Below, in pieces: positions 1 through 64,000 of a stretch of DNA of 64,000 nucleotides. Origin of the DNA: Isoetes taiwanensis (lineage: Eukaryota > Streptophyta > Lycopodiopsida > Isoetales > Isoetaceae). The stretch is from assembly GCA_021234155.1 (NCBI GenBank), contig JAJEKV010000021.1, forward strand, positions 20,547,498-20,611,497, in the 5' to 3' direction. The notes under the pieces are model-generated. The model saw nothing but the letters and a program-made list of their open reading frames with translations. It ran no database searches and had not been told where the DNA came from. Both the position numbers and the translations under genes were made by a program. Position 1 is the first letter of the stretch. Every line of letters begins with the position of its first letter.

Positions 1-2722
1 CATGAGTGCTAGTTACATGCAAGCAATTTATCATCATATTAGCTTTGGAAGACTTATGCGACAAAAATGACAATTTAGGCTTTTCTTTCTTTAATGTCGC
101 GGACATCAGGATCTCTTCCATAGACATAGAATCTGGGCATGAACGTAGCATATGAATATGAAAAAAATGATGACAACAACTGGCCTTATTTAAGTAGCTT
201 CACAGATTGCCATTTGTAATTTTGAGGCCTTGGATGGGTTACTGCACCCATGGATAGGTTACTCGCCTTCTAACCCATGTAGAGATTTGCATACAAGAGC
301 AGGCCATGAGACCCAAGGGTTCGGTATCTAATAGTGTGTGCACCCAATTTCAACGTCTCAATAGCTTTATATTTTGGCATTTATAAAAGCAACAGATTGA
401 CAAAAAGAACAAAAATGTGGCACAACTTATACTGTTACAAATCGGGTGATGGAAAAAATAGCGAGGACCCTTTTGGTTGCTCTTTAAGGTCGAGCTCAAT
501 TGAACCTCATGTTGTGGCTAAATATGGTGGTTCATTAATTATAGGAGTCTTGATTTCAAGGGTGTGGATTTGTACTAACAACATCGAAATCATCTTTGAT
601 AAGCCGCATTTCTTATATCCTTCAATTGTGGATTACAGATTGAAACATGCTTGTATGTTTAAGGCAATAAAATATTATGATACTTTCAAAGAGCCTTGAT
701 ATCTAAAGGTCTAGAGATAAAAATCTCTAGATGAAGATCTAGAGCAAACTGCATTATTCTTGCATTGTATTTCTGTTGGTCCAAGAAAATGTTTTCCACA
801 ACTTCAAGATATGTTATCGCCTCACAAATTGATTTGGCACTACTCTCACATGGGAACTATGACAGTAGGGTGCTGGACTGCTGTGACTTGACAAAATATA
901 GTGCAGAACATAACTGCTATTGTTACATGAGATTTTTGGTTGTTTCTTGCTTCCATGAATTGATTCTATACTTCTCTTGATAATTTAAAGTCTTTGAGTA
1001 CACGCTTTGCACAAAATATATAAGAAATATCTTTAGACAGGCCATGCATAATTTTTTTAAGCAATCTACGTACCTTCACCTAAGAGATCCCATACCGAAT
1101 GCGCCAAAAAAATCTAAGTGAATTGTTTGCTTGAAGGCTATAATGAATACGAGTTCAAATATCGTGTTCATTAGAAGTTAACATATTGTCTACTGCCATT
1201 GCAAAGATGGCAAAGATTACCACTTCCACACCATTGTTTTCATCCTATACCTATACCATTTTTAATGTGGCAACTTAAGATATGTGTTTGGGATGTTGTA
1301 TCGTGATGCATCATGCTTTAAATGCATGATGGTTGTATGATGGAAAATGAATTTTGAAAATAGATGCTCCATGCTTTTAAAACATGGAGTAGTTTCACAT
1401 GATTAATAGGAATATCTGTAAAAGCAAATGCAAATATTTATTGTATATGCCGCAGTTAACCGCATGTTATTAATTTATAGTAAACCCAAATACCAGTGGG
1501 ACAAGGATTATACCCGCTTTGAGTGCAAATTTAACGATTTGTTTATTGTAGTAGCCACTGCACTCAAGGACACGAGGATATCAAGGATAGAAGAACATGT
1601 GAACATCAAATATTTATGCAACTGTAGTCATTACAAATTTCTATCCACACAAGCACATGGTGGGCAATCTAGTTGGAATGGGAGCTAATATTACTGAAAT
1701 AGTTTAGATCTTTGTATATTGATCATTAGTTAAAAAAAGTTTCTCCAATAGTAGTTTAGCTTAGCCTAGCCTAGGATGAAGAGTAATGTTATGCTCAAAA
1801 AATGTGGAGAATGAGATAAGACGATTAAAAAAGCTTACAAGTGACGAACCATTTCAATGAATCGTGACAATTGAAAAATGGTTCATTTATATGCCAAAGG
1901 TGCAAGGGGTGTCATGTGGCATGATCGGGGGTGGCATAATCTTAGTCATCTAAACATGAAGGAACGAAAAAATAAAAATGTAGGTGGCTCTTTGGAAAAG
2001 TTTGGTGACTGGATGAAGCAGACTTATTCTCACAAGAGGGCAACTTTACCAATAGGTCATGTGTGGGATAGGGCTTTGGTTTTGCAGGATTAATATCAGA
2101 TTAACAACATTTGAAAATGAGAAAGTATGAAGTTCAAATACCATTGTTTTTCTGAATTAGATTAAGCATACTAGCAGTGGATTATATTTGGTGGTCCGAG
2201 ATGGCAAAAATATATTGTTAATGAGACCAACCACATCTTTCATTTAATACCACATATTTGAAGTCTGTTCAGAGCCTTCTATATTACTCTTAGGACATAT
2301 GCATTATCTTCGTCCATATTCCCTTACTCTTAAAGAGTTATTACAAGTGCTTCTTTAAGGGATTGAAGATCCACTTGTAGTTTGAATGTACTATATGAAT
2401 CTTAATGCAAGAATACATGGTATTTTAATCCTTTTGAATATGGACAAGGGCCCCCTGAATGTTGCTTAAGGATATTTGAAGAGCATATGAGATTTATAAA
2501 GTATCTGTTCTATTCTAGTGTATTTTATTCTATTTAGGAGTTTTAATTCAAGACCATATTAACTTAAAAATGCTTGCAATAATAATAATTGTACATATTT
2601 CTTCATTAGTAGGGTTATAAATAACAATGAAGATATCTTGAGCTTAATTGTCACAATGTCATATAATTTGTTTGGCATCACAAATCTTTGCAGTGTATGC
2701 TACATGGCGTTACCAAAATGCT
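1..2722. other. No gene recognised
   Basis: AT-rich sequence with only short open frames, none showing a recognisable domain or exon pattern. Two small hairpins sit near 1,305-1,390, with arms CATCATGC/GCATGATG and CTCCATG/CATGGAG. I see no RNA gene or mobile-element ends here. Confidence 0.5.
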
Positions 2723-2725
2723 TTA

Positions 2726-3198
2726 GGGTATATTCGGACCCGCGGTTAAGTTAAGTTAAATTATGATTTTTAACAGAATTTACATTCGCACTACTAGTTA
2801 GAAATTCCGTTAACTTATTTAACCAAAAACACTAACTAAACTTGTCTTCGCACCTTGTTCGGTTCAGTTAGTAAAATTAACTAAATGTTAACTAAATTAG
2901 AAATTAGCAATAAAAGTTAAATCACCCCATAGAGATCACTTTAAGTTTAGTTAATTGTGCTTAATTTTTTATGCCCTTGGCTAACTTAACTAGACATGTT
3001 CGAAAGCATTTAGTTAACTAGTTGAGTTATTTTTTAACCAAAGTTTTTAACTAGATGAGTGCGAAATGGTATTACATTAAGTTAGTCTAACCTATTTTTT
3101 AACTAACTTTGGTGTGAAGGCAATCATCCAGTTAGTGTTAACTTAACTTAACGATAAAAATAACTTAACTAAACTTAACCATGGGTGCGAATAGACCC
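2726..3198. mobile_element. Tourist-like MITE (PIF/Harbinger type)
   Basis: A 473-bp non-coding element has inverted ends that start GGGTATATTCG on the left and, read in reverse complement, GGGTCTATTCGCACCC on the right. Both then run into GGTTAAGTT-type sequence. The element is flanked by TTA on both sides, the usual 3-bp target duplication of PIF/Harbinger MITEs. The interior is rich in TTAACTAA-like motifs and has no ORF. Ends and duplication are seen directly; family assignment rests on established features of Tourist MITEs. Confidence 0.8.
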
Positions 3199-3518
3199 TT
3201 AGATTTGGTTATCTTTTGCATGTTCCAACATAAGCCACTTTTTCAAAATAAAACATGTCATAATAAATGTGACACATTAATATCCCATGCATTAGTACCA
3301 CACTCTTCATGTGCAATCACATAGAATGCCCACCGAAGGTGGGCAATTTTCTAGTATTAATAGAATGTGCAAATATGCCAAAAGAGTAAGCTACAACTAT
3401 TAGATCTGCAGACATGCTCAAAATATGCTACAAGATGCCAAAATCCACTCTCTCCCCTTAAAGGGGCATTCCGGGTTGCATGATTTTGGATACACAAAAT
3501 TGAATACAAGTGTAAAAG

Positions 3519-3614
3519 ATAGATAGATAGGTAGGTAGGTAGGTAGGTAGGTAGGTAGGTAGGTAGGTAGGTAGGTAGGTAGGTAGATAGATCGATCGAT
3601 CGATTGATAGATAG
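3519..3614. repeat. Compound tetranucleotide microsatellite
   Basis: A GATA run passes into a long GTAG/TAGG run, then GATA, GATC and GATA again. This is a compound simple repeat with no coding meaning. Confidence 0.95.
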
Positions 3615-6600
3615 TTTTACATCATGGCTGAGTGGTGGAATTCGAAATGGTATATTATTTTCTTTCTTTAAACAAGAATGATGGCATTACAAAACACCAA
3701 ATGCTAAAGAAACTGCACAAGAATGAAGGCCTTTTATTAATAGGCCCCTCAATAAATGCTTCTCCACGCAATGGACCGTCAGCAGAGTAGTTCTAATATA
3801 TAAAGCAGGGGACCAATACTGTCCCGCTATTTATTGCACAATCATGGTCACTTCTTTGTTAGCAAAACTGCTCGTTGGAATTTTTAAATATCAATTAACA
3901 TCATGGACAGAGACAGGGTATGCACACTTAGACAGCCAGGTTTTAGACCTATGGATTTCACTATTAATCGCATTTTCATATTGCATACTTTGCTAGAGGA
4001 CATAAAAATAATGACAGGATTTGTACTGCTGCTTCATAGATTTTGCTTTCTTGATATAAGATTCCAATGCTTTGGAAAAGGTCAAAACAACACACTAGAA
4101 AAGCCAAATCAATCCCATACTTGCCTGTGACCTACAATATTATCTGCTATCACATTTGCCCATGAAAAGACATAAAAACAATTGCGTCTATTCACATTAG
4201 TGTACACTACTTTAGAATTGGAACATGCAAATGGGGTCACGATGAGCATGAAAATAGGGTATGCCGATGTTGCAAGATGGAAGATATTGAAGATGAATGC
4301 GACATTCTTCAGTTTTGCCCAGTGTTTTGCGGCTATTCGAGCACGATATGCTGACTTGATTACACCTAACCAGCTGCTACATGTGCTTCTCTTTTGCCTA
4401 CAGTAATGGCATTATCATCCCATATATTGGAGATTTTTGACAAGTGAGATGAAATATTTCCTGCATCATCACATTGATATGTATGGATGTACAGATGTAC
4501 GCTTTATGAATGAGTCCAACTGCTACAATTTTTCCCTCGAAAACCCTTCGAGGTGAGGGTTTTATAATCCTATATAGTAATGATCTTGCTTTCGAGGTGA
4601 GGGGTAATTATCATACAAAGTTGCAGAATCTTATTACTGCAATGGGCTTTCCCTCAAAACCCCGGGGATCTTAACTGACAAGAATAAATTTGTTGTGCTT
4701 CTTTATTGGGTCCCATAGGCCGATTGGTCACCATGAACAATAAAAACTATTCAATTCAATTCAATCCAGTTCAATTCTTATCGACATTGGGAAGACTCAT
4801 TCTTAATAATATTTCTTGTAAAGCTAATACAACTTAATACATCCCTCTCAATGATTCTGCATTAAATAAAACAAGAAATTTATTGCAACAGCCAAGGCCG
4901 TCGCGAACATTCTCTTTACCAAATCTTGTATTGCCGCAAACATTCTCTTTACCAAATTTTGTATTTCTAGACACGTGAAAGTAGAAGCAAATGTGACGCT
5001 GATGTCTATACCTGAAAGATTTGAGCCTCTATATGTGAGAGAATATCCAAAAGCAGATAAAGGAATGCAAAGGAGATATATTCTTTTCGCAACTATACAC
5101 ATACCAAAATTTAAAGCCAATACAAACTTGGAAGGCATCCAACGCACATTAATGGGATACATCGAAATACCACGTGTGAAGACCAATTACAAGCTTTTTA
5201 TTAAACAAAGATTTTCTCTCGAATGCTATGGATGACTCACCCAAGACTCTGCCAATTTGTAAGCCCCTTTATGAATCGCAAAGACTAGCTCCTTTAGAAA
5301 GGCCAAATTGCCATAAAGAACGCCATGTAAATTGCCATAGGAAACACATATGATTTTGCAATGGAAGCAGCAGTACTTGTCATCATCCACCTTAAAATAC
5401 AATGCATAAAAATCGATCTATGCAACTCGAAATCCTTTCCATTTAAAAGCTATGTTCATTTGTCACTCTTTCTTGCTTGTTTGGTAATGGAATGTCCTGG
5501 CAGATATTGTGCTCAATTTCTTTCATCATTAGCCACCCTAAGAATCTGCTTGCACATGATACAGACCACAATAAATAGTCAGATCTAGAACGTGGCATGA
5601 GAGCCATGCAGGTGATGACATGCCTCAAATATCATAGATTGAAACCGTCCATTTGTTACAGTAACACAAAGATGCAAGAAATGTCAGAGACTACTGTCCA
5701 TTTGTTACAGTAACACTAAGATGCAGAATGAAACTGTCTATTTGTTACAGTAACACTAAGATGCAAGAAATCCAGAACATACCACGTTCAAGACATGCCC
5801 GTTGATTTTTAGAAAAGACAACACATAGAGGATACCATGACTTAAGTAGGGCTTATTAGAATGCCAATGCATGGCAGTGCATGACTATGGCTTGCATGCC
5901 ATAGATGTCAAAGAGATCTCCTTCCTTCACAATGCGACCATTATCAGCTGATGCCACATGTGCCCTTTCTCCTCAGCTTCATAAATAGATTTGATCATCA
6001 TATGTCTCTACGATTTCTACATGTATGAAAACCAGCATTTGCACAGGAGCACTAATGTCATACAAAACCTAGCAAATGCAACACCTCAACCTGTCTACAC
6101 CAAATTTGCAATATCAGTAATTTACTTCATACTTATAATTGGATTCGTGAGCATACTGAAGTACACCTGCAGACATTGATTGGCATTTTGGTGGAAGTTG
6201 CAGCAGACAATGTTATGCTAGCACAACAAGTACTCCTTTAAACGACACTGCATTTATAAGCTTGAAGCCATATATTTCTTTTTTCCTTTAGGAATTATTC
6301 ATTCCATTGATCACCATAAATAATGAGCTGCAGCCAAGAAGCTAAACTATGCTTAGCTGTGCGGTTAAGAATCACTTACCATTTCTTGGGCATCATGACA
6401 CACTTCAACAACAGCAAATGTGGAGCATATCGAAATTGCAACATAATTTCGACATTAATCCCGTGTATTTAACCCTATTCAACTGCCCAATTTTAATTTT
6501 CATTCCAAAGCAAACGTCATGAGGTTTCTTAGCATCTTAGATCCTTATATTTGAAGCTCTGATATAGGAAGCTAAAAGATGAATAGATACCACTGTGAAA

Positions 6601-7023
6601 GATTAGAGAGAAATAGAAGGCAGCAAGCCCATGCCAACTCTTTGGAGAGACATACTTACCTAACTATCTGAATTCAAAATTAGGAGGAGCATATAGCACA
6701 TGGACATTGTTTCTACTGTTCATTGGATTTAGAAAAGATTTAGGAAATTATTTCAACGAGGAAAATGACAATGATTACTTCAGTATAAAAGCTGAAACTA
6801 AAAGCTAGAGAAGACAACACTTCTAGAACGACATCCATAGGTTGTGATCAAACGCACCTTTCTCAGCAGATGAGCTGATAGCTAGTACATCCCACAAACT
6901 GATTCGCCAGAGAGTCCAAACAACTGCTTGTGACGGAACCATTTGTAATTAGATTTAGACAGAACAGTGAGGTATTCTGAATTTTATCTGGATTCTTTGA
7001 TACAGACATCTCTAACATATCAC
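3615..7023. other. No gene recognised; small tandem repeat inside
   Basis: Only short frames without domain similarity or exon structure. A run of CAATTCAATTCAAT near 4,750 resembles similar runs near 44,950 and 57,040, next to a motif like 'GA.. ATAAAAACT'. These may be 3' tails of a dispersed retroposon family, but I cannot define the element. Confidence 0.45.
5645..5770 (+). repeat. Tandem repeat, three units
   Basis: The block GTCCATTTGTTACAGTAACA followed by CTAAGATGCA occurs three times in a row with slightly varying spacing. Each unit holds the small palindrome TGTTACAGTAACA. No coding function seen. Confidence 0.85.
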
Positions 7024-7308
7024 TGTTGACACTCTCACCACCTGACACATCACATACACCTGGACCACACTATTGCTGACATATCAGGACAAGGTGGACC
7101 AGTATATTGCTGCCACAGCATTTCTGCAGATTCCATAGATTCTGCCCTATGTTTAGCTCGGTTCCATAGTTTCTGGATTGATTCATGTTGCCTCAGTTTC
7201 TGCCTTCGATTGTTGCACAATCTCTGGCATTCAGTGTATATATTCAGTTCATTCAGTTCAATAGATCAGTGTGTTCTCTTCGTCTATTTCTTGTTCTGTT
7301 CCTTCACA
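7024..7308 (+). mobile_element. Copia 5' LTR and primer-binding site
   Basis: A sequence starting TGTTGACA and ending TTCACA is followed at once by TGGTATCAAAGC, the usual primer-binding site for initiator methionine tRNA in plant Copia elements. About 55 bp after the LTR the gag reading frame begins. The right edge is well supported by the site. The left edge is inferred from the TG start, because no intact 3' LTR is visible for comparison; a start at 7,073 is possible. Confidence 0.65.
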
Positions 7309-7363
7309 TGGTATCAAAGCCCACTTCTGATTAATCCTATATCAGAAGCGATCCTTGCAAGAA

Positions 7364-10300
7364 ATGGCGAATGCGAACTCTGCCTTGTTGAACCTTCGTC
7401 CTCAAGCATTTGATGGAAAGGGGTATGAAGGATGGAGACGTATGGTGACCTTGTATTTGAAGGCTGAACTGCTTTGGGAAGTAGTCGATGGTACTGAGCT
7501 GAGCCCAGCCATTACCAAAGCCGATGACGTAGCACAACAGAAGGCTCTTTTGTTGTGGAAGCAAAAGGATAGTAGGGCATTAGCATGCATTGCTATTTGC
7601 CTCTCCAAGAACATTCTGCAAATTGTTCAAGGGGAATTAGACAAGGGCAGCAAATCTTTGTGGGATTTCCTTGCAAATCGATATGGGATTCATTCTGAAG
7701 TAGAATTGATGCAGATCCATAGTGAGATGGAAGCCATCAGATTCCAAGATGGGCAGGACATCCGTGTCCACATCGCTAAGCTCCAAGAAAAATTTGACCA
7801 GCTTCATAATGCTGGTACTGCTCATGCCCTCTCTGACACCCAGAAAAAATTACGGTTGTACACTTCCCTTCCACCGTCTTGGGGATCCACTGTTGATATG
7901 CTTGCAACCACACGCAAGCACGCCTCTTGGGAAGAGATAGGAGAAGACCTCACCGAGCTATCTCTTATCCACAAACAGAGAGGGGAAAGAAGCCGTCCTG
8001 AGCAAGCCTGTGTTGCTCAAGCTAAGAAAAATAATCCTTCCAGTCCAATAGCTCAGGATGGGGCTCCACTTCGGAAGGACCAGTGCAGAAACTGTCTTGG
8101 ATTTGGGCATTATGCTCACCAATATCCCAGTAAGCCATATTCTGGCAAGAAGGATGCTCCATCTTCATCTTCTTCTGACAAACAGCCCGAAGAAATTGCC
8201 AACGTTGAAGGTCTTACTCTCAAAGAAGAAAATTGTCTTCTTGAAGAAGCCTTCATTCCAGAACAATCTTATCTTCTTGAAGATAACTTTATCACTGCAG
8301 AAATCATCTCTGAAGAATCTCTCCACGTTGAAGCTGCTCCCATTACAGAGGAAGTTTTCTCCCTTGAAGATTCCCATTCTGTCCTTACGGTTGACTCTGC
8401 ATGCACTTCGATTATGGTCAAAGATGCCCATCTTCTATGTGATTGCAAGCCCATCCAAGGAGGAGTCCAACTCGGATCAACTGCTCAAATCTCTGTCATT
8501 GGAAAAGGTATTTTCAAATTACCTCTTCTTCAAGGTTCTGATGCAAATCTTCCTGATGCTTTGCTTGTACCTAACCTCCGGAAAAACTTGTTGTCCGTTG
8601 CCAAATTAGCTGATCATAGAATGGTCACTGTTTTTACATCTGATCTTGTCCTTATTTTCTCCAAAGATATCCTCCTTCCAGAAAATCCACTTGTCAAAGG
8701 CCACAGAAGCGGCAATCTTTATGAGATTCCTATTGTTCCACCTGCACAAAGTTTTTTGATTGAGTCATCCCCATCACCCCTTGTTCTCTGGCATCGCCGA
8801 ATGGCTCATCTCAACTTGCAAACTCTCTCATATTTGGCCCGCAAACAATTGGCAAACGGCATTGAACTGCCGCCTTCTTCTTCTGATTTGCACATATGTC
8901 ATGCTTGCATGTTAGGAAAGCATGCTCGCAGATCCTTCTCTGCAGTAGGAACCAGGGCCACTGATATCTTGCAGCTCATTCACTCAGACTTATGTGGTCC
9001 AATGGAAGTTCAAAGCAGGTCCGGCAGCAAGTATTACATCTCTTTCATAGATGATTTTAGCCGCCGCGTACATGTCTATTTTCTGAGGAAGAAGAGCCAA
9101 GCTCTGGACGCTTTCAAATTGTTCAAGGCAGCTACAGAAAATCAGACCAATAAGACCATCAAATGTCTTCGTACTGATGGTGGAGGTATGTCATGCAGCT
9201 GGCATCCACTGCCAATTGACCGCCAGACATACCCCTCAGCAAAACGGGGTGGCCGAGCGGAAGAACCGCACAATTTGTGAAGCAGCCAAGAGCATACTAG
9301 TTCAAGGTCATCTCGGGCGTCACTTCTGGGAAGAAGCAATTGCCACAGTAGTTCACACCCAGAATTTTGCTCCTACTGTTGCAGTTCCTGGCTCCACACC
9401 ACATGAGGCTTGGTTTGGCTCCAGGCCAGACATCTCTCACCTACGAGTTTTTGGCAGCACAGTCTATGTCCAAGTTCCCAAAGATCTTCGTTCCAAATTT
9501 GAAGACAAGAGCATCAAATGCAGATTTGTTGGTTATTCTCCAAATCACAAAGCGTATAAGTGCTGGGATCCCGTCTCCAACAAGGTACTCATCAGTTCAG
9601 ATGTAATTTTTGATGAATTTGACATTCCTGGTGAAGAGCAAAATGCAGATTTCATTGATTGGTCATTACTTGTTCCTGACCCTCCTGGTGACATTCTCAC
9701 TCAAACAGCGGAATGCCTTACAGAAGCCCACTCTTCTGCCCAACCTGCCACACCAGCACCTCTGTCTCATGATCCAGAACCCGTTCCTTCCACTGCCGTT
9801 GATCCACCTCCTTCCATTTTGAACCCAACTGCTGACCCTGTTCCTGTGCCTCCTCCATTGCCCCGAAGCCAACGCTGTCTGACTCCTAGTCGCAAAGTCA
9901 TTACCAATACTGAAGCTAGTCTGACTGAATGGGTCTGTTTGGCCACAAACGACAATCCTCAAACAATCCATGCTGCTCTCAAAAGCCCAGCTGCTGCACA
10001 TTGGAAAACTGCATGCCTTCAAGAACTTGACTCCATGAAAGCCAATCACGTTTGGGATCTTGTACCACTTCCCTCTGGCCGTAAACTTGTCGACTCCAAA
10101 TGGGTTTTTTCCAAGAAGTATCATGCAGATGGTTCACTTGATCGGTATAAGGCCCGTCTTGTTGCCAGAGGTTTCACCCAAATCCACGGTGTGGATTACG
10201 ATGAAACATTCTCCCCTGGCGTTCACATGAGTAGCCTCCGCACAATCCTTGCCCTTGCTGCCAAAGAAGACTGGAATATCATCCAATTAGATGTGCAGAC

Positions 10301-11003
10301 GGCATTCCTCCATGGTGATCTGGCTGAAGAAGTTTATTTACAGCAACCTCCAAGTTTTGAAGACAAAGACCATCCTCAATATGTTTGCAGATTACGCAAA
10401 GCCATCTATGGCCTCAAGCAAGCCTCCCGAGCTTGGTTCCAACGGTTTGATACAGCTCTCCAAGACCTTCAATTCATTTGTTCACCCACTGACCTGAATG
10501 TTTATCTCCGAAAAATAGATTCCTCCATTACCATTATTCTTCTCTATGTGGACGACATGCTCCTGATAGGTAATCACAGACCTGCTCTTGATCATATTCA
10601 TGCTCTCCTCTGTCAACAATTTTCTACGAAGTACCTAGGCGATGCTACCTATTTTCTAGGCCTCCACATTTGCCGAAATCGACCTCATAGAGTTCTTCAT
10701 ATCTATCAGCACTTGTATACTCAAGCTATCCTTGCACGATTCCATATGACTGATGCAAAACCTGCTGCTACTCCCATGGATCTCCATCTTCACTTGTTTG
10801 ATGACACTCTTCCTCCAAATTCCTCCCCTGATCTTCCTTTCCGTTCACTGGCAGTCTCATGTACCTCATGGTTTGTACTCGACTGGATATATCTTACGCT
10901 GTCATTACCCTCAGCCAATTCAATGAACGCTTTACCGATTATCACTGGAACCTTGCCAAAAGAATCCTCAGATATTTGCAATCTTCCCTTCAGCACGGCA
11001 TTA
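7364..11003 (+). pseudogene. Ty1/Copia gag-pol polyprotein, frameshifted and interrupted
   Basis: The start is the ATG at 7,364 (MANANSALLN). Domains in order: Copia gag (FDGKGYEGW..), a zinc knuckle near 8,090 in which the last Cys is Tyr, an aspartic protease site reading DSA, the GAG-pre-integrase HHCC motif (HRRMAHL..CHACMLGKH), and an integrase core (HSDLCGPM..IDDFSRR..LRTDGG). The frame breaks near 9,186 within the integrase, where a short segment is missing. It continues in a second frame with HTPQQNG, then reverse transcriptase (KARLVARG, LDVQTAFLHG, LYVDDM). A second frameshift near 10,855 precedes RNase H. Coding is cut at about 11,003 by the large DNA transposon and resumes at 29,364. 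The product is a dead element. Confidence 0.9.
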
Positions 11004-11019
11004 AACACGATTGCAAATT

Positions 11020-11047
11020 AAACGGGAGTGTTGCATCACTCCCGTTT
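11020..11047. repeat. Terminal hairpin of element 1 (left)
   Basis: A perfect inverted repeat with 11-bp arms, AAACGGGAGTG and CACTCCCGTTT, around TTGCAT. It overlaps the left terminal inverted repeat. The right end keeps CTCCCGTTTAAT but not the full hairpin. Confidence 0.85.
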
Positions 11048-11354
11048 CAAAGATTCCCTTTAAAAAAACACCATGTTTCTAAAATAAGCCTTTTTTGATA
11101 GTTGTTGAGAATTTCTAGAGGTTTGCATTTTTTTTCATGCCATTTTGGCCCATCATTAGGCGAAAACTTTGTACTTATGAAACAGAAATCATAAAAATAG
11201 CGAAATTTAGGCATAGACTTGAAGAGACTGAAAGCATTACAAAAAAAAGCACCAGAATAGAAAGGAAAAAAAAGTAATATGTTTTTAATAAATTTTTGTA
11301 CATCAATATTGAAGATTCATAGTAATAAATAATGATAATTTTAATATGCAGTAG

Positions 11355-14300
11355 TCAAAGATCTACATCATAGTCCTCCTCATTCTTTTTGCTGCTCTCT
11401 GCCGTCTCGTCCTTCTGTTCAATCTGCTCCTTTGCTGGAGACTTAAGTTTTGTATCCTCCTTGTTCTCTGGAATGGTAGCTAAAGCTACTTCTTTAAGCT
11501 CTGCAAAGGTTGCCTCGTCGTCTAGTGAGCTCGAGAATGGAGGCTGTATCTCTGAGGACGTTAGTTTAGCATAATCAGATGAAGACTTGGCCCCTAACTC
11601 TTGATTTTCATCTGGTAAAGTAGGTAAGGCAGCCAGTCTCATCTTCACAAAATGCACGTACCGCTTATCAATATCCACGGCTACACAGCCAGCGGCCCTT
11701 CTTAAGTGCACATGCGATAGTAGTACCAGAACCGGAGAAAGCATCAAGCACCCAATCTCCGGACGCCGAGAACATGTCCGTGAGATGGTTGATGAGCTTT
11801 TGTGGTTTTGGTAGTGATTCACAATCCTGCCTTTGTGCACTTGGGTCCCGCAATTTCGTGAAGACTGCTGGAAACTCTAGGACGTTTGAAAAGTTTTGAC
11901 AGCGGCCAAGTGTTAAAGTGTTCCATGGACCTCTTCCCATCAAAACTCCAATAAGCTACATGCGGTACTCTACCTTCTTTGAGCAACCTTGGTCCTCCAC
12001 CATGGTAGTTGATGTTCGCTTTTGTACCTAGTGAAGCATTTAAAGTGATGTTAGCAAAAACCGTAAAACACTTCAAAACCGTAAAAGCAGAAACACTATT
12101 CCGGAATACACTACGTAATTAAAGAGAAAAGTAATTGTATTCGAATAAGACTTACCGCATAAGGTTTTCATATCCCGCCCGAACCGAGAACCAAAGTGAT
12201 TTTTGAAAGCTGATTCCACCAAGCCGCATCGCATGCTCGAATGGAACGTAACTAAACGCCAATGTTTGGCCGTTGAGATCCGCTTGATTCCTTCAATGAA
12301 AGCATTAAACTCAAAAATTTGAAGGGCTGGTCGTCAGATCTATTTGTCTTTAAGCTTAAACCCGTAGGGAAGATCAGCAATAACCAAAGTAAAGTCCTGT
12401 GGCTTAACCGTTCCGACAAGGTTCGTGCAATCACCATGAATGATTGAATATAAATTGTTTTGATCAAACATGCAGAATCTCTCGTAGTCGGATGGTTCTG
12501 GCTCAACAGTTCTTCTTTCAGCTAACGACCTCTCTTCCCGTGCTGTTCTAACCAAATTCATAAAGCCCTCGGGCAGGTCTTTATTTTTCTTTTTGCTCTA
12601 AAGAAAAACAAAACAACAACTGTCAAGAGATCGTTTGTGCAGAGAAAAGGAATTTTGAGAGTACTTACCCAGCCCTCAAAATTTGGTGCATATTGCACAA
12701 TGCGCTCGTCGGATGTGGCAATTGGGTAGAGTTCCTTGCACCTTTCCCATGTTTCGACGTTTAGCTGCTCCATCAAACATGTTTGACATGTTATGACGTT
12801 CTTTTGGCTGCAAGACGTTAAGGAAACAATGAGATTAAACGTAAGAATCAAGGCAAAGTAAAAGGAAAACAAATCAAAGTCAAGCTATTTGTATTCTGGA
12901 ATACAAACTGGTTAACTGGTGATGCTACCTCGAAACTTGTCTCTAGAAAATAGTTCTGCTACAGGACAAACACTGCTTGTCTCTAGAAAAGCAATGTGTA
13001 TTCCGGAATACAGATTGCTTCTCTAAAGGAACGCAATGTGTATTCCGGAATACACATGCCTTTCTTTAGAGGAGCAATGTGTATTCCGGAATACACAATG
13101 CTTTTCTAGAGACAAGCAATGTGTATTCCTGAATACACATTGCCCGTGTGAAGGAAGGCATGTGTATTCTGGAATACACTATGTACGCCAATGTTTTTGG
13201 GAATCTAACATGCAAAGAGTAAAGTTTGTGTCAGAGAACTTACTTGTGCAATTCCTTTGACATTTCTTCTAGGCTAAACTCCTTATCAACAACTTTTTGG
13301 AGAAGCCGCCTCCGAAGCTCGGTGTCGGAGAAGCCCTGCATTTCCCTCCAGACGGTAATGGTCATTTCTTTTTGGCCACGTCCGGGGTTTTTTCTTGGCT
13401 GTCTCCTTGCCCTTGCTCTTTAACTCCCTCGCCGAACATTGTAAATATCTCGTCCCGAGTTCCCAAATGCTTCAAGAAGATTTCACGTCAAATAGTTGGT
13501 TTGCTATTCCGAATACATTTTGTGCTTACCTTGCCATCTCTAAAAGCTAATCGAACCGGTTGTCGTGGCCAATGAGAGATCGCCTTTTATTGGCCTCGTC
13601 ATATTTCAGTAAAGATTCAATGGCACACGCCTCCTTAAGCTCCAAGGAAAACGCCGGGCTTCTTAAGGTCCTCACCATACTTTTCCTTGAAAATTACATA
13701 CCCCCCCGGCATAAACCGGATCTTGTCGACAAAGCTCATCTTTAGTTTGTACTTCGTTGTCGACATTGTGGGTGTTGGCAACGATTTTTTGCTTCTTCAT
13801 CCTGTAAGACCACAAGAGAGGTATTGAGAGGGACGAGGAGAGGTACCTCTGTTCTTCTTTTCTTTGTAAAGTTGCCTTCTTGCCTTGAAGCTATGATTCC
13901 CTCCCAAGACGTAGTGAGTGTAGGTGTCAGCGTTTTCTCTGTCATACTCCTGGGGGGTTGTGCACTGCTCCCTGTCAACAAGGACAACTATTGGGGCCAC
14001 ATGAGCATTTGGATTGCTCCTTATTCTCGCCTTCAGTTTCTCAAGTGATCGGCATAAATTTTGCGAACCCGAAGTGGCCTTTCACCGATTCATTTTTCTG
14101 AGGAAGCTTCATTGAAGTGGATCGGCAAATAAATGACACCTTGCACAAACTTGTGCAGGTTAATCTCTTCCATTTTTTCAGATGTTTTATCAACTTTTTT
14201 TTCCTTAATAGCAACACCAGGTGCTTTACCCTTCCCCTTCTTCTTCTTAGGTTCCTCGGGGACTTCTGTGATTTCAAGCTGCTGTGCTTTCCGCTTCTTT

Positions 14301-15589
14301 GGTTCTTTAGCAGCTATGGTTAGCCTTGGCCTGCTAAGTTTCTTTTGGCCGCCGCATTGGGTGTTCTTCCTCGCCTTGTTCCCCGGAACCTCCATCCGAT
14401 GACCTCCCCAAGAACTAGCATCCGAGGGTGATGATTGTGACCTTTCTCCATCCCGGATGCTTCGGACTCACCGGCGGGAAAGTCCTCGCTTGTACCGGGT
14501 ACAAACCTCGCCTAATTATCGAACACAAGCTTCTTTTTATCCGGTAGTGTGAAAAGAATTTGTACAGTGCCGGTGGTTGCACACTGACAATTCTAAAAAA
14601 TGCGATGTCCACAACTATGAAGCCATGGGAGGTCTTGAAGGATAGCCTCCCCACCTGACCACCTTGTCCGGCAACCTCGGAGACATCTTTTATTGTCCCA
14701 AGGTTCACAAACTCGAGTCGGCGTATTTTTTGTTACCAAGACTTTTACGACGCATAAAAAAACGTCGGTTGTCTTTGTATTTTCCATCTGCACCCCTGGT
14801 TACGAACCACTGCGTTTGAAAGTTTTCGTAAATAGCAGGTTCCTCCGTGTCAGCGGTGTGCTTTTGTGGGTGTGGACGCTTAGGCTTTTGAGATTTCTTT
14901 GAAACCCTCTTGCTTCCTTCTTCCCTGCCACTTAAACGTTTAAAACAACAATGTTAAGACAGAAATTCGAACGAAAACTGTATTCCAGAATAACATTTAC
15001 TAATCTTGTGCCCTAAAGGCCAGAAAAAGACAGGAAAACAAGCAGAAATATAGTAACTCTAAGACAATTTTTTGTGCCTTAATTGGACTCGAAATTGTTA
15101 TTTTAACCTTTAAAGTGGTCTGTTTTAGCTAAAAGGTGTCTTCATTAAGTGCTAAAAAACAAGAGTTTCCAAAAAGACAAGCAAAGTGTATTCCGGAATA
15201 CACTTTGCCCTTCGGGTGAAGAGCAAAGTGTATTCCGGAATACACTTTGCCCTTCGGGTGAAGAGCAAAGTGTATTCCGGAATACACTTTGCCCTTCGGG
15301 TGAAGTGCAAAGTCTATTCCGGAATACACTTTGCACTGCAAAGTGTATTCCGGAATACACTTTGCACTTCACCGGCGGGCAAAGTGTATTCCGACACTTT
15401 GCACTTCACCGAAGGGCAAAGTGTATTCGAATACACTTTGCACTTCGCTGAGATGAGCAAAGTGTATTCTAATACACTTTGCTCTTCGATAGATGGGGCA
15501 AAGTGTATTCGAATACACTTTGCCCTACAAACCCAAATCGAAACAAAAGAAAGACGTACTATGTACTTTATATGCTTACCTCGGCCCAT
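11355..15589 (-). CDS. ParB/sulfiredoxin-like domain fused to beta-class DNA amino-methyltransferase (element 1)
   Basis: A multi-exon gene read right to left. A likely start exon (ATGGGCCGAG, 15,589-15,580) is followed by an intron carrying the palindrome array, then coding from about 14.95 kb. At 14,000-13,740 lies a ParB/Srx-like segment (NPNAHVAPIVVLVDREQ.., YVLGGNHSFKARR). Later exons are near 13,440-13,244, 12,807-12,669, 12,597-12,156 (ADLPYGF, methyltransferase motif IV) and 12,027-11,355 (DWVLDAFSGSGTT, motif I). Motif IV before motif I marks the beta class. The D-x-P-Y form suggests adenine-N6 rather than cytosine-N4 transfer, but this is inference. The C-terminus is acidic and lysine-rich. 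Exon order matches the copy at 30.3-40.9 kb. Several frame breaks exist and may be assembly errors. It probably acts in the nucleus on DNA; the target is unknown. Confidence 0.75.
12100..13190. repeat. Dispersed CCGG-centred palindromes in introns
   Basis: Copies of GTGTATTCCGGAATACAC or close variants lie near 12,100, 12,895, 13,005, 13,038, 13,078, 13,120 and 13,165. They sit in introns of the minus-strand methyltransferase gene. A degenerate copy lies near 14,980 and further variants at 15,600-15,850. Variants change mostly the central CCGG (CTGG, CCTG, CG). Confidence 0.9.
15180..15530. repeat. Tandem palindrome array, 42-bp period
   Basis: About nine copies of GTGTATTCCGGAATACAC, each flanked by TTTGC and GCAAA so that the symmetric unit is longer. 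They are separated by spacers such as CCTTCGGGTGAAGA. The first three units have a 42-bp period. Later units lose part of the centre (GTGTATTCGAATACAC, GTGTATTCTAATACAC). The array fills most of the first intron of the minus-strand methyltransferase gene and lies between it and the divergent transposase. It could act as a binding site or control region; no function is shown. Confidence 0.95.
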
Positions 15590-15911
15590 TGTCTTCGCTA
15601 TGTAAATCGGAATACAAAAAATGTATATTGATCTAAGGCCGGGCCGGGCGACTAAATCTCTGAAAAGCGGAATACGAACCGAGGCCGATTTTTCCTTTTT
15701 AAAGGTAGGCCACCGGTTGTGTTTTTCTATGTAATGCGAATACGCCTTGTCCAAACACTGACAAGTGTATTCTCGAATAGCATCTTTGCACACACACGAA
15801 ATGTCGCACACAAAATACTATTCCTAATAGCATTTGTATTCTTGAATATCATTAGTCCAATCGACTTGTGAGTTAGTAACAAGCCCACAATTTTTTGCGC
15901 TTGTTTGACAT

Positions 15912-17451
15912 GGTTAACCGCCAGCGGAACAAACTTCCACCACCATTTGTTTGCCCAAGTACCTCTACTTCAGATGGAACACAAGACTGAGATGCTTCTT
16001 CAACACCTACCTCGACAAGGTCTTTGTTGCTTCTCAAGACACTCGAAGTCCAAGAACTAGAAGACCGCCACCACCTTTCCAACCCTCTCCAAGTCCAAAG
16101 AGGGAAACCGGCCGCCACCACCTTTCCAACCCTCACCGTTGCACGTAGCAATCTTCCACCACCATTTGTACCATCCCCCGACACTACAATGGCTCGACCT
16201 CAAAGAAATTTTTCGAACCGACTACCTCCGTAGCTTGTTGTTTCTCCATCTTCACTTACACATGCCGAATACAAAGACGCTCAAGACCGCGAGATCCTCC
16301 ATCGCTTCTCCCACCACGATTTCACTACAAATGAAGACGACCTGCAAAGATCTACACCTCTTCACACAACCGTGGTGACACATGGGTTTGCGTAATTTCA
16401 CCGCTTTAAGAGACATGTTTGAACGAACTCCCCGCGGAAGACGCTTACAACAACTTTCGGCTTGGCACATCATATGGTGGCCCATCTCCTTCATTCAACA
16501 CCGCACTCCGCCTTATCCCCGCATGCGACTTCACGGGTTTGTTCTCCTCTACAAGCACACCACTAAGGGTAGAGGAGGTCACCCCCGCAGTAGAACTCTC
16601 TTCGATGATGAAGACACCAACGGTGCAACGAGATTACACATTCTTTCAGCCAATCCACCAAGAAATTCAAGGTGGATTTTAGTTTGAGAGCATGCTCCTC
16701 CTCAGAAGAAGAAGAAACCTTATGGACGAAAGCACAAAATGAGAAGACTTTTAAGAAGTAAATGCTGCTCATTGGGTTGCATCAACAAATTTAACATGGC
16801 TAAATTACGAGCAATTAGAGACAACTACAGCAATGACATTGGCTGACCGTAATGCCTATTTGGCCTATCATGTAAGACCAGCATCCACACCTTCTTGCAC
16901 TACATTAACCGGCCAAGAAGTTTGCCGTAAATGCTTTATGGTTGTCCACCGCTTAGGGTCCACCCGAATGTCTAGAATACACAAAAGATCGACAAAAATC
17001 CAGCAATTGATGATCATTGTGGACCAAGAAGAGTTATAACCATGCATGCCCTTCTTCGCTGTGTCATGGATGGAGAAATATTTTAGAGAAACATGTGAGA
17101 AGTCAGCCTACAAGAATATGTATCATTTAACTGATAACATCACCAAAAAAGATGTTTTTAATGAGTACAAAGAGACTTGCACTCAGCTTCAGCACATCTC
17201 TTACTCACACTTCACCAGACTGTGGAAAAGTGAATTCGGTTTAGTGAAAATTCCCAGGAGACATAGAATGTCTGTTTGTTCAAGGTGTGCAGAATTAAAG
17301 AGTCAAAGAGAAACTGCAAAGACAGAGGTCGAAAGAAGTAAAGCATGATTTCATTAATTGGATAAAATAACGCAATTTTGAGAATTTTGAGCACACCTTA
17401 TTTGCTCAAGCACGAATACTTTCACCTAGTACTCGACCCCAACAAACATGA
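15912..17451 (+). CDS. DUF7869-type transposase, N-terminal part (element 1)
   Basis: Divergent from the methyltransferase gene. The likely start is ATG at about 15,912 (MVNRQRNKLPPPF). A proline-rich N-terminus follows with repeated LPPPFV.PS motifs. Next comes a region reading LTGQEVCRKCFMVVHRLG, then WMEKYFRETCEKSAYKNMYHL, SYSHFTRLWKSEFGLVKIP and a CxxC motif (VCSRCAELK). This order is typical of the segment preceding the catalytic domain in DUF7869-family proteins. Coding appears to end at a donor after DPNKHE near 17,451. Several small frame breaks occur between 15.9 and 17.0 kb. The catalytic domain lies 10 kb downstream at 27.5 kb. Either a long intron carries other genes or a later insertion split the gene. 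Confidence 0.6.
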
Positions 17452-17459
17452 GGTAATTA

Positions 17460-18240
17460 ACATACACATATACATACAAATTTTGTGTTATACTTGTACG
17501 TGTACATGACACTCGTATAAGCTCAATAATGGCCCTACATTGTACGCCAATAATTCACATCAATAATTTTACTTCACTATAAAAACGGCTTCACGAGGGG
17601 GTAGAGGCCATTCATCTTCCATGGCTTCCTCGATGCCTCGTCCAGAGCACATCCGCTCTTTCAAGTGTTACTTGAGCTACAACGATCCGGGCTAATGCTT
17701 AGAAATAGCGTTAAGCTTGATCCATGGCTCTTATCTAAAGTCGATGGACCCGCTAGTGCTTGCGTGAAGCTCACTCTCGCGTTAAAGTCCATATTTATCG
17801 GCTTCCCGATCGAGATCTATGAGCTGAATGGCATCACGAGCTTTGATGTTGATGACGAGTGAATCAAGACCGCTAATAATGTAATAATGACATGGGTACC
17901 TAATAACTAAGTAAGGATGTAATAGCATTCTGATTAAGGATGTAATATCAATGCATCTTAACCGAAAGTATATTGTAACGATGTGCTATCCCACCTCCAC
18001 TTATTCTCAAAAGTCGTCATTGAATTCAATCATAGCTAAATTCGCCAAGCAAACATGTTTTGAAACATACGATATTAGTAATGCATACATATATCCATAC
18101 GAAAAGATGTATTATACTTGTATTTATACAACGGTCTTATACACGAGCAATAATGGCTACCAAGTCTACCCCAATAATTCACCTCAATAATTCTACCTCA
18201 CTATAAAAGCTTCTCACTTCTGGGCTAAAGTTCATTCCTC
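17460..18240 (+). promoter_or_regulatory. Duplicated promoter-like block with TATA boxes
   Basis: Two related upstream regions (about 17,460-17,620 and 18,070-18,244) share AATAATTCAC.TCAATAATT followed by TCACTATAAAA, roughly 40-50 bp before an ATG in each case. The pairing of a TATA-like box with a start codon suggests real promoters of the two small ORFs that follow. The similarity between copies is seen directly; promoter activity is inferred. Confidence 0.55.
17621..17862 (+). CDS. Small unknown ORF A (one frame break)
   Basis: Starts MASSMPRPEHIRSFKC and ends YELNGITSFDVDDE, with a frame break near 17,693. It would encode about 80 residues. I recognise no domain. Its partner at 18,245 has matching start (HIEAIKC) and end (YEISWITTTDPEDE) regions, so the two are diverged tandem duplicates. 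They lie inside element 1, in the gap between the two parts of the transposase. The region is rich in TCG/CCG and may contain base errors. Confidence 0.4.
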
Positions 18241-18244
18241 TCAC

Positions 18245-18484
18245 ATGGATTATTTGCCTTCATCAATTCACCACATCGAGGCGATCAAGTGCTCAATGAG
18301 CCACTCGATCTTGTTGGTTGCCTAGACAGCATCTTCTTCTTGATCCCTACCGCGAAGAAAAGCTTTGGGCCGAGATTCGCTGCCCTCTCGGCCAATTGTA
18401 ATGATCCATCTGATTTGGCTTCCTCGAGCTTTAATGAGCTATGAGATATCGTGGATCACTACTACAGATCCCGAAGATGAATGA
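18245..18484 (+). CDS. Small unknown ORF B (frame breaks)
   Basis: Starts MDYLPSSIHHIEAIKC and ends with YEISWITTTDPEDE followed by TGA, with internal stops in a single frame. It appears to be a tandem duplicate of the small ORF at 17,621, with the same promoter-like block upstream. The function is unknown. The acidic C-terminus is common to both copies. Confidence 0.35.
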
Positions 18485-18557
18485 ATCACCCGCTTAGCAT
18501 TGTATAGTGTAAGAGCTCTTGTGTTGAGATGGAAAACGCAGAGCGAACAAATAATAA

Positions 18558-21500
18558 CTAGTCTATTGTAACTTTCATGTTATGAATGATATAGTAATTA
18601 TGTAAAAGAGCATTGCATACCTCAAGAGTTCTCATCATCGCCCTTAGCTTTTTAGCCACTAATTCTTGCAACCGAGCCCTAACACTACTGGGATCACCAC
18701 CGACAATGGCCTGGTCTCTATGGCCCAACCATAGTCTATTGTTTTCAAAGGTTGGTAGCGTATGGGTCATTAGGATTGGGTCTCCAATTCTGCTCCAACA
18801 ATCCCTATAATTGCATTGCATATGAGGTTCCCTTTCTCGCAACAGTTCAAACCAAGAGACAAACACCTCTTCATAATGTGGGAGATTAGGGTCCCATCGG
18901 GTCCTCTTCGCAAAAAAGCCATCCATGCTCTGGCGCTTATCATGTGGTCCGATTAGCAAGAGCATTCCCTTCTTGACATCTTGGTAGGGGTCAATATTTC
19001 AACCGGGTTCTTGGGTCTACCCGAGAAAGGCCCTACGAATGAGATGCTTCAATGTGCTCATCCACAAACACTCTTTCGGGTTCTTCCAATGCACTTTGCC
19101 CGGTGGCCGGGCCGAATCCCAATGACAGCTTTTCACGGGCCGCACGCCACCAAGCACTCGCAGCAAAGGTGGACCAAGAGTCAATAACTTCATTCATATA
19201 TGTGTTGGACCATGACTTATCACCAGCTCTAGAAATAGCTGCCCAAAGCATCATGTACTTGGCAATAGAAGCTCTTAATGCACCTATATCTTTCAAGCTC
19301 CCATATGGTCATAGGACCTTAGGTGACCCTCTCTAATCATAGGTAAACCTTTGGGCATCCTCCTTCCACATTCTCGATTCCCTTTTTCGTGGAGCCACTC
19401 CCTATGCCCCTCGCCTCATCTTGTAGAACATTAGTGGCCATCCATCCTTCATGCAAAACTTGAAGAGTAGAGGTTCCAAGTGACCACATAAACGGTCCTT
19501 CTTATCGTGGATAAATCCTTTCACGAAATTCCTTCCAATCAGAACCTCTGTCACAAGGTAAGGTGAAGGAGCCTTTGAACTACACCGCCATTCATCATTT
19601 TTGTCCTAAGGTTATCTTATTCCCAACCGTTTAAAATTGCTGCACCCACCGCCTTTGATTCGAAAATCAAGATCTCTCAAATGGCCCCAATTATCCTCCT
19701 CGATTTATTCTCCAAGTCTTCAAGGTATGATTCAAGGATCCCACATGAAAATTAGAATCATCGTGCCGAGGTCCAAAGGAGAAGTGGCCCAAGGCACCTA
19801 TACCATGGCCGCATGAGAGCACTGTAACACCGACCTTCACCGCTCACCCTCCATACGGAGACTTTGCTAGCTTCTCTAGACGAGGGACCATGGTCTTATT
19901 CTCGATCCATCTTATCATGTATAATGTTTAAAGCGTGCTCAGAGATCTATGCGACAAAGCTCTCCAGACCGCAAAGGCCCCCGCATGAAATCTGGGTCAT
20001 TATATGTGATTTTCTCTATTGCAAGTACCCTTCTTTCGCTTGATCTCCGGTCTTAGCAAGCTTTTCCTTTATGACAATACAGTGTTTACACTTGGAAAAT
20101 GCTATCCTCTTAGCTATTGCTACCTCTCAATGATTCTCTTTCCAAGCGCATTTAAATGACGGGAGAAATATGCTTGCCCTGCCATCTCTCAGAATCGGAA
20201 ATATCTACTTTTGGTGTATATCCTTCTTAGTCAAGACCAAGGTAGCCTCTTAACATTTTGTTCGCTACCCTCGCCGTAATTTTCGAAAGTGTGGCATCGC
20301 TCTGCGTTTTCATCTATGAACATGGATAGCACAAAGATTGCCAACCAAATTATGAGACCTTGGCTTCTTAGACCCAAGATTTCGCGGTGCTCAAAGAATT
20401 TCGCGGGCGCCATTGAAGAGCTTCTTCCACTTGTAAAAAGTGGAAATGGGAATGCCATAGGCTTTATGCCATGCTTTCACGCGACACCGCTTGTTATTCA
20501 ACATCGGTTTATGGACTACACCATTTTCGTGAGCAAAGATCTAGCATGTTATATGCAAAAGTTGTGCGCCCGAGGACTTCATGTTCCAAAGAAAAGGTTC
20601 TCATGCAAGCTATCTCCCCGATGTAAAATTTGCACAACATCGCTTCATGCAAAGACGTTGATGACCTGAAGTCTAGAATAGCCTCAAAGACTAGTTTTTC
20701 TTTCACATTTAGTCTCAGGCCGGGCGTGGTTCTCGGGTCTCCGATTGACCATGCCGAAGGTCTCTTTTGGTGATGCCAATTTCGGGTCTAATGGAGTAAG
20801 GTTCATTCTCCACATCCTTCTCCTTCACCGCAACCACAAGAGTAGAAACCGAATGTTATCAACGAGCACGAGGGCTATGGGCCATCTCACAAGGTCATGC
20901 AAATTAGGGCATTTCATGTGCCCGGCAAAAGATAGAGATCTTTTTTCGCATTGGAAAAATGTTCATGATAGTAGCAGCTATCGAGCCTTCCCCTAACTTC
21001 ACGCCGACACAAAGATGGTTTGATCGGGTAAAACGATAACACCATAGGCATAAGCCATGTAGCAAAGATTCATGCATGAGTGCACGCCTTCTCAACTAAC
21101 TCATCTCTAGAAAGCCCTTGCACATGATTTGTCTCATTAGTGGCTAACCCCTCATTCCCTCCGGCCCCCGCCAGCCTATCCTTTTATCCGACCTGGTGGG
21201 TGCAAGCTTCCTCATGTCTATCTAGTGGAGCAACAATGTCCTTCTTGTACCACAACACAAAAGTCCCCACAAGCCTTCACCCATTTTTTCTATTTCCAAT
21301 TCGAATTGGTAGCTGTAATCGCCCATCTAGAACATTCACAATTGAAACGACAACCATACCCTCCCGACAAATAATTGTGATGGCGCCGAATTGTGGACTC
21401 TTCCCTTCGCCACCTTTTTCCCCCCAGCCAGATACAAATGAATTACATCAGCCATCCTCCAAACAAGAGGTCGCGGAATAGCGCCGGTCACGATCCTAGT

Positions 21501-21895
21501 GAGCGTAAAGCACCGCGGATCATAAACCACTACAAAAATATGAACCAAAAATAAGAAATGGTCACGACTTTTCGCCACCGCGATCTTATCGAAAGCATGG
21601 GTAAGAACGCCGGCCGCTTATTTGCAAAGCATTCACACTAGTCGCTTCAATAAGAACTCGCGGCAAATCAAATTTCGAGGCTAGCTAGTGGGTTCAAGTC
21701 AAAGTTATCGATATCCGGGAGTTCTTTGGTCAATAGCAAGTGTAGATGGTTGAAGGTATCGCGACCACGATCTCGTGGAGCACCAAAGTTAAACGATTGA
21801 CTTACGTAATAAGGCATTACTCCTACCTCACGTATCACGGTGTTTAGTGTCATAAAAACAAGGTTTAGTTTCATCCACATAGAGAAAGAAAGCAT
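18558..21895 (-). CDS. Unknown minus-strand gene in element 1, broken frames
   Basis: A chain of minus-strand open segments reads like one long protein from about 21,895 (MLSFSMWMKLNLVFMTLNTV) down to 18,558 (ending KVTID). Clear segments include LPDIDNFDLNPLASLE, FTLTRIVTGAIPRPLVWRM, RGFTR-like and CVGVKLGEGSIAATIM, IFCRAHEMP, FEAILDFRSSTSLHEAM, WSNTYMNEVIDSWSTFAAS and WDPNLPHYEEVFVSWFELL. I recognise no domain. Frame changes every 50-100 codons suggest decay or assembly errors, since the stretch is depleted of CTG/CAG and rich in TCG/CCG. It lies within element 1, so it may be transposon cargo or a required accessory gene. Confidence 0.45.
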
Positions 21896-22778
21896 ATACT
21901 TGAAACACGCTTACATTGTATAATAAACACACCGTGAGTGCACAGCTTTGCTTAGAACATCTATTTTACATAGTTGCAACAAAGTATCAGAGGTATCTTA
22001 TCAATCCATGCAATACATAGTGAATGTTAGTGCGTAGACTTCTGAGGTTGCAAAGATAATTGAAATTCAAGACATTACCGATACGCTGAGTTCACTTCGA
22101 GGGATATGCATCGAATAGGCCTTTTACCTCGAAGAAACCCCAATTCGATGCGCTTGCAGAATTCGAGTGTGTAGTGGCGGATTGCAAGCGATTATCGCCG
22201 CCGCCGCCTTCAATGGATGCGAATTTCGCAGAAAAATCCTTGCCCAAACTTGGCTCCAAATTTTAGGCGCAGCTCCAAATAAGATCTTGCAAAACAATGA
22301 AATTTGAATTGGCTTTTCCCGCTTTCAATTGGTTTGTTCTCGAATTCAAATTTTGCGTCGCCGTCCGTCCGTGAACCGATATTTTGGAGGCATTTATGGT
22401 CGATAAAGTGTCGTCCGAAATTATGACCCGAATTGAACGCGACGCCCAAGTGGATAAAGACCTTTCGTATCGGGTTACCGGGCCTTTCCGGACGGGTATA
22501 TTCGCATCGAACCGCATTAATGTCGTGGAATAAACGGGCGGCCGCCGCCGTAATTATTATCACGGGCGACGACGCCATTATGGTCGGGCACGCTTTTTCA
22601 CGCCGCCATCATGAGGGGCTGGCATTTAATTTCCGCCGCTGCTTCTATAAATTGAAACTCAAAACATTCAAAAACTAATTTCTACTCCGCGATTTCATTC
22701 ATTCTTAGCCTAGCTTCGACCTCCGAAGCCCCCCCCACCCAAAACCCATATTTCAGATCGAACCAAATACCACATCCC
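21896..22778. other. Intergenic region between divergent cargo genes
   Basis: No coding segment convinces me here. A TATA-like TTCTATAAATTGAAAC near 22,643 lies about 130 bp before the ATG at 22,779 and could serve the plus-strand gene. The reverse-strand frames at 22.2-22.6 kb look like low-complexity by-products. Confidence 0.4.
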
Positions 22779-25700
22779 ATGGCACCTAAGGACTCCCTCA
22801 GAGAAGGTATTTTCTAACATTTTCAGCTTTCAAAAGATCAAGGGCCACGATCTTGCCTCTACTAGAACTTCTATTGTTTTCATAAGTAGATGCTCAAGAT
22901 CGCTGCGGCCTTGCTTGATAGGTTTTATAATTTCTAGATAGCTGCCTTCATAAGTGTAGCCGCTCATCAAGATCGCGGCCGGCCTTGCTTGATTGGTTTT
23001 ATAATTTCTAGATAGCGGTCTTCATAAGTGATCGCGTCGCGTCCGGGTCCATGAGCATAGATTTTCTTTATTGGCGATGTTCATCGCGACTAGTGTAGTA
23101 GGTCATTAGTTTCGCGACAAATGATGTTTTCTTTGCCGGCTTAAGTGTTATACAAAGTCGCTCCGCGATTGTGTGGAGTTCTATTTTAGTCGCTTGGCGT
23201 GATCAAGGGTCGCTTCTTCTCTACAAAAGAGTTTAAACCTTTTATTGCACCACATTATGCGTAGCCTACCGTGCACTCACTACAAGCTTTTGTTTACAAA
23301 GACTTGCTCTCTTCCGAGGACCGATGTCGAGCCAACCAGATATAACCCCTTCCAATGAAAGGAAATGGTGTATCGAGATTGCAATGCTATACCGCGACAT
23401 TAAGGGTGATCGCAGAAAGGACCCGCGGCCTCGCTTCTCGCGGACCGAAAAAAGCCGAGGACGCTGAACAAGTTGGCATAGTGGTGGCAATGTGGGAAGG
23501 CACGGTAAGAATAATGTGCAAGATGCCATCATATGCAGCATTGAGGACCCACAAGCATTGCAGCTTCGAGTACATTTTGAAATGGCGCAATTATGACCCG
23601 CCTTTGATGACAACAAAGAAAAATGAACAAGCCAACCATTGTGGAAAAACGCCCCGACGCCGCCTAAGGGTATGGCTGGTTGTTGCCATCCTATGAATCT
23701 CTTTGTCGGTATAAAGGAAACAGAGACATATTGCTCGGGTTCTCGACATGCGTAAATGGTTTGTCTACGCACAAGAAGCCTCCGAAATGCCCTTGAAAGC
23801 GGTTCGACGAAAGATGCCCTCCGCGATGGACACCAATTGGCTAAGAGCCGTACCAAGAAAAAGAGTGTGAAGCCTATTGCTACTTTGGGAGAGACCTCAG
23901 CACCAAAAGAAATTGCTCAAGAACCACAATCCACGATAAAACCCCTCCCAGATTGTTAACCCTACTCTTCCTATTGTTATGAAGGCCCCGTGATAGCAAT
24001 ACATCTGGTGGATTTATTCCAAAAAATTCCCTCCTTTCAAAATTAGCCTTAAGAATCGACACCTCATGAGGATAGCCCGCAGCCCAGCAGCTTCTCAAAC
24101 CCCCCGCCATTTAATGCCTCCTCTAAACTAGCATTGACATGGCCCCAAGCACCCGCCATTCCAAATGAATTGAAGTTCAACCCAAGAGGAATGCAAGATG
24201 GCAGAGCAAACCACTCGTAAGCTTGAACAGTTCAAAGGTTCTACCCCTTAGGGGTTAATTGGTTTACAAAGATTTCTATTTTTGATTGTGAACCTGCACC
24301 AGCAAACTTGACACACGTATGCGGCCAAATGACCATGTTCAAACTCCGATTAAAAGCTTCAAGACATACCCGACAGAGGTCCTCACCCCTCGCGACGCCG
24401 TCCGCTTGACCCTATTACCGTGTAACTAATTCTTTATCTTTTGGACACTCGTTATGTAGATTTGACCTCGACGGGTTGTCTATCTTTCGTGAGGAGGGTG
24501 ACATGGAGCAATCCGTAAGATTTGAAGGGCAAGAAATTTTATATTATTTCGCAACCACAAGATTTGTGCCGCACAACCCTTTGTTCTGGCAGCCGGGAAG
24601 TTCGAAAGCAAAGAACGAATTTGCCAAAGTATATGCTAGAAGAAGATCGAGGGTGCTGAACGGAAATCTTACGCATAAGGAATATATAGAGTTGAGTATT
24701 CAATGCAACGGTAATTGCAAAACACCGCGGTACGAGAGCCACCGATTGAAAACTACAACAACTTCGGCATCGCCACAAGGCTTATGGTTGCCCTCCACAA
24801 GGACCTATAGGGACAGCTAAAAAACTTCAGCTTGGAAGGTATTTATTTGTTTTCTATCGCCAAGTTCGCAATCACGATCTTGATGACCTTGAAATTGCTT
24901 CTCGCAGGATTTCCATGAAATTGCAACGACCACCTTGAAAGTGCAGGAGCTTAAGGATGAAAAGCAATTCATTTTATGGATGAGAAGGTTTTCAAGAAGT
25001 TAATGAAAGTTGCCGGCCTCAGGTGAGTCAAACCGCTGACGATCATGGTGAGTTTCCGCACAAGCCATCCAAAGACTTCTTTAACAAGACCTCGCTCCGC
25101 TAAGCTACGAGGTATGTCGAATGCGAGTTGTCACAAATAAGGATGATGAGATTATAGAAGGCAAGACCTATTTAAAGGTGCAACAAAGTTATAGCGGAGA
25201 TTTGATTGCGCATAACCCGCAACCGACATCGAACCCTCACTTTTATGAGGGCGCTGAAATTTTGTCTTATGCCTCAAATTTGCTGCAAAAGGATTTCGAT
25301 AGTGGGAGGAATTGCTTCGTGCTTTTCCCGATTTCACCGAACGTGAGAATACCGATATATCGATAACCGATACGAAAGTAATGGGAAGGCTAACTATAAC
25401 AAGGATCATACACTAGGTAACCCACCAGTAGCCTTTTGGAGCCAATCAGAATATTCTAAAGCCGTAAGAGGCTAGAAAAAGAAAGGAAAAGAAAAATATT
25501 GTCATAGCAAAGGACAAAGGATGGCATCCCTACTTCCTCCCAAGTGTCGAGAATGCGACAATCGATATTTATTGACATCCGAGGGATAAACAAGGTATGG
25601 GATTGCAAGAAATACACGTATCTATTTACAAGGATAGCTACCATGACGGATGCCAAAGTTTATCACTTGGTCATTATCATGCCGCTGAATTTGCGCAATT

Positions 25701-26929
25701 GCTTGTTCAAATGGAAGCAAAATTCAGGCGCGCGGCTACCTATCTTTAGGTTCCTATGAAGAAATGGGATGGGAGAGCAAAAGAAGGGTGAAAGAACATC
25801 AAGATTTTTTATTAGTCATATGTGCATTAACAGGAGTGATGTTCGTAGTAGCACCCGTGGCAACCGTGAGTTGGAGCTTCACCTATATCCACACGGCAAG
25901 GCTCCTAAGTCAACACCATTGCCTCCAATGCCGCTAACAGTAATGAGGATGCCGACGAAGATAAAAAAAAAGAAATATCGACTCTTTTTACAGTGCAAAC
26001 CAAGATTCAAATGGGCGGCAATGGAAGGAGATCTTGTATTGAAATGCCACCAAAACCTCCTATGCCTACCATATTGTTGAACAGCTGGTGCCGACTGATG
26101 GTTGTGTTCTGGATTTCTTTTCGGCTGGGACGGCTTCTCGTGTTGCTCTTATGCAAGGCAAAAAGAGCGTGGCTTTCGAAAGTTCAGGTAAAGTGTGCCG
26201 TTTCCTGAGGGCGTTCTTTGAAAACGCTTTGATAAGATGGCCAATCCAAGTGCCGATGGGTTTGAGGAAGAGCCGAAAGCAGAGAATGTTGACCCTGATC
26301 CAGCTCAACCCGACATCAGTATCACCCAAAACACAGATCTATCAAAGTTGGATTCCATTTTGGAAAACCTCGATGCTAAGTCCTACGAAGAGAGAATGCA
26401 AGAAACAAAGCGCTTGCTTGAAGAGACGGAAAAAGGTATAGAAGCCCTGGAGCCCACTTTTCAAAAATTGAATGCACTTAATGAGAAGCTTGATGGGTAC
26501 ATGCCTTTCTTGACAAAGCGAACATAAGTTTGAATACGTATGCGAACACATGGAAACAGACCCAAAGCACATGGAAGCGCACTAACAAAGACATGGACAT
26601 TGACCAAGATGAGGTTCTTGGGTCACGTGAGCATCGTGTACACAAAGAAGAAGCGTAAGCTCTATCATCCACATCGTAATACCGCCGCTGAGCTACCGCG
26701 AAAACGAACTTATAGGCGGGAGCAAAGGTAAAGGACAAGAAGAATGGGAGCCCGATTCACATCTGCAAGAAGCATCGCAAAAGGCCATGGGTGTTGTAGT
26801 TCCAGAGATCACAAAAATTATTCGTGAGATGGACACAACACAAGCTATGGAATTGGGTAGAGAGCATGTCAATCGCATGGCCAATGAAATGGGTGTGATA
26901 ATTCGATCAAGTATCCAAACACAATCGTA
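22779..26929 (+). CDS. Second methyltransferase-like gene of element 1
   Basis: The likely start is ATG at 22,779 (MAPKDSLRE), with a donor soon after. Coding pieces follow at 23.3-23.85 kb (MWEGTVRIMCKMPSYAALRT.., GWLLPSYESLCRYK), 24.45-25.4 kb (EGQEILYYFATTRFVPHNP.., KTYLKVQQSYSGDLIAHNP), 25.6-26.1 kb (GHYHAAEFAQLLVQMEAKF) and 26.08-26.93 kb. The last contains CVLDFFSAGTASRVALMQGKKSVAFE, which resembles motif I plus the acidic motif II residue of class I SAM-dependent methyltransferases of the amino-MTase type. A coiled-coil-like acidic segment and a short C-terminus ending SSIQTQS follow. I did not find a clear motif IV, so activity is uncertain. The many frame changes may be base errors. 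Confidence 0.45.
22870..23060 (+). repeat. Short tandem duplication in an intron
   Basis: The block CTTGCTTGAT.GGTTTTATAATTTCTAGATAGC plus a CTTCATAAGTG continuation occurs twice about 72 bp apart. The copies differ at AGCTGCC against AGCGGTC, that is, at a CTG site. It lies just after the presumed first exon of the methyltransferase-like gene. Confidence 0.75.
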
Positions 26930-27511
26930 ATAATTATCTCCTTCAATCAAGAATTATGTTGTATATTACTTCCTTCAATGGAAATTTTTGTTTCAAAACT
27001 TTGGTTTTGTCTTTACCCATATCTTTTACCATATGTTTAATGCTAAAAATAATCGCGACCGCGATCCTCTGTAGCAATTACATGGCTTTAAATACTGAAT
27101 TTTGTGTGATATCCTTGCTCCTCGGTACCTTCTTTTAACACAATGCTCTCATATGGTTTTAATAAAAGGCACATTCTTTCGCCTCCTTTCAGTCGCGAAA
27201 CATCGCGTTCAAGGCTTTCTTTAGAAGTTTTCACACTCCCTCCTACTACGTTATACTCATGCAAGTGAACCTTTGCATTAGCAAGAAAACTATATTTCCG
27301 AATAAGACTGAAGCATTTGCAGAATTTGTGCAAAAAAACGCCAACTTTTACTCAATTGGTAGTAGTTTTTGCACTATATGGCTACCCGCTAACCTATTTC
27401 ATGCTAAACGAGAATTCCAAATTTCTCTAATTAATGAATTCGTGCTTAGTAAGCTCATGTTCTCCAATCTCTCACTTGTTTTAAAGATAATGCTTTGACC
27501 TCATTTCTTCT

Positions 27512-28982
27512 ACAGATATTGTGCAAATGTAACCCTTGCCGACATCGTGAACAACAAGCAGCAAAGAGAAGAAAGCTTGCCAAACACAAAAAAAAAGCTC
27601 TTGAACGTCCAATCGCAATATATGTCTCATAGATTGATGGAATGGACCAAAAAAAAACTACTCTACCGCATTTCTTGAACATTCCTAAAGATGTGCCAGA
27701 GGAATGTTTTGTTAAGGTCCACCTTGTAGGAGCTATGGTCTTCAAAGGAAGTCTAAAGTGCAAAGTATTCTTGACGTATCCAAACTTGCATGGTGACCCG
27801 AACCTCACAATTACAATTCTTAACAAGGTCCCGAATGAGCAAGAGCAATTACCACTAGTGCTTTACCCGCAAACTTGACAATACTACAAGGGAGAACAAG
27901 AACCAAACACTCTTTGCGATCGTGGCCATGTTAGTGGAGCTAGGGATCTTTAGAAAAGTGAAGCTGGGTTTCTTACTTGTAGGCCACACTCATGATCAAA
28001 TTGACCAAATGTTCAGCAGATTTCTTGTGCGCCTCAGAAGGAAGAAGGCTTTCTTTCCTACTTTAGTTCAATTATTGAAGATTCTTACACTCCCACCCAA
28101 AGGATCGATCTTCTTAAAGAGACCTGCCGATTTCAGAGAGTTTATTTTCTCTCAACGCTCGCATTGCAGAACAAGTCGTGGAACAAATTGAATGATCTCA
28201 CCTTTCAACATCACATCAAGTTCTACTTGAAGGATGACCGAAGTTTCTTACAGGGCAAGAAGTATACCACAACTAAGGACCGGAGTCCACCGTGAGGGAT
28301 TACGCTTCCTTAAATATATTCCGCATACACTTCCTTCAGAGAGAACGCGTCCGAAAGCAACTTCCTCTCAAAAATCCTAAGGAGTCCAAGCGTAAGAAAA
28401 GTACCCCAGAAGTCATCCTTAAAAGCCATAGAAAATGGAATTTCCTCAGGCTTTTAGTACTTCTTAGAAGAAGATCGAATGTGGTGGACTAACTTCTTTC
28501 TCGAACGAAAATTGTTGTGAAAAATATAGCTCTAAGACAGCTTGCAAGAACCATTTCAATGGCCTAACACCTTCCTTCAACCCCAAAAGACCAAGCGTGT
28601 CCAAGCAATGCTACGCTAGCACCTCAGCAGAAGAAGAAGACGAGGATCGAGTCATGTACCTCGGACCAAGACGCAGAATGAGCCTCAAGGTAATATCACG
28701 TAAAATTACCAAGGGTATGCTAATTGCTCTTCCTTCCCTTGCAACGAGGAGGATGACAAAGGCCCAAGAAGGTGGGTTGTACCTTCAATTACTGATTTTA
28801 AGAAGAGGATGAAGAAGGTGGTGGCAATGCTTCACCATCTGTTGATAGTGATGAGGAAGATAACTCAAGCACTTCCTCTAGTGATAGTGAAAGAAGTGAA
28901 GGTGATGAGGATGGCATAAATGAACATGATGACATCCTGGATCCCTCTCTCATCACTCCTCACACTTTTGTACATAACTGAG
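27512..28982 (+). CDS. DUF7869-type transposase, catalytic and C-terminal part
   Basis: After an acceptor near 27,512 the frame reads a cysteine/histidine-rich piece, then IDGMDQKKTTLPHF, and after a short break VGHTHDQIDQMFSRFL. These are hallmarks of the DUF7869 family, found in many transposon-like eukaryotic proteins and thought to be an RNase H-like DDE/D transposase. It continues with WNKLNDLTFQHHIKFYLKDD and EEDEDRVMYLGPRRRMSLK, and ends in an acidic serine-rich tail (EEDNSSTSSSDSERSEGDED) with stop at 28,982. One in-frame stop before IDGMDQ and several frame changes are present. It sits about 300 bp from the right terminus of element 1, as expected for the mobilising gene. Confidence 0.65.
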
Positions 28983-29267
28983 TCTTAGAAAAGATCAGAA
29001 TTTTGCATGTGAATATGAAGATTCTATCTTCAAATTTTGAGAATACTACAGTTTCAGTTACGGACTTACTTCAATTTTTTGTTAAATATTTTATCCTCTG
29101 AAATTAGAGATTCTCTCGTAAAATATACTTCAAGAACATTCTATTTGCTAAGAAAAGTGACACTTTAAAAATGTCAATTCTTTGGTTGCACAAAAAAATT
29201 AGTCATTTTGGGGGGGGTCAAAATAGAATTTCATGCATCTTTTTTTTTTTAACCTAGTTTTACCCCC

Positions 29268-29354
29268 TTTTTGTAAAAAAAAAGGGAATCTTTGAGGAAT
29301 ATTCCTTTCGCTCTCGTTTCGATGATTTGCTCCCGTTTAATACGCAATCTTGTT
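29268..29354. repeat. Right terminal region of element 1
   Basis: Contains AAAGGGAATCTTTGA and CTCCCGTTTAAT.CGCAATC.TGTT, the inverted counterparts of the left end at 11,004-11,062. Between them the sequence differs from the left end, so the terminal inverted repeat is interrupted. Confidence 0.8.
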
Positions 29355-29363
29355 ATTACATAT

Positions 29364-29535
29364 AGCACGGCATTACATATTCCCCTGGACCTTATTCCCA
29401 GCTTACCTTAATGGTAGATGCCAGCCATGGCACCAATTCCTTAGGCCGCTCTACTACTGGCTGTTGCTATATTTTCCATGGCGGCCTCATTGGATGGCTC
29501 ACCCGCAAACAATCTTCTGTTGCACGATCGGAGTA
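29364..29535 (+). pseudogene. Copia RNase H remainder beyond element 1
   Basis: In frame this reads HGITYSPGPYSQLTLMVDA, then RSTTGCCYIFHGGLIGWLTRKQSSVARS, the C-terminal RNase H of Copia pol. It continues the frame lost at 11,003 and proves the large insertion. It ends abruptly where STEAEY would be expected. No 3' LTR follows; the sequence joins the proline-rich minus-strand segment of element 2. Confidence 0.85.
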
Positions 29536-29539
29536 GCAT

Positions 29540-29940
29540 GGTGCTGACTGCTTTCACTAAAAGTGGCATCCTGTAGTGCAATGGATGGTGATGGAGTCAT
29601 TTGCGACTGTGTGGGCTGTCTAGGCTGAACCAAGGGAGATGGACTAAAAATGAACGGGAGGAGGGAGTCTGGGCTCGGCTGGAGTGAAACGACTGGGTAG
29701 AGGATGGTTGCCTTGTTGTCTGGGTTCTAGAGGAGTGAAATGCATGGGTGGCGGTAAACGAAGCACAGGAGCTGGAGGTGGTGGTAGCCGACGTGCACGA
29801 ACAGGAGGGCTGGGGCTGGGGCTCTGAGTGTCAGAGTCAGAAGTTTCCTGGCTAGCAGCAACCGTGGGTGTGAAAACCATGGGAGGAGGTAGCCGGCAAG
29901 CAGGACAGGCTCGGACGCTCTCTTCTCTCCAGCCATATTG
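29540..29940 (-). pseudogene. Proline-rich transposase N-terminus, stump (element 2)
   Basis: The minus strand reads RLPPPMVFTPTVAASQETSD and then repeats of RLPPPMHFTP/LPSRFTP/RLPPPVHF. This resembles the proline-rich N-terminus of the element 1 transposase (LPPPFVCPSTSTSDGTQD), which likewise diverges from a ParB-methyltransferase gene. The segment ends at the Copia junction near 29,540, so the remainder of the transposase is missing. An ATG at 29,936 lies in a different frame, so the start is unresolved. Confidence 0.5.
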
Positions 29941-29957
29941 AGCTCGCAGGCACAGAC

Positions 29958-30056
29958 GGTATAAATTTATACCGCACGGTATAAATTTATACCAAGCAGA
30001 AGCACAAGAGACAAAGAGTGGTATAAATTTATACAGAAAGCGTATAAATTTATACA
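29958..30056. repeat. Four AAATTT-centred palindromes in the shared promoter region
   Basis: Copies of GGTATAAATTTATACC or one-base variants at 29,958, 29,978, 30,020 and 30,041. They lie between the divergent proline-rich segment and the start of the plus-strand methyltransferase gene. Each contains TATAAAT on both strands and so could also behave as a TATA-like element. Confidence 0.9.
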
Positions 30057-30292
30057 GTCGCACAGTGAAAGCAAACAAGGAGGGTACAATTTCATACGAA
30101 AACTTTAGAACGCTGTATATAGAAACTTATGGACAGAAACTATACGAAAGAGCAATTGGCAGTAGTACTTAAGGGAGGCAGAGGCGAGCTCATTATTTGT
30201 ATACGCTGCTTGGCTCGAAGGCGCTCGCGATCCGCCTTATATACTCGCCCCTTTTTGCGACTTCCAGCAGCTATAAGGATCTTCATACGGAC

Positions 30293-32903
30293 ATGGCCAT
30301 GTAAGTTTCTAACCCGTACCATTTCAAGTTTACGTTTCTTTTAGTAGTTTAAACTTTCTATGGTCGTGGTCTTTCGGTATAAATTTATACAGTGGCTGAA
30401 CCCCATTGGTATAAATTTATACCGAGTCTGAACATAAACAGCTTAAAGATATACCGCAGGACGTCTCCCGGTATAAATTTATACCGTGTGAGTTCTTCTC
30501 GGTATAAATTTATACCGAGGAGGAGGACGAACGGGTATAAATTTATACCGGTCGACAGAGTGCTGAGCGGTATAAATTTATACCATGTGAGTCTCCTCGG
30601 TATAAATTTATACTGCGGGTTACTGAAGCGGTATGAATTTATGCAGCAGAGAATTCTGCGGTATAAATTTATGCCGTGGAGACCTCTTTCGGTATAAATT
30701 TATACCAAAAAGGCCAGATCTTTAAAAATTTGTAGAAAATTACACAGTTTCCATAAATTTACAGTGTTTTTAGAGTTAGAGCAGCGTAAAAAGCTGTACA
30801 ATAACACCTAGAATAGCCTTTTCTGACGATGTTTAAGCCTGATTCTTTTGCGTTTTCAGCCAAAAGATAACACTTAAACTCAAAGGTCGGCCTTCAGCTC
30901 CAAAGCCACAATCCTACGAACTCAGAGATGTGACATGGTACACTCACAGGGGCGCTAGGGAACGCTACCCCACTGATTCGTACCTTTACCTTTGCAACAA
31001 GACAGGAAGGGGTAAGTATAAGGCTGAGGATTATTACCCAGCTGGAGAAACGACGAGTTTGGTGGCCTCACACAACGAAGATGAAATAGTTATGACTTGC
31101 ATTAATGACGACGGGGATGTTGAGTACATCCTAAGCACCACAATGTTTAGAATAAGCATGTGCAAGCCAAAAGATGTATATGAGTACATTTCGGAGAACA
31201 ACAAACTTGGTTACGTCAGTATTATGACCTCTTTTCTTTTGTTTGTTGCTTTCTCGTATACATTTATACACATTGAACGCTAACTGAGATTGCCTGACTG
31301 CAGGACATAGTAGACATTTTATCCTCCGTTATTCTTTGTGATGAAAAAGTTATTGTGAAGGGGTTCTGGTACCCACGTACAAATGAAGAGAGAGACAAAG
31401 ACAGAGAGGAGGAAGAGGAAGAGGAAGTTGTGGTTAAAGGAAGAGGAAAAAGGCAAGCTTTGGTCACCACCACAGAGCCACCAAAAAAATCGAGGAAGAC
31501 CAAAGCATTGACCATTGGAGAATCAGCAGAAGCACTACAAAAGGCGTTAGGGGCCGATATTGTCATGAAACCCTCAGACAAATCAAGTGCAATTCTGAAA
31601 CGTGTAAATGAAACAAAGCTCTTCAAACAAACAATCTCCTTATCCTTAAGCACTATCAAGCGACCGCCAAAGAATGAAGACGGGGTCAGGGTGCTTCAAG
31701 TTCGGAAGTTGTACGCAGCACATGTGGGCATACTAAAGCAAAGAATGAGAAGAAATCCACATGCCCATGTGTCTCCTCTGGTTGTCATGGTTGACAGAGA
31801 ACAGGTCCAAAAACTCAAGGATTACAGGAAGGCCGATTTTGAGGACTATACCTACTACGTTCTCGGTGGAACACATAGTTATAAAGCCAGGAAAGAATTG
31901 TCTAAGGAAGAGAGCAGGAATGAGGTTTGGAAGAGTGTGGAAGCCCATATATATGTCGGGTTGACAGATGAGGAGGCCAAAGTCATAGCCGTAAGTCACA
32001 ACCTGGACAATGACTTTAGGTTGAAGATGAGCCTCATAGACAAAATTCGCTTCATGCACAGAGAATACATTGAGTTCAAGCAGTTGCATGGAGATGACTT
32101 TAAGAAGCAAAAGAACAAGCTCCAAGAACTTCGGGAGGCTTGTGTGACAGAATGTTGTCTAAGTTACGACTCTGATAAGAAGCCTATGATGGCGGTAAAG
32201 CAATATGACAACTACTTTCAACTTGCTTTCAGAGATGGCCAAGTAAGTATTTTCTTCTTCATGTTTAAGTTTCTTACAAGGTTTACCAGAATATGTGCAT
32301 TAAAAGACATTTCTACCGCGTCCTGTATCGGTATAAATTTATACCGAGCAATGCCACTGTATAAATTTATACCGGACCAGGACTCGGTATAAATTTATAC
32401 CATTCTAAAATGCTGACGTTTAGAACCTCGGCCCTGTACGGTATAAATTTATACCACGGTCATGAACGGGATAAATTTATACCGTGGCCTCGCCTGCCTA
32501 GAAATAATTGTTTCACAACTAGCCTTAGCCATTAAGCTGCTGCCTTAACGGTCCTCAATTTTTAACAGGTGTGGGATCTGCAAGAAAGAATCTTCTGCAT
32601 GTTTGAAGATGGTGAACTTAAAGAGCAAGCCAGCAGCGCTGGCACAAAACCAAAAAACGTTTCTGAGTCGAAACAAAAAAACATGAGCATAGTGCCATGG
32701 ACACAACTACAGGGCCTGAAGAGCAAAGAAATATTTGTGCGGCTTCTGGAAAAAGTTGTTGCCAAAGAATTTACTCTCGACGAAATGGTTAAGGAAGCTA
32801 AGACGTAAGGAGACTTTACTATGCACTGTACTCAATCCATGTCTAACTCTCTTCTTGAAAGGACATTGTCACATGCCAGTCGGAGTTAATGAAGCAACTA
32901 AAT
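30293..32903 (+). CDS. ParB/sulfiredoxin-like + DNA methyltransferase gene, 5' half (element 2)
   Basis: The proposed start exon is ATGGCCAT (30,293-30,300, good context, donor GTAAGT). Exons follow at 30,860-31,214, 31,304-32,242, 32,569-32,804 and about 32,858-32,903. Phases fit except at the last acceptor, where a CAG seems to be missing. The third exon encodes an acidic/basic linker and then the ParB/Srx-like domain: NPHAHVSPLVVMVDRE, YYVLGGTHSYKARKELS (compare G-x-H-x-x-x-A loops of ParB and sulfiredoxin), and GLTDEEAKVIAVSHNLDNDF. Ligands and activity are unknown. Coding continues at 39,388 after an inserted LTR element. The paralogue at 11.4-15.6 kb has the same exon order. Confidence 0.8.
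30376..30706. repeat. Tandem palindrome array in intron 1 (element 2)
   Basis: Ten copies of GGTATAAATTTATACC or near variants start at 30,376, 30,408, 30,470, 30,501, 30,534, 30,569, 30,599, 30,630, 30,660 and 30,691. Spacers of about 15-45 bp share little sequence, so conservation is confined to the palindrome. The array fills intron 1 between the 8-bp start exon and the second exon. Constraint on the palindrome alone suggests selection for protein binding or recent amplification. Confidence 0.95.
32330..32483. repeat. Five palindromes in intron 3 (element 2)
   Basis: GGTATAAATTTATACC-like copies at 32,330, 32,359, 32,386, 32,440 and 32,468 fill the intron between the exons ending 32,242 and starting 32,569. 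The last copy lacks one T. Confidence 0.92.
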
Positions 32904-33795
32904 TGTAATGGTCCTGGCCCCTTGGCAGTCTAATATACACATTTGTGTATGGTAAGTATATGGGTTGTACTATATGTACTTGTGGCATGCATGCAGCATG
33001 GTCTCATGTAAACAAAGGGTTTACAAAATAAGACAATTTTGGGAAAGAGGGCTTTTTGCAAACGTGAAGCTATGGGAAGGCAGGAGCTTGGAAGGATTGC
33101 ACCGGGAGGATTGTTGAAGAAAGGACATTGGAGCTTGGAGACTGCATCAGATCTTCTCTTATCAGGTGGGGTTTTGGATTTTGTGGATTCAAGTTGTGGT
33201 TGCATAGGCTGCTAAGAATCAATCTGTACATGCTTTTGGATGGTAGATTTACTCTTTGTTAGCTATGGCTGGAATTGTTTAGGCTCTGGTAAGGCCTGCA
33301 AAGCAAGATTGAATATGCGATGATGGCTTGAACCGCAGGAAAATAAGAAAGACACCCGCAGAATAAGTGCCGATTTGCTGCACCAAAGCCTTGAAGGTGT
33401 ATGTAAAATGTTTTGCTCCATTAACAAATCTGTCGGCAAGCGTATTATAGCTCTAATTAGACCGAACCGAATCGCAAGAGGGCATGGAAGAATCAACCTC
33501 AGAAGCTGCCAGAAATATCTAGATTTACAGAATAAAATGTTAATTTGATTGAATCAGAGGCTTGTTGCTTTGTTAGCTGGTTGGTTGAGGCAATAAAGCA
33601 GTTGAATCAGGTCGGAATTGGAGAAGAAGGCCGGATTGGGGCCTCAGAAGGGCCGATCTAGCCCGCATTAACCGCCAATCGAGGCAAGAGAGGCTTCTTG
33701 AGCCGTCTAAACCGATTAGATCACCAGAATTTGCTTGGGTCGATCAAAGCCGTTAGAAAGGGCCGATTTGGGATGTAAAGTGGCCGATTTGGCTT

Positions 33796-35297
33796 GGGAG
33801 GCTTCAATTGGAGGAATCGATGCCTTTTGGGGCGGCCCAACCGCCGGGAAATGAAGACGCCTCTGCCGTTGTTTTGGTCGCTTTGGTTATTTTTTGGTTT
33901 TGGTTGGTTCTTTGTTGTTACTTTTGTTGCATGCCTTAATTAACAATAGTTCAAAGGAAGTAATAGTTAGTAGTTCAAAGGAAAAATAATAGGAAGCTCA
34001 AGGGCTTGGATTGAGGCCAGGTCCTGCGGCAAGAAATTTGGATAGGGGCCAGAACTATGTAAGAACCTGGATTGCTTCGGAAAAGAACATGTAATAATAA
34101 ATAAATATAATTAAAGGGTAATAACTTGAGAACTCTTGGAGATTGGTATCCCTTGGCTCCTGAAGATGGGGCCTAGGCCTAGAGTTATTAGCATGTGATA
34201 TAAGCAGGAGGTCCTATGGATTTTTAAGTCGGAAGTGCGGCAATTGGAGTTTCCACATTGGGTGCACTAATTAATCACTTAGCTATGGAAGTGGTTTTTA
34301 ATATAAAAATATTAAAACCTTAGCTAGCAATTGTTAGTGATAAATTAAAGAAAGCATGTTGGAACTTTGGAGACCTAGAGAAGTTGAGCCGAGAGAGAAA
34401 TATGAAGTATATTGAGGGTCCAGATGAGGCTATGGCATGGAGCACTGTAAGCCTAAGTGTATAACTGTAAGTTTTTAAGTTGTTGAGCTATATTTTATCA
34501 GAGGCATCATAGCTAATGGATTATCCTCATGGGAGAATGGTTCTGAGGGGAGGCTTCAATTGGAGGAATCGATGCCTTTTGGGAGGCGTCCAACTGCCGA
34601 AAATGAAGACGTCTGCGTTTGTTTTGGTCGTTTTGGTTATTTTTTGTTTTGGTTGGTTCTTTGTTGTTACTTTTGTTGCATGCCTTAATTAACAATAGTT
34701 CAAAGGAAGTAATAGTTAGTAGTTCAAAGGAAAAATAATAGGAAGCTCAAGGGCTTGGATTGAGGCCAGGTCCTGCGGCAAGAAATTTGGATAGGGGCCA
34801 GAACTATGTAAGAACCTGGATTGCTTCGGAAAAGAACATGTAATAATAAATAAATATAATTAAAGGGTAATAACTTGAGAACTCTTGGAGATTGGTATCC
34901 CTTGGCTCCTGAAGATGGGGCCTAGGCCTAGAGTTATTAGCATGTGATATAAGTAGGAGGTCCTATGGATTTTTAAGTCGGAAGTGAGGCAATTGGAGTT
35001 TCCACATTGGGTGCACTAATTAATCACTTAGCTATGGAAGTGGTTTTTAATATAAAAATATTAAAACCTTAGCTAGCAATTGTTAGTGATAAATTAAAGA
35101 AAGCATGTTGGAACTTTGGAGACCTAGAGAAGTTGAGCCGAGAGAGAAATATGAAGTATATTGAGGGTCCAGATGAGGCTATGGCATGGAGCAATCAGAA
35201 GCCTAAGTGTATAACTGTAAGTTTTTAAGTTGTTGAGCTATATTTTATCAGAGGCATCATAGCTAATGGATTATCCTCATGGGAGAATGGTTCTGAG
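33796..35297 (+). repeat. 752-bp tandem duplication inside the 5' LTR
   Basis: The segment beginning GGGAGGCTTCAATTGGAGG occurs at 33,796 and again at 34,548. It occurs only once in the 3' LTR (about 37,553). This explains why the 5' LTR (3,476 bp) is about 753 bp longer than the 3' LTR (2,723 bp). It could be a real tandem duplication or an assembly expansion. Confidence 0.85.
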
Positions 35298-36379
35298 GTA
35301 AGTTTGCATGTTTGGAATGTTGTTTTTCCTTGTTCAGTGAAGAACATAGGTATGGGAGCTACATCAATGATAGTTAGGCTTGTGACTTCCCCTCAACATG
35401 TTTGGATCAGTAAGTTAGCTACCTCAACATGGGCAAGTTGTACAGGCAACATCAGCAGCAGTATGATCTAGGCACATTTATAGTAAACTCTCTAATGAAC
35501 GCACATGTTATGGTCTTGCATTGTTCCAATCGCCGTTCTTGGTATTTGATTATGTCTCTTGAACCTCCGGGTCGGACTTCTAGGTTCTGTGGCCTAGGTT
35601 GCTCCCCGGATGCTCATGTTCATCTGTGATTCTCTGTGGTTCTTGTGGCTCGCGGACACCGGGGCGAAGTTTCCACGATCGGGATGCTATGTCACCTCGT
35701 GACTCCATGGTAAGAGGTCCTCCAAATATTAAAACCGGCGTAAATGGGAAGGGTATGCGCATAATGAGGTTCACCCCACCAACTCCTCAACCAACGGGCT
35801 CGGAATGTGAGCTGGCCGGGCATTTCTCGCTAACGTGGCCTGCATGTAGGTCGGCCGAGCTTCCCATTGTCCCGAGCTATGTGTCATGATGGTTTGGTAT
35901 TTTGACTATGTCTTGCTTCCGATGTTCATGTTGATATTTCTTTGGATTATGTTGTCATTGTCTTAGCACCGTACTCCACGTGGGGATTTTTTCGTCGTGT
36001 TTGTGCTTATCCAAGAATTGCGAGTATTTCCACGCATGCAGTGGCAGCCAGGGATCCCCACTTAGTCACGAGGACTAACCCCAGTGAGTGCATGTGCAGT
36101 GAGGTAGCAAGCATAGACATGGAGCTTGGGAGCATGGTCGCGCTAGAAGATTCTCAAAAACTGCATTTTATTATATTGTGTAGTGAATTCATATTGTACT
36201 TGATGGATATTGAGTTTATAGAATTTGTCCATTGAATTTGAAGAATGAATGATCAATTATCTAAGGAAGATTCAATTCTTCACCATATTCAACCGATTGT
36301 CACACCAACCTAGTAAGAGTTTTCACAAGTTTTGACAAGATCCCGAAGGTTCGGAGGGTCAACTCGCGTGCTCGGCTCA

Positions 36380-36659
36380 GCTTTGGTATCAGAGCAATGT
36401 TGGATCTTTGGGAGTTGGCTTGTCTGATGGTGCCATTGTGATGCTAACGGTTTTTTCTTTCAGAGACATCAGGAGATGGTATCCTCAGAGGGGGTTAGCA
36501 TATGAAGGTGCTAAGCTTTTCGGCGATGTGGAGGTACGCTTTCCTTGTATAGATTTGGTGTATATATGATCATGATAGTTCTAATGGATTCGCCAAGTCT
36601 TTGCTAAGATTCAGTGATCGACCCATGAGGACATGGGTTAATTTTTAGAAGGGGAGACT
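36380..36659 (+). other. Internal domain of the LTR element (PBS and PPT only)
   Basis: Contains the primer-binding site TGGTATCAGAGC just after the 5' LTR and TTTTTAGAAGGGGAGAC just before the 3' LTR. No reading frame of interest lies between. The element therefore depends on proteins supplied elsewhere. Confidence 0.85.
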
Positions 36660-39387
36660 GTAATGGTCCTGGCCCCTTGGCAGTCTAATATACACATTTG
36701 TGTATGGTAAGTATATGGGTTGTACTATATGTACTTGTGGCATGCATGCAGCATGGTCTCATGTAAACAAAGGGTTTACAAAATAAGACAATTTTGGGAA
36801 AGAGGGCTTTTTGCAAACGTGAAGCTATGGGAAGGCAGGAGCTTGGAAGGATTGCACCGGGAGGATTGTTGAAGAAAGGACATTGGAGCTTGGAGACTGC
36901 ATCAGATCTTCTCTTATCAGGTGGGGTTTTGGATTTTGTGGATTCAAGTTGTGGTTGCATAGGCTGCTAAGAATCAATCTGTACATGCTTTTGGATGGTA
37001 GATTTACTCTTTGTTAGCTATGGCTGGAATTGTTCAGGCTCTGGTAAGGCCTGCAAAGCAAGATTGAATATGCAGATGATGGCTTGAACCAGAGGAAAAT
37101 AAGAAAGACAGCCAGAGAATAAGTGCCGATTTGCTGCACCAAAGCCTTGAAGGTGTACAGAAATGTTTTGCTCCATTAACAGTCTGCCGGCAAGCGTATT
37201 ATAGCTCTAATTAGACTGGAACTGAATCGCAAGAGGGCATGGAAGAATCAACCTGTAGCTGCCAGGAAATATCTAGATTTACAGAATAAAATGTTAATTT
37301 GATTGAATCAGAGGCTTGTTGCTTTGTTAGCTGGTTGGTTGAGGCAATAAAGCAGTTGAATCAGGTCGGAATTGGAGAAGAAGGCCGGATTGGGGCCTCA
37401 GAAGGGCCGATCTAGCCCAGACACCGCGAATCAGAGGCAAGAGAGGCTTCTTGGAGCTGTCTAAACTGATTAGATCACTGTAAATTCTGTTGGGTCAGAT
37501 CAAAGCTGTTAGAAAGGGGCCGATTTGGGATGTAAAGTGGCCGATTTGGCTTGGGGAGGCTTCAATTGGAGGAATCGATGCCTTTTGGGAGGCGTCCAAC
37601 TGCAGAAAATGAAGACGTCTGCGTTTGTTTTGGTCGTTTTGGTTATTTTTGGTTTTGGTTGGTTCTTTGTTGTTACTTTTGTTGCATGCCTTAATTAACA
37701 ATAGTTCAAAGGAAGTAATAGTTAGTAGTTCAAAGGAAAAATAATAGGAAGCTCAAGGGCTTGGATTGAGGCCAGGTCCTGCGGCAAGAAATTTGGATAG
37801 GGGCCAGAACTATGTAAGAACCTGGATTGCTTCGGAAAAGAACATGTAATAATAAATAAATATAATTAAAGGGTAATAACTTGAGAACTCTTGGAGATTG
37901 GTATCCCTTGGCTCCTGAAGATGGGGCCTAGGCCTAGAGTTATTAGCATGTGATATAAGCAGGAGGTCCTATGGATTTTTAAGTCGGAAGTGCGGCAATT
38001 GGAGTTTCCACATTGGGTGCACTAATTAATCACTTAGCTAAGGAAGTGGTTTTTAATATAAAAATATTAAAACCTTAGCTAGCAATTGTTAGTGATAAAT
38101 TAAAGAAAGCATGTTGGAACTTTGGAGACCTAGAGAAGTTGAGCCGAGAGAGAAATATGAAGTATATTGAGGGTCCAGATGAGGCTATGGCATGGAGCAC
38201 TGTAAGCCTAAGTGTATAACTGTAAGTTTTTAAGTTGTTGAGCTATATTTTATCAGAGGCATCATAGCTAATGGATTATCCTCATGGGAGAATGGTTCTG
38301 AGGTAAGTTTGCATGTTTGGAATGTTGTTTTTCCTTGTTCAGTGAAGAACATAGGTATGGGAGCTACATCAATGATAGTTAGGCTTGTGACTTCCCCTCA
38401 ACATGTTTGGATCAGTAAGTTAGCTACCTCAACATGGGCAAGTTGTACAGGCAACATCAGCAGCAGTATGATCTAGGCACATTTATAGTAAACTCTCTAA
38501 TGAACGCACATGTTATGGTCTTGCATTGTTCCACTGTCGTTCTTGGTATTTGATTATGTCTCTTGGAACCTCCGGGGTCGGACTTCTAGGTTCGGTGGCC
38601 TAGGTTGCTCCGGCATGCTCATGTTCATCTGTGATTCTCTGTGGTTCTTGTGCTCTGTGACACCGGGCGTAGTTTCCCTGATCAGGATGCTATGTCACCT
38701 CTGTGACTCCATGGTAAGAGGTCCTCCAGCGCCAGACGTGGGCTGGGAAGGGTATGCGCATACGAGGTTCACCCCACCAACTCCGCCAACGGGGCTCGGA
38801 ATGTGAGCTGGCCGGGCATTTCTCTGCTAACAGGGCCTGCATGTAGGCTGGCTGAGCTTCCCATTGTCCCGGAGCTATGTGTCATGATGGTTTGGTATTT
38901 TTGACTATGTCTTGCTTCTGATGTTCATGTTGATATTTCTTTGGATTATGTTGTCATTGTCTTAGCACTGTACTCACGTAGGATTTTTCGTCTGTGTTTG
39001 TGCTTATCCAAGAATTGCAGAGTATTTCCACGCATGCAGTGGCAGCCAGGGATCCCCACTTAGTCACGAGGACTAACCCCAGTGAGTGCATGTGCAGTGA
39101 GGTAGCAAGCATAGACATGGAGCTTGGGAGCATGGTCGCGCTAGAAGATTCTGCGCAAAAACTGCATTTTATTATATTGTGTAGTGAATTCATATTGTAC
39201 TTGATGGATATTGAGTTTATAGAATTTGTCCATTGAATTTGAAGAATGAATGATCAATTATCTAAGGAAGATTCAATTCTTCACCATATTCAACTGATTG
39301 TCACACCAACCTAGTAAGAGTTTTCGCAAGTTTTGACAAGATCCCGAGTTGCCTGGAGGGTCAACTCGGCAGGCTCGTCACATAAAT

Positions 39388-40886
39388 TTAGAAGACTGGG
39401 AGGAGTGCAAGCTTCTTTACCCGACATGTACAACAGACAGTATAATACGAGAACATGCGGTCAACTTTAGTGGCTGGGTGAGTTTGTAAGAAGAACTGCT
39501 TTGTGCTTTTGTGCTTTTGTGCCTCTGCCTTACTCCTTTCTTACAGAACAAGAAGAAAGGTCTGCCAACAGGCTTCTTGAATCTGGTTCGAAGGGCAAAA
39601 GAGGAAAGGCAAAGATTAAAAGCCATCGAACAGGGCAAGCAGGTAGCTGAAAGCAGTTCTGAGGGTGGCTACGAAAGATTTACAACATATGGCCAGGACT
39701 GCTTGTACAAAGTTGTACATGGTGACTGCACCAAACTAGGGACACTGTTGGATAAGCAGAACTTTACATTGTGCATAGCAGACATTCCCTATGGTTTTAA
39801 GATCAAGGACAGTGTTTTTGATGATGAAGCCTTTACTCATGTGCAAGTAAAAGCATTTTTGGATGGTCTAAAGGACGTCACGTTGTCGGCAAATTGGAGA
39901 GTCATAATCTTTCACTCCGACCTTCAAACGATGTCTGTGTTAAAACCCGTTTCATTGGTCTGCAACGCCGGCTTTGAAAATTGCATCTGGTAAGCCTCGA
40001 AGTTGCTTGCTTTTTGTAATTTAAAAAGATTATGCTGCACAAATTTATACTGCAGTCCTTGCTGTATAAATTTATACAGCAGGAACCCCGCGGTATAAAT
40101 TTATATAGCAGGAGACCTGCGGTATAAATTTATACAGCAGTCCCTCGGCCGTATACATTTATACCATTTCCTCAAGTCTTTCGACTTACCTTTTCTTTCT
40201 GCTCTAGGCTGAAGACAAACGTTAAAGGTCATGGTGGTGGTCCACGGTTAGTCAGCTGCTTCGAACATTTTCACATAGGCTACTACAGCGCTGACACCAA
40301 GAAGACCATGGTGCACTTTAACACTCAAGGTGAGAAGACCCCACCGTGCAATGCATTCCAATTCCCCGCCGTCTTACAGAAGCTGAGAGACCCGCAGAGG
40401 CAAGGCGCTGTGGTGTCTCACTACCAGAAACCCCAAAGGCTAATTAACAATCTGATACAATGGTTTTCACGCCCTGGGGACTGGGTTTTGGATGCTTTTT
40501 CAGGAACTGGCACCACAGCTATATGCGCTCTTAAGCAGGGGCGTAACGTGGTGTCAGTTGACATTGACCCAGACAAAATCAGCTTCATCAGGACTCGAAT
40601 AAGCTCCTGTGAGTCCTTTCCAGATGAAAATGAGGAATTAGGAGCAAAAAATGGTGCTGGGGATGTCAAAGGCACCTACACTGAAATCCAGCCTCCTATT
40701 ACAGGAAGAAAAGACGAGGAGGTGGAGTTTTTAGACCTCAAACCAGTGGAGGTAGAGCCCCCCAAGCAGCCAGTTCCAGTACCATTAGAATCAGAAGCAG
40801 GTGTCTCAGGCTTCGTGGCATTACAAGAAACAGAGCAAAAGGGAGATGCGAGCCCTGTAGACTGGGAGGAACCTCCCGTCGTATAA
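39388..40886 (+). CDS. ParB-methyltransferase gene, 3' half (element 2)
   Basis: Continues the interrupted exon (39,388-39,477, LEDWEECKLLYPTCTTDS.., ending NFSGW before GTGAGT). Exons 39,547-39,989 and 40,208-40,886 follow with matching phases. The first of these carries YKVVHGDCTKLG and CIADIPYGFKIKD (motif IV, D-x-P-Y). The last carries GGGPRL, RDPQRQGAVVSHYQKPQRLI, then DWVLDAFSGTGTTAICALKQGRNVVSVDID (motifs I and II). Motif order gives a beta-class amino-methyltransferase. Adenine-N6 is favoured by the D in motif IV, but cytosine-N4 cannot be excluded. The C-terminal tail is proline/glutamate rich. The stop TAA at 40,884 lies within a palindrome copy. The catalytic half is fully open and appears intact. 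Confidence 0.85.
40063..40165. repeat. Palindromes in the last intron (element 2)
   Basis: Copies near 40,063, 40,092, 40,121 and 40,150, with a degenerate one at about 40,038. All are within the intron between 39,989 and 40,208. Several have TATACA or TATATA in place of TATACC. Confidence 0.9.
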
Positions 40887-40895
40887 ATTTATACC
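40880..40895. repeat. Palindrome containing the stop codon
   Basis: CGTATAAATTTATACC overlaps the last codons (GTC GTA TAA) of the methyltransferase gene, so the stop codon is supplied by the palindrome. A degraded copy follows at about 40,918. Confidence 0.85.
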
Positions 40896-41173
40896 GACAG
40901 GTTTCAATTTTAAAATGTCGGTATAGATTTGTACAAGGAACTGAATTTTATGTTCTCTAATGTTCGCATTAATGCCCTTTGTATTGTTTTGGAAATCCAC
41001 TAAGAAATTTAAAATGGATTCTCTTATTCTGTCTCCAGCAATGTCTAATTACAGCAACTACCACTTCTTTTCCACATACTTTATTTTTTACTTTTTGTAA
41101 ATTACACTTTAAAGGCATTTGCAGATTTATTGTACAAAAATTTGCGTTAACCTCCTCAAAACAGTCTCTTTTT

Positions 41174-41257
41174 GGGTTGCCCCTATGGGGGCAAACCCTT
41201 GTTTATGTGGGTTTATGGCATATCCTAGGTATATGCTACAATATACCTAGGATATGC
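41174..41257. repeat. Two hairpins downstream of the element 2 gene
   Basis: GGGTTGCCCC/GGGGGCAAACCC around TAT (41,174-41,198), then a 17-bp perfect inverted repeat GCATATCCTAGGTATAT around GCTACA (41,218-41,257). By position, about 300 bp beyond the methyltransferase stop, they parallel the terminal hairpin of element 1. I could not match them to sequence at the left edge of element 2. Confidence 0.8.
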
Positions 41258-42300
41258 TGATGACTGCTCCAAACCTACTATTTGCTGTAAACTCTCGGTC
41301 ACCTGCGATGTGGATCCAGGATGCTCCAACCGAGTAACTGGCAGGGCAGACCGAAGAGGATATGATTTGCAGGCATCGGCAAGCTTGTCGTGCACACAAG
41401 AAAGTTTCGGCTATTCTGAATTTATAATTTTGCGAAGCATTCGCTTTGAAAAAATGTCATCGGAAACAGACAAAGGTAAATGTTTTTTTCAAATTGCCGC
41501 AATGAAATTAGGCCATGGATAAGAATCAATGTGAAAAGCATCTAAACTTCGATTCTGATAAATGTTTGTAGGAAGTTAAAAAGCGCGCTACAAATCGTAA
41601 ATAGCGCTTTTCTACATTGCCATTGATGCATCTCTTTCTTTACTTGATGTTCTACGAATATAACTAGCTAGCTTTTGGAAGCTCAAAATAAGATCCTGGC
41701 AAAGAATTGAAAAGAAGATAAAATCTGTAGTATACTTGTTGCAAAAAGGTATCTCAAATTCCGGAAATCCTGATGGCTGTCTTCCTTTCCAAACAATACT
41801 CTCAATTTTGTGGCCATAGCCCTGCCATAGCCATGATCTTAAAATATATAGCAGCACATGCACATTTTCCCAGCTTATGTTCCAACTGGGAGGGTGTTCT
41901 AAGTTTACTTAAGCTTAACTATGTTCTAAGCTGAAAGTCTGTGAAAGTTGTTTGAGTTTTCGTATTGTGTGCAAAATGTAGCAGCAGATCCGTCTAAAAT
42001 ATGACCCAAAGATATTTTGTTGTGATGCAGACATGGATGATGTAACAATCTTCTCAAAGAAGATAGATGTGGCACATATTTGCAAGAACAAAGCAACATG
42101 AAACTGCCATGCCCACAAAGTACTATAGTAGAAAATGAAGATTTTGCAGATTTATGGCGGGAGTATTTTTTTCTCCATGTCCACATGGGTAAGGGGCTGA
42201 AGATATCTTTTTAAATATTTCTCTGTATTCTAGGCTTCGTTACAAGATATCCATCTTTGTAGGACTCATCAAGTGAAGCTGAAAATAAGCATCTCCTTAG
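41258..42300. other. No gene recognised
   Basis: Short frames only. It lies between the presumed end of element 2 and the first recognisable exon of the SNF2 gene. Non-coding or diverged N-terminal exons of that gene could be here, but I cannot see them. Confidence 0.4.
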
Positions 42301-44381
42301 CAGCCATTGTGAACACAATTATGTCTTCAAAATGGCCCTTGGTCTTGTTTGCAGTCTTTGTGGTCGTGTTGGTCAGTCAGTTGCGAAATACGAACTTACT
42401 AATGTAAGTGTTACTATGTATCCAGATTTATCCTCGGGTTTCTTCAATTGTAAGACCTTATCCCATTCTATCATCTGGTCATGCAGATACGTTTTTACAT
42501 GAAACACAAGTCCAAGAAACAGAAAAGCCTGGAAAAGGAGCAGAATGATGGTCCAGAAATCTCAAAATTAAAACCATTGAGAGGTGTGCAGGATACATCT
42601 GGTGCAGAGCTTTTGAAGTTGCATCCACAGTTTGCAAAAATTATGCATCCTCATCAAGTAGATGGCTTCAAATTTCTCTGTAAGAATCTGCTGTCGGAAG
42701 GGAATAAACAGCCAGGTGGTTGTATCTTAGCACATGCTCCTGGCACAGGCAAGACATTTTTGGTAATTAGCTTTCTACAGAGCTTTCTAAATGAACATCC
42801 AGAACCAGACTACCGGCCATTGATTATTGCACCAAAAATCATGTTAAAGCCATGGAAAAGGGAATTTGAAAAGTGGGCAATTGAGAAAATGGTGACATAC
42901 AATCTTAACGAAGATGGAAGAGGCCAGCTACAAAATGAAGAGTCCATCACAGCAACTGAAGCCCTTAGATTTTCCAGGTTGAAGACTCTTCAGGATTGGA
43001 GCAAAACAAGAGGGGTCCTGCTTCTTAGCTACAACCTTTTTGCATCCTTGGCTTCCATTGGTTTAAGTGCTAATAGCAATCCTATAGAAAAGGAGATTTG
43101 TGCATTACTTCTAGGGGCTGGATTGCTCATCCTTGATGAAGCCCATTATCCACGCAATGAAAAAACAAAGATTCTGGAGACTTTGACAGAGTTCCAGACA
43201 ACTCGACGTATACTTCTAACTGGGACACTTTTTCAGAATAATTTCAGGGAACTTTTTACCATACTGAAGTTATGCAGACCAAATTTTATGGATCATTGTT
43301 TTGATCATGATACAAGCCCCAAGGAATTTGAAAGACCTGATGCAGGAGGCAAGAACGTGTCCAAGAAGAGAGACAGATGTTCATGGATGAAATAGGAAAC
43401 AAATTTAGTGATATTCCCAATGGGATCAGTGCAAGTGAGAAGGATGCACATCGAAGAGGCATTCAAATTGCTGTAGATAAATTGAGATCATTGACATCGT
43501 CATTTATACATTGGCATGCAGGGGAAATCCTTAATAGCCTTCCTGGGCAAGTGGAATTTTCAGTACTGGTGGACCTCACTGTAGAGCAGAGAAAAGCACA
43601 TGCAAAGTTGGTTGCTTTAATGGCACGAGCGAATGCCCTTGATTATGATTTGAAATTGGCAGCTCTCTGTATCCATCCTTCACTCCTTCAATGTACCAAA
43701 AAAGAGGATGAGAATGCGGTCCAAGATGCAACATTAGAAGGTCCCAAAGTTGGGATCAAGACACTGTTTATCTTTGATCTGATACAGTATTGCCAACATT
43801 CAGGAGACAAAGAGAAGATATTGATTTTCAGCCAGCAGTTGACACCTTTTGATCTTTTAGAATCTATGTTTACACAGGATTTGGAATGGACCAAGGGTAT
43901 AGACTTTCTTAGGCTTGATGGTAGCATGAATGATGATGAAAGACAGAGGGTTATTGATGCATTTAATAGTGAAGATAGCTCTTATGTTCTTCTGGCATCT
44001 TTAAAAGCATGTGGGGAAGGCATTTGTTTAACAGGAGCATCAAGGGTTATTATGTTAGATGTTGCCTGGAATCCTGCAGCTATTCATCAGGCTGTGAGTC
44101 GTGCATTTCGCATAGGACAAAGACGGGTTGTATATGTTTATAGATTGATTGCATTTGACACAGAGGAATTGCTGAAATACAAGACAACTATGTGGAAAGA
44201 AGGGATGTCGAGATTTTTACTTGACAAAGAAAATGATATTGACAAAATTATGGACTATATAAATTGGGCAGCGTATCCAATGACTGATGATAGTGATACA
44301 GGTGACAGGTTTATGGACATGCTGATTGACAAAAGGAACAAACACATTGCAGGAGTTTATAAACACGCGACTTATTATTGA
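42301..44381 (+). CDS. CLASSY/DRD1-like SNF2 helicase, 5'-partial, one frameshift
   Basis: Exon 42,301-42,403 encodes CEHNYVFKMALGLVCSLCGRVG, the CxxC element seen before the helicase domain in DRD1/CLSY proteins. The main exon from 42,487 holds the SNF2 motifs: LHPQFAKIMHPHQVDGFKFL, Walker A-like HAPGTGKTF, DEAH (LLILDEAHYPRN), LTGTLFQN, then LRLDGSMNDDERQ, GICLTGASRVIMLD and QAVSRAFRIGQ. Known family members are plant chromatin remodellers in RNA-directed DNA methylation. The frame shifts once near 43,335-43,350 (between the FERPD and RQERVQEE segments), at a place with CTG and CAG. It may thus be a base error. The usual long N-terminal region is not recognisable, so the copy may be truncated or retroposed. 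Confidence 0.85.
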
Positions 44382-45078
44382 CCAACTGAAAGATAATAAG
44401 CATTCTCATAGGCAAATGGCACACTTTGTACAATTTTCTGATAAGCACGCTAGAGATATTGGTGATGTCACTGTACTTATTTGTCCAGCAACTTCTTCTT
44501 GGTGATTATGCGGAAGTTTCTGCATGTAATTAAAAAAGTGTATTATCATAACCAATTTTTTGATCTTATAAAGACTTGCTCGAAAGAAGAGGAAACAAGC
44601 GAGCCGTAGTTCCTTAAATGTATTAAAGCAAATCTCTCCGAGAAAGGGGTTGTCCACTTGCACTCCTAAAATCTTGTCCACTTGTCCACTCTCAAAGAGA
44701 GAAATTTTAATGTCCATGCCATACACATCCTGTGGTTTGAGTGTTCGTTTATTTCTAGTAAGTTTTTGGTTTTAGCTTCTTGAGAGTGTTGCTTAGAGTG
44801 CCGTCGCTAAGATCTAGCAACTAAATTTTTGAGAAAAACATAGCAAACCAAGAGCAAATTTAACACATAGAGGATCTCATTAGAAAATAGGCCATTTAAT
44901 GTATAGGATCTCATTGATCTTTGTGGACGATAAAAACTCAGTCAAGTCAATTCAATTCAATTCTTTAAAAAATAGGTTTCAGTCCAAAATTGGTCGTATA
45001 CACATTCATTGCATACAACCAGTGTCACTGCACTCAAAAGTTTACCTGATTAACATACTACATTTACCACAAAGGATA
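44382..45078. other. No gene recognised
   Basis: 3' flank of the SNF2 gene. It includes a GACGATAAAAACTCAG/CAATTCAATTCAATTC run near 44,920-44,965 that resembles dispersed tails near 4,740 and 57,040. Confidence 0.4.
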
Positions 45079-45303
45079 CCCAATCAATTTCCTGAGAAGC
45101 TGATACCTAAGCTAATCCTTCTTGCAATGCAGGGCAGACCTCTTCCGATCCATGGAGATGCAGCAATGTAAGGAGTTATCTTTTCTGTGAAGATGTTGCT
45201 GAAGCAGAAGTTGGCCATATTTATAACATTGGTACCATGAAGGAGAGGCGTGTTTTGGATGTGGCAAAGGATGTCTGCAAGCTTTTTGATCTTGAGCCAG
45301 AGG
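45079..45303 (+). pseudogene. RHM (UDP-rhamnose synthase) fragment
   Basis: Reads NQFPEKLIPKLILLAMQGRPLPIHGD, then after a frameshift NVRSYLFCEDVAEA..VGHIYNIGT.KERRVLDVAKDVCKLFDLEPE. These match the NAD-dependent 4,6-dehydratase domain of plant RHM proteins. Several residues normally present after VAEA are missing. It is a short relic without start or stop. Confidence 0.85.
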
Positions 45304-46409
45304 TAGCTATTCAATACGTTGTTCAAGTATTCTATTGTCTAGAAGTAGCAATTTAAATTGACTGTCAAAACATGACTTTGAACTATGATTTAAGCCACTT
45401 CACTCTCCGACCATGAAGGGCAACCCTCCGTGCGCAGCACCTTGTTTATTTTTTTTTTCCATCACATTTCTATAAAAGTGCTACTTTTTATGGGATTTAT
45501 TGACCACCAAGTGTTCAACAATCTTTCCTGCTCCCTTTTTTGTCTCTTTTTTGAATTTTCAAAAATTTTCAAAGGAATCTTTTAAACGCACTTCTTAAAT
45601 AAGTGCGTTTCGTTTTAAACCTTGTTCATTGAAAAGCAATTTTAATTCAACAAGTGAAGGAGAAGTCTAGCTGCATGGAAATGGTTCAACAAAAGCATTC
45701 ACATATTTTGAATTTTATGGGGAAAGTAGAATATATTGATCTGCATCTGAGGCCATCTCTTATAGAAGCTACTTCTACACGCGTATCTCATTAAGTTCAT
45801 GTACATCTATGGCTACGGCTTTGGCAATTCTGGTTTGGTGTTGTTGGTTCCTTGCAGAGATGCTTATTTCCTTATTTGCTTGTCTTATTTGGTGTATGAA
45901 GCACATAATTGCATAAAAGGTTGCATCTGGGATGAAGGTATTCGAATTCAACTTGGTTTCTCTGCTGGAAAATATATGTATTACACGTAATTTGTTTAAT
46001 CTTATGCATTGCTCCTCATTCTTATTTGTTACTATAATCTCCCCCTTTTTTATAGTTAATTCATGGGATGTTCCTAGATAGTCTGGGGGCACTTGGGGGT
46101 AAAAGAAAGCTAGGGTGTCTTACATTTGGCCAAATGTAGAGTAAGAGATGTATCACATTTCAAATACATAACCGTTTTTTCAGTATGTACATAATAGCTA
46201 TATTATGGAATCTTTTTTTTCGGAACTACTTGCCACGTCAATTAAAACGCAATCATGAAGCGTGATTTCAATTCCACGCTCTAACCACTCCAAGAACGCC
46301 TGAGCGTTAGGAGAATTTCCCACTTTCTCGCTAAAACTTCGCCTGACTCGAGGGATTTCCCTCCTTCTTGCCAGAATTCCTCCAGCTAACCCTAAACCAC
46401 GCAAGAACC
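45304..46409. other. No gene recognised
   Basis: Non-coding. The segment near 45,389-45,456 (GATTTAAGCCACTTCAC.. GGGCAACCCTCCGTGCGCAGCACCTTGTT) recurs at about 53,618-53,690 in the same orientation. It is a dispersed repeat end of unknown family. Confidence 0.45.
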
Positions 46410-47114
46410 ATGATGAACAACGAAGGAATAGAAATGGCGCAAGAAGATTGCAATATCGGGAATGTGACAAAGAAAATGAAGCGTAAGATTGATGAAATTT
46501 GTAAATTTATATATGATCAGGTTCAAGATTTACGCCCCGTGCAAAGGAGAGCTTTAGCGATGAAAACTGCTCGGGATGAAAGGCTGCACTTCTTTTTGAA
46601 CACGCCATTGGAAATCCAAATAAAAGCAATTCTCAAGGATACTATGCTAAAAATATCCGTGAAGGTCCGCAGGAAGTGAAATAAGCAAATAGCAATGATA
46701 AATTAGCGAAATAAGCATTCCCTCGTTATCAATGATTGTTGGTGAGAATAGAAAACTCGGGCAAAAAGGAGTAGCCTCCGAATTCTTCAAGTGCAAGCAA
46801 GAAACCTCACAAAAGCCGCAATTAGAAGAAAGCGGATGTCATTATCAAAAAGCTAATATGTGGGCACCGGCGGGAAGGCAACACAGGCGCACATGCTTCC
46901 TAATCAACCAAACAGGTTGGTAAATGAGTTTTGGTTAACCCACACAAAAACTTCTCCAAAGTACGGGGATGTCGGGAAGAAAAGGACACTTCCAATCCGG
47001 TTTTTGGACATGCCCCAGTCAGTTTTAAGTCTTTTAATCCTCTTTTTGCAAGCTTGATAGAAGCTAGCTTCATGCATCTGGATAAGTTTAGTAATCCTAT
47101 TTGCATTCCATGCA

Positions 47115-47560
47115 AGGGATGTATCGATATACATTGAAGTACATCCAACTACATGAATTATATTTTTACACTTGGAGGTACTTGAATGAGCTATGTTTAA
47201 CAGGGAAAAGTACTTGGATGTACTTCCAATTACATCCAATGTGGCATAAGGCGAAAAATGTGTTGAAAGTCAAACGTGTTATTATAGTCTTGATTTTTGT
47301 AGTTCCCAAGTACATTATAGTACATTTTAAGCTTTCCTGATCTCAAGATAGTTTTGAAAGATAGGGTGATACATAAAAGTATTTAAATGTACTTCCTTCC
47401 ATAAGAAAAGTATTGAATACATACATCTGTAATACAGTGACACTGTCTGTGACTTGGTTACATATTGAGTTTTTTATGTACATCTGGAACTTTTTGGAGT
47501 ACATTCTTTATACATTTATACATATCATGTACATGGTATGTACGATGTTGTGGTATAGTA
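47115..47560. repeat. GTAC-centred motif cluster in an intron
   Basis: This intron (roughly 47,060-47,683) has many copies of near-palindromes around GTAC, such as TTGGATGTACTTCCAA, TTGAAGTACATCCAA, TTGGAGGTACTTGAA and CAAGTACATTATAGTACATT. They are less regular than the arrays at 15.2 and 30.4 kb but similar in idea: one palindrome type repeated in the introns of one transposon gene. Confidence 0.6.
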
Positions 47561-47800
47561 GTTGAATGTATATCAAATCATGATCTGAGTGCCATAGAAC
47601 TAATGCAATGTCTGCAACATTTTGAATTCGTAAGTAGTTCTAATTTATATCTTACTTATACATGCCGCTTTTTTCCTTGCAGAGTGAATTGTATGATATG
47701 TTCAAAGATGAACATCCTGAAGTGAAGATTAGCATCAGAAAGTTCGAGCTGCTTAAGCCTATGTGTGTGAGAAGGTTGAAAGAAGAAGAAGAAGAAGAGA

Positions 47801-47998
47801 TTTTAACGTCACACCACAAGGCAGCGTCCTATCGGACATGTGACACTTTACAACACACCCAGATGGGTCCTGCCCCCACCACTTTATATTGCTGAAGTGG
47901 GTCCTTCCCCCACCAACTTTACATTGCATGGCCACTTTCACAACGAGGCGTTGAACCCGTGACCTTGGGTATGGCAGTTTAACGTCTTACCACAGGAC
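47801..47998 (-). mobile_element. tRNA-derived SINE inserted in a transposase exon
   Basis: About 198 bp flanked by GAAGAGA on both sides (47,794-47,800 and 47,999-48,005). The minus strand reads a tRNA-like head: TGGTAAGACGTTAAAC (box A-like) and GGTCACGGGTTCAACGCC (box B-like). Removing it joins the flanking frame in phase (KEEEEE to RNTCCCVKH). Confidence 0.75.
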
Positions 47999-49792
47999 GA
48001 AGAGAGGAACACATGCTGCTGCGTGAAGCATGAACAAGCTGATCTATACAGAAAAGCTTTTAGCGTCCTGAGGAGCAAATTTCATGCCAATTGTACATGT
48101 TCTTGTGGTGTTTGTGCAGCAGATGAGAACAATGGCGTCTGCCAAGCTCCTTCTAAAACATTTCAAAATGTTGGTGCTATGTGGAAAGCTACTGATGCCC
48201 GCGGACAAGGAAGGCGAAGAGTGGCATAGTTTGGATCAGTCAAGGGAGAGTGCCGTAACCGTGGCAATCAAAAATATTCAAATCTGTCCTAAGGAGAAAG
48301 AGTCGCAGAATGAGAACATTGAATGGCAAGTTTACAAGCACGTGAAACGAACCTTCCAAAGTCGGCACTTCAAGGAGGTTGAAGCTTGTTACCGAAAGCG
48401 GGACTCCGTGTACATTGCTTGACAAGATGTTTCAAAGCACCTTATAAAGTTCACTAATTCACAACTTTTCAAAGAAGTTGGCCGAGCAAACAATTCAGGA
48501 AATCGGTTACAAAATTTGAGGGATGATTCTGTTTTGTCGGTAATGGACTTTGCAGAGAACTACACTTTGCGACCATTCGGGAGGTTCAGTCCGAGCATTG
48601 GAACAATGACCGATAACTATTACGTGCATATAACCATGATGAAAGTCAATGGCGAGCTGAAAAAAAAAACTGTTCATTTATATGTTTCCGATGTTATGAA
48701 GCATGATGCTTTCTTTGTTCAAGGGCTACTCAAGAAGCACCATATTTGGATGATGCAAAAGGTTTTGGCCACATCAAATACCATGTCATGTGGTCCGATG
48801 GGTGTGCTTTGCTTTCGGTTTAAGTGTTCTCGAGACTTTTATTTGAATGTGGCTCAATATTATAACAGGTATAAAATTAGGATGCAAAGGGAATTATTTT
48901 GGCTCGAAGCCATGGAAAAGGAGAACATGATGGGCGGTCGCTTTGGAGAAAAGGTTCCTAGCAGGGCGAGCAAAGAAAAGAGAGAATGGTGTTCGATTTT
49001 GGGTGCCAACTCGCTTGCACTTTGCTTTGACAAAAAAGAAGTGCAAAATGGACAGAGTCATATGGGAGGTGATGGCGAAGACATTAACAGGGACCCTCGC
49101 TCGATTGTGAGACATTGCACGGTACTCTAGCTATACATTGTGTGTGTGCGCTATTAATCCAAATAACCCAACACTTGTCATGTACCCATGTATAGATCCC
49201 CGTCATGTTTTTACAATGGTTGCTTGAATTTCGGATGGGGAGAATGTGAGAATCTCGAGCATTGTGGTGCGTGGAAGCCGCACAAATCGGAGCCTAGTTC
49301 GCCCAGTCGACGAACAACAAGAAGAGCTAGTTGGTTTTATGCGGTGATGAGCAAGAACTATCCGATGTACTCCAAATTGGAGACATATTTGCATCTTTGC
49401 TGCTCCAGGAATCATGAAAATGTTCCATACCGGTCCTCCTATGCGTGAAGGAGATGCATATTCTTCAGGAAGATGTGATTGACGACTATGGAAATAGAAT
49501 GCTTGCTGGTGACAGGGTTATAGCTGGTCATTACTATCAACTGCTACAAGGCACAAAGCACAAGTACAAGTTGTTGGATGACAAAATAGTATTGGTACCA
49601 AATTGAATCATGAATTGGAGCAAAGTTCACGATGCAAAGAAAATCAAGCATAAGTTGAAGGGGGCACGTGTCAAAGATATATGATCACACGAGAGGTGCA
49701 TGACATGCTTATATCAAGCCTACCTGAGATTGTTGAGTGCACATGACTAAGTTCTATACAAAGGAACTTTCATATTTGCCATCATCTTCTGT

Positions 49793-50160
49793 TATGTTGA
49801 GAAAACTAGTCGATTGCTGTAAGTTTTTTTGTTATTTACTTATTTTTTAATCTGAAGTGCATTTTGATACTTCAATTTCAGTATCACAGAATATCTTCTG
49901 TGACCAAGCAAAAGATGTATATCAGAAAGTACAAAACGTTTATCAATTGTTGCATGAAGAAGTTAAACTAGTCTGTGTTATGTTGAGAAAACTAGTCGAT
50001 TGCTGCAAGTTTTTTCTTATTTACTTATTTTTTAATCTGAAGTGCATTTTGATACTTAAATTTCAGTATGACACAATATCTTCTGTTTCCAAGCACAATG
50101 TATATCAGAAAGTACAAAATGTTCATCAATTGTTGCATGAAGAAGTTAAACTAGTCTGTG
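49793..50160 (+). repeat. 182-bp tandem duplication
   Basis: The block TGTTATGTTGAGAAAACTAG through GTTGCATGAAGAAGTTAAAC occurs twice. Each copy holds an intron-like stretch ending TTTCAG and an exon-like segment encoding VYQKVQNVxQLLHEEVKLVC. It may be a duplicated exon of the upstream broken gene. Confidence 0.8.
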
Positions 50161-50400
50161 AACTTGTTCTGTTATAATGGATATCAATAGCTTTTCTTTT
50201 GATTCATGAAACAAAGCAGAAAGTGGAACATGTATGGAGACAAAAACTCTTGTATTACATATCACAAGATATACAACCTGGTCATATCAGATATGATGCC
50301 AATATATACAAGTCTGTTGTTCATGTTTTATATTAACATTAAATTACATTCAAAATCTGGTCACAGCCGATGTGAAGACAGTACATACTATTCTGTTGTT

Positions 50401-51080
50401 TCAATATGTTACTTTCTTGCAGCTTGTCCATAGCCTGGACATGCCATCTCTGTCCTTGTAGCCCTCTGAAAGCATTTGCCTCCAAACAGCTGTTGTTAGT
50501 ACATCGGTTGGATTGCGTAAAGGATTCTGCTTCACATACTGTTGCAGGTCTGGTGCTATCAACAAACCCTCTAGCCATGGTTTCAGAAGTGTCAAGAGAT
50601 CTATGTCTTCAACATCACTTTCCTGCCATGAAGGTGGGCATATGCAATTTTCGTTGGGATTGAAGAACATCTTGTACTCGGAGTCGTCTACTATTAGTGT
50701 GTTCTTTATCATTCTGTGCGGATACTTCTCGTATATAAACTCAATTGGCTTCGGATACAAAGGTTTGTCTTCACATGCCGCAATCCGTAAAGGCAGCTCC
50801 AAACAAAGGGCTTCCATCAAAGGTGAACCTTAAGTCCCTTATCTGCGTCATTGTGAAGATTTTATCCACTACTCTTGATAGGTTCCATGGAGCTATTGAT
50901 GACCATATTCCTACTTCAAAGTGTTCAAATACAAATTCCAGGAATTCGTCTAGGTGGGGCCTTAAAAACAACACTTTCTTGCCTATTATGTCATAATTTC
51001 CAACTAGTTGATCATCTGATACCAAAGTCCTATGTATTTGTTTTGCCAAAACATTATTGATATCAAACACTATCAACCTT
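50401..51080 (-). pseudogene. FCP1/NIF-like HAD phosphatase, partial with frameshift
   Basis: The minus strand reads LIVFDINNVLAKQIH (HAD motif I position), GKKVLFLRPHLDEFLEFVFEHFEVGIWSSIAPWNL, then after a frame change near 50,815 KPLYPKPIEFIYEKYP..NTLIVDDSEYKMFFNPNENCICPPSW and WLEGLLIAPDLQQYV. Motif order matches FCP1-homology (CTD phosphatase/NIF) domains: a motif I, a WS/T region, and IDDS-Y-K. Motif I reads DINNV, lacking the second Asp of DxDx(T/V), so catalytic activity is doubtful. Plant relatives with DLNG-type motifs are known to me, so this may be normal for the subfamily. No start exon is seen. Confidence 0.75.
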
Positions 51081-51499
51081 TTCTGTACACCTGATATGAA
51101 AGAACATGCAATTTATCAATAAAGTATGGTGGAGTTGAATAAAAAGGGATTTTATTCATTAAAATTCAATGAAAAAATATGTATTTTATAATCAAATAGT
51201 GTTTAGCATTGATTAGTCCAGCAAGTGGAGGATGTTCATGTTTCCGGGACCATGCTACCTTCAAGTCATGATCGTCAATTTTGGTTAGGGTGGTAAAAAA
51301 AATGCTAAGATTGGCAATTAATCTGATTCTGCAGGTATCCTATTATTCAGTCTTAGCGATACCACGGCCATGTGCAAAGTACTTGCTATTGCATATGCTT
51401 CCCATGGATAGGTTAGTTGTGTGTGTAGAATACATCGTCCTCATATTTCCTGTAAACTCTTGTCCCTTGTTAAACAACTTATTTCTTAACATCGGCACG

Positions 51500-51835
51500 T
51501 GTGGAAGTGGTTGAACAAGATGAGGATATTGATGACATCACAGTAGGAAATGGAAGTCTACAACCTGCTTCCAAGGCTGCTGCACCAAAGGTTGCATTAA
51601 TGGACAAGCGACAAGAAAAGGATGATTCTTCTACTGAAAGTGATTAAGGGCCAATGCAATATATAGTGCTGTACCAAATTGAAACTTTTTTATGTTGTAT
51701 AATATCACACCAGGAAATGGAAGTCTACAATCTGCTTCCAAAGCTGTTGCACCAAAGGTTGCTTCAATGGACAAGCGACAAGAAAAGGATGATTTTTCTA
51801 CTGAAAGTGACTAAGGGTCAATGTTATATGCAATA
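51500..51835 (+). repeat. Duplicated acidic C-terminal tail segment
   Basis: Two copies (about 51,541-51,660 and 51,712-51,835) share GGAAATGGAAGTCTACAA through ATGGACAAGCGACAAGAAAAGGATGAT and end in a TGA/TAA after TESD. The first reads EDIDDITVGNGSLQPASKAA.. ending STESD. The protein of origin is not recognised; it looks like the C-terminal tail of an acidic nuclear protein. Confidence 0.6.
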
Positions 51836-52354
51836 TATGGTGCTGTACCAAATTGAATTTTTTTATGCTGTATTGTAAAATAAATAATGTTTTCATTCGA
51901 TGACCATGCTATTTCTCCAATTTAGTGGTATGATTCAAGTGGAGTCGGTGATGGAAAGTCTTAAGCTGCAATACGGAAAGTCCTTAAGTTGAGCAAATTA
52001 AGTTGATGCAATATGAAGTGACAATAAAACATGTAAAGCGCTGGATGGTCATCTCATTTAATATGAAGTATAAGATATAAACACATGGGCAAAAATTTGA
52101 CTTGAAGTTAATTCCAAATCTTTCGCATTCCCAAAAACAATCTAACGTCAGTTACTCTTTAAAGTTTTCCTTTTGGAGAGCAGGTTTGACTGAAAACAAG
52201 CTCACATGCAGTTTAGATGGTCACATACACGTCCATGTATGTTGGCGTGAATATGTCATCCGGCTCCATCGCCTTCATAGCTGATACAATTGGGCTCTTT
52301 AATTTCTGCAGGTTCTGTTGATGCATGGCAATCGATGTTTAGAATTTGAGGTAT

Positions 52355-52980
52355 GTAGATCCTTTCATCTGAAACTTGATCTTGTTTTACTGCTTACATC
52401 AACACAGTGATGAACTTGACCTTGATAGCATGCATGTTGCACCAATTATTCTTTTGTTTTGCTTTCTAGTTCGTGTTGCATCATGAATCAAACACTACAA
52501 GATAACAAGAAGATACTTTCTTGTCTTCAAACTTTAATTTTGCTGCTTGAGGCCTTTCACTTAAGTTATGGGATCAAGGCTAGATTCGACATTTATTTAT
52601 ATATAAAATCAAGTGGCGAAGCTTTCTGTTTAATTTATCTTGCTGCTGTTCTCTACGAATGTCCTTGTATGATCTTCCTTCTAGTGATACAAGAGATGCT
52701 CGCTTCATAAGCTTTGTTTCTATCCTTTCACCTGAAACTTGATCTTGTTTTACTGCTGACATCAACACAGCAATGAACTTGACCTTGATAGCATGCATGT
52801 TAGACCAACTATTCTTTTGTTTTGCTTTTTAGATCTTTTAGTATCATGAATCAAACACTACAAGATAACAAAAAAGTACTTTCTTGTCATTGAGCTTCCA
52901 ACTTTGCTGCTTGAGGTCCTTGCACTTAGGTTCTGGGATCAAAGCTTAGATTCGATGTGCATATTTAAAATCAAGCGCGA
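52355..52980 (+). repeat. ~370-bp tandem duplication
   Basis: TGAAACTTGATCTTGTTTTACTGC through CATGAATCAAACACTACAAGATAACA and TTGCTGCTTGAGG..TTTGAAATC-like sequence occurs twice (about 52,355-52,616 and 52,720-52,977), moderately diverged. Non-coding as far as I can see. Confidence 0.8.
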
Positions 52981-55054
52981 AATATATCTTGTTGAAGCCT
53001 TCTCTTTCATTTAACTCAAAAGGTGATAATAAAGTGTAATAGGTGATAACTTATTACAGCCGCCCAAAATAATGAAAATTGATGAACAGAGGCTGGTGTT
53101 TAAGGCTTGAGTTCCCCAATGAAACAGAACTAAAGACTTTTCAACACGAGAGGAGAGAGGGCATGAGGTGAACACGATGTCAACTAAAAAAACTTGAATA
53201 GCATCATTAGGGAGAGGACAAAAAACTCGGTTTGGGGCATGCAAACCTATGAAATTGCGCTTTCAAGAGAACACAAAGTGCAAGGGAGAGGGTAACACAA
53301 GCATCCGAAGCATACCAAGCACTACTAGTTCTCCTGAAAAATTTGCATCATGGAACAAACATGCATTAGGGCGCATTGAGAATTCAAAGTCAGGATATTA
53401 TTAAAAGGGACATCTGGATAAATCATACATACAATGGGGACATACAACATAGAAGGCCCATGATAAACCCGTCTCATTAGGTACTACAAAAAACATACCT
53501 CTAAGTGGCTCAGTTGACCATTTACTATAACAAGCATGTATTTAAGGGTCAATCTTCATAATGTCATGGTATCAAATTGAAGTAACAATTTTGATTGATT
53601 GTGAAAACATGAAATTGAAGTATGATTTAAGCCACTTCACCCTCAGGCCATGGAGGGCAACCCTCCGTGCGCAGCACCTTGTTTTTTTTGCCAAAACCCT
53701 GCTGGCCGTCGGATGTGGCGATGGTTTTCTATAGAACCCATGTGGCGATGGTTTTCTATAGAGCCGAGATCATCTGCGACGCGTTAATGAAGATCCGAGA
53801 TATTTGGAGCTAAAGGATGGGCTCTGGATTTCTTTTCTAGGCAAATAGTGTTCCGGTTGGAGCAGGGCCTTTTTGATCTTCTTCTTCCCTTATTCTTTGG
53901 AAGGGAATATCAGAAGCAATCTGCCATCGACTCTGCCACAGCTTGGCGCTTTCCTCACTTGATTGCCTAGCAAACGAGCTCGGGGTTTACATTTTCATGA
54001 ATTAGGTCTCTTGAGTGTGGGTTTTAAAAAGATCAGCTCCAGAGATCGGAGTTGCATTTGAATAAAGGGATTTGTAGAAATTCTTTCTTAGAATAGTGCC
54101 TAAATACAAAAGAATGAGCAATATAGGTTAGATCGTTGCTGTTGCTGAGGCCAAGGATATAAGATTTTTCATGACCCACCCAGCTCCTTTCCAGATTAAC
54201 GAGATGGTTTAGAGCTGCGGGTCCTTCTAATGCATTGATTCGGCAGAGATCTTTTGGCTGGATCGGGGGGGTACAAGGAGTCGCTTCCATGTAGCTTTCA
54301 TGGGCCCAAGCGCTCCTCTAAAGTTATCCAAACAAGTATATGCCAAGCAAGCACCTAAAATACATTCAAGGAAATTTTGTGTTATATATGCAAGTTAAGG
54401 TGATGCACTTGTTGGCAAAAAGCCATTGAATGAAGCAAATCACTTTGTTGTTCTCCAATGGAATACGTGATTGAGGATGAACATCGACAATTTGCATTTG
54501 TGAGCCTTGCACACAAAGGCACAATGGTCATACAAAATTGAAGGCTGTGACAATCAAGCATATAGCATCATTCTAGCAATCGATAGGATGGTCACCCAAC
54601 TAGGCTATTATTCTTCGATTTCTTACTATCAAGTTAGATACTTTTGGACAGAGGATGCAAGATCAATGGTTGGTTATCAATGTATACTTTGTGCTATACT
54701 AAATATGGATAGGCACTCAACAGTTCATAGATGAGGTGTTTAGGCTCGCTCCATGCTTCCCTTTGTAAACCCAAGACACATTGCTTAGGAGACAATTTAA
54801 GGATCTATTGATTTGCATTAAGATAGAACTTAGCACATCTCATGTCTGATTGATGGTTCATCTGCTATTGAATTTGTAACAGCAAGCAAACAAATCGATA
54901 ATATGGCATTTTCTTGCTCAAAGGAGAGAATTTGGTCTCAGTATTCAGCATTGCAATTTCTAACATTAAAGCAGCCATGGTCCGTGTTAAATGATCTATC
55001 ACAAATATCAGTAGCAATAGTGATCACAAGACGAACATGGGATATCAATTAAAA
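52981..55054. other. No gene recognised; dispersed repeat end at ~53.6 kb
   Basis: Contains the second copy of the GATTTAAGCCACTTCAC..GCGCAGCACCTTGTT repeat and a short local repeat (CATGTGGCGATGGTTTTCTATAGA twice, about 53,711-53,762). No coding segment is supported. Confidence 0.45.
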
Positions 55055-56536
55055 TCAGGTGCCCCTCTCCTTTATACAAGCCTTCAAAGGATTCTTCATA
55101 ATCATAGTAAACGCATTCTTCTTAGACATATCAACAACTTCACCAGGCTTTGAAGTGTTCCATTCAAAACTCTGCACAAGGCGAGCAAGAATAAGATGAA
55201 CATGGAGCAAGGCAATGCCCCAGCCAGGACAGATCCTGCGCCCTACGCCAAAAGGGATCAATCTAATCTCTCTGGCACCAGTTATATCAACATCACACTC
55301 AAGAAATCTTTCAGGCCTGAACTCTTCTGGTTCAGGCCAGACCTTGGGATCATTTGCAATGCTAAAAGTATACAGCATAATGAGGGCATTTGTAGGAATA
55401 TCATAACCTGCAAGCTTACATGGTTCAGTAACAGAATGAAAGAGGGTACCTTCTCCAGGAGGATGCCTTCTAAGAGTCTCCTTTACTAATGCTTGCAAGT
55501 ATGGTAACTTATCTATGTCTTCTTCCTTCACAGCCCTTTGCCCTACATTTATTTCAATTTCTTCTATCAACCTCTTCTGTATATCAGGGTTCTTCACTAT
55601 ATTTGCCATACACCATTCCAGACAACTGGTGGTTGTATCTACCCCTGCATTTAGCATTTCAGAACACAGCACTACCAAATCTCTCTCTGTTAATTCCTCT
55701 TCTTTCCACTCTGCTCTCATGGCCAGCATACTATTTAGGTAGCAATTACAGTCCACTCTGCCCTCTTCTGTCAGCTTCTTAGTCTCTTCAATCAAAGACA
55801 TGAAGATTTCGTTTTGCTTATTTACAATATGGGATAAATACTTTGCATTTTTATTAGGCAAAAATCGCAGAAAAGGCAGAAAGTCTGCTATGGAATACCT
55901 AGGGCTTGTGACGATCTCTTTAAGAAGCTCATCCATGTACTTAATCTTGGCCTCTTCTAACTGCCTACCAAAACAAACGTAAGAAAGAATATCAAAGACA
56001 GCCAACCGGCAATTCTTCAACACAGAAACAGCCCCTTCTTTGGCAGATTCTTCTCTGCATCGGTTCAACAAGTCCTGAATAACACGCCCTCTCACGCTAG
56101 CATAGGAAGCCATTTTTGAACTGCTAAGAACGCCCCCTACTAGATTCCGGCGCAAAGCTCTCCATCTGGGTCCATATGGCGAAGCATTTATGTTCCTCCA
56201 ATTGTTGTTAATTGGATAAACTTTGGGCAGTTGGGGTCTAGAAGCAAAAACCGCACCCTTTTCAACAAAAGCTTCATGGGCTATGGCTGAATCCGTGATA
56301 AAAATCATGGGCACAGAACCGATTGGGAGAGTAAAAATGGGACCATATTCGGCTGCCAGAGAATTTACATGAGCAGAGTCGAGAAGTTTCGGCATGTCTA
56401 AAAGCTTTCCAAGGATTGGCCATCCCGAAGGGCCTGGGGGAAGACGGAATGAAGACGAAGGCCGGAGTTTGAGAACGATCAGGCAGAGGGAAGCTAGGGC
56501 TAGCGCCAAGAGCAGGACGAATTCTAGTACTGCCAT
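55055..56536 (-). CDS. Cytochrome P450, CYP77-like, intronless, intact
   Basis: 493 residues, the usual length of a plant microsomal P450. The N-terminal membrane anchor is residues 1-24 (MAVLEFVLLLALALASLCLI), then proline-rich FRLPPGPSGWPILG. The I-helix oxygen site is AGVDTTTSCLEW, the K-helix ExxR is KETLRRHPP, PERF is present, and the heme loop is FGVGRRICPG with the Cys ligand. The HVHLILARLVQSFEW region after the heme site resembles CYP77 members, which oxidise fatty acids for cutin-type polymers. That substrate is family knowledge and not shown here. It should act at the endoplasmic reticulum with P450 reductase. There are no frame breaks, unlike the surrounding repeats, so it is probably a working host gene. 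Confidence 0.92.
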   Translation of the reverse strand: MAVLEFVLLLALALASLCLIVLKLRPSSSFRLPPGPSGWPILGKLLDMPKLLDSAHVNSLAAEYGPIFTLPIGSVPMIFITDSAIAHEAFVEKGAVFASRPQLPKVYPINNNWRNINASPYGPRWRALRRNLVGGVLSSSKMASYASVRGRVIQDLLNRCREESAKEGAVSVLKNCRLAVFDILSYVCFGRQLEEAKIKYMDELLKEIVTSPRYSIADFLPFLRFLPNKNAKYLSHIVNKQNEIFMSLIEETKKLTEEGRVDCNCYLNSMLAMRAEWKEEELTERDLVVLCSEMLNAGVDTTTSCLEWCMANIVKNPDIQKRLIEEIEINVGQRAVKEEDIDKLPYLQALVKETLRRHPPGEGTLFHSVTEPCKLAGYDIPTNALIMLYTFSIANDPKVWPEPEEFRPERFLECDVDITGAREIRLIPFGVGRRICPGWGIALLHVHLILARLVQSFEWNTSKPGEVVDMSKKNAFTMIMKNPLKACIKERGT

Positions 56537-57187
56537 AGCCTAAATTACTTCAGGAAATAGATGTGGTTTAAATGGTTTACCCGTTGAACAATCTCCTGTC
56601 CACTATCTTTAACCCCTTCATTTTTCTTTCTAAAATATCGTCTTCATGAAAATGCCATGCCTTAATACCAATTGACTTCGAGTGCCGGAAAAAGCTTCTC
56701 CATGGACCACAATAAATTGATGTAGGAACCGCCATGTAGCAAGTTGCCACAAACTCGACAATTTGCTTTACATGCCACAAAACAATTTTAGATGCATTAC
56801 CAACCAAGGATATGATATTATTCAGTAATCCACAACATGATCATGAAACTAGGCAATTTGAACAATGGATGCACGACAAATGGCTGCTTATTGTTGTGTA
56901 TCGTATGCCAATCCGATTGGGAATACATTCCATTGACAAGAAATAACTTTTAGCTGAAGGATTGTAGTAGTGAAGCATGTGTTATGCGCGACATACTCAC
57001 ATCTACGTTTCATCTCTCATTATAGCCTCATCAAATTAAATTGAATTGAATTGAGATTTTATCGTCCATGAAGACAACATGGCAACTGGGGAGCCCATTC
57101 AGCCTCCGGAATGGAAAGCGGCAGGCTTGATTCCGCTCAACAGGTCAAGAACAGGTAAATTTTGCATCCTCCCCAGTTCCCATGTTG
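56537..57187. other. 5' flank of the P450 gene
   Basis: No coding segment. A CAAATTAAATTGAATTGAATTGAG run near 57,030 is the inverse of the CAATTCAATTC tails elsewhere and may mark the end of a dispersed retroposon. Confidence 0.4.
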
Positions 57188-57285
57188 TGGGGGGACGAAA
57201 CAGGGTCGCTGATTCCAGGACCCGCTCCCGGCTGCCGCCGGTCGCGGGACCCCCTGGAATCAGCTCCCCTGTTTCCGTCCCCCCA
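57188..57285. repeat. Foldback element 1 (32-bp arms)
   Basis: The left arm TGGGGGGACGAAACAGGG..GATTCCAGG pairs with the right arm CCTGGAATC..CCCTGTTTCCGTCCCCCCA, with only small differences, around a GC-rich centre of about 33 bp. A CpG-rich hairpin in AT-rich surroundings. Confidence 0.85.
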
Positions 57286-57486
57286 TACAAAAGAGTCTAT
57301 GGGACCCATATAAAGGGAGAGCACAACAAGCCCATTATTGTTAGGACTAAAACGTCAAGGAAAGTTGGTCATTGTTCTTGTTTATGCTCCAATGGTGGAC
57401 TGCCATGTGGCAACCATTCTATCCCAGAATGACAAATCGCAACACCATTCTGTCACGACCAGTTGGACCCAGTTACTTGCACACCT

Positions 57487-57760
57487 GAAGAATCCCCATA
57501 GCTGAAGCTGCAAGAGCCTGAAGCATAAAACCATCGCAAGAAATCTTGAAATCGCTTGAAAGCTTGAAACGACAGGATTTTCATTCAGCAGGCAAGTCCA
57601 AATACAAGAAACTATCGCGAGAGCTTGAAATCCCCAAAATCTCAAGAGCTTGAAATCCGCAAGAGCCTAAAACTTGAGCATATCTGGATCATCTGAGCTT
57701 GAAATCTGAAGCATATAGTCGAATTTGGAGCTTGAAAATCTGAAGCATATAAAGACGGAT
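57487..57760 (+). repeat. Degenerate GAGCTTGAAATC repeats
   Basis: The short motif GAGCTTGAAATC(C/T) and variants, often followed by GCAAGAGC or GAAGCATA, recur about eight times with irregular spacing. Non-coding. Confidence 0.7.
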
Positions 57761-57773
57761 CTTTCCTTAACGT

Positions 57774-57877
57774 TGTGGAATGGGAATAGGTCGTGCCTTC
57801 TGGGCATTACAGAGGCTGCTAGCGGTAGCCAGCTACCCCTGGCAGGCCCAGAAGGCGCTCCCTATTCCCATTCCACA
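57774..57877. repeat. Foldback element 2 (32-bp arms)
   Basis: TGTGGAATGGGAATAGG..GCCTTCTGGGC pairs with GCCCAGAAGGC..CCTATTCCCATTCCACA around a 40-bp centre. Same design as the foldback 500 bp upstream but unrelated sequence. Possibly a MITE or foldback transposon. Confidence 0.88.
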
Positions 57878-58799
57878 TAATAACATGCCCCCTTCAATTT
57901 TCGATGGAAAAAATCTTAACAATGATAGGCTTGTTGAGTAATTGTACATCTGTATATCTGTACATATTAATGTGACGATGCAGAAGTTAGTTCTTCTCAC
58001 TTGTCAAGAACCTCCAGGATGAAGGATGATAATGTCACTACTGCAGGCGTCTGGAGGAGCACATGTAATGGCTGATTATATATAATTAGGCCAACATATT
58101 ATGCTCGTGTAATAGCAAACACAAGGTAAATTAAGAGAGTGTGGCATTCATCTTCAATGACCTCTATCTAGCAACATTCACATATCCTATCTTCACGTCC
58201 TTCTCGACCCTTGTTTCAATTCTAAAGTGTGTGCAACAGTTCGGATGGATGCAACTATTCTATGCATCTTCATGGGCAAATGTGATTACATGAATTGTTG
58301 TGCACCACAGGTAAGTGTGCAATCTAGCTTCTATAGTGTGGTGCTTTGACCTTTTCTAAAGCAGTGACATCTCAAAGCTTACCCGAGAGAAAGTAAATGA
58401 AATGGAAGGGACAATAAAAAACCTTGTGTGAGGATGCAACGAAGGAGCAGTGGTGAAAATAGCATAGTGGAAATGTAAGAGAGATAAAGAAGAAGAAAGA
58501 ATAGACATGATATTTAGCCCTCCAAAGCAAAATACTAGTATCTAAGTTCATGTAGAATATTCTAACAAAGAGAACAATACTAGCACCTAAATTCATGTGG
58601 TCTTAGGATAGGCCATAGTGTGGTTGGTCAATATACTGTAGTATTTTTTGATACTAGGAAGCTTGATTAATGGTTGACTGGCCGTCTTCATAGAATAGGT
58701 GTATCACCTTACAGCACTTTAAAGATGTTGAATAAAAAGTTCTTCTTGATTGTTTTGATGATGCTACTACAGTTGAGCAACTGGTGGCACGTGGTGTAA
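57878..58799. other. No gene recognised
   Basis: Non-coding, AT-rich. Nothing supported beyond the neighbouring foldbacks and LINE relic. Confidence 0.4.
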
Positions 58800-60366
58800 A
58801 CCCAATGTGGAGTGATTATATTTTGCATCAGCCCTATTCGTCTAGATTTTCTCCGGGTACGACTCACGCTCTTAAGATGCCATGTTGGTTTCTTCTCAGT
58901 TGTTGCTAATGGTCTGGGTACTTATTTGGCTCATTCTATTATTGATGGAGATAAATTTTGTGTCTCTCTTCCTTCTGATCGTGGCCTTCCTAACTGTATG
59001 GTTGTAAAAAAGTGGCCCTATCCTTCTGAAGTATGCTTTGCAATTGCTCAATGGCCCTCAGCTTGTTGATTTATTTCCTCAATTTTCTTTATTTGCAAAA
59101 TGTCGTGCTAAGAACAATCATTCTGCAATGGCCCTTTCTTCCTCTGTGCCTCCTACCTCTGTTGTGTCCCCTTTACCTCCTAGTGTTCCTTCTGCCAATG
59201 CTACTACTAGCTCTATTGTTGCTATTCCATCTGCTATTAAAGCCTCTATCCCGCAAAAGATTTTGCATACTCCTACTTTTGATGAGGATGCTAGGGCCAA
59301 ATTACAGAAGATCCAAGAGATGCAAGAGCAGCATGAAAGTGTTCAGGAACATCATGAAAGTGCCCAAGAGGGATGGCAAAATGTTAACTGGAAAAAAGTT
59401 GCACGTTATATGGGCTGGTCAACTTGTCTCTCATATCATGAACGAGTTTGATAATTTGCATGGAAAGGTGGAGCAGAGAGGATGTTCTCTCTTGCCAGTT
59501 ACCCAGCAATTTATTTATTTATTTATTTTTTTTTATTTTTTTTTTTTTGGGGGGGGGGAGGCTATCCCTCACCAAATGCTAAACAAAACAATGGAAGGGT
59601 GGAACAGAGAGGAAGCCCCCAGTCAATTTCCAGGATGAGATGGGCTGACCTCCCTTCAGAATCATGCGAGATGGACATGGTTGATGTTGGCTCTATTGGT
59701 ATAGAGGTGGAACATAATATTTAGAGTACATGAACCTCTGTCTTACAATGTGAGAGGAATGGCTTCTTTTCCAAGTAAAAGGAGCAAGTTAACTCTTTAC
59801 CTGTCTAAGTTTTCTAGTACCTTTTGCTACCTTCAAGAGCATAAATATCGTTGAGCGATGTACATAAAGTAGCTAATGTGTTTGGATATGACCATGATGT
59901 CTTGGCATCTGCATTTGATGCATCTAAGGCTAGTGTGCTTACTATATGGAAGTCCTCTATGAATGTCACTTTTACTCAAACAGATAGGTTTGGGCGGTGG
60001 ACAATAATCAAGTGGAAAGATACTAACCAAGAAGCCGATAAGAGACCTCGGCAGCATGGTGCTTTGTGGGCAACTGTGAGGAGTAAAATTCTTCAGCTTG
60101 GGCAGAATGTTGCATGGTTGTTGATTGGAGACTTTAATATGGTCGAGTTGGAACAAAAGTGGTCGAGGCTTTGAAGTGGTGCAAGGGTTCGAGCGAGAAC
60201 AATGGTTATGCATTTTACATGATTGTCAGCTAATAGAGATTGATAGTGATCAGTCCTTTACGTGGTGAAATGGTGGACAGGACTTGATAGGGCTTATTCA
60301 AGGCATGAACTTATTGACTATTTATTGTTGTGGTTGTTTATAAGAGATGTGTTTTTTTACTTCGGA
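58800..60366 (+). pseudogene. LINE (non-LTR) retrotransposon relic
   Basis: Scattered plus-strand pieces resemble a plant L1: an ORF1-like segment at 58.8-59.45 kb, then LSYNVRGMASFPSKRSKL..LQEHK, WLLIGDFNMV (endonuclease GDFN motif) and LIEIDSDQSFTW near 60,230. All frames are broken. The relic ends at the LTR starting at 60,367, which inserted into it. A T/G homopolymer run at 59,510-59,560 lies within. Confidence 0.55.
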
Positions 60367-61920
60367 TGTGACATTCCACATATTTATACGGTGTACGTGT
60401 AAATATACTGACATGTCAGGAGCCGAGGATACGCCATCATGGGGGTATGTAATCCAACCGCAAAGGATTAATTTAGCTATGCTAAATTAATAAGGGTTTA
60501 ATTAAAGGATAATTACCTATAATTAAGGGATAATTGTCTAATTAACTTAATTAAGCCAATTAAGTTAAGCTAATTAATTAATTAGATAGAGGACACCTGG
60601 CCAAACTCGATTGGCCAGGAGGAGGATGCTAATTTGAGGCAGCAAATTGGATCCCTATCCCAATTTGCCCCAAATCGAACCCAGAAGGAGCAGCTGAGCG
60701 CCTAGGCCATTCGAATATGGAGATCCCACATGACAACGGTTCCAGTCGGAATTCGGGTTAGTGAATAGGTTAATTTGGTATTTCTAGGGCCAGCGCCTCT
60801 GCCGGGCTTCTTCGTTGATCTTTGATGTGGATTAACCCTTGTTTGATAATTAGAACTGTTCTCAACTCTTGATTATGCACTATGATGGATGGATGTATCT
60901 TTGGTAGTATCTCTGTTAGTTCTTCCAGAAAACAGGGATTAAGGGGGGTAGAGACCTCTGTAACCCATGTGTATTTAGTATGCTTCTACTAGCTCCAGTA
61001 ATACTCAGTAATTGCGGCTTGTGCACAAGATCCCACCGAGCTGTGGAATCTATGGCATCGTTGAAGCACCAGACAAGGGGCCGTAGTGATGAAGTGTGGG
61101 GTGGGGTCTCGCCTGAGCATAAAAGGCTACGGGGACTCCTTCAGTGAGCTAGGCCTAATAGCCGGTCACGTAGAGGGCCGGGTATGGGTCTGACACTCCC
61201 TGGGTACAGTGGTGTGATCATCCTGTACTTTGAAGATAAAGTTAGGGGAGTAGGTTGGGTACGGATGCGGGGGTCGCTGATGCGGCATGTGTTCTCTAGC
61301 TCACCCATGGATTCACTGCGACTCTGGGAAGGGACACTTCTCTGACCTGCCTCATCGGACCGGGGAGATGTAACCCGGAGTAGTCCCAAAGGGTGATTCC
61401 TTGGGATTGCGTCTCCGGAAGGCTACAATGGCGCCATAGCTTGACTCGGCTCATCTGCAAAGTGTGCACAGGAGGGGCGGATGGAGTGGACAACCCTAGC
61501 CAATGTTCTATGCTAGCCAACGCCATGTTAAGATTCTATCTGCTGATCTCCTGAGACCTAGCCATTAGTCGATCCCCATTGGAGTCTGAGCCGGGGTAGA
61601 ACCTTGGGTTTGGGGTGTTTTCCTTAGCATTAGACGTATCTTCTCTGTTATCATCAGTTGGATGGATGTGCCACCCTTCGTGGTGGTTATTTATTATATG
61701 ATTATGCTGTGTGCTAACCTTGTATTCACGCTTCCGCGACTTAGGAGCCCCATTGAAGGCGTGGGCCGAATGACACCTCCGTGTCCTTCACCTAGGCATC
61801 TAGCCATGGATGGTCCGAGTTAGACGGAGGGCCTTGCTCATGGTGAGCTGATTGCCATGGGAGGAGAAAGTCCCGGTATGTATACGTCCGGAGCGCCATA
61901 TATGTTCAGGGAGTGTCACA
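60367..61920 (+). mobile_element. 5' LTR of a Ty3/Gypsy-type element
   Basis: 1,554 bp beginning TGTGACATTCC and ending GTGTCACA, with matching inverted termini TGTGACA/TGTCACA. It is followed after one base by the primer-binding site TGGTATCAGAGC (61,922). It interrupts the LINE relic. The 3' LTR is not in the window. Confidence 0.8.
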
Positions 61921-62646
61921 GTGGTATCAGAGCCGTGATTTTGGCTGATTAAAATCATAGCACTGACCAAATCTTTAACCCATTAGTTCGGTAGTTGCGT
62001 GAGAGTTCAAGCTAGTTGGACTGCCTAACTTTTCGGTGATTTAGTCTTGTGCTAGGTTGATGTAACAAATTGTTTGAGATTTAGGAAGTTTAGGGTGATT
62101 TTGGAGGGAAAAAGGTGTAGTTTGAGGACCCAGGTTTAGATGGGCCATAACTTTTAATAGGTAGCTCGGATGAAGGCGAAAATGGCTCCAACGGCTCGGG
62201 CACATCCCAAATCCCCTAGGGGGGGCACGTTTCCCGATGTCAAAATGGCAACCCCAAGGCTAGAATTCAAAAGGTGCGCTGCCTGCGGATTGGGTGTTTA
62301 GAATCGAAAGTTAGGAGCGTATTTTGCATGCAGCGCACCTATATGGTCCGCCGTATAAAATACGCGCCCGTTTTTTTTTTTTAAAAAAAATTGTGTTAAG
62401 TTTTTTTTAGAAAAAAAAAAGTTTAGTTTCAAATTTGTGTTTCCTTTTTTTGAAAGTGTGTTTCTTTGGTCGCCTCCCTTCCGCCATAACTGCCGGATTT
62501 GAGCTCTAATGCCGCCATAGCCAACCTTGGTCTGTACCTTGCTTCTGTCCTAAAGCCCTAGCGCCTCCATATAGGGTCTAGCGCCAACTTATTCTTCCCC
62601 AAGCGCCATATTTTCCGCTACTAGTGCCTACAACCAATTGTTTACC
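61921..62646 (+). other. Untranslated leader of the LTR element
   Basis: Starts with the primer-binding site and has homopolymer T and A runs near 62,370-62,460. No ORF of note until the ATG at 62,647. Confidence 0.6.
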
Positions 62647-63849
62647 ATGCCGCGCTTCAAGCTCACGGTTGACTTGAAGAAGATGAGTGTGTACCAGCTC
62701 TACAGCGTGCTTGTAGACCATCTTGCAGACAATAGTGACATGGTCGACCTTGTCCTAGACCTGCTTGTGGGCCATTTTGCTGAGAATCGAAGAATTCCAT
62801 ACCCTATTTTTCATTTTAATGAACGGTTTCTCATGAAGTTGAATGTTGCAAATCACTCTTACACTCTTCTGGAACAACCTGATCAAGCTTATGTCATAGT
62901 TAAGTTCTATCCGCTGGCGAGCCCAGATGAGGACCCTATAGAGCTTACACGTGTAGAAGCACAGAGGGTTATGGACCTTGCAAGGACGGAGGACCTGCAA
63001 CAGCTTGCTAGTGGGTCCCCAGAGGCGAGAGCAGCGCGGTTCTACTATTTGGGGATGGGCCATGTCCTTATGTATCTGGACCATTACAACCTTCCTCCTT
63101 TTTATTGGGATGAAGGTTCCCATAGTTTTGTGTTCGACGGCGTTCCACCTGACTTCACTCAGGACAGGATGGACCTTATCGGGGTGGACATGCGAGCTCG
63201 ACCGGGCCGCTACCATGCTGAGATAGCACGGCGAATCCAGGTGCGACAGGAACGGGAGGCCCGGAATGCTGAGAGGGAGGCTACTCATAGAGCGGAGGAA
63301 GTTGCCCAAGCAGAGCAGGATGCGCCACAGAATGTAGTTCCAGAGGTGGAAGGACAAGTGCCTAGACGCAAGAGGAAGTATATTAAGCCCAAGAGGGGAG
63401 GCGTCCATTACAAGACCAGGCTGCAACGGGATGCCGAGATTGGAAAGAACACGACCGCCGATCGTCGTGAACGAATAGTACAAAAGGCCAAGCACCCCTC
63501 AACCGCTGGTAAAACTTTACCATTGCCCAGACCGCCCGCCAAGCCCAGGAAGCCCCATAGGTTTCGACCAGGCACTGTAGCCTTGTGCGAGATACGAAAG
63601 TACCAGAAGACTACAGAACTCCTGATACGTCGGCTACCCTTCCAGCGCCTTGTCCGAGAAATTGCCCAAGAATTTAAGACCGACATGAGGTTCCAGGCTT
63701 TTGCTTTACTTGCTTTACAAGAGGCTGTCGAAGCCTATCTTATAGAAATTTTTAGTGATGCGAACCTATGTGCCATTCACGCAAAGCGGGTGACTATTAT
63801 GCCCAAGGATCTTCAACTAGCACGAAGGATCCGAGGGGACTTCCACTAG
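62647..63849 (+). CDS. Retroelement ORF fused to a histone H3 core
   Basis: 400 residues from ATG at 62,647 ([20 protein letters not shown]). Residues 1-190 form a domain I do not recognise, followed by a charged, helical-looking linker ([19 protein letters not shown]) and a basic stretch ([14 protein letters not shown]). Residues 302-400 align without gaps to H3 Lys37 to the C-terminus: [65 protein letters not shown]. The 99-residue length equals the canonical core. Changes include R49C and a diverged 86-90 region (AFALL). The usual N-tail is replaced, though AKHPSTAGK weakly echoes ARKSTGGK. The place after LTR and PBS is where gag lies, so I infer a retroelement protein that may associate with nucleosomes. 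Confidence 0.9.
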
Positions 63850-64000
63850 CTGCAGAGGATTAGTATTAAGTTTTCACTTTTTCATTAACATTGTATAAAC
63901 TTTATGTAACATATCTATGTAAACACTCTTTCTTGGAAATTATGGAATCAGACGGTGTATTTTAATGACTTTTCTATATATATAAGTGTAAATTATTAAA
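63850..64000. other. Downstream sequence of the H3-fusion ORF
   Basis: AT-rich, with no ORF before the window ends. No polypurine tract or 3' LTR is visible. Confidence 0.5.

Follow-up and report, generated by a model that had tools for sequence, protein, structure and literature searches.

What the palindromes of this locus are for, and which protein reads them, is the question raised by two transposons that lie side by side in the window (the whole 64-kb stretch of Isoetes taiwanensis DNA that was analysed), each with its own palindrome type and its own ParB-like/methyltransferase gene.

Two transposons and their class

Elements A and B (Table 1) belong to two DNA-transposon families of a lycophyte, which are related to each other and both present in high copy number. 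The earlier note had placed two elements in the span 11004–41257; there are indeed two, but their boundaries had to be redrawn, since the TIRs and the target site duplication (TSD) stop A at 29354, and B stops at 41203. Element A begins with AACACGATTGCAAATTAAACGGGAG, ends with CTCCCGTTTAATACGCAATCTTGTT and is flanked by the 4-bp TSD ATTA (11000–11003 and 29355–29358). Other copies have the same ends and 4-bp TSDs. In the four copies for which both ends could be seen, the TSDs are ATTA, ATAT, CCAC and TTTA; a fifth, L028, has a mismatch (TTTA vs TCTA). The Sola1 superfamily makes 4-bp duplications, as these four copies do, and the PF25273 match of the joined pieces places the A transposase in the DUF7869 transposase group; both families are probably Sola1-like, the TSD and the DUF7869 transposase having been seen in A.

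The transposase gene of A is split by a third element, C (10.1 kb), with the TIR AAGCATGATTTCATTAATT and the TSD AGTA at its junctions (by eye), which contains no perfect palindrome of at least 16 bp and no Pfam domain above its cut-off. The DNA of A is 84% identical to another copy, C23, over 14521–17341, and 90% identical over 27448–28762. The left end of B is lost against a copia remnant and its transposase core is absent from the 64-kb window. The exons of its methylase gene are open, exon 5 being interrupted by an LTR-type retroelement with the TSD TAAATT (by eye).

Table 1. Positions of the features of elements A, B and C in the window
Feature	Position	Strand	Remarks
Element A, whole transposon	11004..29354	.	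18,351 bp including nested insert
A ParB-like/methyltransferase gene, frame-broken	11358..14953	-	frameshift-tolerant alignment to B protein
A-type palindromes, intron upstream of exon for ITCQTCLMEQLN	12889..13179	.	step 41–42 bp from 12996 on
A-type array, divergent promoter region	15186..15518	.	5 full sites, 3 shortened ones
A transposase, proline-rich N-terminus and following part	15918..17345	+	reading frames
Nested element C, inside transposase gene of A	17346..27447	.	gap between alignments of A to C23 copy
A transposase, DUF7869 core and acidic tail	27448..28978	+	PF25273 E=3.2e-38 on joined pieces
Element B	29536..41203	.	left boundary approximate; right TIR GGGGGCAAACCCTTGTT
B transposase, proline-rich N-terminus only	29644..29940	-	region aligns to C4 copy
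B-type palindromes, divergent promoter and intron 1	29958..30706	.	14 sites
B methylase exon 1	30293..30300	+	GT/AG junctions
B methylase exon 2, N-terminal domain	30860..31214	+	
B methylase exon 3, ParB-N fold plus helical part	31304..32242	+	
B-type palindromes, intron 3	32330..32483	.	5 sites
B methylase exon 4	32569..32804	+	phase at exon 4/5 junction putative
B methylase exon 5, first part	32862..32904	+	
LTR-type retroelement in B exon 5	32905..39388	.	repeats 32904/36659 and 33867/34616/37622; junction
B methylase exon 5, second part	39389..39477	+	
B methylase exon 6, motif IV ADIPYG	39547..39989	+	
B-type palindromes, intron 6	40063..40165	.	4 sites
B methylase exon 7, motif I LDAFSGTGTT	40208..40887	+	PF01555 E=1.4e-14

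The ParB-like/methyltransferase gene

The B gene model has seven exons and 930 residues, and its stop codon sits within a palindrome (40880). As the earlier note had it, the exon order is the same at both loci, where 380 of the 850 aligned residues (45%) are identical, and the gene is divergent from the proline-rich reading frame at both; in element A and in the C23 copy it is opposite in strand to the transposase. The note had also called both domains correctly. A ParB-N/Srx fold test identified the ParB N-domain fold in exon 3, and the amino-methyltransferase matches PF01555 (55.1 bits vs a curated cut-off of 26.7) with motif IV (ADIPYG, exon 6) preceding motif I (LDAFSGTGTT, exon 7), which is the beta-class order.

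The CTPase clamp of ParB has a phosphate-binding motif, GERR. At this position we find GGTHS in B, GGNHS in most A copies and GGSHS in many relatives; it is therefore doubtful that the A and B proteins clamp on CTP. Among the matches listed, the helical part past residue 242 has no ParB match of its own, and residues 242–313 are poorly covered. The Pfam ParB family gave no match and DUF6551 gave E-values of 0.015–0.12 only, which fall short of the cut-off; an unrelated model, IgA0_D2, matched one copy at 8.8e-4, also short of the cut-off, and was rejected. Used as the sole query, the B protein returned no homologue; a profile built from seven copies was the only query to reach relatives. Two scans of viral contigs gave no homologue, and the matches listed in phages and plasmids cover the methyltransferase part only. 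An AlphaFold model from a four-row alignment (pLDDT 36) was set aside.

The ParB exon of B is under purifying selection; exon 2 is poorly kept between two B copies (59% at the amino acid level, dN 0.31). The A frame is broken by 24 events in one alignment and 20 in another, both counted against B, and the aligned A copies are all broken (8–33 events each vs B), so that dN/dS values of the A clade are unreliable and were disregarded. Elements A and C are depleted in CAG/CTG and raised in CpG, and we considered whether the A frameshifts might come from miscalled bases at plant CHG sites, with CCG, CAG or CTG reduced to CG. This is not supported, since the CHG share of short unique deletions is low (2/6, 3/6, 2/5, 6/18 and 6/16 in five aligned copies) and the A frame events are no closer to CpG than expected by chance (p 0.20).

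Palindrome arrays and their candidate partner

The A-type palindrome, GTGTATTCCGGAATACAC, occurs at 12 sites with at most 4 mismatches, every one within 12094–15360, and a form 2 bp shorter has 3 copies with at most 3 mismatches (15421–15518). The B type, GGTATAAATTTATACC, occurs at 26 sites with at most 3 mismatches, every one within 29958–40935. Ten Markov-shuffled windows gave mean counts of 0.0, 0.3 and 0.5 for the full A, short A and B types, respectively. There are 24 perfect palindromes of at least 16 bp in the 64 kb, vs 1.75 expected in all, and 21 of them belong to these types, 9 lying in A and 12 in B. The earlier observation of one palindrome type per locus, repeated in introns and promoter, is confirmed. 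A half-site GTAT/ATAC, with its adenines, is common to both types (by eye).

Spacings of 42 bp among the A sites, and of 20–21, 30–32 and 42 bp among the B sites, suggest helical phasing; since B has 28-bp steps as well, we do not claim it for B. Exact 42-bp repeats among some A units (15180–15295) are what passive minisatellites, produced by tandem duplication and homogenisation and devoid of protein function, would look like; this reading is highly improbable, since sites and step are conserved while spacers vary between loci and units (the conservation of sites being partly built in by their selection at no more than 3–4 mismatches), and arrays are present in several introns. It is quite unlikely that the palindromes are purely cis-regulatory, either as sites of host transcription factors or as RNA hairpins with a role in splicing or in small RNAs: such a role would suit their location in introns and promoter and the longer imperfect palindromes in which the A sites are embedded, but two families in one host have two different site sequences, the A step is near-fixed (41–42 bp) despite diverged spacers, and the extended symmetry of the B sites is not above that of shuffles.

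In the copies read, the palindrome type follows the methylase clade and every family has its own palindrome, in a comparison of two palindrome types and two clades that includes two B copies and loci chosen mostly via A sites. The expectation that palindromes are family-specific and track the methylase is borne out in these copies, and methylase copies lacking palindromes, or sharing them at random, were mostly not found. The exceptions are two loci with A arrays, L016 and L019, where a search of 9.9 kb revealed no methylase, and an A-clade copy (C29:86840–87800) with no exact A site nearby among the sites listed. For 26 of 170 A sites, an own-clade exon is absent within 2.5 kb.

The transposase could equally be the partner that co-diverges with the sites, as it belongs to the same families and starts in the same promoter region. 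However, the sites of the C23 copy (at most 4 mismatches) lie at 1051–4941, on the methylase/promoter side, with none in the TIRs or in the transposase frames (5042–8252), and the methylase gene carries B arrays in its introns 1, 3 and 6, which makes it unlikely that the palindromes bind the transposase or another element protein while the ParB-methylase acts without them. Methyltransferases often recognise palindromes, and the half-sites of both types contain adenines, so that the arrays might be recognition sequences of the methylase only, protected or counted by methylation, the ParB domain being otherwise employed. We find this very unlikely: known orphan methyltransferases have recognition sites far shorter than 16–18 bp, and fixed-step arrays resemble loading sites.

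We consider it rather probable that the palindrome arrays are docking sites of the ParB-methylase of their own family, which would mark the element and likely oppose silencing, with joint divergence of the two. The accessory gene of each family, divergent from the transposase, encodes a protein in which a ParB-N-fold domain is joined to a DNA methyltransferase of the beta class (N6-adenine/N4-cytosine). This protein would dock on the arrays in the introns of its gene and in the shared promoter, loading on the evenly stepped sites, probably as dimers, and would methylate and/or repress the promoter and body of its own element. The mark would most likely counter host silencing in a family-private manner, site and protein having diverged together. 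Anatomy, fold, the co-occurrence by clade, the conservation of sites and their spacing and the purifying selection on the ParB exon of B are observed; binding, methylation and anti-silencing are what we infer for the protein. That every family keeps its own palindrome in and next to the methylase gene points to elements marking their own DNA. A bolder version, which we put forward tentatively, is that parS-like targeting was re-invented in plant transposons: a ParB-fold protein on its own arrays would carry a tethered N6A/N4C methyltransferase, whose bacterial-type self mark would block or reverse silencing, and protein and site would drift together, leaving the families mutually blind.

Significance and comparison with known systems

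The transposon-borne ParB-methylase, earlier a proposal in algae (in the part of PMC12477816 used here), gains concrete candidate DNA targets in a vascular plant. These are found at thousands of genomic sites, and the site of the other family is an in-genome negative control. Two questions are opened to direct testing: sequence-specific N6A or N4C writing in land-plant nuclear DNA, and the evolution of private self-recognition against silencing in selfish elements.

Bacterial ParB, Noc and KorB act at parS-type palindromic sites. Unlike them, the A/B protein is fused to a methyltransferase and is encoded in a eukaryotic transposon, and it has not kept the GERR motif of ParB. The CcrM-like beta-class methyltransferases share motif order and PF01555 with A and B and give the best PDB match; their motif IV is DPPY, whereas it is ADIPYG or ADLPYG in A/B, whose domain sits in a 930-residue, seven-exon gene model.

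That no plant transposon like this had been described, as the earlier note believed, is not quite right, since similar algal transposon genes appear in the part of PMC12477816 used here: self-binding and self-modification are proposed there for an element of the brown alga Ectocarpus, Sola1-1_Ec32, alongside which transposon genes from green and red algae are cited. Going by its description, Sola1-1_Ec32 has in common with A and B a large element with a ParB-like and N4C/N6A methyltransferase gene opposite to the transposase (PMC12477816). Its host is an alga, whereas that of A and B is a vascular plant; target palindromes are described for A and B but not for Sola1-1_Ec32 (the main text of PMC12477816 has 0 occurrences of the word stem palindrom), and the site-protein co-divergence that we propose is not met in the part of that account used here.

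Last, VANC of the Arabidopsis VANDAL transposons causes 5mC loss (PMC5735166, PMC10398659). Its motifs, YAGTATTAY and AGTTGT(C/A)C, have 8–9 bases, vs 16–18 bp for the A/B palindromes, and the excerpts of these papers used here mention no ParB or methyltransferase domain, whereas the A/B protein would be a methyl-adding enzyme. The two systems are nonetheless alike in that a transposon-encoded protein goes with short motifs repeated in the non-coding parts of its own family, the arrays of A and B being family-specific and non-coding, and in that motif and protein diverge between families (PMC5735166, PMC10398659, as excerpted).

Palindrome types and methylase clades

Each of the two related transposon copies, A and B, had been claimed to have its own type of palindrome, and this is what the window contains: 12 A-type sites (and 3 shortened ones) are confined to element A, and 26 B-type sites to element B. 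The genome searched (1,658,258,908 bases in 1110 contigs, the window being C1025:20547498-20611497; for Isoetes taiwanensis, the available text of PMC8566536 gives 1658.30 Mb with 204 scaffolds and 909 contigs, sequenced by both nanopore and Illumina) holds 2585 exact A sites and 7218 exact B sites, and none of either when the same patterns are read backwards.

The methylases (ParB-N-fold domain and beta-class amino-methyltransferase) form two clades: the ParB part is 58–84% identical among A copies, 91% among B copies and 47–52% between A and B (L010 is partial, C4A is too short to compare, and L015, whose aligned sequence contains no true ParB part, was left out). Among 18 of at least 22 listed A-site clusters (first places among genome sites), 16 have A-clade methylase exons (E<=1e-4), four of them matching weakly (L013, L018, L021, L022). 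No such exons were found in 9.9 kb at L016 and L019, where A-type arrays lie near pieces of A-type TIR; these are possibly non-autonomous or decayed copies. In 19 sequences (the window, the C4 stretch and 17 of the 18 A-site loci), 8 of 170 A sites fall inside matched exon stretches, 136 more have an A-clade exon no farther than 2.5 kb away and 26 have none within that distance, while all 55 B sites are in or near B-clade exons; no B site was found in the 17 other A-site loci. The C4 locus, chosen by an A site, has two neighbouring elements, one of type B with 29 B sites and one of type A with 4 A sites, an unplanned test which the site–clade rule passed. Most of the loci support the idea that the palindromes are family-specific and track the methylase clade, with L016, L019 and the 26 distant A sites as exceptions.

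The earlier note also held that same-clade methylases lacking palindromes would count against it. Starting from the methylases (coordinates only, top-scored copies, a small sample, and an A-site list covering contigs C1–C64), an exact A site lies within 1.3 kb of the A-clade copies of C23, C37, C50, C61 and C62, all loci already chosen by their A sites, but none is listed within 1.3 kb of the A-clade copy C29:86840-87800. No A site is listed within 25 kb of the B-clade copies of C25, C46 (two) and C51.

PF01555 is matched almost end to end in a single stretch, with stops, at C976:451678-452409 and C1039:76120-76806, and the C976 copy is 79% identical to the A exon 6 region, so that the exons may be closer together there. 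Another palindrome array, CTTTCTCGACTCGCGAGTCGAGAAAG, occurs in the same genome (L018:5490-5979; L017:9246, 9559).

Spacing and conservation of the sites

Neighbouring A sites less than 130 bp apart are spaced by 41 or 42 bp in 73 of 94 pairs. The 37 B-site steps comprise 17 of 30–33 bp, 7 of 28, 4 of 20–21 and 3 of 42. Around 163 A sites, information amounts to 0.7–2.0 bits per base in the 18-mer, 0.8–1.1 in the three flanking bases on each side and 0–0.5 in the spacer beyond; choosing sites by mismatch inflates the 18-mer values, not the spacing contrast. The B sites of two copies are 96% and 94% identical to the consensus, and the spacers 57% identical between copies (46% when shuffled). 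The half-sites of A and B have GTAT in common, at equal position (GTGTATTCC and CGGTATAAA). The central dinucleotide of the A site is CG in 83 cases, CA in 44, TG in 36 and missing in 16; this mix is the footprint of 5mC deamination, and host CG methylation therefore probably reached the A arrays.

Structure of the elements

Features of the window and their positions
Feature	Positions	Strand	Remarks
Element A	11004-29354		18,351 bp; TIR start AACACGATTGC at 11004, TIR end GCAATCTTGTT at 29354
Element C, nested in A transposase gene	17346-27447		10.1 kb; TSD AGTA (4 bp) and TIR AAGCATGATTTCATTAATT, both by eye
B methylase exons	30293-40887		reading frames open
Element B, right end	41203		...GGGGGCAAACCCTTGTT
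SNF2 helicase adjoining element B	42454-44381	+	one frameshift near 43345
YYVSD..HD..FVQ-like frame (by eye)	48423-49130	+	
Histone H3-core frame	62575-63849	+	424 aa; H3 core (Pfam E=3.3e-42) after 310-aa extension

Both elements lie in the span first proposed (11004..41257), B ending slightly before its limit. Element A, flanked on both sides by ATTA within a copia frame, owes its length to the insertion of element C. The same ends with a 4-bp TSD occur in other A copies (C23, ATAT, 8630 bp; L007, CCAC; L021, TTTA); at L028 the TSD is unequal (TTTA vs TCTA). Joined from its pieces, the A transposase matches DUF7869 (PF25273, E=3.2e-38); the methylase gene, on the opposite strand, has about 20–24 frame events relative to B. 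DNA identity to the C23 copy is 84% at 14521-17341, 90% at 27448-28762 and 98% at 28800-29354, but only 69% at 11004-14518, so that the window's A copy looks mosaic.

In element C, a plus-strand piece (VLDFFSAGTASRVALMQGKKSVAFE) resembles motif I of a methyltransferase (its match to PF01555, E=0.11, falls short of the cut-off) and there are opposite-strand frames; it is perhaps a third methylase-bearing transposon. No perfect palindrome of at least 16 bp was found in it. CAG/CTG is depleted to 0.41 of expectation at 17346-27450 and 0.76 at 11019-15600, and CpG is high (0.91 and 0.79, respectively; host flanks 0.45–0.54).

Exon 5 of the B methylase gene is interrupted by a retroelement of about 6.5 kb (TSD TAAATT), the sole gross lesion of this gene. 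No left TIR of element B was found in the window, and its transposase is reduced there to the proline-rich start. The best 150 of 3127 first-look candidates for B exon 7 (the window's own included) are 73–100% identical and about 90 of them have no internal stops, which suggests a young, numerous family.

Outside the elements, the helicase looks CLSY/DRD1-like by eye; the H3-core frame, whose nearest PDB entries are H3.3 and H3.1, is perhaps a captured or variant H3; and the frame at 48423-49130 shares its pattern with one at L019 (near 8851, minus strand), maybe another transposase family.

A putative self-targeting modifier and its analogues

Since a methyltransferase for the bases A or C is joined to a ParB-fold domain and encoded next to palindrome arrays of its own family, the arrangement is best explained by a self-targeting modifier, whose protein would act on its own family's palindromes. 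The predicted mark could activate, repress or label the element.

The view that no such plant transposon had been described needs some qualification: the available text of PMC12477816 reports a divergent ParB-methyltransferase gene in Sola1-1_Ec32 of the brown alga Ectocarpus, proposes self-binding and self-modification, and cites green and red algal cases. Neither palindrome targets nor a land-plant case was found in the literature searched, which also covered parts of PMC12730594, PMC9033089 and PMC10294476 and had most subscription papers outside it. The closest working analogue, from the available text of PMC5735166 and PMC10398659, is VANC of the VANDAL elements, which is used against silencing and whose own-family motif repeats, in non-coding DNA, co-diverge with the protein.
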